DNA of 36,359 nucleotides from Candidatus Firestonebacteria bacterium RIFOXYD2_FULL_39_29 (GCA_001778375.1 MFGV01000024.1:1-36359); one strand, 5' to 3'; counted from the stretch's first letter, positions 1-36,359 are shown. A program made the numbers and translations. The notes: generated from the sequence alone by a model not told the origin.

Positions 1-106
1 AACTGGATCTCTAATCATCCTGTTGATTTCAAAAAGTATGCCAAATTACACGATTCTTTCAAGATTTCTGCCTAAAATTTTAACAAAGAACAGTCCTATA
101 TTTAAC

Positions 107-160
107 CTTCCATTGCTTCACTTACTTTTTTTGCTGTGTTTACTGTTCCTGCTGCACTTA
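107..160 (-). repeat. 18-nt (2 x 9) tandem array after lipoprotein stop
   Basis: Directly after the TAA stop of the lipoprotein gene, the minus strand shows six 9-nt units: TAAGTGCAG, CAGGAACAG, TAAACACAG, CAAAAAAAG, TAAGTGAAG and CAATGGAAG. They also read as three 18-nt units alternating TAA- and CA- starts, each half ending in AG. The array is degenerate but the phase is kept throughout. No U-tailed hairpin is visible in positions 1-160, so no intrinsic terminator is called for the gene. Confidence 0.6.
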
Positions 161-1009
161 TTATTCTGCCGGAGCAGGTGTTGCCGGTTCGGCTGCAGGT
201 ACAGGAGTAGTGTTTTCCGGCACGGAATTAGTTTTTGGCACAGGTGCCGTTTCCGGCTGATTTTGCTGTTTCACTGCTTCTTCTTTTGCTTTTACCAGAG
301 CATCTTTCGCAAGTTGAGAAGCTTTAGCAGCTGATTCTGCGGCCTGTACAAAATTTGCTTTGTCCATCGCATCAGTTGCAGTCTTTATTGCTTCTTCCAC
401 GTTCTTATACATATCAGGAACCAAAGTATCAGCATTAGAGTCTTTTGCTTCCGCAAGAGCTGTCTTGGCTTTTGTTAATTCATCGGTAGCTTTCTCGACA
501 TCTTTATTTGCCTTATTTATGGAAGCCAGTGCTTGCGAAGCAAAGCTTTTCGCAAGTTCATAATTTTTCAACCTGATATTATTTTTCGCATCCCAGATAT
601 AATTAGTAACTTCCTTAATCATCTTACCATAAGTTTTATCCATTCCAACTTCTTTCGCAAGCTGCAAGCTTCTTTCTGCCTCTGCTATTATTCCCTGTAT
701 TTGCCCGGGCAACTCTCTGACATTCTTTGCCGAGTCTCCGGCTTTATTTGCCAAATCAATGGATTTAGAATATTGACCCTTTTCAAGCCATTCTTCTGCT
801 GTAGAAAGGTATGATTTTGCGCTGTTAAACATTTCATAGAGATCTTTAAGTGTAGGCGCTTTTTCTGACAGCTTTATCTCCGCCTTTGCATTATCAATAG
901 CGGCAACCGCCCTGTCATACATAGGCTTATCCGCAGGCTTGATTACTTTTGAACAACCAACAACGGCAATAGCTACTGACACCAACAATACGCTAATTTT
1001 TTTAAACAT
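161..1009 (-). CDS. Helical lipoprotein with three DUF4398-like repeats
   Basis: 282-residue predicted lipoprotein. The signal peptide ends in a lipobox with Cys19 (VVGC), so it should be exported, lipidated and anchored in an envelope membrane. The mature part is almost entirely helical and Ala/Lys/Glu-rich. It contains three similar ~60-residue segments (about 34-95, 108-167 and 180-238), each pairing an 'A..A...l' helix with a helix ending in a [G/K]xY/FxxAxxxAxxA pattern. This resembles the DUF4398 family of unknown function. A Pro/Ala/Thr-rich tail (about 250-282) could be an extended linker. The ATG follows a strong ribosome binding site (CAGGAGGG, 6 nt spacer). The gene stands alone: promoter at 1062-1090 upstream, nfeD terminator beyond that. 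No enzymatic motif is visible; a structural or periplasm-spanning role is only a guess. Confidence 0.75.
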   Translation of the reverse strand: MFKKISVLLVSVAIAVVGCSKVIKPADKPMYDRAVAAIDNAKAEIKLSEKAPTLKDLYEMFNSAKSYLSTAEEWLEKGQYSKSIDLANKAGDSAKNVRELPGQIQGIIAEAERSLQLAKEVGMDKTYGKMIKEVTNYIWDAKNNIRLKNYELAKSFASQALASINKANKDVEKATDELTKAKTALAEAKDSNADTLVPDMYKNVEEAIKTATDAMDKANFVQAAESAAKASQLAKDALVKAKEEAVKQQNQPETAPVPKTNSVPENTTPVPAAEPATPAPAE

Positions 1010-1061
1010 TTTTTACCCTCCTGAAATATTTTCAACTTACCTGAAACTGTTATTTAATATA

Positions 1062-1090
1062 ATTATATACCAAAGTCGCCATTAAAACAA
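1062..1090 (-). promoter_or_regulatory. Sigma70-type promoter for the lipoprotein gene
   Basis: On the minus strand, -35 TTGTTT (1090-1085), 17-nt spacer and -10 TATAAT (1067-1062). The -35 box overlaps the T-rich tail of the nfeD terminator. The predicted start site near 1055 leaves a leader of roughly 45 nt containing the AGGAGG site. Confidence 0.65.
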
Positions 1091-1105
1091 GCCCGAAATC
1101 GGGCT
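1084..1105 (-). terminator. Rho-independent terminator after nfeD
   Basis: On the minus strand a perfect 7-bp stem, AGCCCGA / TCGGGCT, with a 2-nt TT spacer (in practice a 4-nt loop with a 6-bp stem) is followed by TGTTTTAA. It lies about 100 nt past the nfeD stop codon and closes the DUF3467-birA-coaX-nfeD unit. The T-tract is short and interrupted, so efficiency is uncertain. Confidence 0.65.
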
Positions 1106-1205
1106 GATGACACAGATAAGACAGATTTTGGCACAGCCTCGCAAACTCGGAGAGGTTTATAAGCTTAGAATTTGTTTTTGCATTTATTACTCATACTTGG
1201 TGCAC

Positions 1206-2486
1206 TTATACTTCAGACTTTGTACTTTGGGCTGATTTTACAATCAGTTTTATTCCATCAACCGAAACGACCGATATCTTTTCTCCTTTTTCAAGATTCT
1301 GTCCGTCAACTGTCTCAGCACTCCAATCTTCTTTATTTACTATTACTATTCCTGAAGGTTTCATATCGGTTTTTACTTCACCTTTGGCTCCAATAAGAGC
1401 AGCAATCCCTGAAACCGGTTTGCTTTTCAAAGCTGACACTCCGATAGTAATTATAAATACAAAAAAACCGCCGGTAAGAAGTACCATTGTAAAAACCACA
1501 GGCAAAGATATTTTAAAATACGGGGAGAGGGGATTGAAGATTAGAAACGACCCGAGGATAAGAGACAAAAGCCCCGCTATTCCTATCAAACCGTACGAAG
1601 GTGTTTTTATTTCGAGAATAAAAAGCATAAAGGCCAGCAACAGAAAAGCAGCACCGGCAAAGCTTACTGAAATAGAACCCATGGAATAAAGAGAAAGAAT
1701 TATAAAAACCCCGCCGGTAATCCCCGGAACAAAAGTACCAGGAGAGGTAAATTCGAATATAAGGCCAAAAACTCCGAGGATCAGAAGAATATACGCGATA
1801 TTGGGGTCACCTATTACATGAAGAACAACTTCCCAGCCGGACATGCTGATTTTTTTAACTGTCACATTTCTTAATTTTAGCTTCACCTCTCCTTTTAAGC
1901 GTTTAAGGGTTTTACCGTCAAGTTTTAGCATAAGATCATCTACGGTATCTGAAATAGTATCCGCCGCATTAAGTTTAACAGCTTCTGTTTCTGTAATAGA
2001 AACACTTTTTCTCACAGCCTCTTCAGCCCATACCATATTTTTCCCGCTCTTTTCAGCAAGGGATCTGATATAAGCCGCCGCATCATTGGTAATCTTTTCA
2101 GAAACTGTGCCGCCATCAAGGTAAACAGGATGGGAAGCGCCCATGTTTGTCCCCCTGGCCATCGCGACATAGTCAGACGCCATTGCAATAAAGAGCCCCG
2201 CGGAAGCAGCTCTCCCTCCTTTCGGATATATCTGGGTAACTACAGGAACTTTAGAATCTAAAATCTTTTGGACAATTTTCCTCATTGAACTGTCAAGACC
2301 GCCGGGAGTATCCAATTGAATTATTACCAGTTCTGCCTTCAATTCTTCCGCCTGAGAAATCCAATTTTCAACATATGAGGCTGATATCGGATTAACAACT
2401 CCCTTTAATTCAATTACAAATACTTCTCCGGCAAACAGCTGAAATGTCAGCACTGCAAAAATAATAATAATTTTTATTATTCTCAT
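1206..2486 (-). CDS. nfeD: NfeD-family membrane serine protease (ClpP-class)
   Basis: 426-residue full-length NfeD/STOPP-type protein. Residues 1-19 form a signal or first membrane segment. Residues ~21-200 are a ClpP/crotonase-like protease domain, with LDTPGG (58-63), the nucleophile Ser95 in AASAG and the candidate general base Lys131 in SEKITND. Four or five membrane segments follow (about 225-355). The C-terminus (about 365-425) is the OB-fold NfeD domain (GxxGEVKT...GIVIV...VDGQ.LEKGE). Characterised archaeal homologues cut stomatin-like membrane proteins; bacterial members are linked to membrane quality control. Its ATG overlaps the coaX stop (ATGA), so translation is probably coupled. 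No stomatin/SPFH partner is in the window. Last gene of the cofactor operon. Confidence 0.92.
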   Translation of the reverse strand: MRIIKIIIIFAVLTFQLFAGEVFVIELKGVVNPISASYVENWISQAEELKAELVIIQLDTPGGLDSSMRKIVQKILDSKVPVVTQIYPKGGRAASAGLFIAMASDYVAMARGTNMGASHPVYLDGGTVSEKITNDAAAYIRSLAEKSGKNMVWAEEAVRKSVSITETEAVKLNAADTISDTVDDLMLKLDGKTLKRLKGEVKLKLRNVTVKKISMSGWEVVLHVIGDPNIAYILLILGVFGLIFEFTSPGTFVPGITGGVFIILSLYSMGSISVSFAGAAFLLLAFMLFILEIKTPSYGLIGIAGLLSLILGSFLIFNPLSPYFKISLPVVFTMVLLTGGFFVFIITIGVSALKSKPVSGIAALIGAKGEVKTDMKPSGIVIVNKEDWSAETVDGQNLEKGEKISVVSVDGIKLIVKSAQSTKSEV

Positions 2487-3208
2487 TGTTTTCTCCTCTT
2501 TGTATACCCCATTCCATAAAATATAAGATATGGCTCATAAACTGAAATCTCTTTAATATAGGGGGAAAATAGTTTTCCCCATCCGCCTGTAGCAATCACT
2601 TTAAAGGTTTCCCCTGTTTCTTCTCTTACTCTGCGTATCAATCCATTTATCATCTCGACATACCCATAAAACACACCTGCTTTTATACAGTCTTTCGTAT
2701 TTCTCCCTACCACCTTTTTTGCAAAATCTACGGGCACATAAGGAAGCCTTGAAGTTTTTTCGAACAAGTATTTTGAAAACAAGGAGGCTCCGGGACAAAT
2801 AAGTCCCCCTTTAAACTCCCCTTTTTTACTCACCAGATTTATTGTTGTAGCCGTGCCAAAATCAATAACCAGACAGGGAACTCCATATTTTTTTACTGCG
2901 CCAAGAGAAATCAGCAGCCGGTCAATTCCTGCAGTCTTTTTATTTTCATATAAATTTATTACAGGCACATTCGTGTTCAGGATAACAAGAGCTCTTTTTT
3001 TATATTTTTTCACCGCTGCTTTTAGAAGCTCCGGAACTACCGATGCGACAACAATCAATCCGCAATTCTTTTCTGTTAAAACCGAGAGCTTCTTAAATGA
3101 AGAAACCCCGGAGGGAACCCGTTTTAAGGGAACAAAAACTTTTTTTCTAAAAAAACCGGCAACCATAAATGAATTGCCTATGTTTAAATATACTTTTTTA
3201 TGATACAT
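2483..3208 (-). CDS. coaX: Type III pantothenate kinase
   Basis: 241-residue CoaX, the first enzyme of coenzyme A biosynthesis (ATP + pantothenate to 4'-phosphopantothenate); length is normal for the family. Visible ASKHA-fold motifs are IGNS (10-13), GIDRLL, the phosphate-binding DFGTATT, GGLICPG and ATGGWG. The oddity is residue 9: the family has an invariant Asp at the start of motif 1 (DxGNT/S), but the codon here is AAC, giving NIGNS. The Asp residues of GIDR and DFGT are kept. Whether the enzyme is active, or tolerates the change, cannot be told from sequence. The ATG overlaps birA by 11 nt and the stop overlaps nfeD by 4 nt. Confidence 0.9.
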   Translation of the reverse strand: MYHKKVYLNIGNSFMVAGFFRKKVFVPLKRVPSGVSSFKKLSVLTEKNCGLIVVASVVPELLKAAVKKYKKRALVILNTNVPVINLYENKKTAGIDRLLISLGAVKKYGVPCLVIDFGTATTINLVSKKGEFKGGLICPGASLFSKYLFEKTSRLPYVPVDFAKKVVGRNTKDCIKAGVFYGYVEMINGLIRRVREETGETFKVIATGGWGKLFSPYIKEISVYEPYLIFYGMGYTKRRKQ

Positions 3209-4175
3209 CGCCGCTCAGCACTCTCTTTTTCTCCCCTGAACTCAGACGCAAAATCAAGGCACAGTCGTCATCAATATCAAGAGCGATTCCCTCAAAACTC
3301 TCCAGAAGTCCTTTTACCTTGACTTTATTATTTAGAGTAACAGAATGTTCTTTCCACCTTGAAAGAAACGGTTCAAATCCCTCTTTCTTAAAAAGCTCAT
3401 AACCTGTTTCAATATTTTTGAGTATCTCTTTCAGAAGTTTAAGACGTGATACTTCTTTTCCAGCCTCAACAGATAAAGAAGTTGCAGAATTTTTCAGCAA
3501 CCCCTCGAAAGCATTTTCATTTAGATTAACATTGACCCCTATTCCAATCACCTGATAATTAATAACATCCGGACCGGCTTTTATCTCTGTAAGTATGCCG
3601 CATACCTTTTTTCCGTTTACCAGTACATCATTAGGCCACTTTAAACCGGCTTTTAATCCTGTAACCGACTTTATCGCATCAAGCACAGCAAGACCCGAAA
3701 TAAAGGTAAGTTTTGCGGAATGTTGAGGATTTATCTTCGGCTTCAGTATTATTGAAAACCAAAGACCGGAACCGGACGGAGAGATCCATTTTCGACCTAA
3801 CCTTCCTTTTCCTGCAGTCTGCTTTTCGGCAATTACCACTGCTCCTTCAGAAACCTTCCCTTCAGCTAACTTAATTGCAATCTCATTGGTCGAGCCTGCC
3901 TCGTTAAAGCAATAAAGTTCCCGTCCCATATATTCAGTTTCTAATCCATCCCTTATCTCTGCCGGCAATACTTTATCAGGCGAAGAGATCAGAGTATATC
4001 CCAAATGAGTATGACTTTCAATTTTATATCCCTGTTTCATCAAGGCATGCATATGTTTCCATATAGCAGCCCGGGTAACCCCAAACTTTTTACTGAGCTC
4101 CTCACCTGAAATACAATCCGGACAGGAAGATTTAAGTAAAATCAGTATTTGTTCTTCTTTATCCGGTATGTTCAT
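3198..4175 (-). CDS. birA: Bifunctional biotin-protein ligase / biotin repressor
   Basis: 325-residue BirA of the long class. The N-terminal winged helix (about 1-62, including SGEELSKKFGVTRAAIWKHM and a 'GYTL' wing) should bind an operator. The catalytic domain starts at AGSTNE (93-98). It has the biotinyl-AMP loop GKGRLGRKW (122-130; GRGRRGRKW in E. coli) and KWPNDV.....K.CGIL with the key Lys. A small SH3-like C-terminal domain (about 270-325) follows. It biotinylates carrier proteins such as acetyl-CoA carboxylase BCCP and may repress biotin genes; no biotin genes or operator are recognisable here. The start codon overlaps the DUF3467 stop (ATGA). Confidence 0.95.
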   Translation of the reverse strand: MNIPDKEEQILILLKSSCPDCISGEELSKKFGVTRAAIWKHMHALMKQGYKIESHTHLGYTLISSPDKVLPAEIRDGLETEYMGRELYCFNEAGSTNEIAIKLAEGKVSEGAVVIAEKQTAGKGRLGRKWISPSGSGLWFSIILKPKINPQHSAKLTFISGLAVLDAIKSVTGLKAGLKWPNDVLVNGKKVCGILTEIKAGPDVINYQVIGIGVNVNLNENAFEGLLKNSATSLSVEAGKEVSRLKLLKEILKNIETGYELFKKEGFEPFLSRWKEHSVTLNNKVKVKGLLESFEGIALDIDDDCALILRLSSGEKKRVLSGDVS

Positions 4176-4432
4176 ACCGGAATCGGTCCGTGCTTCTCTT
4201 CGTATTTTTTTACATTATCTGTTAACGCCATTAAAAACCTCTTTATATGGGTAGGAGAGGAAATCACTCTTGCCCCCACTTTGTTTTTCTGTTGTTGAGG
4301 AAATACAAAAACAAAATCCATAACAAACTCATTCTCGTTATGAGATACCACTACAAAATTAGAATAGACACCCTTACTGATCTGTTCATCTATTTCTATG
4401 TTTATTTGTTTTCCGTCTTCGTTGTTGAGCAT
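4172..4432 (-). CDS. DUF3467 family protein
   Basis: 86-residue soluble protein matching the small DUF3467 family, whose function is unknown. It shows the family pattern: an N-terminal strand, 'G.Y.N...V.H...EF..DF.F', then 'ARV..SP.H.KRF...L..N...YE...G.I'. The start is fixed by a very good ribosome binding site (AGGAGGGCTTATG). It is the first gene of the birA-coaX-nfeD unit and overlaps birA by 4 nt. I see no confident -10/-35 pair in the 258-nt upstream gap; a weak TATAGA is present, but with poor -35 options. Confidence 0.85.
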   Translation of the reverse strand: MLNNEDGKQINIEIDEQISKGVYSNFVVVSHNENEFVMDFVFVFPQQQKNKVGARVISSPTHIKRFLMALTDNVKKYEEKHGPIPV

Positions 4433-4453
4433 AAGCCCTCCTGATTAAAACAA

Positions 4454-4499
4454 TCGTCTATAAAAGTTCATAACGTCCGTAAAGTCCATTAAAGTTTTA
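4454..4499 (-). repeat. 9-nt-period array upstream of DUF3467
   Basis: Minus-strand units TAAAACTTT, (A) ATGGACTTT, ACGGACGTT, ATGAACTTT and TATAGACGA. The consensus is about ATGGACTTT, with one 1-nt phase slip. On the plus strand it reads as AAAGTCCAT-like units. Related arrays occur at 8772-8816, 10324-10345, 14992-15014 and 27692-27727. Confidence 0.6.
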
Positions 4500-4524
4500 C
4501 ACTAATGTGGTATATTTTACTTTT

Positions 4525-4612
4525 TCCGCCTAGGCGGATTTCGCGAAGCTTTAAGGTCCAATATTTAAACTTCGCTCAACTTGCTTTCTTTTCCGCCAAA
4601 AAGCGTGGCGGA
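4525..4612. repeat. REP-like GC-rich palindromes
   Basis: Two palindromes lie within 90 nt of the gap between the SpoIID and DUF3467 genes. TCCGCCTAGGCGGA (4525-4538) is perfect. TCCGCCA / TGGCGGA (4592-4598 and 4606-4612) encloses a 7-nt loop. Both share the TCCGCC/GGCGGA core and stand out against the AT-rich surroundings. Neither is followed by a T-tract on either strand, so they do not look like intrinsic terminators. The form resembles REP elements. A similar TCCGCC...GGCG block recurs at 10185-10262. Confidence 0.6.
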
Positions 4613-4639
4613 CTGCTCGCCTAAATACTGGCGCGCAGA

Positions 4640-4729
4640 CTATTTCTACTTTCTCTACTTACTGCTCTTACTTCTCCTGCTTCCACTGCTTTATTCGCTT
4701 TTTTTGCTTTCCTTGCTTTCCCTGCTCTC
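4640..4729 (-). repeat. 9-nt tandem array running through a stop codon
   Basis: Ten consecutive 9-nt units on the minus strand, from GAGAGCAGG (4729-4721) through GAAAGCAAG, GAAAGCAAA, AAAAGCGAA, TAAAGCAGT and GGAAGCAGG to TAGAAATAG (4648-4640). The first four are coding and give the charged Ser/Lys/Glu tail of the SpoIID protein. The fifth supplies its TAA stop (4693-4691), and the rest are untranslated. Confidence 0.75.
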
Positions 4730-6856
4730 TTCCGCCGCAACTCCCGAGTAGACCTTTTTAATACTGCAATTAGAGTAATAATGTGTTATTATTTCTATAT
4801 AACTCTTTTTTCTTGCAGCCATTCTCATGGCACCTTCCTGACACATCCCTACACCATGACCCCATCCGCATCCAAAAATAAGATTTTTTTCAACCTTATA
4901 GAAAGAACTCCTGAGACCAGAAAGGGCGCTCCGGCTCCGGTCTAAAAGATATTTTTTTGTACCCATCTGGGACTCTCTGACATAACCGTTTAAATCTCTT
5001 TTAATTATCTTGAAAGTTTTTGTTTCTTCCGGATCTGCCATACGAAACCATCTGAAAACCTCATCATCCGCGCAATAAGACACGGGAGAAAGCTTGATCC
5101 ATCGGTCCAGATTTTCAGGAGTCAAAGGCCAATCCCTATAACATTCTTTTTGCTCTGCCGCTTCAAAATCCCCGACTCCGCAGAGAGTTTCACACTTTTC
5201 ACCTCCCCACACATCACACACATTCGCCGTACGCCCCCCGCAGGTAGAGAAGAAATACGTGGAAACTGCTCCTTTTGTGTTAAAAACCACTTCACCTCTG
5301 GTCAAATCCACAGCTTTTGTCGTACTTGCTTGTTCGGTATGAACCCCGGTATACGCCTGACAATGAACATCCGCGCAAAGATGAAAATCAGTATTTCCCC
5401 CGTTCATTTCTATTTTTTTGTAGATATAACTTCTCGCAACAACTGCCTGGGCTTTTAAAGCTTCGATGTTTGCTCTGGAACCTATTTCAGAGGGTACAAC
5501 ACTATAAAGATATTCTTCCAGATTAACTTCATTTACAAGACGAAAACCCCTGTCCTCAGCAACAATCTTTAATACACCGCGATAGCTCCTGTCTTTATTA
5601 TTGGCCCAAAAATATCCTCTATCCATTGTTACATCAAAAATAGTAAAAGTTGCATCCTTCAATTCCGGCACAAAGTAAAGCGCGGTATCTCTTTTTATCC
5701 AAACTTCTACGGGTTTTGAATCTGCAGAGCCCTTTATATAGATCGATGCCCCTTCCCTTGTAATCTGAAGATCTTCCTCGGGTTCGGCTTTCTTAACTAT
5801 TTTACTGTCATAATAAATGCTATACTTCCCGGCACACTTAAATCTTACAAATTCCACACCGTTTACAATCACCACTTTAAGTACGGGAATACCTTTATCA
5901 TCCCTAATATAATTAACCTTCAAACATTTTGTTTCTTTTCTGTTTTTTTCTTTTGATGCTTCAGTTTTTTTAATATACTCAGAAGCTTTTACTCCGATCT
6001 CTTTAAGTTTTTGCTGCACTTCTTTATTATAAGGCTCGATATAAGAAACTTTCTTATAATTTTCAAAGGCCTCGGCATATCTTTCTTTTTTACTGTATAT
6101 TTCAGCCATTTTAAGATTAGCCTTATAAAAACTATTATCATATTTAACCGTATTCTGATAGCAGGTTAAAGCATTGTCAAGCTCTCCTTCAGCATAGTAA
6201 TAATCAGCCAGTAAAAAATGCGCTTGAGCGAGGCGGATATCATATTCCAGCACTTTTTTATACATTTCCGCGGAATAAATATCCTCTTTCCTTTCATGAT
6301 AGACCAGTCCAAGTCCAAAAGCCGCAAGCATTTTTATTTTTGCCGTATCAGCATCCTGATCCTGCATAGCATCAAGAGTATTAAAAACATTCTCAAGATC
6401 AATCTTGGCTCCGTTAAAATCCTTCATGTAAAACCGGGAGTACCCCATGCTGAGCCGCCAGAAAGGGTCATCTTTTATTTTGAGAGCTGCTTCATAATTC
6501 CTGACAGCATCAGAATAAAAACCGGTGTCTTTGTAAACGGTGGCAAGATTTGCCAAAGCTATCTCGGAACCGGTGTTTTTTATTAAAGAGAGGTATTTAT
6601 CAATAGCCCCTCCAAAATTACCGTTATAATAATCCAGAGTAGCTTCACGCATGCCCTTACCAAACTCATCCTGCGGAGCGGCAGGGACACATAAAGTAAG
6701 ACAGCCAGCATCAGAAGAAACAGCAGGGAGTTGTTCAAATTTTCCGGAAGAAACTCCTTCGCCTTTAGATTTGAAAACTTTAACCGGAGTTGTCCCGCAA
6801 GCGGAAAGAAAAATAAAAGCAGTTAAAACTATTATGCCAAAAAATAAATTTTTCAT
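4691..6856 (-). CDS. TPR-SpoIID/LytB domain lipoprotein
   Basis: 721-residue lipoprotein with its lipobox at Cys20 (LSAC). Residues ~65-290 are tetratricopeptide repeats. A ~120-residue beta-rich linker follows, then a SpoIID/LytB domain (about 405-705). This keeps the signature residues: VPSE with candidate catalytic Glu457, KAQAVVARSY (468-477), the conserved cysteines of CADVHCQAY and STCGGRT, and GWGHGVGMCQEGA (664-676). SpoIID of Bacillus is a lytic transglycosylase acting on denuded glycan strands, so a peptidoglycan-cutting or -binding role is likely. The last residues (ESRESKESKKSE) come from a 9-nt repeat. It follows tonB by 7 nt and so appears to belong to the exbB-exbD-tonB operon. 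The TPR part recalls CpoB of Tol systems, but this is an analogy only. Confidence 0.88.
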   Translation of the reverse strand: MKNLFFGIIVLTAFIFLSACGTTPVKVFKSKGEGVSSGKFEQLPAVSSDAGCLTLCVPAAPQDEFGKGMREATLDYYNGNFGGAIDKYLSLIKNTGSEIALANLATVYKDTGFYSDAVRNYEAALKIKDDPFWRLSMGYSRFYMKDFNGAKIDLENVFNTLDAMQDQDADTAKIKMLAAFGLGLVYHERKEDIYSAEMYKKVLEYDIRLAQAHFLLADYYYAEGELDNALTCYQNTVKYDNSFYKANLKMAEIYSKKERYAEAFENYKKVSYIEPYNKEVQQKLKEIGVKASEYIKKTEASKEKNRKETKCLKVNYIRDDKGIPVLKVVIVNGVEFVRFKCAGKYSIYYDSKIVKKAEPEEDLQITREGASIYIKGSADSKPVEVWIKRDTALYFVPELKDATFTIFDVTMDRGYFWANNKDRSYRGVLKIVAEDRGFRLVNEVNLEEYLYSVVPSEIGSRANIEALKAQAVVARSYIYKKIEMNGGNTDFHLCADVHCQAYTGVHTEQASTTKAVDLTRGEVVFNTKGAVSTYFFSTCGGRTANVCDVWGGEKCETLCGVGDFEAAEQKECYRDWPLTPENLDRWIKLSPVSYCADDEVFRWFRMADPEETKTFKIIKRDLNGYVRESQMGTKKYLLDRSRSALSGLRSSFYKVEKNLIFGCGWGHGVGMCQEGAMRMAARKKSYIEIITHYYSNCSIKKVYSGVAAEESRESKESKKSE

Positions 6857-6863
6857 TAAGAGA

Positions 6864-7598
6864 TCACTTTTTAAGGTTGAATTTAAAAGTTATCCGACCG
6901 TCCTGATCTGTCTGATTTGCGGAAAAAGGAAGAGGCGCAAATTTCCATTTTCTCATACATTCTATTACAACCTGATCAAGCTCTTTAAATCCGCTGGTTT
7001 TTATTACTATGGTATCTTTTACATCTCCCTTTGGATCTACTTTTATTTGAGCTTTTATTTCACCTTCTATGCCTTTTCTCCTGGCCCATTCAGGATACAA
7101 CGCCGGCGGACTGTAAAGGATCCCCCGGGAAGCTATAGGCCCTTCAATTCCCGTTTTACCGTCCAGACTTCCGGGAGGCAGATTATCCTCCCCATACCCG
7201 CCGCCAAAAGAAGGCCCTTCTATCAGTCCTGATGCGCTCTTTAAAGCCGTTTCATCCATACCAATAGGATTCTCTTTTCTTATTTTCGTTATTTCTTCAT
7301 TTGAACGCGGGTTCACTTTTACCGGTTTTACCATTTCCGTATCAGGGGATGTACTCTTTATTACAGGGGGTTTTTGAGTGACTTTAACACTCGGCTTTTT
7401 AATCCCGGAATCTACTACTTCCCCTTTTTGTCCAAGACCCTTCCCGTAAGGCATTTCTGCAAGAAATGTTACTTCAGTAAGGTATACAGTCTTTCCGGCA
7501 GAAGCTTTAATATTAAGAGAAGAAAGCCATAGAAGAAGCAATAGGTGTATTAAAAGCGAAATGACAATAGTATATTTCAGATCGCCGCTTTTTTGCAT
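6864..7598 (-). CDS. TonB family energy-transducing protein
   Basis: 244 residues. A short cytoplasmic start is followed by a single membrane anchor (about 9-30), a Pro/Lys-rich periplasmic linker and a C-terminal TonB domain (about 160-244). That domain has the pattern 'YP..ARRKGIEGEI...I.V...G.V......SG...LD...I......W.F.P', typical of the family. It should transmit ExbB/ExbD motor force to an outer-membrane partner. A TolA-like role is possible because no TonB-dependent receptor lies nearby. Its ATG overlaps the exbD stop (TAATG). The linker is Gly/Pro-rich (GLIEGPSFGGGYGEDNLPPG) rather than a long Glu-Pro/Lys-Pro array. Confidence 0.88.
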   Translation of the reverse strand: MQKSGDLKYTIVISLLIHLLLLLWLSSLNIKASAGKTVYLTEVTFLAEMPYGKGLGQKGEVVDSGIKKPSVKVTQKPPVIKSTSPDTEMVKPVKVNPRSNEEITKIRKENPIGMDETALKSASGLIEGPSFGGGYGEDNLPPGSLDGKTGIEGPIASRGILYSPPALYPEWARRKGIEGEIKAQIKVDPKGDVKDTIVIKTSGFKELDQVVIECMRKWKFAPLPFSANQTDQDGRITFKFNLKK

Positions 7599-8008
7599 TA
7601 ATTATCTCCGGTCCTCTCCGCAGCTATAGCCAGCTTTACCGCTCCGGCCTTTTTAGCAATATCGAGAACTCTTACAACCTGTCCGTGCATCACGCTCTTG
7701 TCAGCATTTAATATTACTGTTTTATCCTTTTCATTTTTCAAAAACTGCTCCAAAGCGGGCTGAAGGCCGTCAAACCCTGTCTCCCTGTCATTTAAATAGA
7801 CCTTGCCATCCCGGGTAATAGATATCGTAATATTTCTCTGAGGTGTTGTATCCGCAGTTGTCGCTGTCGGAAGTTTTACATTTATCCCTCCTGCAAGTAT
7901 CATAGGAGTGGTCACCATAAATATTATTAGGAGTACCAGCGCCACATCAGTAAGCGGTGTAATGTTTATGTCGGAGATTATCTTATCATCTACTCTATAT
8001 CGTCTCAT
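7598..8008 (-). CDS. exbD: Biopolymer transport protein ExbD/TolR
   Basis: 136 residues, normal for the family. A basic cytoplasmic N-terminus leads to the conserved 'INITPLTDVALVLLIIFMVTTP' membrane helix. Its Asp (in LTDV) is the residue that ExbD/TolR/MotB-type stators use in proton flow. A periplasmic domain follows with 'I.I..DG..Y.N' and 'VILNADKSVMHGQVVRVLDIAKKAGA'. With ExbB it forms a proton-driven inner-membrane motor for the TonB-like protein. The ATG has a good GGAGG site 6-7 nt upstream. It starts 13 nt after exbB and its stop overlaps tonB. Confidence 0.93.
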   Translation of the reverse strand: MRRYRVDDKIISDINITPLTDVALVLLIIFMVTTPMILAGGINVKLPTATTADTTPQRNITISITRDGKVYLNDRETGFDGLQPALEQFLKNEKDKTVILNADKSVMHGQVVRVLDIAKKAGAVKLAIAAERTGDN

Positions 8009-8021
8009 GTATTGCCTCCGG

Positions 8022-8672
8022 TCACTTTTTCACGATTTCGATAATTTCCGCAGCACTATCCTCAAAAGTCACCAGAAGTTTTTTAATCTGTCTTGTAAAA
8101 GCATTATAGAAAATAACAGAAGAAATAGCTACTATAAGGCCGGCTATGGTATTAATAAGCGCTTCTGCGATACCTCCGGCCACGACAGAAGGCCCTACTG
8201 CAGATTCAATTGACATTGATTTAAAAGCATGCATAATTCCGATAACAGTACCGACTAAACCTATATACAAAGCAATATTACCTATAGTACCAAGAATTCC
8301 CAGGAATTTCTCCAGACCAACCATTTCTTTATCGACAGCTCTCATAGCTATTTCTGATAATTCGCCTTTATCTTTTTTGTGAGAAAAAAGAATTGTTTTA
8401 AAGACATTACTCAAAGGACACGGTACTTTAAAGAAAAGGAATTTAACCCTGAAATTATCGCAGAAAGTAATGGCTTCGGATATTTTGCCGGACATGACCA
8501 TATTCCTGACCTTTGTTTTAACCTCTTCAATAATTTTCATTCTGACCCCGTAGAAAGTTTTCAGCCTTTCAAGAAACACCGCCACTGAGAGTATTGAGCA
8601 AATAATCAGAATCCATACAACAATACCACCTTTTTCTAAAAGGCTTAAAAACGACATATTTTCGAAGAACAT
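8022..8672 (-). CDS. exbB: MotA/TolQ/ExbB proton channel protein
   Basis: 216 residues with three membrane segments: an N-terminal helix (about 12-32), then two in the MotA_ExbB domain around 'FLGILGTIGNIALYIGLVGTVIGIM' and 'AGGIAEALINTIAGLIVAISSVIFYN'. It is the channel part of the ExbB/ExbD (or TolQ/TolR) stator. I chose the ATG at 8672 because AGGAGG sits 4 nt upstream. An in-frame TTG further up (8747) is actually the -35 box of a consensus promoter. First gene of the exbB-exbD-tonB-SpoIID operon. ExbB and TolQ cannot be separated from sequence alone. Confidence 0.92.
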   Translation of the reverse strand: MFFENMSFLSLLEKGGIVVWILIICSILSVAVFLERLKTFYGVRMKIIEEVKTKVRNMVMSGKISEAITFCDNFRVKFLFFKVPCPLSNVFKTILFSHKKDKGELSEIAMRAVDKEMVGLEKFLGILGTIGNIALYIGLVGTVIGIMHAFKSMSIESAVGPSVVAGGIAEALINTIAGLIVAISSVIFYNAFTRQIKKLLVTFEDSAAEIIEIVKK

Positions 8673-8718
8673 ATTTCCTCCTATTGAAAAAATGAAGTAA
8701 TTTAGAAATACTGTAATA

Positions 8719-8747
8719 ATTATAGCCAGAAAGGCAGGGTATGTCAA
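8719..8747 (-). promoter_or_regulatory. Perfect consensus sigma70 promoter for exbB operon
   Basis: On the minus strand TTGACA (8747-8742), exactly 17 nt, then TATAAT (8724-8719): a full match in both hexamers and optimal spacing. The expected transcript start near 8712 gives a ~40-nt leader ending in the AGGAGG site of exbB. No repressor site is evident around it. Confidence 0.85.
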
Positions 8748-8771
8748 CCATCAAAAGCCCAAAAATATATA

Positions 8772-8816
8772 CCTAAACCCGTAAAAATCTAAAAGTTCAT
8801 AAAGCCAATAATTCAA
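8772..8816 (-). repeat. 9-nt-period array after the ABC binding-protein stop
   Basis: Starting right after the TAA stop of the substrate-binding protein gene, the minus strand reads TTGAATTAT, TGGCTTTAT, GAACTTTTA, GATTTTTAC and GGGTTTAGG. These are degenerate 9-nt units of the same family as 4454-4499 and 27692-27727. No strong hairpin terminator is visible before the exbB promoter. Confidence 0.5.
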
Positions 8817-10073
8817 TTACTTTTCTAATAATGCATCCACTTTTTTTGCTGCTTCATCCAAAGCTTCCTGCGGAGTAGCTTTTTTTAAAAGGACTTTTTC
8901 TAAGGCTTCTCCTATATAAATTCTTACTTCCTGCCAGCACTTAACTCTGGGATCAGTCACGGCATTATCAAGCTCTTTAATACCGATTAAATCCAAAGGT
9001 TTTTTCTTTAGATGCTCAACCATCACAGGACTTGTAAGCGCTGACTTTCTAATTGGTAAATAGGAGGTTCCCATCGCCCATTTTACATTATTTTCAGAGT
9101 TTGAAAGCCATTTAATAAATTTGTAACAAGCTTCTTCTCTTTTCTGACTATTTTCTTTTTTCGCAAAAATCGCAATATTAGTACCGGCTATCGGAGCAGT
9201 TTTAATCTTACCTGCATATAACGGCGCGATGCCGACAGAAAAAGCTGTTCCAATATCCGATTCAAGATAACTCCGATGCGGGCTTGTAGAAATGAAAGAG
9301 GCCATTCGGCCTGCTTTAAAATCGCCATCAAGGTAATCTTTTGTATATACTGCCACTTTATATTTATTATACAAATCAGTTATGAATTGTAAGGTTTCTC
9401 TTCCTGCCGCATCATTAAAAGTTGATTTTGTTTCACTCTCATTGAAAAAACTTCCCTTATTCATATATAAAAGTATGGCAAATATATCTATATTGGCTCT
9501 AAAACCAAAGCCGTAACGCACAGTTTTTCCGGAAGCATCACGCTTAGTTAACTTTGTACAAACATTTAAGAACTCCGCAACGGTCTTTGGAGGAGTAAGA
9601 CCTTCTTTCTTAAAAAGGGATTCATTGTAATAATAGACATAGATAGATTTGTTAAACGGGAAAGTCCACAGCGTTTTTTCGTAACTATTATTCCGGATAA
9701 AAACAGGATAAATATCTGCTAAATCCTTTTTTCTATCCGGATCTTTTGAAAAGTACTTTTCAACCGGAATTATAGATTTTTCCTCGACAAATCTCGTTGT
9801 CCAATTCTCGTAGACCTGCGAAATGTCCGGCGAATTACCTGCAGCTACAGACGCCAGAAGCTTTTGAAGCAAAACATCATAATTTCCCACATATTGAGGA
9901 GTAATTTTTATATCCGTATTCTCTTTTTCAAAACCTGTAATAAGTTCTTTTAAGACCTTATCCTTTGGATCCGCCATTGCATGCCAGAATGTAAGTTTTA
10001 TTTTATCAGAAGAAGAGCCGCAGCCCGAGAGGAAAACAACCGCAGCAAAAACACCGATTATTATTTTTTTCAC
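8817..10073 (-). CDS. Sugar ABC transporter substrate-binding lipoprotein
   Basis: 418-residue family 1 extracellular solute-binding protein (SBP_bac_1, the maltose/glycerol-phosphate group). The signal peptide has its lipobox at Cys19 (LSGC). The mature protein opens with 'KIKLTFWHAM', then '...L...FEK.N.DIKI......Y...LQKLLASVAAGNSPDI', typical of the family, and includes 'AG..A........ESDIGTAFSVGIAPLYAG'. It should bind a sugar or oligosaccharide at the membrane and deliver it to the two permeases encoded just upstream (10346-12026). The substrate cannot be named. The start is GTG with a GGATGG site 4 nt upstream. It has its own promoter and is separated from the permeases by a 272-nt repeat-bearing gap. 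Confidence 0.92.
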   Translation of the reverse strand: MKKIIIGVFAAVVFLSGCGSSSDKIKLTFWHAMADPKDKVLKELITGFEKENTDIKITPQYVGNYDVLLQKLLASVAAGNSPDISQVYENWTTRFVEEKSIIPVEKYFSKDPDRKKDLADIYPVFIRNNSYEKTLWTFPFNKSIYVYYYNESLFKKEGLTPPKTVAEFLNVCTKLTKRDASGKTVRYGFGFRANIDIFAILLYMNKGSFFNESETKSTFNDAAGRETLQFITDLYNKYKVAVYTKDYLDGDFKAGRMASFISTSPHRSYLESDIGTAFSVGIAPLYAGKIKTAPIAGTNIAIFAKKENSQKREEACYKFIKWLSNSENNVKWAMGTSYLPIRKSALTSPVMVEHLKKKPLDLIGIKELDNAVTDPRVKCWQEVRIYIGEALEKVLLKKATPQEALDEAAKKVDALLEK

Positions 10074-10138
10074 TTTACCATCCTTTTATTAAAAACAATT
10101 TCATTAAATAGAATATTTTACACTATAAGACCAAAACA

Positions 10139-10167
10139 ATTATATATGAATGCAAAATTAAAAACAA
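10139..10167 (-). promoter_or_regulatory. Promoter for the ABC substrate-binding protein
   Basis: Minus strand TTGTTT (10167-10162), 17-nt spacer, TATAAT (10144-10139). It is the same hexamer pair and spacing as the promoter at 1062-1090. It lies between the GC-rich repeat and the GTG start, with a leader of about 60 nt, and would let the binding protein be made in excess over the permeases. Confidence 0.65.
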
Positions 10168-10184
10168 GGAAAAATAGAAGCTCG

Positions 10185-10262
10185 TGGAGGCTCGGAGGCG
10201 CAGATGCTTATCCGCCCTATGGCGAGACTTCGTCAGAAGAAACTTCTGACGGGGAGGTGCGG
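10185..10262. repeat. GC-rich repeat with perfect 9-bp hairpin
   Basis: A GC-rich island in an AT-rich gap. It contains TCCGCC...GGCG (10211-10224) and a perfect 9-bp inverted repeat CGTCAGAAG / CTTCTGACG (10231-10239 and 10243-10251) with a 3-nt loop. No T-tract follows on either strand, so it is not a standard intrinsic terminator. Its place after the permease genes suits a REP-like element that stabilises the 3' end of an mRNA. The TCCGCC..GGCG..TTCG..AAG order recalls the palindromes at 4525-4612. Confidence 0.55.
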
Positions 10263-10323
10263 CAAAAATAAATTGGATGATTAGAAGGTCAGCAAAAGAT
10301 GGAAACAAAATGAAACTTTTGTT

Positions 10324-10345
10324 TTACAAACTTTATGAACTATGA
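10324..10345 (-). repeat. Short 9-nt-period array after permease stop
   Basis: Minus strand TCATAGTTC, ATAAAGTTT, GTAA directly after the TAG stop of the second permease. The units are related to the AAAGTTCAT/AAAGTCCGT family but lie in the opposite orientation to the array at 8772-8816. Confidence 0.4.
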
Positions 10346-11158
10346 CTACTTCATTCCCGTCGTTGCAATTCCTTCTACAAAATATTTCTGGGCGAAGAAG
10401 TAGACTATTATTACGGGTAATGTCGCAAAGAGCGCGGCGGCCATCATCAGATGGTACCGGGTGGCGAATTCAAAGGTGAAATAAGCCAGACCTACAGGAA
10501 GAGTCCGCATGTTTTCACTGTTAGTCATAATAAGAGGCCAAAGGAAAGAATTCCAACTGCCTATCAGCGAGAAAAGCCCGACACTTATGAAAACCGGTTT
10601 CGCTACGGGAAAAAGTATTTTCCAGAGTATCTGCCAGTGCGAACAGCCGTCAATTTGAGCCTGTTCAAAAAGTTCTTTAGGCAGGGACAGGAAGAATTGC
10701 CGCATCAAGAATATTCCAAAAACATTCACAGCCCAGGGAATAATCAAGGCAAAATATGTATCCAGCCATCCGAGGTTTTTCAAGATAATATAATTTGGTA
10801 TTAACGTCACTTCCACAGGTATCATCATGGTCCCAAGAAATATTAAAAAAATAATTCTTTTTCCTTTAAAATCAAACCTGGCGAAGGCATAACCTGCCAA
10901 GGCTGATGTCGCAACCTGTAAAAGAGTAGTTAGAACAGTCACAAACAAGCTATTAAAGAAATAGGCGCCAAAAGGCGCCGCCGAAAAAGCATCTGAAAAG
11001 TTCTTAAAATTTATCTTTGAAGGGAGAAATTTTGGCGGCATAGCAAGGACTTCCTCGGGAAGCTTAAAAGCTGTTACCACCATCCACAAAAAGGGTATTA
11101 CCATTATAAACGCTCCGGCAATAAGAGCGGTATAAATAAAAGTCCGTCTAATTTTCAT
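10346..11158 (-). CDS. Sugar ABC transporter permease (MalG-like)
   Basis: 270-residue inner-membrane permease with six predicted helices. It carries the EAA loop that docks the ATPase ('FEQAQIDGCSHWQILWKILFPVAKP', about 163-187) and the family-typical ending 'YFVEGIATTGMK'. It forms the transport channel with the protein encoded at 11148-12026, whose gene it overlaps by 11 nt. It takes solute from the binding protein at 8817-10073. No ATP-binding subunit gene is in the window, so a shared MsmK/UgpC-type ATPase from elsewhere is presumably used. It is the last gene of the long operon that starts at 25655. Confidence 0.94.
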   Translation of the reverse strand: MKIRRTFIYTALIAGAFIMVIPFLWMVVTAFKLPEEVLAMPPKFLPSKINFKNFSDAFSAAPFGAYFFNSLFVTVLTTLLQVATSALAGYAFARFDFKGKRIIFLIFLGTMMIPVEVTLIPNYIILKNLGWLDTYFALIIPWAVNVFGIFLMRQFFLSLPKELFEQAQIDGCSHWQILWKILFPVAKPVFISVGLFSLIGSWNSFLWPLIMTNSENMRTLPVGLAYFTFEFATRYHLMMAAALFATLPVIIVYFFAQKYFVEGIATTGMK

Positions 11159-12026
11159 AATGTATCTTTTCTCCCCAGTATTTATTCTGCAGTATTGTGA
11201 GAGTAAATATCACCAGAAATATTACAAAAGAGATCGCTGAAGCATAACCTATCTTAAAGAACACGAAGGCATTCTGATAAAGATAATATACAAGGACCAT
11301 GGTAGATTTAAGCGGACCGCCATCCGGCGTGAGCATATAAACCTGGGTAAAGGTCTGAAAAGAACCTATCAGAGAAACAAGTGTGACAAAAAATATGCTG
11401 GGCATTACGAGAGGAAGCGTCACATACCGGAAGACTGCAAAACCCGAAGCCCCGTCTATTTCCGCGGCCTCATAGTATTCCACCGGTATACTGAGTATCC
11501 CGACAAGAAATATTATAATGTTATAACCTAAACTTTTCCAGATAGACATTAGCATTATCGCAGGCATGGCAAGTACGGGATCAAGCAGCCATTTTTGCGC
11601 TGATACGCCAAAAAGCCCCAAAAACCAGTTAAGTATACCTGCATCAGGATGATAGATCCAAAGCCAGATCATTCCTACGGCATTTATTGAAGTAACAACA
11701 GGCAAGAAATATATAGTACGTAAAATAGACAGCCCCTTTATCTTTTTACTAAGCCCGTACGCTATCAAAAAAGCAAGGATTATCCCCGCGGGTATTGTTC
11801 CAACCGCAAAATAAACGGTATTGAAAAGGGATTTCCAGAAATCAGCATCCATCAGGAGTTTATTATAATTGGCAAGACCAACAAATTCTTTATGCTTTGA
11901 GATCAGATCCCAGTTGAATAAACTGATATACCAGGAATAAACGGTCGGGAAAATATGAAAAACAGATATTATAATTATTGACGGAAGCAGAAATACATAA
12001 GCTATAAAATTATCATTTTTCTTCAT
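11148..12026 (-). CDS. Sugar ABC transporter permease (MalF-like)
   Basis: 292-residue inner-membrane permease with about six helices and no large periplasmic insert, as in the UgpA/LacF group. It begins 'FIAYVFLLPSIIIISVFHIFPTVYSWYISLFNWD'. Its EAA loop is 'EYYEAAEIDGASGFAVFRYVTLPLVMP' (about 181-207). It pairs with the permease at 10346-11158. The ATG overlaps the glgA stop (ATGA), tying sugar uptake to glycogen synthase expression. Confidence 0.94.
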   Translation of the reverse strand: MKKNDNFIAYVFLLPSIIIISVFHIFPTVYSWYISLFNWDLISKHKEFVGLANYNKLLMDADFWKSLFNTVYFAVGTIPAGIILAFLIAYGLSKKIKGLSILRTIYFLPVVTSINAVGMIWLWIYHPDAGILNWFLGLFGVSAQKWLLDPVLAMPAIMLMSIWKSLGYNIIIFLVGILSIPVEYYEAAEIDGASGFAVFRYVTLPLVMPSIFFVTLVSLIGSFQTFTQVYMLTPDGGPLKSTMVLVYYLYQNAFVFFKIGYASAISFVIFLVIFTLTILQNKYWGEKIHYEN

Positions 12027-13474
12027 CTGTGTTTTAAAAGAGCTTTCTGATAAAGCTCAACATATTTTTTTGCAGAGCTATCCCAGGAAAAATCCAGCTT
12101 CATATCTTTTATTATAAGTTTTGCCCAGCTATTCTTATTTTTGTACACTAAAACCCCTCGTTTTACGGCATCAAGCAGCTCCCAGGGAGAATATTCCTTA
12201 AAAACAAAACCCGTACCCTTTCCGGTCTTCGGATCATAATTTGTCACGGAATCGGCCAAACCACCGGTCTCTCTTACAACAGGAACAGTGCCATATTTAA
12301 AACTGATAAGCTGGGAAAGCCCGCAGGGTTCATACCTTGAAGGCATTAAGAACATATCAGAACCTGCGTAGATCAGATGCGCAATACGCTCATCAAACTT
12401 AAAGATTACTGCAAGTTTACCCGGATACTTATTCCGGAAAGAAGCGAACATATCATTATAACGCTGATCTCCAATCCCCTGTACTACAAGCTGGATATCA
12501 TTTTTCATAAGCATATCCATCGCCGGACTTATAATATCAAAACCTTTTTGATCCGCAAAACGTGAAACAATACCTAAAAGCGGTGTTGCAGGTTTAAACG
12601 GCAAACCGGTTTTTTCCGAGAGTATCTTCTTATTTTCAAGCTTTTTGCCTATAGACAGAGTTCCGTATTTTTTTAAAAGGTATTTATCCGTTTCCGGATC
12701 CCATTCCTTTCCGTCAATACCATTTAATATCCCGAAAAGGTCCGCTTTCCTGTTTTGCAAAACCCCTTCAAGCCCCCAGCCATAATCATAACTCGATTGT
12801 ATCTCCTTGGCATAAGTTTCACTCACGGTATTTATTATGTCAGCAAATATCAAACCGCCTTTCATGAAATTTATTTTATCCCAATATTCCAATTTATCCC
12901 TCGTGAAATAATTCCAGGGAAGACCTGTAGCATACATGATCTGTTTACTAAAGATGCCTTGATACGCCATGTTATGCACCGTAAGAACCGTTGATGTATC
13001 CTTAAAAAAAGAATCCGTTCTTAAAGAAGAAATATAGACGGGTATAAGAGCTGTCTGCCAGTCATTACAATGAATAATATCAGGCTTAAAGCCGGTAAGA
13101 CGTGCGAAATCAAGGACACATTTTGAAAAATATATAAATCTTTCGGCATTATCAATATAGTCCGAACCATTTTCACCATAGAGCGCATTTCTGCCGAAAT
13201 ACTGGTCATACTCTACAAAATAAAACTCAACAGTAGAGCCTCTGAGTTTGCTTTTCTTTACCGCGCCGCCGTTTGGCAAATCACAAACAAACTTAAGATC
13301 ATATTTGACCTCATCTATTTTTGAATACTTGGGCATTATTACTTTAACATTACAGCCAAGCTTTGTCAGGGCTTTTGGCAGGGCAGCCGAAACATCCGCC
13401 AACCCTCCGGTTTTTGCGAACGGAACAACCTCCGAGGAAGCAAATAATATATTCAACTTTTCTTTTTCTTCCAT
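12023..13474 (-). CDS. glgA: Glycogen (starch) synthase
   Basis: 483-residue GT5 glycogen synthase, which transfers glucose from ADP-glucose to the growing alpha-1,4-glucan. The N-terminal nucleotide-sugar motif KTGGLADV (21-28) is intact. The GT-B C-terminal half has 'GIVSRFADQKGFDII' and 'PSRYEPCGLSQLISFKYGTVPVVRETGGLADSV' with the family's acidic and Gly residues. Length is typical. It overlaps the lnt 3' end by 22 nt, with AAAAGGAAAAGA as ribosome binding site. No other glycogen genes (glgC, glgB, glgP) are in the window. Confidence 0.95.
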   Translation of the reverse strand: MEEKEKLNILFASSEVVPFAKTGGLADVSAALPKALTKLGCNVKVIMPKYSKIDEVKYDLKFVCDLPNGGAVKKSKLRGSTVEFYFVEYDQYFGRNALYGENGSDYIDNAERFIYFSKCVLDFARLTGFKPDIIHCNDWQTALIPVYISSLRTDSFFKDTSTVLTVHNMAYQGIFSKQIMYATGLPWNYFTRDKLEYWDKINFMKGGLIFADIINTVSETYAKEIQSSYDYGWGLEGVLQNRKADLFGILNGIDGKEWDPETDKYLLKKYGTLSIGKKLENKKILSEKTGLPFKPATPLLGIVSRFADQKGFDIISPAMDMLMKNDIQLVVQGIGDQRYNDMFASFRNKYPGKLAVIFKFDERIAHLIYAGSDMFLMPSRYEPCGLSQLISFKYGTVPVVRETGGLADSVTNYDPKTGKGTGFVFKEYSPWELLDAVKRGVLVYKNKNSWAKLIIKDMKLDFSWDSSAKKYVELYQKALLKHR

Positions 13475-14982
13475 TCTTTTCCTTTTAATCCCAAAAATAT
13501 CCCAAAAAGCGCAACCATAACACAGATGTATGAAAACACATCACCAAACTTTGTATAAAAAGTCAGCCCTTCCCCGCAAGAGGGTAAGGCTATTGAAAGT
13601 TTATTCCGTTCAAACAGTCCTAAAGTATTTTTAATCTTTCCGGTATAATCAACAAAACCGCTAAGAGTTGTATTTGCAGCCCTGCCGACACTGACCCTGT
13701 TTTCCACGGCACGAAAAGGCAATACCATGAAATGCTGATGGGGCGCAGAAGAAACTCCGTACCAGCCGTCATTAGAAACAGTTATCAGGTATTTTGCCCC
13801 TTCTACAACAAAACGCCTGCAATCCTGCGGGAATATTACTTCCCAGCAGACAGGAGTAGATATTTCCAGGCCGTTTGAAGTTGTAAATACAACCTCTTTT
13901 CTCCCTTTCTCCCACTTATTAAAACCTGCGGTATATTTTTCAAGGAACTTCAACTGTTTTTCAAACGGCACATACTCGCCAAAAGGAACCAGATGCATTT
14001 TAGCATATTTACCGGTAAAATTCCCGTATTTCGAAAAATGAAACACCGAATTATAAGCTTCTTTAACACTCAAATCCTTATCAGGGACAGCGTCAGGTGA
14101 GCCTACCAATAAATCAGCATTCACAACTTTTGCCAAAGATTGAAGCTTTGCCCAATATACCGGCATATATTTAACATACATAGCTGTCGCGGTCTCCGGC
14201 CAAATAATCACTTCGGGAAAATCATTTTTTGATTCAAGAGAAAGGTTTTCATGTGTTGAGAAAGCAAAATCCACGTAGTTTTGATCCCACTTAGCAGTCT
14301 GACTTATATTACCCTGAATAACCGTAAAGATATGCCCTGTTTCATTTTTTTCGCCATAAATATGAAGTTTAATAAAACCATACAGAAGAAATATTACCAA
14401 AACAAATATACCGGCGAAAATTAAAAGAAATCTTTTCTTAATCCCTTCTTTCCTTTTAATATGTATTAATGCAATACCCGTATTAAAAAGCACCAAAACA
14501 AAAGAAACACCAAATACCCCTGTAATATCAGCAATCTGGATTAACGGTAAAAATTTAAACTGGGAGTAACCGAGAAGCGCCCAGGGAAAACCTGTGAGCA
14601 AATAAGTGCGGAGCAGTTCAACCCCCACCCAGATAAAGGGGGCATAAACCAACCCGGTTAAAACGGTTAATACACAAAATAATCCTATAAAAAGCGACAG
14701 GTACGTTCCGAGCAAAAGCCAGGCAGGAAAAGCTAATATTCCGAGTTCCTTCATGAAATTTAACCAGTAAACAGCACCGCCTAAATAGATAAAACCTGTA
14801 ATACACCCGAGGAGAAAAGCCTGTTTTTTGGTTTTACCCTGTATGACAATGAGCAACGGTACCAGTCCTACAAAAGCAAACCATCCGCTCCAACCGTTAA
14901 GAGACATATTAATAAAACTCGGAAAGGAAACAACGAGGAATAAGCCCGAAACTATTGCCAATATATATTCTTTAAATTTCAT
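13453..14982 (-). CDS. lnt: Apolipoprotein N-acyltransferase
   Basis: 509-residue Lnt, which adds the third acyl chain to the N-terminal Cys of lipoproteins in the inner membrane. Six to eight membrane helices fill residues 1-205. The nitrilase-like periplasmic domain has the triad Glu263 (WPETA), Lys328 (YAKMHLVPFGEYVP) and Cys379 (VCWE). It also has 'SNDGWYG......QH......RA.ENR....RA.NT..SG..D..G'. A last helix lies near 480-500. Four or more lipoproteins encoded in this window could be its substrates. It starts 32 nt after the M20 gene with an AAGGAA site 5-6 nt before ATG. Confidence 0.95.
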   Translation of the reverse strand: MKFKEYILAIVSGLFLVVSFPSFINMSLNGWSGWFAFVGLVPLLIVIQGKTKKQAFLLGCITGFIYLGGAVYWLNFMKELGILAFPAWLLLGTYLSLFIGLFCVLTVLTGLVYAPFIWVGVELLRTYLLTGFPWALLGYSQFKFLPLIQIADITGVFGVSFVLVLFNTGIALIHIKRKEGIKKRFLLIFAGIFVLVIFLLYGFIKLHIYGEKNETGHIFTVIQGNISQTAKWDQNYVDFAFSTHENLSLESKNDFPEVIIWPETATAMYVKYMPVYWAKLQSLAKVVNADLLVGSPDAVPDKDLSVKEAYNSVFHFSKYGNFTGKYAKMHLVPFGEYVPFEKQLKFLEKYTAGFNKWEKGRKEVVFTTSNGLEISTPVCWEVIFPQDCRRFVVEGAKYLITVSNDGWYGVSSAPHQHFMVLPFRAVENRVSVGRAANTTLSGFVDYTGKIKNTLGLFERNKLSIALPSCGEGLTFYTKFGDVFSYICVMVALFGIFLGLKGKEWKKKKS

Positions 14983-14991
14983 TTTTTCCTT

Positions 14992-15014
14992 GGAAAGGTT
15001 ACGAACGTTATAAA
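14992..15014 (-). repeat. 9-nt-period array between M20 gene and lnt
   Basis: Minus strand TTTATAACG, TTCGTAACC, TTTCC right after the M20 stop codon. GTTTATAACGTTCGTAACC differs at only a few positions from GTTCATAACGTCCGTAAAG found on the plus strand at 4466-4484. It is the shortest member of the family and could be chance. Confidence 0.35.
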
Positions 15015-16202
15015 CTATTTACTATTTAAAAATTCCAAACTGGTTTCGGCAAGCACGGCTGCGCCTACGGGAAGGGAAGCCTCGTCTATAGTGAATTTTG
15101 GATGATGCAAAGCGCTGGTAATCCCTTTCTTTTTATTCCCGACCCCGAGCCAAATAAAACCGCCCGGAGCGATTTTCGTAAAATAGGAAAAATTTTCCCC
15201 GCCCATGGAAGGCTCTTTCCGTAAAATCACATTTTTTCTGCCAAGCAGCCTCACACCGGCCTTTTCCATAAGGCCAATCATGGTCTCATCATTAGAAAAC
15301 GCCGGATAGCCGTCAAAATATCTCAACTCTGCTTTAGCTCCAAAAGCTTTTGCCGTCAGGGTCACAACTTGTTTCATTCTTGTCTTTATAATTCTTCTGG
15401 TTTGGGCATTTAGAGACCTGGCAGTTCCTTCCATCTTTACAAACGGCGGAATAACATTTGAGGTTTCCCCGGCATTTATCATTGTAACAGTAATAACCGC
15501 GGATTCCAAAGGAGAAACATTCCGGCTTACTATGCTCTGAAGGTTCTGTATAATAGCCGCAGATACAACAATAGAATCAACAGAAGCATGCGGCATCGCG
15601 CCATGCCCGCCCTTACCCGTAACTTTGATCTCAAAAAAATCGGCATTTGCATAAACAGGGCCATAAGTAACACTGATTTTCCCGACTTCACCGGGCGCGT
15701 CAACATGGAGAGCTATCACCGCATCCGGCTTTGGATTTTTCATTGCACCGGCTTTAATAATTTCCTTTGCTCCATCTCTGTTCTTATCCGCTATTTCTTC
15801 AGCCGGCTGGAATATGAACTTAACATTTCCTTTTACTTTGTCTTTCATATTGGAAAGCAGTTTTGCTGCTCCAAGTACACAGGTAGTATGAGCATCATGC
15901 CCGCAAGCATGCATAATGCCCTTATTTTTAGAAGCAAAAGAAACTCCGGTTTCCTCGTAAACAGGCAGAGCGTCAATATCCGCTCTCAAGGCTATTGTCT
16001 TTCCCTTTCTTTTTCCCTTTAGAAGTCCGACCACACCGGTCGCCATAACCACAAAAGGGATTCCCAGACTCCGAAGCTCTCTTTGAATTATTTTAGAGGT
16101 CTTATATTCTTTGAAACCAAGCTCCGGTGCCAGATGGAGTTCTCTTCTGATTTTTACAAGATACAATCCGAGTTTTTTTGCCTCAAGATACATATCCGTC
16201 AT
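15015..16202 (-). CDS. M20 family amidohydrolase
   Basis: 395-residue metal-dependent amidohydrolase of the M20D group (hippurate hydrolase / N-acyl-amino-acid amidohydrolase / IAA-amino acid hydrolase type). Motifs: 'HLAPELGFKEYKTS', 'ALRADIDALP', 'MHACGHDAHTT' (metal-binding Cys/His/Asp/His), 'FQPAEE' (catalytic and metal Glu), 'GHGAMPHA' in the dimerisation/lid domain and 'GGENFSYF' near the C-terminus. It removes an acyl group from an N-acyl amino acid or similar amide; the substrate is unknown. I prefer the ATG at 16202, preceded by GAAGGCGG, over an upstream TTG (16265) that would overlap the DUF2723 gene. It sits between DUF2723 and lnt in the polysaccharide operon. Confidence 0.9.
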   Translation of the reverse strand: MTDMYLEAKKLGLYLVKIRRELHLAPELGFKEYKTSKIIQRELRSLGIPFVVMATGVVGLLKGKRKGKTIALRADIDALPVYEETGVSFASKNKGIMHACGHDAHTTCVLGAAKLLSNMKDKVKGNVKFIFQPAEEIADKNRDGAKEIIKAGAMKNPKPDAVIALHVDAPGEVGKISVTYGPVYANADFFEIKVTGKGGHGAMPHASVDSIVVSAAIIQNLQSIVSRNVSPLESAVITVTMINAGETSNVIPPFVKMEGTARSLNAQTRRIIKTRMKQVVTLTAKAFGAKAELRYFDGYPAFSNDETMIGLMEKAGVRLLGRKNVILRKEPSMGGENFSYFTKIAPGGFIWLGVGNKKKGITSALHHPKFTIDEASLPVGAAVLAETSLEFLNSK

Positions 16203-16218
16203 TTTAATCCGCCTTCTC

Positions 16219-18207
16219 TCACCGGGCAACCACACCGGCTCTATATTTTCTGACTTCTTCCTCAAGATATTTGGACTCCGGGTCAGAGGGAACCATTAAT
16301 AAATATTTCTCCCAGTACTCTACGGCCTTATCTTTTCTTCCGAGAGCTCCATTATAAACTATACCCAGATTTTTATAGGGAGACGCAAATGCCGGGTCAA
16401 TTTTGACAGCTTCTTCATACTCATGAAGCGCCCAATCATACCTGCGGTTAAAATCATAAGCCCACCCCTGATTAAATCTGGCCTTTGAATATATTGTAAC
16501 AATTTCCGCCTCAAAGGAATTCGGCTCATATCTTCCGATAACAGCATCTTTTAATTCAAAATTTTTCCATATGATATCGTTCTCCGCCTTCTTCTCCTCT
16601 ATCCGAATTACACCGGCCGGCAGCTTATTGGGATCTACATTACCCGGAATTTTAATCAAAACGCGGAGGAGTCCCTGCCCGATCATTATATATTCCTTAT
16701 CCAAACTCTGATCTCTCGGACCTGTTACATATATTTTATGATGGTCATAGTTTGCTGCTACAAAAGCCGAAATGGGATTAGCCCCTCCGTCATACATTTT
16801 AAAAGGTATATCCAGGGTCTTTTCCTGTTCACGTTTTTGCTCGCAATACCATGGATACGTCATCTTTTCCTGATCAATGACAATAACGTCCTGCCTGTGT
16901 TTTTCCACCATCTGATGGTAATCTATCCCCATCGAAAGTGTATCACCGCTTACAATAAGTATTGCCCCGGGCGGATAGCTCTTTAGCATATTACCGGTAA
17001 AATTATATAATAAGTGATTATCCGATTTGTTAACTTTTGAGTAGTTAAATCCTGCAAGCACAAAAACCAGAGGGATACATATAAATACCGCTATATTCTT
17101 ATTTGCTTTTATTTTTTCTCCGATCCACACTATACCTGCCGCAACGAAAACCGCGAATACTAAAAACGAAAATATATACAAACGCTGGATAACATTTATA
17201 ACAACATGATCCTGGGTATAACCCATAAAAGATATAAATATTCCGCTGGTGGAAATATAGGCAACGAGAAACATCCAATAATATTTTCTGATATATTTTA
17301 AACCCGTAAAGATACCGGTAATCCCGAGTAAAATTCCCACAGGCGTAAGATTCCTCAGAGCTGAGGCCAGATACAAAGAATACTGGCCATATTTCATATC
17401 TTGAAAATGCGAAAAATTGATTGTCGGTTTAGGGTAATCCCCTCTTCTGACCATGTGAATGAATTTTTCAATAGTCACAGGATCATCCCAGTTTAGAGGA
17501 GGTCTTCTTGAAGCGGCAATAAATAAAAATAAATACGGTAAAAGACCGGCAACAAAAAGAATTGAAGCAATAAACCAGTTAAAACCTCTGAGTTTAACAC
17601 TATTCTGATACAGAAACAGAGCGAAAGCCGGAATCAAAAATAATACAGTCTGATGATGCGTTAAACTAAGCCCCAGTATAAAAAAGAAAAGATAGAGAAT
17701 TTTGTTATTTGCCGTCTCTTCCCACTTTATCAATATAAAGAAAAGAAGGAACACAAAGAAATTATTCAGAGCAAAAACCTCAGCTACAATAGAGTACTCC
17801 CAAATAAGTTTGGTAACAGCAAAAAAAGATACTGTAACAATTGAAACTAAATCATTTTTTATCAGTTTTTTTAGAATTTCAAAACATAATACAAACGACA
17901 GCAAGGAGAACAACATTGAGAAAATATTAACTCTGTACGCAATATTAAACAAGGGAATATAAGTAAACAAATTTCCCAGCATGGTATAAAGCGGATAACC
18001 CGGCGGATGAGCAACCCCAAGCACATAAGGTGAAACCACCATCTCACTGCTGTCACCTGTCGCCGTTATCGTAGTTGCCAGGGTCAGCATGTAAAGAATT
18101 GCTATTCCGATAAATACCAGATAGTACATCAAATGAGGCTTAAAGACAAATTTCCGGGGCTCAAGACCGGAATAATTCAATTCCTTATTCATTACCTGAT
18201 CTATCAT
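16219..18207 (-). CDS. DUF2723 GT-C-like membrane protein with C-terminal TPR
   Basis: 662 residues. About a dozen membrane helices (roughly 28-375) open with the DUF2723 signature 'TGDSSEMVVSPYVLGVAHPPGYPLY' (about 50-74), where the acidic pair is typical of GT-C enzymes. A soluble periplasmic part and a C-terminal TPR segment (about 575-650) follow. DUF2723 includes eukaryotic TMEM260, an O-mannosyltransferase, so transfer of a lipid-linked sugar to protein or glycan is a reasonable inference; bacterial members are poorly studied. The ATG overlaps the preceding glycosyltransferase stop (ATGA) with GAGAGG upstream. Its place after O-antigen genes supports a glycosylation role. Confidence 0.85.
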   Translation of the reverse strand: MIDQVMNKELNYSGLEPRKFVFKPHLMYYLVFIGIAILYMLTLATTITATGDSSEMVVSPYVLGVAHPPGYPLYTMLGNLFTYIPLFNIAYRVNIFSMLFSLLSFVLCFEILKKLIKNDLVSIVTVSFFAVTKLIWEYSIVAEVFALNNFFVFLLFFILIKWEETANNKILYLFFFILGLSLTHHQTVLFLIPAFALFLYQNSVKLRGFNWFIASILFVAGLLPYLFLFIAASRRPPLNWDDPVTIEKFIHMVRRGDYPKPTINFSHFQDMKYGQYSLYLASALRNLTPVGILLGITGIFTGLKYIRKYYWMFLVAYISTSGIFISFMGYTQDHVVINVIQRLYIFSFLVFAVFVAAGIVWIGEKIKANKNIAVFICIPLVFVLAGFNYSKVNKSDNHLLYNFTGNMLKSYPPGAILIVSGDTLSMGIDYHQMVEKHRQDVIVIDQEKMTYPWYCEQKREQEKTLDIPFKMYDGGANPISAFVAANYDHHKIYVTGPRDQSLDKEYIMIGQGLLRVLIKIPGNVDPNKLPAGVIRIEEKKAENDIIWKNFELKDAVIGRYEPNSFEAEIVTIYSKARFNQGWAYDFNRRYDWALHEYEEAVKIDPAFASPYKNLGIVYNGALGRKDKAVEYWEKYLLMVPSDPESKYLEEEVRKYRAGVVAR

Positions 18208-19412
18208 AGTAACCTCTCAAATATATTTATTATTTTTTCCCGGGAAAAATGTACCTTAACATATTCCCTTCCGTTTCTTCCCAGCCGTTCACGTAATTCT
18301 ATACTATTATATAGTTCAAAAACCGCTTTTTCCATGCTATTTTCATCTTCCGGAGGTATATTTATACCGCAAACCGCAGTTTTAATCACTTCTGCAGCTT
18401 CTCCCTTAACCCCCATGATCACAGGGATCCCCATTGACATCATTTCAAACATCTTTGAAGGCAGGGCTTTCTCGAAGAGCTTAATATTTTTAAGCGGTAT
18501 TACCGCAGCATCTGCAGAGGAAAGAACAAGAGGCATTTCATTCTTGGGAAAACTTTTAAGGAATACAACATTGGAGAGCCCTTCCTTTTCTTTTATTTCC
18601 ATCAATAAGGGTTTTTCTACTCCGTCACCGGCAAAGACATATAATAAGTCCGGATTACTAATCGTTCTTTTTGCACATTTTAATACAGTGAAAAGATTCT
18701 GGGCTATCCCGTGATTTCCGGAGTACATAATAACGAACTTTTCCCGGGGCAAACCGGCGAACTCCCGCGCTTTTGTTTTGTCAGAAGACTTGAACAGCTC
18801 CGCATCAACCCCGTTCGTAACTACAAATACCTTATCTTTTAAAGTATCATCAGTATCCAGTATTTTTTTTATTCCCGCAGTCACTACGATTACTTTTTTT
18901 GATTTTCGATAGAGGAAGTATTCAAGCCGCTTAGACATCCGGATAAGTATTTTGTTCTTAAGCATCCCGAGATCAACGGCTGAAGCCGGCCAGAGATCCG
19001 AAACATAAAGGTACATTCCTGCTCCTTTTAGACGGGAAAGAACATAAGCAGAGATTCCCAAAAAGAGCGGCGGCGTCTCGCAGATAAAAAGATCAACCTT
19101 CCCGAGTTTGAATATCCCGCAGAACATTGAAGAGAAGACAAACGAGAAATAATTGGCAAGACGCTTGAGAAAGCTTTTACTGTGCGACGGATAAATCCAG
19201 GTACGCAGAACTTTCAATCCTTCCATCTCCTCTTCCATAAAAAGCCCAAGCTTATAATTAAAAAGTATTTTACCCCCCGGGTAATTTGGAAAAGCAGTAA
19301 CTATCGTCACTTCATGCCCTTTGTTTTTAAGCCCCCGGGCTAATTCAAAGAGCCTCGCTTGAGGGGCACCAATTTCCGGCGGAAAATATTGAGTAAGAAA
19401 TACTAATTTCAA
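18204..19412 (-). CDS. Glycosyltransferase family 4 (WbuB-like)
   Basis: 402-residue GT-B fold glycosyltransferase. It begins KLVFLTQYFPPEIGAPQARLFELA, the pattern of WbuB/WcaI-type GT4 enzymes. The C-terminal half has 'VIMYSGNHGIAQNL', 'VFAGDGVEKPLL' and 'LFEKALPSKMFEMMSMGIPVIMG'. It probably adds a sugar to a lipid-linked repeat unit at the inner face of the membrane. I take TTG at 19412 as start: it overlaps the wecB stop as TTGA and has AGAGG 5 nt upstream. A longer in-frame TTG start at 19469 would add 19 unlike residues. The donor could be a UDP-ManNAc derivative, given the adjacent epimerase, but this is inference. Confidence 0.88.
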   Translation of the reverse strand: MKLVFLTQYFPPEIGAPQARLFELARGLKNKGHEVTIVTAFPNYPGGKILFNYKLGLFMEEEMEGLKVLRTWIYPSHSKSFLKRLANYFSFVFSSMFCGIFKLGKVDLFICETPPLFLGISAYVLSRLKGAGMYLYVSDLWPASAVDLGMLKNKILIRMSKRLEYFLYRKSKKVIVVTAGIKKILDTDDTLKDKVFVVTNGVDAELFKSSDKTKAREFAGLPREKFVIMYSGNHGIAQNLFTVLKCAKRTISNPDLLYVFAGDGVEKPLLMEIKEKEGLSNVVFLKSFPKNEMPLVLSSADAAVIPLKNIKLFEKALPSKMFEMMSMGIPVIMGVKGEAAEVIKTAVCGINIPPEDENSMEKAVFELYNSIELRERLGRNGREYVKVHFSREKIINIFERLL

Positions 19413-20485
19413 GAGTACCTCTTTAATAATTTTACAATATGTTCCGAAGCATGCCCGCCGCCATAACAAGAAGGATGCGTTTTATTTTTATTCTCAGCTT
19501 TTAATGCCCCTGCTATTTTCTTTTTATCCGTGCCGACAATAATGTTCCATCCGGCTTTAACTGTTTCCACCCATTCAGTCTCATCCCGCATGGTAATACA
19601 GGGAACTTTCAACATATAGGCTTCCTTTTGCATACCGCCCGAATCGGTCAGTATCTTTTTCGCATTCTTCATAAGTATCAGATTATCAAGATAGCCTACA
19701 GGATCTACAAACGCCAAATTACTTTTATTTATCAACCAGCGATAAAGACCATAAGCTATCAGATACTTTTTAGTTCGAGGGTGCAGCGGTATAACAAATA
19801 TCTCCGGACCTTTATATTTAATAATAGCATCAAAAATACTCTTTAGCCTGACCGGATCACCGGTGTTCTCCGCCCTATGCACCGTAACCAGAAAATATTC
19901 TTTATGTTTAAACTTCAGAAGGTTAAAGACTTTCTGTTTCTTCTCTGCAATCTTAAGAAAAAGATTAAGGGAATCCTCCATAACATCCCCGGTAACAAAT
20001 ATGCCTTTTTTTATCCCCTCATTCTTCAGATTTATGACTGCAGTTTTCGTCGGACAGAACAAAAGCGATGAAATATGGTCAGTCAACTTTCTATTCACTT
20101 CTTCGGGCATATTCATATTAAAACTGCGCAATCCCGCCTCAACATGTGCTATTTTTATATTCAGCTTTGCTGCGGCCAGAGCGCCTGCAAGAGTAGAATT
20201 CGTATCTCCGTAAACCAGACAGTAATCCGGTTCCTGTTTTTCCAGCACCTTTTCTATTTTTTCAAGCATCTCTCCTGTCTTTTCCCCGTGTTTGCCGGAA
20301 CCTATAGAGAGGTGCAGGGGTTTCGGGATACCCAGTTCTTTAAAGAATATATCTGACATCTTATAGTCATAATGCTGTCCGGTATGAACCAAAAGTTCTT
20401 TTATCCCCGCTTTTTTTAACGCCCTTGAGACCACCGCCGCCTTCACAAACTGCGGTCGGGCCCCGACTATCGAGACTATCTTCAT
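19409..20485 (-). CDS. wecB: UDP-N-acetylglucosamine 2-epimerase (non-hydrolysing)
   Basis: 358-residue WecB/MnaA, which interconverts UDP-GlcNAc and UDP-ManNAc for surface polysaccharide. Family motifs in order: 'VGARPQFVKAA', 'VHTGQHYDYKMSD.FF', 'VYGDTNSTLAGALAA', 'HVEAGLRSFN..MPEE.NR...DH', 'VTVHRAEN', 'IPLHPRT', 'LTDSGGMQKEA' and 'MRDETEWVET'. These hold the catalytic Asp/Glu/His residues known from E. coli WecB. GGGAGG precedes the ATG, which overlaps the upstream glycosyltransferase stop (ATGA). No wecC-like UDP-ManNAc dehydrogenase is in the window. Confidence 0.95.
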   Translation of the reverse strand: MKIVSIVGARPQFVKAAVVSRALKKAGIKELLVHTGQHYDYKMSDIFFKELGIPKPLHLSIGSGKHGEKTGEMLEKIEKVLEKQEPDYCLVYGDTNSTLAGALAAAKLNIKIAHVEAGLRSFNMNMPEEVNRKLTDHISSLLFCPTKTAVINLKNEGIKKGIFVTGDVMEDSLNLFLKIAEKKQKVFNLLKFKHKEYFLVTVHRAENTGDPVRLKSIFDAIIKYKGPEIFVIPLHPRTKKYLIAYGLYRWLINKSNLAFVDPVGYLDNLILMKNAKKILTDSGGMQKEAYMLKVPCITMRDETEWVETVKAGWNIIVGTDKKKIAGALKAENKNKTHPSCYGGGHASEHIVKLLKRYS

Positions 20486-21825
20486 TTTTTTGCACCTCCC
20501 GGCATTTGTTTCTCATTAATTATGTCCATAAACAATCCCGCCAGTACATCCGCAAGGTTTTTCCTATCGTAACGCGATATTTCCTCCAAGTTATAAGGGA
20601 AAGAAGAAAGATTGCCGTTTTTATGGCTATTGTAAAGCTTTAGAATATTATTTTTCAAGCCCTGTATATCTTCCGGTCCGGAAATAAAGCCCGCATTGGT
20701 TTTTGCGATAAGCGCAGCGGCAGGTCCTTCAGACGCTATTGCAAGGATTGGCTTACGGCTCCCCAGGTATTCAAATACTTTTCCGGTAAGAACATACCTG
20801 TTAATCTTTGTATTGCCAAGAAAAAAAAGAAGCACATCGGAAGAAAGGATAAGTCCCACGCTTTCAGCATGAGGCACATAGCCCTTCACCTTAACATGCA
20901 CTTTGAGTCCTAACTTTTCTATAGCTTCAAAATCACTTTTTCTCAGTTTTCCGGCAAAAACAGCACAGGTATCAGAGGCAAAACCGCTATCTTCTTTTAT
21001 AAGTTGTGAAAACGCTTCAAAAAATGCTCCGGGTGCATTACCGTCGCTGTAATCAAGAATGGTGCCGGTAAAAATCAATGTAAATTTTCCGTCTTTCTTT
21101 TTTGTGAGTTTGCCGGCTATAGCCTCAAATTCCGCGCTATCATATCCGTTTGTAAGCGTTACAAATTTCTTCGGTAATTCATTCGGATAAGCCTTAAGCA
21201 TATCTTCAGTCATTCCGTCAGAAACACAAATAACCCCGGCCGCAGCGTGTACGACTTTACTTTCCATCCTCTTTTCCAGATATTTTCTTAAGGGATTAGG
21301 CCAGACACGGGCATTATTCAAAGTCCAGGGATCACGAAAATCAACAACAAACGGTATTCCGGACAGCTTGCCGAGCAATCTTGCGGTTAAAAACGCTGAA
21401 AAAGGATTCCCAGTTGCATAAATCACATCTATATTTTCTTTTTTTATAACGGACAGACCTTTAATGAGGGAAAAAGGGAGCCATCCAATCTGAGCATCGG
21501 GGATCAGAAACAATTTACTGAATCCATCCAGAAGAAACGCCAGTACCCGTTTTAAGATACCGGCCTTGCCGGATACGCTATATTCCGCACGGAACTTTTT
21601 AGTCTGTCCGGACGGTTCGAGCGAGAACGTCCGGTACACCCTGACATTTTCCGGAATATCGTTCATCAGGGAATCGTCATTTATGGAATAAGTCCGCGGA
21701 GTAACGGTAAGAACAACCGGTTCGATACCGGCTCCGGTCAGATATTTCACGAACTTTGCAGTCCGCTGTACTCCTCCGCCTCCCATGGGCGGGAAAAAAT
21801 ACGCAATTATTAACGCCTTTTTCAT
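20482..21825 (-). CDS. Glycosyltransferase (GT4-type)
   Basis: 447-residue GT-B glycosyltransferase. The N-terminus 'ALIIAYFFPPMGGGGVQRTAKFVKYL' and 'YATGNPFSAFLTARLLGKLSGIPFVVDFRDPWTLN' are typical of GT4 enzymes in capsule/O-antigen clusters. The donor half has 'TLIFTGTILDYS' and 'GKVFEYLGSRKPILAIASEGPAAALI'. It likely builds the oligosaccharide repeat unit in the cytoplasm. Donor and linkage are unknown. It is joined to its neighbours by ATGA overlaps on both sides. Confidence 0.88.
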   Translation of the reverse strand: MKKALIIAYFFPPMGGGGVQRTAKFVKYLTGAGIEPVVLTVTPRTYSINDDSLMNDIPENVRVYRTFSLEPSGQTKKFRAEYSVSGKAGILKRVLAFLLDGFSKLFLIPDAQIGWLPFSLIKGLSVIKKENIDVIYATGNPFSAFLTARLLGKLSGIPFVVDFRDPWTLNNARVWPNPLRKYLEKRMESKVVHAAAGVICVSDGMTEDMLKAYPNELPKKFVTLTNGYDSAEFEAIAGKLTKKKDGKFTLIFTGTILDYSDGNAPGAFFEAFSQLIKEDSGFASDTCAVFAGKLRKSDFEAIEKLGLKVHVKVKGYVPHAESVGLILSSDVLLFFLGNTKINRYVLTGKVFEYLGSRKPILAIASEGPAAALIAKTNAGFISGPEDIQGLKNNILKLYNSHKNGNLSSFPYNLEEISRYDRKNLADVLAGLFMDIINEKQMPGGAKK

Positions 21826-22943
21826 CTTAGCCCCGCAACTTTCTTGTAAACTTTTTCAAGATTATCCAGCGACCTTTTTAAAGTATATTTATTGGCAATA
21901 AGGGACGCATTTCTATTTTTAATAACTTCTTCCCTCTTTTTTTTAAGAGTCAAAACCTTCAGGAGCTTCCGGGTCAAAGAATCCGGATCTTTCTGTTTAA
22001 AGATAAATCCGTTTACCCCGTCTCGCACCAACTCCCTGTTAGCTGCAATATCGGTGAGCACAGGGATACAACCTGAAGCCATGCCTTCAAGCACAGAAAC
22101 GGAAATGGCATCGGAATAAGGAGCAGAAACAAAAGCCTCGGATACAGAAAACCAGGCAGCCATTTCTTTCGAAGTAACAAGTTTGTCAAGAATCCTTATA
22201 TGTTTTTCTAATCTGTCCCTCTTTATAAAAGCCTTGATAGAATTTAAATAGTTATCTTCAGAGTAGCCCCGGGCAAAGACAAACATCACTTTTGGAAATT
22301 TTGAGAGGACCACAGGAATAGCGCCCAATATAACATAAATGCCGTATATTAAGGAGATACTTCTCGGACTAAATATCACACGACTCCCTTGTTTTATCCT
22401 GTATTTCTTAAATAACGCCGCAACTTCACGTTTCTTACTTTTTCTATTAAAGATATCATTTCTGATCCCCCAGGGAAAAACGGCAATTTTTTTACCCGGC
22501 ACTTTGAATCTCCTCCTTAAATGATCCGCCAGGTAATTCGCTTCAACAGTTACACAATCCGCTTTTTCAAGCACCAAGCGAATCCGGTCAAAATATTTTC
22601 GTTTTATGTCCGGATAAATCAAAATATCAGAACCCCAGCCCGATGCCACGAACGGGTTATAATTCAAAGCGGAAGCGTAATACCCATAATCAGAAAGATA
22701 CTGTCCATGAAGAACATCAGGCGCTATCTTTTTTACCAATTTTTCAATCTTACGTTTATTCAGATAAAAAGCAATATCAAGAAAACGGCTCAAGGGTGAA
22801 TAAAACGAAATAACTTTAACCCCGGAAATAGCGACGCTTTTATGCAATGAAATAAGATATACTTCATGTCCCATTTTTGCCAGATGACAGCACCATTTCC
22901 TATTATGAACGCTCTCTGTATTGCCAAGTATGCATATCTTCAT
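21822..22943 (-). CDS. Glycosyltransferase family 4
   Basis: 373-residue GT4 enzyme. The N-terminal half begins 'MKICILGNTESVHNRKWCCHLAKMGHEVYLISLHK' and has 'DVLHGQYLSDYGYYASAL'. The C-terminal donor half has 'VIFSPRSIS', 'VFARGYSEDNY' and the E-x7-E region 'SVLEGMASGCIPVLTDIAANRELVRDGVNGFIF'. It probably extends the surface polysaccharide repeat; donor unknown. It overlaps the flippase gene by 4 nt and the next glycosyltransferase by 4 nt. Confidence 0.9.
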   Translation of the reverse strand: MKICILGNTESVHNRKWCCHLAKMGHEVYLISLHKSVAISGVKVISFYSPLSRFLDIAFYLNKRKIEKLVKKIAPDVLHGQYLSDYGYYASALNYNPFVASGWGSDILIYPDIKRKYFDRIRLVLEKADCVTVEANYLADHLRRRFKVPGKKIAVFPWGIRNDIFNRKSKKREVAALFKKYRIKQGSRVIFSPRSISLIYGIYVILGAIPVVLSKFPKVMFVFARGYSEDNYLNSIKAFIKRDRLEKHIRILDKLVTSKEMAAWFSVSEAFVSAPYSDAISVSVLEGMASGCIPVLTDIAANRELVRDGVNGFIFKQKDPDSLTRKLLKVLTLKKKREEVIKNRNASLIANKYTLKRSLDNLEKVYKKVAGLR

Positions 22944-24250
22944 TTTTTGAATATCCTGAGATCTCTGTAATACGCCAGATCAGAAAGTTTGGGTATTACG
23001 GCATAAACGGCGCTTAATCCTGAAATACGGGTATAGTAAAAGAGCAAGATAATTGCTTCAAGAGTATATGATACAGCCGAAGTCAACGCCGCGCCTGCTA
23101 TCCCGTATTTTGGGATCAAAAATAAATTAATAGTAACATTTGAAACAAAACTTATCACAGAAGCCGCCATAGGGATCTCCGGTTTACCTATACCGCAAAA
23201 ATATCCGGAAAGTATCTTGGCTAGACTTATCGAAAGAATACCCGGAAGCAAAAGAATGAAAGGCCACACCGAAGATGCAAAGTCTTTCCCAAAAAAAGTC
23301 AGTATGATGTATTTACCTGTAAACAGTATAAATAGACATACAAGAGCCGTAATAAGCAGCATCTGCCTTGTAACCACACCGGTTATTTTCCCGGCGTCCT
23401 TTTTGCCGGACTTTGTCACAACCGGATAAAACACGGTAGCCATGGAGTTAGGAATATACCAGACCATCTCCGCAATGGCGACAGATACCGCATAATGACC
23501 GACTGCAGCAGCACTTAAAAAGAAACTTACGAGAAACATATCTATCCTGTAATTAAAAAAGCTCGCCAAGTTAGATAAATACCCTTTAACCCCGAAAGAT
23601 ACCGTATCCTTGATCATCTCCCTTTTAAAAGAAAAACTGAAACCTTTTGGTTCAAAATGGAGAAAAATCATGACCGTAACGACCATCAGGATAAACTGAG
23701 TTACACCCCATACAGCGACAGCACCATAAACACCGGTCTTCAACACAACCAGAAGAAAATAGGAAAGAGACAGCATCAGTACAGCCTGAAGCATGCTGTT
23801 AAGATTAACATATTTTATCTTGAGCATCCCTACAAGAATGTTAGTGGTATAGCCGTTTACCAGCATAAACGGTGTTATCAAGCATACAAGCCTTAAGACC
23901 TTAACGGGAATATTTTTAAAGAAAAGAGGGTGTAAGGTATCCATAACCATCCACGAGATAATAATGGCAATAATACTGAGACAGAAAGCCATAACTATCG
24001 AGCCGGAAAAAATCTCAGAGTAGGAGTACTTCTTCTTACCTACAAAAAATATATTAGCGCTCCCGATACCCAGGTCAGAGGCCAGAGAAAGAAGACCCGG
24101 CAGAAGGATTATAAGCGCATACTCCCCCCTTCCGATCGGTCCGAGTTCACGAGCCAGAATAATTCCGGTAAGAAGATTAATGCCGGCCGCGGCTATCCTC
24201 GTTGCGAATATCGCAACGCTATTTCTTGCTATAAACTTTTTCTGTTCCAT
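22940..24250 (-). CDS. Polysaccharide flippase (Wzx/MviN-like, MOP superfamily)
   Basis: 436-residue membrane protein with about 12-14 helices. It begins 'RNSVAIFATRIAAAGINLLTGIILARELGPIGRGEYAL', the usual start of O-antigen/teichuronic acid flippases, and repeats the pattern mid-protein ('FGVKGYLSNLASFFNYRIDMFLVSFFLSAAAVGHYAVSVAIAE'). It should move the lipid-linked repeat unit across the inner membrane for the ligase/polymerase encoded upstream. The start is ATG with a weak ribosome binding site. It overlaps the upstream gene by 32 nt, so it may depend on translational coupling. Confidence 0.9.
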   Translation of the reverse strand: MEQKKFIARNSVAIFATRIAAAGINLLTGIILARELGPIGRGEYALIILLPGLLSLASDLGIGSANIFFVGKKKYSYSEIFSGSIVMAFCLSIIAIIISWMVMDTLHPLFFKNIPVKVLRLVCLITPFMLVNGYTTNILVGMLKIKYVNLNSMLQAVLMLSLSYFLLVVLKTGVYGAVAVWGVTQFILMVVTVMIFLHFEPKGFSFSFKREMIKDTVSFGVKGYLSNLASFFNYRIDMFLVSFFLSAAAVGHYAVSVAIAEMVWYIPNSMATVFYPVVTKSGKKDAGKITGVVTRQMLLITALVCLFILFTGKYIILTFFGKDFASSVWPFILLLPGILSISLAKILSGYFCGIGKPEIPMAASVISFVSNVTINLFLIPKYGIAGAALTSAVSYTLEAIILLFYYTRISGLSAVYAVIPKLSDLAYYRDLRIFKK

Positions 24251-25655
24251 ATATAAATGCCAGGAAGATCCAGAAGACAGCTATAACTCTCGGATCAAAC
24301 CATAGATTTTCAAAACAACCGGCAATCAGAAGCGCCAGAAGACCGACAAGGAGCACTTTAACCTCTTTTCCGGGAGAAAAAAACTTTCTAAAAAAAACAA
24401 CCAAGAGCCAGAGAAAAGCCGCAATGCCAAAAAGTCCCAGTTCGGCAGCGGTATTTAAAAAAGTATTATGCGCGTCTTCCATAATAAACGGTGCGGCAGG
24501 GGTTTTATACTTTTCATAGGTAGTATAGTAGTTATTAAGACCTATTCCTGTCAAAGGATAATCTTTAAACATTAAGATCGCACTCTTCCAAGCCTCTATT
24601 CTCGATACTACATTTACATCATTTTCTGTAGTTCCTTTAAGCCGCTCCAAAATCTGGACGTGAAACAATAAAAAAAGAGCCGTGATCACCACTGCAGAAA
24701 CCATGATTATCTTCTTATTATTCCATGCAACTATTATTAAAAGCCCTATAAAACCAATTAATAGTCCGAGCCAGACGGCACGCGAATAGGTTAGAATAAC
24801 AGCAAAAACAAGGACCAAAAAAGAAATCAGATGATATCCGGTCAACCAGGCAGTCTTTTTTTTCAAAGATATCCATAGAGCCGGATTAATAAAAACCGCC
24901 GGTAAAAGCGCGGCGGCAAGCAGATTTGGATGCTGCATTGTAGAAACCAGGCGGGTATAAACCTCGTTATTCTGCCCGATAAAATTATGTATACCCGGAT
25001 TGCCTATAAAACCCATTGGAGTACCGGTAAAGTATTGGAAGAAACCCAGAAGTGCAGTTATAGAAGCGCCGCAAACATAAGAATAACCCAGGCCTTTTAA
25101 TGTATTCTTGTCTTCCATAAACAATTCCTTTATAAAATATAATATTATTATCCCGGTAAGAATAGATTTGAACATGAAAATGCTTCTTTCCGGATCCCCG
25201 GCATTCACAAAGGAAAGCAAGCAGGCAATAATAAAAAGAAATACCGGAAACTCAAAAAAAGCAACAACCTGTTTTTTATTCTGCTTTAGCCGTCCCAGCT
25301 GTTTCCATAAGAAGTAGGAGACCGTACCTGCCAGCAGAAAATAAGTGGAAATATTAAAGAACAAAAATGTTTTAGAATGAAACGATATGTCAGGTGAGCC
25401 GGTAAAAATCATCACAAATGAATAAAACGCCATAATAATAGAGATAAGAGGAACAACAAGCAAAAGATCCTTTATCTTAAATGTTTTCTTTTTATAGCTG
25501 CGTATATAAAAGTATATTTCCACCAAAATAACAGCAAAAACGAAAAGATCGGGCCAGCTTACTGTTTTAAGACGGTAACTGCTCCAGGGAAGAGGCAGTA
25601 AAGTAATAAAAAATACCATTAAATATGCAAGATTTTTGAGTATCTTTACTCTCAT
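24219..25655 (-). CDS. O-antigen ligase / polymerase family protein
   Basis: 478-residue membrane protein with about 12 helices and a periplasmic loop. The Wzy_C/WaaL region includes 'VILTYSRAVWLGLLIGFIGLLI' and 'MFKDYPLTGIGLNNYYTTYE......EDAHNTFLNTAAELGLFGI', matching the family's conserved Arg and His. It either polymerises O-units (Wzy) or ligates the polymer to a lipid core or protein (WaaL/PglL); sequence alone does not decide. I prefer the ATG at 25655 because an in-frame upstream TTG (25694) forms the -35 box of a strong promoter. In that case the mRNA is nearly leaderless. First gene of the polysaccharide operon. Confidence 0.88.
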   Translation of the reverse strand: MRVKILKNLAYLMVFFITLLPLPWSSYRLKTVSWPDLFVFAVILVEIYFYIRSYKKKTFKIKDLLLVVPLISIIMAFYSFVMIFTGSPDISFHSKTFLFFNISTYFLLAGTVSYFLWKQLGRLKQNKKQVVAFFEFPVFLFIIACLLSFVNAGDPERSIFMFKSILTGIIILYFIKELFMEDKNTLKGLGYSYVCGASITALLGFFQYFTGTPMGFIGNPGIHNFIGQNNEVYTRLVSTMQHPNLLAAALLPAVFINPALWISLKKKTAWLTGYHLISFLVLVFAVILTYSRAVWLGLLIGFIGLLIIVAWNNKKIIMVSAVVITALFLLFHVQILERLKGTTENDVNVVSRIEAWKSAILMFKDYPLTGIGLNNYYTTYEKYKTPAAPFIMEDAHNTFLNTAAELGLFGIAAFLWLLVVFFRKFFSPGKEVKVLLVGLLALLIAGCFENLWFDPRVIAVFWIFLAFIYGTEKVYSKK

Positions 25656-25665
25656 TATGGAAGTT

Positions 25666-25694
25666 ATTATATCAGATAGGCCGTTTTTTTTCAA
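25666..25694 (-). promoter_or_regulatory. Near-consensus promoter for polysaccharide operon
   Basis: Minus strand TTGAAA (25694-25689), 17-nt spacer beginning with an A-run, TATAAT (25671-25666). Only 10 nt separate the -10 box from the ATG at 25655, so transcription would start about 3-5 nt before the start codon. Alternatively, translation starts at the TTG with GGGAG 7 nt upstream, from an earlier promoter that is not visible. Confidence 0.7.
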
Positions 25695-25747
25695 TTAAGA
25701 ACTCCCGACAAAAAGAGTCCCTCAGAAGAGAAGACCTTTGGCCCAAT

Positions 25748-27655
25748 CTATTCTTTTATATTCTCTAACTTCTTATTCATTCGTTTTACAGCATTGTCGG
25801 CTTCTTTTGAGTTATCTATTATATGCGGGGTAAGGAAAAGCATCAGTTCGGTCTTTTCTTTAATTTGATCCTGATATTTGAATAAAAGACCGAGTAAGGG
25901 AATATCCCCAAGAATTGGTATTTTGTTCTCGGTAGTGGAAACGGATTCTGTAATAATACCGCCGAGTATCATGGTCTCTCCGTCCTTTACCCTGACAGAG
26001 GTAGAGGCTTGCCTGTTATCCACCACCGGAGCGCCGAAAAAAGTTGTCTGTGTTATTTTGCTCACAACCTGGGAAATATCCATAGTGATAAAATCATCCG
26101 AATTGATATGCGGCGTTACGGTTAGGATCGTGCCGACTGTATTATAGTTATAAGTATATATAACCTGCCCGCTGGAGGTCGTCTGGCTTCCGGTCAGGTT
26201 CGGGACCTGTTGTCCGACATTTACGACAGCTTTTTGATTATCAAGCGTGAGTATCCTTGGCGCGGCTTTGACATCCACCTTGGTCTGCGACATCAAATTA
26301 TGTAAGAATAGCTTTGTATTACCCTGCAGTAAGGTGTAATTAAAGGTCGGTGTTTTACCGGCAAGACCGAGATTAGAATTTAATACTCCTGAAGAATTAT
26401 CCAGTCTTCTTCCGCCAAAATCAAGAGGCGCAGAATCTATATTGAATTCCACTCCCAGCTGAAACTCAGAATTAAGGGTCACATCAACGACCAGAACCTC
26501 AACGAGCACCTGACGCTGCATCTGATCAAGTTGTTCAATAGTGCTTTTGATCAAAGCCAGGGTTTGAGGGGCGGCAACTGCTACGACAGAATTGCTTTTT
26601 GTTTCTGCAACTATAGTAATATTTTCCTCATCCGGCGCCGGAATACCCCTGTTACCGTATACCTGCTGCCTCTGCGACTGCTGTTGCTGTGCTGTCGTGG
26701 GAGTGACTCCGAGGAAAACCGAATTTAAAACATCACTTAATGTTTTTGAATCAGCATATTTAAGCCGAAAAACAGAAACGCCTGTTGCTCTTATTGAAGC
26801 CTTTTCAAGGTTATCAATTATCTTAAGTAAACTCTTTATATTCGACAGACTATTTATAACAATTATTGAATTTGCGGCTTCATTGCTCATAACCAGACCC
26901 CAGCTCGGAATTAGAGCTGCCAAGTCGCTTCTGAGTTTTGTCGCCGTAAGGTTCTTTAGAAATATTATCTGAGAAACCACCTCGTCTCCGTCCGTAGCCA
27001 GTTCGGGATCATTATTTACTACCACCGGTATATTCAATTGCCTTATACCGTCTATCGGAACTATCTTTAAAACATCCCCGACAAAAAGAGAACAATAACC
27101 TTTTCCCATAAGTACAGAATCAAGTATCTTAAAAGCTTGTTCCAGAGTGATAGAGCCTTTGCTGTAAACAGTAACATTTCCGGAAGCCGGTCCGATCTTT
27201 TTCGAGGTACTTCTTTTTTCCTGCTGGGCCTGTCCGCCGTAATATGGTTGAGCTTGAGCTCTGGCCGATTGAGTTTGCGGATCTGTCTGTAAATCCGCGG
27301 CTACTTCTGCGCCAACATTCACTATAGTAAGTCCGCTTGCTTTTGTAAGAAAATCAAAGAGTTTAACGATATCTTCATCTTTAAAGGAGAACTGAACCTG
27401 TTTATTCCAATCAATACCGGAAAGCGCGGAATACTTTTTGTAAGGCACATTAGGTATTATCACCGGAGCACCCGACATAAGCGTTGTTTCCATAGAGTGT
27501 TCCTTCGTTACCGGAGGCACCATACTGACAAGTTCTGTTGAGACCGTCACTTTACTCCGGGCATCTTCCGGAATTGATCTTATTATATCCTTATTTGCCG
27601 CACAAGACGTAAAAAACAGGGCAACAAATAACCAGGCAAAATTTCGTTTCATCAT
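25748..27655 (-). CDS. gspD: Type II secretion system secretin (GspD/PilQ family), lipidated
   Basis: 635-residue outer-membrane secretin. The signal peptide ends in a lipobox-like FTSC (Cys18), so the protein is probably a lipoprotein. An N0/STN-like domain lies at about 80-185 ('QVQFSFKDEDIVKLFDFLTKASGLTIVNV'), followed by N1-N3 domains with 'IIFLKNLTATKLRSDL' and 'VFRLKYADSKTLSDVLNSVF'. The secretin core (about 385-620) has 'VEVLVVDVTLNSEFQLGVEF', 'APRILTLDNQKAVVNVGQQVP', 'VKDGETMILGGII' and 'KIPILGDIPLLGLLF'. It forms the exit channel. It is the last gene of the secretion operon, 99 nt after the M/C-like gene; the start follows AAGGGGGAG. Lipidation could replace a separate pilotin. Confidence 0.93.
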   Translation of the reverse strand: MMKRNFAWLFVALFFTSCAANKDIIRSIPEDARSKVTVSTELVSMVPPVTKEHSMETTLMSGAPVIIPNVPYKKYSALSGIDWNKQVQFSFKDEDIVKLFDFLTKASGLTIVNVGAEVAADLQTDPQTQSARAQAQPYYGGQAQQEKRSTSKKIGPASGNVTVYSKGSITLEQAFKILDSVLMGKGYCSLFVGDVLKIVPIDGIRQLNIPVVVNNDPELATDGDEVVSQIIFLKNLTATKLRSDLAALIPSWGLVMSNEAANSIIVINSLSNIKSLLKIIDNLEKASIRATGVSVFRLKYADSKTLSDVLNSVFLGVTPTTAQQQQSQRQQVYGNRGIPAPDEENITIVAETKSNSVVAVAAPQTLALIKSTIEQLDQMQRQVLVEVLVVDVTLNSEFQLGVEFNIDSAPLDFGGRRLDNSSGVLNSNLGLAGKTPTFNYTLLQGNTKLFLHNLMSQTKVDVKAAPRILTLDNQKAVVNVGQQVPNLTGSQTTSSGQVIYTYNYNTVGTILTVTPHINSDDFITMDISQVVSKITQTTFFGAPVVDNRQASTSVRVKDGETMILGGIITESVSTTENKIPILGDIPLLGLLFKYQDQIKEKTELMLFLTPHIIDNSKEADNAVKRMNKKLENIKE

Positions 27656-27691
27656 AACTCCCCCTTATTTAACAGCACTTTCACAGACAGA

Positions 27692-27727
27692 TGACATTAA
27701 AAACATCCAAAAGTCCGTAAAGTTTTA
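27692..27727 (-). repeat. 9-nt-period array before gspD
   Basis: Minus-strand units TAAAACTTT, ACGGACTTT, TGGATGTTT and TTAATGTCA in the gap between the M/C-like gene and gspD. TAAAACTTT and ACGGACTTT closely match units of the array at 4454-4499. Confidence 0.55.
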
Positions 27728-27754
27728 CTTAGCGGAAATCGAGCAACTACTGCT

Positions 27755-28747
27755 TTATCTTCTTCTTGGCATTCTTCTCATATTTCTGATTTGGTCCAAA
27801 GGTGATTCCCCGGAACCTATTTTATTGAGTTCTTCCTCAGGAGATACGATCCCCTTGACTTCAGGGGATTTATCAGAAACACTCTGACCTTTATCCCCGC
27901 TTTTAATACTCTCTACAAGTTCTTTAGGTAACGTATCTTCCGCTTTGGTTTCACCCATAGACCAGAGTATCTTCGCTTCTTTGGATCTTAACTCGACCTG
28001 ATCTTTTATCCAGGTAAGAGAAATATTTCCTGATTTTTTCAAATTAACAGCGTATTTTTCCCCGCCATTTTCTTTTTTGAACAAAAGAGTATCGACAGCT
28101 CCCTCACTCATTACCGCGGTCAATGTCCATCCTGGTACGTCCGGAACATCTAATTCTTTCATCTTCTCTTGTCTTGGCTCTGCTTTTAATACATCCGCGA
28201 ATGGATCCCTATTGATAGCTTTAAACCCGCTGAGGTCCGCAATGTTTATTTTAGTTTCATTACCTTTTGAAATCAACGAAACGGTCAACTGGCATTCAAG
28301 CCGCCTCATCCCGGAATAAGAACCTCCCGCGATCGAACTTGCCCGGCAGCTGTTGACTGCAAGGCGCGGGACTGTTTCCTCGGAAAGATACATGAATTTA
28401 AGCAGAGCATTTGCATTCGCAGAAAATCTTATTTGATAGGAAGGAACACCCTTCGCGCCCTGAACACTCACAGGTTGATAACCCGTCAGTTTATTAATAT
28501 CACTCTTTAAAATCAAGGCATCCAGGTAATCGAGCAAATATGTAGTATTTCTGCTGTTTGTGTTTTTAGCTTGACTGTTTGTTTCCGGATTATAATTTTT
28601 TCTTAGATCTATCAACTTTAATGTAGTCTCTTTTTTTTGCGCGCCTAAAGCCATCCATTCATTGATCGAAGGTTCCAAGAGTCCGAAATAAATACCAATA
28701 ATCAGGGCGCCAACAAGCGTAAACGGAATTATTATATTTTCTTTCAT
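27755..28747 (-). CDS. Type II secretion GspM/PilO-like protein with PilP/GspC-like C-terminus
   Basis: 330 residues with a single N-terminal membrane helix (about 5-25). Residues ~60-165 form a periplasmic domain whose layout (helix, then 'PSYQIRFSANANALLKFMYLSEETVPRLAVNS' and 'LECQLTVSLIS') resembles PilO/GspM ferredoxin-like folds. From 'INRDPFADVLK' (about 180) onward the pattern 'LDVPDVPGWTLTAVMSEGAVDTLLFKKENGGEKYAVNL', then 'GNISLTWIKDQVELRS', resembles PilP and the GspC HR domain that contact the secretin. The tail is charged and ends in RRMPRRR. These assignments are by pattern only. Context supports them: it follows the GspL-like gene (ATGA overlap) and precedes gspD, and no separate gspC or gspM is present. 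Confidence 0.6.
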   Translation of the reverse strand: MKENIIIPFTLVGALIIGIYFGLLEPSINEWMALGAQKKETTLKLIDLRKNYNPETNSQAKNTNSRNTTYLLDYLDALILKSDINKLTGYQPVSVQGAKGVPSYQIRFSANANALLKFMYLSEETVPRLAVNSCRASSIAGGSYSGMRRLECQLTVSLISKGNETKINIADLSGFKAINRDPFADVLKAEPRQEKMKELDVPDVPGWTLTAVMSEGAVDTLLFKKENGGEKYAVNLKKSGNISLTWIKDQVELRSKEAKILWSMGETKAEDTLPKELVESIKSGDKGQSVSDKSPEVKGIVSPEEELNKIGSGESPLDQIRNMRRMPRRR

Positions 28748-30051
28748 CTTTTCACCGGATTATATTTCTGCTGGATCTTCATTTGAAACTGAACCATTTG
28801 TTTATTACCCGCTTGAATATCATTCGCATAGCCCAGTTCGGCTTTAAAACCGCGCAATTTATTCAAAGTGTCCAGGAATACCGTAATTTCTTTTCTCGTT
28901 TCCGCATTTCCTCTTAGAAATATATCTCCCTTACTATCAATATTAAATTCAGACAAGATAAGTCTGCCGGGAACTGCCTTAAATATAACCTGAATCGTTT
29001 GACTCCACTGCTTTCCCGATAAAACACTTAAGGTCGACAATTCGGTCCTCAAGCCGTCTACTTCTTTTCTTTTACATCCGTTTACAAGATTTAAAGACAA
29101 AGAAAGCAGAAGCATTGAGGAAACAACTCCGTAGGAAACTCTTTTTGCGAATCTTATAGCAGTCAATTTTTCCGTTTTCTGCAAGGTATTTTTGCTCAGG
29201 TCAAGGCTAAGCTTGGAAAAGCCCGTTACCATTAAAGCCATTCCAATAAGAAGCTCCCAGCCGCTTCCTGAAGCTCCCTTGCTCTTAATTTCACTCATTA
29301 ATGCGTCAGGAAGTTTAAGTTCTTCAATGATTACACCTGATATTTTTTTAACACTTTCCATTAATTCTGCTTGTTTTCCGGAGCCGGAGCTTATAATTAT
29401 TTTTTTAACCGGTGTATTGCCGCGTTCCACTGAATCAAGCGTTTGTTTTAGGTTATCAATTATTTCCGCGCCTATTTCCTTTGTTTTGAATCCCCGGCTG
29501 GCAATTATTACGTCATTTTCAATTACAATTATATCAACCCTGTCATTTCCTTGCGCCAATATTAAGACAGGTTCTTTTGTATAGGATTTACTTATACGGA
29601 ATGCTTCATACAAAGCAATCGAAGAAGGGATTATTGTTTCCAAAGAGAAACCTGAGTTTAACAGTTTTTTCGCATATTCATTTATACTGCCGGAAGAAGT
29701 AGCCGCAAACAATAGACTATTTTTATTCTTTATTTTACCGGTTACCACCGAATCCCAGGATACCGTTTCTTTTGCAAAAGGCAGACCATCTTCAATCTCC
29801 GAAGCAATAGCGGCCGGAATACTTTCTTTTTTTTCATCAGATATTTCAAGGGTTCTCATAACAGAAAGTTCCCGCGGGAACAACAAGGAAACACTTTTTT
29901 TCTCCAGCTTAAGAGGGAGTTCACTGATATTTCCCAATTTTATCTCGAAGGCTTTCACCATAGAAAAATCAGCTTTATTCTTTTTAACAGTCAGTACCCG
30001 TACTGTATCCCCGTCTATCTGTAAAACCGAAGGATTGCCGCTCTTAAACAC
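28744..30051 (-). CDS. gspL: Type II secretion GspL-like protein (PilM-PilN fusion type)
   Basis: 435 residues. The cytoplasmic actin-like PilM/GspL domain (about 1-265) includes 'VRVLTVKKNKADFSMVKAFEI', 'SLLFPRELSVMRTLEI' and 'LILAQGNDRVDIIVIENDVIIASRGFKTKEIGAEI'. A membrane helix lies around 305-325 and a PilN-like periplasmic domain follows ('LILSEFNIDSKGDIFLRGNAETRKEITVFLDTLNKL'). It should recruit the GspE ATPase to the membrane platform. I take GTG at 30051 as start: SD GGGAGG lies 4 nt upstream and the codon overlaps the gspK stop (TAGTG). Starting at GTG 30063 would add only four residues. Confidence 0.78.
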   Translation of the reverse strand: MFKSGNPSVLQIDGDTVRVLTVKKNKADFSMVKAFEIKLGNISELPLKLEKKSVSLLFPRELSVMRTLEISDEKKESIPAAIASEIEDGLPFAKETVSWDSVVTGKIKNKNSLLFAATSSGSINEYAKKLLNSGFSLETIIPSSIALYEAFRISKSYTKEPVLILAQGNDRVDIIVIENDVIIASRGFKTKEIGAEIIDNLKQTLDSVERGNTPVKKIIISSGSGKQAELMESVKKISGVIIEELKLPDALMSEIKSKGASGSGWELLIGMALMVTGFSKLSLDLSKNTLQKTEKLTAIRFAKRVSYGVVSSMLLLSLSLNLVNGCKRKEVDGLRTELSTLSVLSGKQWSQTIQVIFKAVPGRLILSEFNIDSKGDIFLRGNAETRKEITVFLDTLNKLRGFKAELGYANDIQAGNKQMVQFQMKIQQKYNPVKR

Positions 30052-30893
30052 TATTCCTCCCACCAGTCTTTTACATTAATTGTTTCATGCCCTTCTTTCC
30101 ATTGTTCAACAATTGAATTCAGAACTACGGTTGAACTTCCCACCGTCGCAGTTACTTTCAGCCTGTGCAGCGGCGCGCTATACGTAAAATATCTTACCAT
30201 AGAATCAGAAAGACTTGGTGCTCTTTTTTTAATAAAACTCCAGACTTCCGCGCCCTTAAAAGGCCTCCGGGCCATTATCTGATCCGTAATTTTTGCGGGC
30301 GCTTTAAACTCATTGAAATACGTCTGTAAAACAACTTTTGACGCTGTGTTAACATTTAGAGTATGGGACAAACCATTCGAATATACGGTAAAATACGGCA
30401 TCAGAATAAAACAATCATTTACATCAAGATCACTTATAAGCCCGAGCTCTTCAACATTCAAGAAATATCCGTTCTCTCTCCTCCATTTTATGATTGCCCT
30501 TGCTTTCCTGTCGCTGTCATTTACTTTTATTAAATTCAGAATACTTTTAATCAAATTCTCCGAGGCAGTATTTAAATTCGCCCTGCTTTTTTCATCTTCC
30601 AGAACGGCGGAATAAGAGCCGTCGCCGAATTTCACATTTTGATATGTATTACTGACCTCTGTAAGTCCGGCTTCGGTGTTAACTTTTTCCCTATTGCTCT
30701 CGTTACGATGAATGTAAAAAGTAACTTCATTCATACCTGCTTTTGCCGTATAAAAGGCTTTTATACGGTTGGAGTAGTTTTTGACCGCTCTTTGATTAAA
30801 CTGAACAAATAAAACCAACCCCGAAGCCATTACGATCAAAATAGCGGCTATCCATATTGCCATTATTGATATGTATCCGCGTTCACCTTTCAT
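30051..30893 (-). CDS. gspK: Type II secretion minor pseudopilin GspK
   Basis: 280 residues, the largest pseudopilin of the set. The leader MKGERG is followed by 'YISIMAIWIAAILIVMASGLVLFV'. As usual for GspK, the +5 Glu of other pseudopilins is absent. The helical domain carries the tandem helix-hairpin-helix-like signatures 'SRANLNTASENLIKSIL' and 'LNVNTASKVVLQTYF' found in GspK/PilX relatives. It should sit at the pseudopilus tip with GspI and GspJ. It overlaps gspJ by 11 nt. Confidence 0.88.
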   Translation of the reverse strand: MKGERGYISIMAIWIAAILIVMASGLVLFVQFNQRAVKNYSNRIKAFYTAKAGMNEVTFYIHRNESNREKVNTEAGLTEVSNTYQNVKFGDGSYSAVLEDEKSRANLNTASENLIKSILNLIKVNDSDRKARAIIKWRRENGYFLNVEELGLISDLDVNDCFILMPYFTVYSNGLSHTLNVNTASKVVLQTYFNEFKAPAKITDQIMARRPFKGAEVWSFIKKRAPSLSDSMVRYFTYSAPLHRLKVTATVGSSTVVLNSIVEQWKEGHETINVKDWWEE

Positions 30894-31590
30894 AAGACAC
30901 CAGCCCTACCTGAGTTTGAAGCATTACAGTTTGGGGATGCACACCCATGCTTTGACCTGTTACGGAAAACAAAATACTATGGGGCAATAACCCGCGGGGA
31001 CTTCTTGCCGCCGATCCGCCCGGATTTTCCGTACTCCAGGCGCTTTTCCATTCTTTATTTGCCCCGTCAAAATACGAAAATTTAATTTCTATAATGCCGT
31101 CCAATTGTTCAGTTTCTTCATTTGTCCAGGGAGCTGCGGCAAAATCCCATTTAACTTTTCTAAAATAACAAACAGGCATATTTACATCATTTGTTGCCGC
31201 GGAGTAATACGTTACGCCTGCCCTGCCGGACCGTCTCGGGAAATATTCAGGCCAATAATTAGTCAACGGTCTGGAATTCGTTATAATATCCAAAGTCAAA
31301 TCATCACCCACCAGTTTGCAATCACTTCTATCCGCTGAACCGCTTGGTTTCTGTAATCTTTCATCTACCGGCGTTACTTTCGTTATCGCTCTTATATCCC
31401 TGGTAAGCATCTTTATAACGGCCCGCGCGCTTTGCATAGCTTCTATTTCTTTTTGGGCCCTTTCATAAACAGTCAAGCCGGCGCTAAAAGCCTTATAAAT
31501 AACTAGGATAATTATAGAAATTATTGCAAAAGTGATAGCAATCTCAATTAGAGTAAAGCCTTCATTATTTTTATTCCGGTTCATCTTCAT
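30883..31590 (-). CDS. gspJ: Type II secretion minor pseudopilin GspJ
   Basis: 235 residues. A type IV prepilin leader ending NNEG precedes 'FTLIEIAITFAIISIIILVIYKAF', with Glu at +5. The body has 'AVIKMLTRDIRAI', a GspJ-like region, then a beta-rich domain ('LDIITNSRPLTNYWPEYFP.....VTYYSA', 'PRGLLPHSILFSVTG'). It is a tip component of the pseudopilus. Its processing needs a GspO/PilD peptidase, which is not encoded in this window. ATGA overlap with gspI. Confidence 0.87.
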   Translation of the reverse strand: MKMNRNKNNEGFTLIEIAITFAIISIIILVIYKAFSAGLTVYERAQKEIEAMQSARAVIKMLTRDIRAITKVTPVDERLQKPSGSADRSDCKLVGDDLTLDIITNSRPLTNYWPEYFPRRSGRAGVTYYSAATNDVNMPVCYFRKVKWDFAAAPWTNEETEQLDGIIEIKFSYFDGANKEWKSAWSTENPGGSAARSPRGLLPHSILFSVTGQSMGVHPQTVMLQTQVGLVSYER

Positions 31591-31979
31591 CTGTTTACCC
31601 GCTGTTTCCGGAGAAGAAGGTTTGTCTCCAATCCCATGTTCCGGGGATTCTTCCTGACCTCATAATTAACGTTTAGTTTAACATTAGCCAAAATGTAATA
31701 ATTCGTTGCTCTTACAGAGACTGAGGTAATATCATATTTGAACTCAGGAAAGTCCGGTGAAAAATCTCCCTGCCCGCTTGTCAGTTCATCCAACCCGCTT
31801 ATCTCTTCTATTTTTTTTTGCGCCAGCGTTACAGCAATTGACTGCTTTTTTATCTCTTCAAGACTGTACAAGCAGGCTGAAAACACATAAAGCACGGAAA
31901 CCAGTACAAGACCTATAATACTGACTCCAAGCAAAGCTTCAAGCAATAAGTATCCGGATGTTTTTTTATAGCAGTTCAT
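31587..31979 (-). CDS. gspI: Type II secretion minor pseudopilin GspI
   Basis: 130 residues, normal for GspI. The leader MNCYKKTSG precedes 'YLLLEALLGVSIIGLVLVSVLYVF', with Glu at +5 but Tyr at +1 in place of Phe or Met. It continues with 'LAQKKIEEISGLDEL', a GspI-like 'A..K.EE' pattern. It nucleates the pseudopilus tip with GspJ and GspK. It overlaps gspH by 14 nt and gspJ by 4 nt. Confidence 0.82.
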   Translation of the reverse strand: MNCYKKTSGYLLLEALLGVSIIGLVLVSVLYVFSACLYSLEEIKKQSIAVTLAQKKIEEISGLDELTSGQGDFSPDFPEFKYDITSVSVRATNYYILANVKLNVNYEVRKNPRNMGLETNLLLRKQRVNR

Positions 31980-32520
31980 AAGGATATACCTTTACCATGC
32001 CTGTGGTACTTGCATAATAGATAGTGTATAACTCGCCCTTTTGATTTTGTAAAACCAACCGCGCTGATTCCGAACTGCCATCCGGATAAAAAGTGACATA
32101 ATCTTCCGCCATACCAGCGTTTTCCAAAGAATCCGAAGAGGAGGAGAGGGTACTTCTTGTGGTAGTAAAACTTTTGACAAATATATTGGGCTTTAGAAAA
32201 TATGCCTTTACCTGCACCGGCTGCTCATAAATATTCTCACCTTTAAACATAGCTATTCTGTATTTACCTTCTGAAACGTTTATGTATATTCTATGATTAG
32301 AACCTGTTGTTTCCGCAAGTTCTTTTGCCAGGTAGGATATTGAACTTATTTTGGTAACTTCAGAATAGAGTTCACGGGAGGCTAAAAAGTTCCCTAACCA
32401 AACAGAAAGCACGCTGACAATAGAAATAATAATAGATATCACTACAAGAATTTCTATTAAAGTGAACCCGGTTTTTTTACTCTTGCGACCAGTTCGTAAT
32501 ATCAGCATTAAAGCCTTCAC
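31966..32520 (-). CDS. gspH: Type II secretion pseudopilin GspH
   Basis: 184 residues. A leader of up to 18 residues ends KKTG, then 'FTLIEILVVISIIISIVSVLSVWLGNF' with Glu at +5. The beta-rich body ('HRIYINVSEGKYRIAMF', 'EDYVTFYPDGSSESARLVLQN', 'TTGMVKVYP') fits the GspH/FimT family. The GTG start overlaps gspG by 44 nt, which is unusually long. An in-frame ATG at 32508 with GAAGG 5 nt upstream is an equally good start and would shorten the leader to 14 residues. Confidence 0.85.
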   Translation of the reverse strand: MKALMLILRTGRKSKKTGFTLIEILVVISIIISIVSVLSVWLGNFLASRELYSEVTKISSISYLAKELAETTGSNHRIYINVSEGKYRIAMFKGENIYEQPVQVKAYFLKPNIFVKSFTTTRSTLSSSSDSLENAGMAEDYVTFYPDGSSESARLVLQNQKGELYTIYYASTTGMVKVYPYELL

Positions 32521-32914
32521 CGCCTTCCTGTCCGTCTTTACCTAAAGAATATACATCATAAGAGCCGGTATTGTACGTTCCGGGGCACACATAGATATAT
32601 GGATTGCCCCAGGAATCTTTGCCTGCTCTTTTTTTTAAATAAGGACCCTTCCAATTAGCCGGAACAGGCGGAATATTTGTAATTGACACAAGAGCATCAA
32701 GACTTTGTTCTGTAGTTACATAAATACCGTTATCAGCTTCATATGCATCAAGCGCCACCTCTATGGCCGCAATATCGGCCTTGGCCGCGGCAACCTTTGC
32801 ATCTTCAGTTCTGCCTACAAATCTTGGAGCTAACGTTACCGCAAGAATACCAATAATAGCCATAACAGCCAATATCTCGATAAGTGTGAAACCCCTGTTT
32901 CTTTTTAAACGCAT
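32477..32914 (-). CDS. gspG: Type II secretion major pseudopilin GspG
   Basis: 145 residues, standard for the major pseudopilin. The leader MRLKRNRG precedes 'FTLIEILAVMAIIGILAVTLAPRFVGR', with Glu at +5. The body shows hallmarks of GspG: 'ADIAAIEVALDAYEADNGIYVTTEQSLDAL', 'GPYLKKRAGKDSWGNPYIYVCPG' and the 'YDVYSLGKDGQEGGEGFNADITNW' loop that binds calcium in homologues. It polymerises into the pseudopilus. A strong AAGGAGG site lies 8 nt before the ATG, consistent with high expression. It is preceded by a 180-nt AT-rich gap. Confidence 0.95.
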   Translation of the reverse strand: MRLKRNRGFTLIEILAVMAIIGILAVTLAPRFVGRTEDAKVAAAKADIAAIEVALDAYEADNGIYVTTEQSLDALVSITNIPPVPANWKGPYLKKRAGKDSWGNPYIYVCPGTYNTGSYDVYSLGKDGQEGGEGFNADITNWSQE

Positions 32915-33094
32915 CTCTGTTCCTCCTTTTCAAATATGATTCCGATGTTACAAGCATAAAATCAATCACTAAGATTAAAATTCTAAATTCTAAACAATTA
33001 TTAATAATTAATAAAACAATACTTAAACAAAATCATTGTCATTATATTTATAAAGTTCCTTACGTTTAGTGCTTAGTGCTTTAATCTTAGTAAT
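32915..33094. other. AT-rich gap between gspF and gspG with flanking inverted repeat
   Basis: A 180-nt gap of very high A+T. A perfect 12-bp inverted repeat, ACTAAGATTAAA (32968-32979) and TTTAATCTTAGT (33080-33091), encloses about 100 nt. It also holds simple tandem strings (TTCTAAATTCTAAA near 32981; GTGCTTAGTGCTT near 33070). Several loose TTGTTT/TATTAA-like pairs could act as promoters for gspG, but none is convincing. No gene or terminator hairpin is seen. Confidence 0.5.
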
Positions 33095-34201
33095 TTACTT
33101 TACTACCGTGCTTAAACTTAATATCGGCAGTAGTACTGCAATAGCAACAAAACCTACAACCAAAGCCATTCCCAGGATAATAATCGGTTCCAGAATTATT
33201 ACCACCCGTCTTGTAATAATCTCCATTTCTCTTTCATAAAATGTGGCAATTTTAGTCAGCACATCTTCAAGTTTTCCGGTCTCCTCACCCACATTAACCA
33301 TTTGGACAACCTGTTTGGGAAAGAAAGAATATTCTTTAAGCGCTTTTGATAAACTGTCCCCTCTTTCAACGTTTTTTGCAATTGCTTTAACGTATTCTGA
33401 TAACACACTACTGGAAATTGTATCTCCCGTTACAGAGAGCGCTTGAAGCAGAGGTACACCGCTCCCGACCATCACACTCAACACAAATGAAAACCGTGAA
33501 AGAAGGGATTTATGAATGGCATTCCCCAAAAGAGGTATCCTGAGAATACTTTTATCAAACAAGGATTTACCTTCTTTTGTTTTATAATATTTCATTAATA
33601 ACACGGTCAGAACAGCAACTATTATTAAAATAAGCCACCAGTAATTCATAAAGATATTGCTAGTTTCCAGCAATATCAGCGTAGGCCAGGGTAAGGCCTG
33701 GTTAAAATCAGAAAATATTGCCACAAACCTGGGAAGTATAACCGCAAGTATAAAAACTAATACGGTAGTTCCGACAAGCAGCATCATCACAGGATAAATC
33801 ATCATGGTGACCAGCTTCGACTTGAACTCTTCTTCCCATTCAAGCAAATCCGCATATTTAGTCAGAGCTTTTTCAAGGAGTCCTGTTATTTCCCCGACTT
33901 TAACCAAACTGGCCATCAGAGGCGGAAATACTTTTGGAAACTCCGTCAAACACTCCGAAAAGTTTGTACCGCTTTTAATCTTTTCCTTTATGCTAAAAAG
34001 AACATGTTTTAATTGGGCTTCATCCAGCCCATCATGCAAAGTATTTATTGCCTGATATAAAGGAACCCCTGCAGCGCACATAGTCGAAAGTTGTCTTACG
34101 AAAGCGCTTAGATCATGCAAGCTCACGGGCTTTACATTCATTGAATTTATTTTATTGATAATTGATTTAGTTTGATTTTTTATATTATTCAGCAAATTCA
34201 T
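33095..34201 (-). CDS. gspF: Type II secretion inner-membrane platform protein GspF
   Basis: 368 residues with two T2SSF domains (about 30-150 and 235-355). Each holds the 'FVRQLSTMCAAGVPLYQAINTL' / 'FSFVLSVMVGSGVPLLQALSVT' type repeat, followed by 'MASLVKVGEITGLLEKALTKYADLLEWEEEFKSKL' / 'VVQMVNVGEETGKLEDVLTKIATFYEREME'. Three membrane helices separate and end the domains. It is the polytopic core under the GspE ATPase. Its ATG lies inside the gspE 3' end (17-nt overlap). Confidence 0.95.
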   Translation of the reverse strand: MNLLNNIKNQTKSIINKINSMNVKPVSLHDLSAFVRQLSTMCAAGVPLYQAINTLHDGLDEAQLKHVLFSIKEKIKSGTNFSECLTEFPKVFPPLMASLVKVGEITGLLEKALTKYADLLEWEEEFKSKLVTMMIYPVMMLLVGTTVLVFILAVILPRFVAIFSDFNQALPWPTLILLETSNIFMNYWWLILIIVAVLTVLLMKYYKTKEGKSLFDKSILRIPLLGNAIHKSLLSRFSFVLSVMVGSGVPLLQALSVTGDTISSSVLSEYVKAIAKNVERGDSLSKALKEYSFFPKQVVQMVNVGEETGKLEDVLTKIATFYEREMEIITRRVVIILEPIIILGMALVVGFVAIAVLLPILSLSTVVK

Positions 34202-35708
34202 CTTCCTGTGTTACTTTAATAACCTCATCAACAGTGGTAAATCCGCGCCTTACTTTTTCCCAGCCGTCTTCGCGGAGTGTCCGCATACCAAACGCTATAG
34301 CTTTGTTCTTAATATCACTTGTAACGACCCTTGTCATAATTAACTTTTTAAGCGCGTCATTTATTACCAACAGTTCATAGATCCCCATCCTGCCGAGATA
34401 ACCGGTATTCAGACATTCATCACAGCCCGCGCCTTCATAAAGTTTTTCTTTTTTATCATATTCAAATCTTATATCACTGAGATATTTTTCATCAGGAGAA
34501 TAAGGCTTTTTACACGTTTTGCAAATTACGCGTACAAGTCTTTGTGCAAGTATGCCTATTACGGAGGAAGCCACAAGATAAGGCTCAATACCCATATCCA
34601 CAAGCCGGGTTATTGCTCCCGCAGCATCATTTGTATGAAGAGTTGCGAAGACAAGATGCCCGGTTAAAGATGCACGGATAGCAATCTCAGCGGTTTCAAG
34701 ATCCCTTATTTCACCTATCATAATAATATCCGGGTCGTGCCTCAAAATATGACGAAGTCCGAGCGCAAAGGTGAGATCTATTTTTGAATTCACCTGAATC
34801 TGATTTATACCATTCAGATGATATTCAACAGGTTCTTCTATCGTAATAATTTTTTTATCAGGAGAGTTTATTGTTGAAAGTGCGGAGTACAAAGTAGTTG
34901 TTTTTCCGCTTCCGGTAGGACCTGTAACCAGAAAAATACCGTGCGGCCTGGATATAATACTCTCAAATATTTTAAGATCCTCCGGCAGCATCCCGAGCTG
35001 TTCCATCCCAAGCAGAACATTCGCTTTATCTAAAATCCTGAGAACCACACCCTCTCCGTAAAGAGTCGGAATAGTAGAAACCCTGCAGTCAATCTGCCTT
35101 CCGCCTGCTCTTATCTCTATTCGTCCGTCCTGAGGCATTCTTCTTTCGGCAATATTCATCTCCGCCATAATTTTTATTCTTGAAACTATGGCAACCCGGA
35201 AGAGTTTTAGTTCATTGGGTATGGGCACATCCCTTAAGACACCGTCTACCCTGAATCTGACTTTCAGTTCTTTCTCGTACGGTTCAAGATGAATATCCGT
35301 AGCTCTTTCTTTTAAAGCTTCAAGAAACAATTGATTGACAAACTGGATTATGGAAGCGTCATGTGCCAAAGCCGTATCATCTATAGCCTCTATATCTTTT
35401 ACTCCCGAAGCTCTGTCAAAAATAGACCCGTTTTCTTCGACCATTCTTGCAACAGTATCAGCTCCGACGCCGTAATACTTTTTTATCGCACCCAATATTT
35501 CAGCTTCCGTAATTTCTAACGGGATAACCGGTTTACCGAATATCAGGCTTATTTCGTCCAAGATCTGAAGATTAAACGCATCAGAGATACCGACAACAAT
35601 GGAACCATTCTCTTCTTTTATTGGAATCGCCTTAAATTTATTTGCTAATTTAAGGGATAATTTGGCAATTAGATTTGAGTCTATCTCATGATTTGAAAGT
35701 TTATTCAC
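34185..35708 (-). CDS. gspE: Type II secretion assembly ATPase GspE
   Basis: 507 residues. An N-terminal T2SSE_N/MshEN-like domain spans about 10-100. The ATPase follows, with 'DASIIQFVNQLFLEALKERATDIHLEP', Walker A GPTGSGKT (263-270), Asp box 'EEPVEY', Walker B 'ILRHDPDIIMIGEIRD' and His box 'GHLVFATLHTND'. A zinc subdomain has two CxxC pairs (CKTC and CDEC). It drives pseudopilus assembly at the cytoplasmic face. The start is GTG; the best ribosome binding site, AAGGAG, is 13 nt upstream, further than usual. No better in-frame start is visible. First gene of the operon. Confidence 0.95.
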   Translation of the reverse strand: MNKLSNHEIDSNLIAKLSLKLANKFKAIPIKEENGSIVVGISDAFNLQILDEISLIFGKPVIPLEITEAEILGAIKKYYGVGADTVARMVEENGSIFDRASGVKDIEAIDDTALAHDASIIQFVNQLFLEALKERATDIHLEPYEKELKVRFRVDGVLRDVPIPNELKLFRVAIVSRIKIMAEMNIAERRMPQDGRIEIRAGGRQIDCRVSTIPTLYGEGVVLRILDKANVLLGMEQLGMLPEDLKIFESIISRPHGIFLVTGPTGSGKTTTLYSALSTINSPDKKIITIEEPVEYHLNGINQIQVNSKIDLTFALGLRHILRHDPDIIMIGEIRDLETAEIAIRASLTGHLVFATLHTNDAAGAITRLVDMGIEPYLVASSVIGILAQRLVRVICKTCKKPYSPDEKYLSDIRFEYDKKEKLYEGAGCDECLNTGYLGRMGIYELLVINDALKKLIMTRVVTSDIKNKAIAFGMRTLREDGWEKVRRGFTTVDEVIKVTQEDEFAE

Positions 35709-35768
35709 AAAGGATACAATTCTCCTTAAAATTTAGACGAATTTTCCAACAATAAGGATTACATTGAT

Positions 35769-35797
35769 ATTTTAGACCTTTAGCTTGATTTTGTAAA
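35769..35797 (-). promoter_or_regulatory. Promoter for the type II secretion operon
   Basis: Minus strand TTTACA (35797-35792, 5/6 match), 17-nt spacer, TAAAAT (35774-35769, 5/6). The expected start site near 35762 gives a ~54-nt leader before the gspE GTG. It lies between gspE and the insertion-sequence remnant. Confidence 0.65.
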
Positions 35798-35843
35798 GCC
35801 AAAAATCCACACCTTTTAAACGGTAATTCCCGCGCTGCGTTAT

Positions 35844-36097
35844 ATGGTGCGGCTTTCCTATATCTACTCTGGAAAGACTAATGAGAGAAATACGGAGACG
35901 GACAGAGTAGTCGGAGCATTTCCTGACGGAAATTCAGCTTTGATGTTGGTGTGTGCCCGGCTTAGATATGTCGCAGGGACAAAATGGGGACTTAAACGCT
36001 ACATGAACATGGATTTGCTGAAGTTCTCAAAGGAGTTGGCCGCGTAATGCTTGCGGAGACCTCATGTTTGAAAGTGCGAAAGATTCTTGACGTTACC
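35844..36097 (+). pseudogene. IS256-family transposase 3' remnant with right end
   Basis: Only the last ~60 codons of a Mutator/IS256-type transposase remain, ending at the TAA of 36045-36047. The conserved C-terminal block reads RVVGAFPDGNSALMLV, then CARLRYVAGTKWG and KRYMNM. Just upstream, the expected 'LERL.REIRRRT' stretch lies in the +1 frame (35866-35904), so one base is missing at about 35904. The 5' two thirds of the gene are gone; only unrelated sequence lies before 35840. The segment 36066-36097, read from the outside as GGTAACGTCAAGAATC, is a plausible terminal inverted repeat of the element. It is the only plus-strand gene trace in the window. Confidence 0.75.
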
Positions 36098-36359
36098 GAT
36101 CTTCTTCCTCTTATTGTTGTACTGCGAATACCGAAAATGCGCTCTGTTAAAAACCGCTGAAATTGATTCTTTATCTTTTGGGAGGACTATAAAATGCACA
36201 TGGTTTGACATAAGGCAATAAGCCAGCACTTTGAGGTCATACTCTTCGACGTATTCTTTCATAGAGTCGAGTAGAACGGTGACGTAGTGATTACAGGCTC
36301 TTCTTGGCTGTATCCGTCGTTTCCAACTTCGTGCCCGTTTAGATTTGCCATATCCTATT
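36062..36359 (-). pseudogene. REP-associated (Y1/HUH) transposase fragment, truncated
   Basis: The minus-strand reading frame enters from the window edge and contains 'YVEEYDLKVLAYCLMSNHVHFIVLP' with the HxH metal motif, then 'FNRAHFRYSQYNNKRKKIG'. This is typical of IS200/IS605-like REP-associated tyrosine transposases (TnpA_REP). Family members continue with a 'HLWQGRF' block and the second helix. Here the match stops at about 36098, and the final ~10 codons to the TGA at 36062 are encoded by the end of the IS256 remnant. The region before 'MKEYVEEY' also fits the family poorly, so a deletion or frameshift there is possible. The catalytic Tyr region cannot be confirmed. Not functional as seen. 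Confidence 0.7.

What the first reader, a model, noticed from the sequence alone, without database searches (positions are those of the whole stretch)
107..27727. Degenerate 9-nt-period arrays sit next to stop codons in many intergenic gaps
Seen directly: arrays at 107-160, 4454-4499, 4640-4729, 8772-8816, 10324-10345, 14992-15014 and 27692-27727. Most begin within a few nt of a stop codon, and nearly every operon gap over ~30 nt has one. At least two sequence types exist (GAAGCAAGN-like and ATGGACTTT-like), yet the 9-nt period is shared. A period that is a multiple of three keeps the reading frame when a stop is lost. Inference: they grow by slippage at gene 3' ends and may act in mRNA 3' stability, or may be neutral. 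I know of no named element class of this form.
Basis: seen in the sequence. Interest (0 to 1): 0.62.

Follow-up and report, generated by a model that had tools for sequence, protein, structure and literature searches.

The report
Mobile short-repeat hairpins between genes
In this uncultivated bacterium (Candidatus Firestonebacteria) many gaps between genes are filled, starting right after the stop codon, by small mobile-looking DNA modules built from degenerate 7- or 9-letter repeats, often arranged as long hairpins, and different species carry different repeat families in the same gap.

Summary
The 9-nt arrays are real. In 316 intergenic gaps of the same genome, 9-nt self-matching occurs in 32 gaps against 0.7 in shuffled DNA, and 7-nt in 42 against 0.4. 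Almost no other period is enriched apart from 8 nt (9 gaps) and 10 nt (6). Arrays start within 15 nt of a stop codon about four times more often than chance. Seven-nt arrays are at least as common as 9-nt ones, so 'a multiple of three' cannot be the general explanation. Most families are not simple slippage tracts. They are the arms of dispersed inverted repeats: X-array after the stop, its reverse complement before the next start. One 9-nt family (AAGCAAGNN) is sense-only and carries embedded hairpin modules found in tens of copies. Families are clade-restricted and patchy, and a close streamlined relative lacks them. Orthologous gaps hold different families in different species, or nothing, down to 4-nt gene overlaps. 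Best reading: REP/MITE/STRR-like proliferating intergenic modules, new families with an unusual build. The mobiliser is unknown, and a 3'-end RNA function is plausible but untested.

The parts
107..160 (-). class A 9-nt array (unit [AC]AG[CT]AANNN), directly after the stop codon of the gene 161-1009(-)
   Evidence: (exact A-pattern hits C24:114-145, 123-154)
4639..4729 (-). class A 9-nt array, ten units; its first 39 nt code for the C-terminal tail and the stop of the SpoIID/TPR gene 4691-6856(-)
   Evidence: in G001 the orthologous gene end and gap differ
4590..4633 (-). module F (two G+C hairpins), dispersed repeat, sense orientation
   Evidence: 8 copies in 747 kb, 7 sense / 0 antisense in same-direction gaps
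4525..4580 (-). module E, 56 nt, two hairpins (GCGAAG..CTTCGC and TCCGC..GCGGA), dispersed repeat
4454..4499 (-). class B-like 9-nt array (ACTTTAATGG-type), 3' arm orientation, just upstream of the start of 4172-4432(-)
8772..8816 (-). weak class B 9-nt array starting at the stop of the solute-binding protein gene 8817-10073(-)
   Evidence: p 0.07 alone
10324..10345 (-). weak 9-nt array after the stop of permease gene 10346-11158(-)
   Evidence: p 0.06 alone; the orthologous G001 gap holds a 7-nt family D array instead
14992..15014 (-). weak 9-nt array after the stop of the M20 peptidase gene 15015-16265(-)
   Evidence: p 0.035
27692..27727 (-). 9-nt array in the gap downstream of 27755-28747(-)
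   Evidence: p 0.0075
   Evidence: other Firestonebacteria carry a 9-nt class B palindrome in the same gap
36098..36280 (-). fragment of a Y1/TnpA_REP-type transposase gene at the contig end (possible mobiliser class, link not shown)

Best explanation
The arrays are pieces of several families of small, non-coding, proliferating intergenic modules in Candidatus Firestonebacteria. Most families (7-nt C, D, G and 9-nt B) are inverted repeats of about 60-200 nt. A degenerate tandem array begins right after the upstream stop codon, followed by a spacer that is conserved in family C, and then the reverse-complement array before the next ribosome-binding site. Transcribed, they form a long imperfect hairpin. 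One family (A, AAGCAAGNN) is not palindromic. It lies on the sense strand across or after the stop codon and hosts the hairpin modules E and F. The modules spread by a mobile-element-like process (inferred; mobiliser unknown, a Y1/REP-type transposase is one candidate) and then expand or shrink by repeat units (inferred). They survive almost only between genes, so in dense operons they come to lie between stop and next start. Shown: periods, families, dispersion, inverted arms, polarity, empty or differently occupied orthologous gaps. Inferred: transposition, unit slippage, and any effect on mRNA 3' ends or translation.
For: Period spectrum: lag 7 in 42 and lag 9 in 32 of 316 gaps against 0.4 and 0.7 shuffled; coding pieces 0 and 2 of 442. 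Inverted arms: C7 units sense 23 in the stop half and 0 in the start half, antisense 7 and 47; both arms in 14 gaps where 1.3 are expected (p 3e-16). 7-nt gaps fold better than gaps without arrays, median z -2.84 vs -1.33, p 4e-4. Dispersed copies: C core 23 copies in 747 kb, all intergenic, 86 BLAST matches in the genome; E 28 copies, all intergenic. Orthologous gaps: of 62 shared gene pairs with G002, 7 have a gap of at least 60 nt here and under 30 nt there, none the reverse; examples L027:15070-15192 and L189:13183-13418 are 4-nt gene overlaps in G002. L227:11469-11674 holds family A+B here, other families in L029, L034 and L035, and gene overlaps in L030-L033. Upstream C-termini and stops are mostly intact. 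Clade restriction: B in 9 of 9 genomes of the order (23-162 hits each; a single hit in G002), in 0 of 36 others in the phylum; A, within the order, only in G000 and G001; G patchy.
Against: No target-site duplication or excision product was established. No mobiliser is linked: the Y1 transposase genes are not flanked by E or C. Units are too degenerate to date insertions. Some empty sites in G002 could be deletions during genome reduction rather than ancestral absence. Class A arrays do not fit the palindromic scheme and fold no better than other gaps. Genes were called with a home-made codon-usage caller, so some starts and short genes are wrong.
Confidence: 0.7

Rival explanations
1. Neutral slippage: short gene-end sequences are amplified in place by replication slippage, decay by mutation, and are tolerated only after stop codons.
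For: Arrays are degenerate and start at stops. Class A arrays run into coding ends and replace C-terminal residues; in G002 the unexpanded end GGAAAGTACAGGAAAAAAGTATAG already resembles the unit.
Against: The same unit motifs recur at tens of loci with fixed and free positions. Arms come as inverted pairs. Conserved cores and hairpin modules are dispersed. Families are clade-specific. Slippage alone gives no reason for periods 7 and 9 while 6, 10, 11 and 12 are nearly absent.
Confidence: 0.12
2. Selected 3'-UTR or intercistronic RNA elements: the hairpins and sense arrays protect upstream mRNA ends, attenuate transcription or act on terminating ribosomes, as E. coli REPs do, so selection keeps some hairpin in a gap whichever repeat family supplies it.
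For: Sense bias of modules: E 20:4 here and 30:7 in G001, C 14:1, F 7:0 and 6:0, A 18 vs 3 gaps. Stop adjacency within 15 nt. E stem change A-U to G-C kept paired in 7 copies, with one exception. REPs within 15 nt of stops affect translation, and REPs stabilise mRNA (PMC12306157).
Against: The streamlined relative G002 lacks them at the same operon junctions. Genes are 90-95% co-oriented locally, so the sense bias could reflect replication strand instead. Only one E pair covaries. No RNA data.
Confidence: 0.15
3. Single-strand transposition by Y1 (REP-type) transposases spreads the hairpin modules, with insertion on one replication strand giving the orientation bias. (A more specific form of the best explanation.)
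For: Y1_Tnp genes occur in all eight array-bearing genomes of the order and not in G002, which lacks arrays. E has a two-hairpin REP-like build. Orientation bias.
Against: One independent loss only, and G002 is reduced overall. Y1 loci here are not flanked by E or C. G009 has five Y1 genes and no B arrays. Both E orientations occur within 8 kb of one contig.
Confidence: 0.2

Closest known systems
Heptameric intergenic tandem repeats: cyanobacterial STRRs, GGGAATC repeats of Xanthomonas/Nostoc (PMC4692102), TAACTGA repeats of Beggiatoaceae (PMC4679880)
   Same: degenerate short tandem units, intergenic, period 7, several families per genome, some inverted, forward units supply stop codons
   Different: here 7-nt and 9-nt families coexist at similar frequency; arrays form the arms of inverted-repeat elements; position is biased to the upstream stop, whereas in the Beggiatoa genome BOGUAY TAACTGA lies mostly just upstream of start codons
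Small dispersed repeats (SDR) in cyanobacteria (Elhai et al. 2008; cited through PMC3116915, details from memory)
   Same: short hairpin modules embedded in tandem-repeat tracts, as E and F sit inside class A arrays
   Different: unrelated sequence, E is 56 nt, host tracts have period 9; paper not held, so not compared directly
REP/BIME elements and REPINs with RAYT (PMC12306157, PMC3116915)
   Same: high-copy intergenic hairpins, often within 15 nt of a stop codon, mosaic arrangement, Y1 transposases present in the genomes
   Different: no RAYT gene flanked by the element here; arms are tandem arrays rather than a 20-40 nt palindrome; GTAG/CGTC tag not tested
BrickBuilt MITE of Porphyromonas gingivalis (PMC4596501)
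   Same: miniature inverted-repeat element whose body is a tandem repeat
   Different: 23-nt unit and short terminal inverted repeats; here the inverted repeats themselves are the 7- or 9-nt arrays

Membership tests
Heptameric STRR-type intergenic repeats | degenerate tandem units of 7 nt, intergenic, many loci | tested here: met
   42 of 316 gaps vs 0.4 shuffled, none in 442 coding pieces; holds for the 7-nt families only, not for the 9-nt arrays of the finding
Heptameric STRR-type intergenic repeats | period of 7 nt (for the arrays named in the finding) | tested here: not met
   listed arrays have best lag 9
REP/BIME | high-copy intergenic palindromic module | tested here: met
   E: 28 copies in 747 kb, intergenic, two hairpins
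REP/BIME | associated RAYT (Y1) gene flanked by the repeats | tested here: not met
   five Y1 loci; no E or C module found in the flanks read
MITE | terminal inverted repeats, short, non-coding, multicopy | tested here: met
   family C: both arms in 14 gaps vs 1.3 expected; 23 copies with a conserved core
MITE | target-site duplication and parent transposon with matching ends | not tested
   ends too degenerate to delimit; no strain-level empty sites; no search for matching insertion sequences was made
Simple slippage microsatellite | in-place amplification, unrelated loci have unrelated units | tested here: not met
   same families and modules at tens of loci; clade-specific

The most novel reading that the evidence does not exclude
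A distinct class of intercistronic element in which the repeat period (7 or 9 nt) and the position between stop codon and next start are what is conserved, while the sequence family is freely swapped between species at the same gap. This would imply a dedicated period-generating or period-reading mechanism, for example a repeat-binding protein or an RNA/ssDNA-templated insertion process acting at gene 3' ends.
Probability: 0.15. Interest if true: 0.8.

Novelty: new variant of a known kind. Interest (0 to 1): 0.52.

Why it matters
About a third of the 100-250 nt gaps of this genome carry such arrays, so they shape operon spacing, gene ends and probably transcripts in a whole bacterial lineage. 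The swap of families at the same junction, and the near-complete absence in a sister species, make an old question about bacterial short repeats (parasite, slippage or 3'-end function) directly testable by comparative genomics. The strong preference for periods 7 and 9 is unexplained.

Tried and rejected
Rfam found nothing in the window. The Y1 transposase genes were checked as parents of E or C: their flanks carry no copies. Replication strand versus transcription as the cause of the sense bias could not be separated, because 90-95% of genes in each piece share one strand. The 'multiple of three' argument was tested by stop-crossing and is only marginal for class A. Class A and non-A 9-nt gaps show no excess folding. 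An nhmmer search with the C profile found 0 copies in the G001 sample, but BLAST over the whole genome found 43 matches, so that negative reflects sampling or the profile and was discarded.

Full report
Organism. The window is contig 24 of a 3.0 Mb genome. Its type II secretion ATPase is 94% identical to that of Candidatus Firestonebacteria RIFOXYA2_FULL_40_8. The genes are ordinary housekeeping, transport, polysaccharide and pilus/secretion genes. Close relatives are G001 and G002 (same genus), G003 and G004 (same family), and G005-G008 (same order).
Noticed in passing
window 36098-36280: Fragment of a Y1 (REP-associated type) transposase gene at the contig end; five Y1 loci in the genome, none in the array-free sister G002.
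   Followed up: partly
L196:734-868, L194:13568-15210, L014:2240-2423, L010:18504-18857: An 8-nt family (GGATGNTT) also starts 0-15 nt after stop codons; lag 8 is the third most enriched basic period.
   Followed up: partly
L028:8667-8797, L027:13908-14178, L187:4769-5020, L191:11230-11467: A short dispersed motif TATCAGTGGAATC sits close to downstream genes in several gaps.
   Followed up: no
window 4454-4525 (-), L227:11469-11674, L187:1790-2103: The 3' arms of class B arrays are preceded by a shared module resembling TATACCACATTAATGTAAAAC.
   Followed up: no
window 1179-1220: Imperfect 22-nt tandem repeat across the stop codon of the NfeD gene 1206-2486(-).
   Followed up: no
G002 (same genus, 1.7 Mb): A close relative with little more than half the genome size lacks almost all these repeats and has mostly short or overlapping operon junctions: a natural control for repeat load.
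   Followed up: partly
G032, G020 (other families of the phylum): The loose class A 9-nt pattern gives 28 and 22 hits there, almost all on one strand; probably a few long tracts or repeat genes.
   Followed up: no
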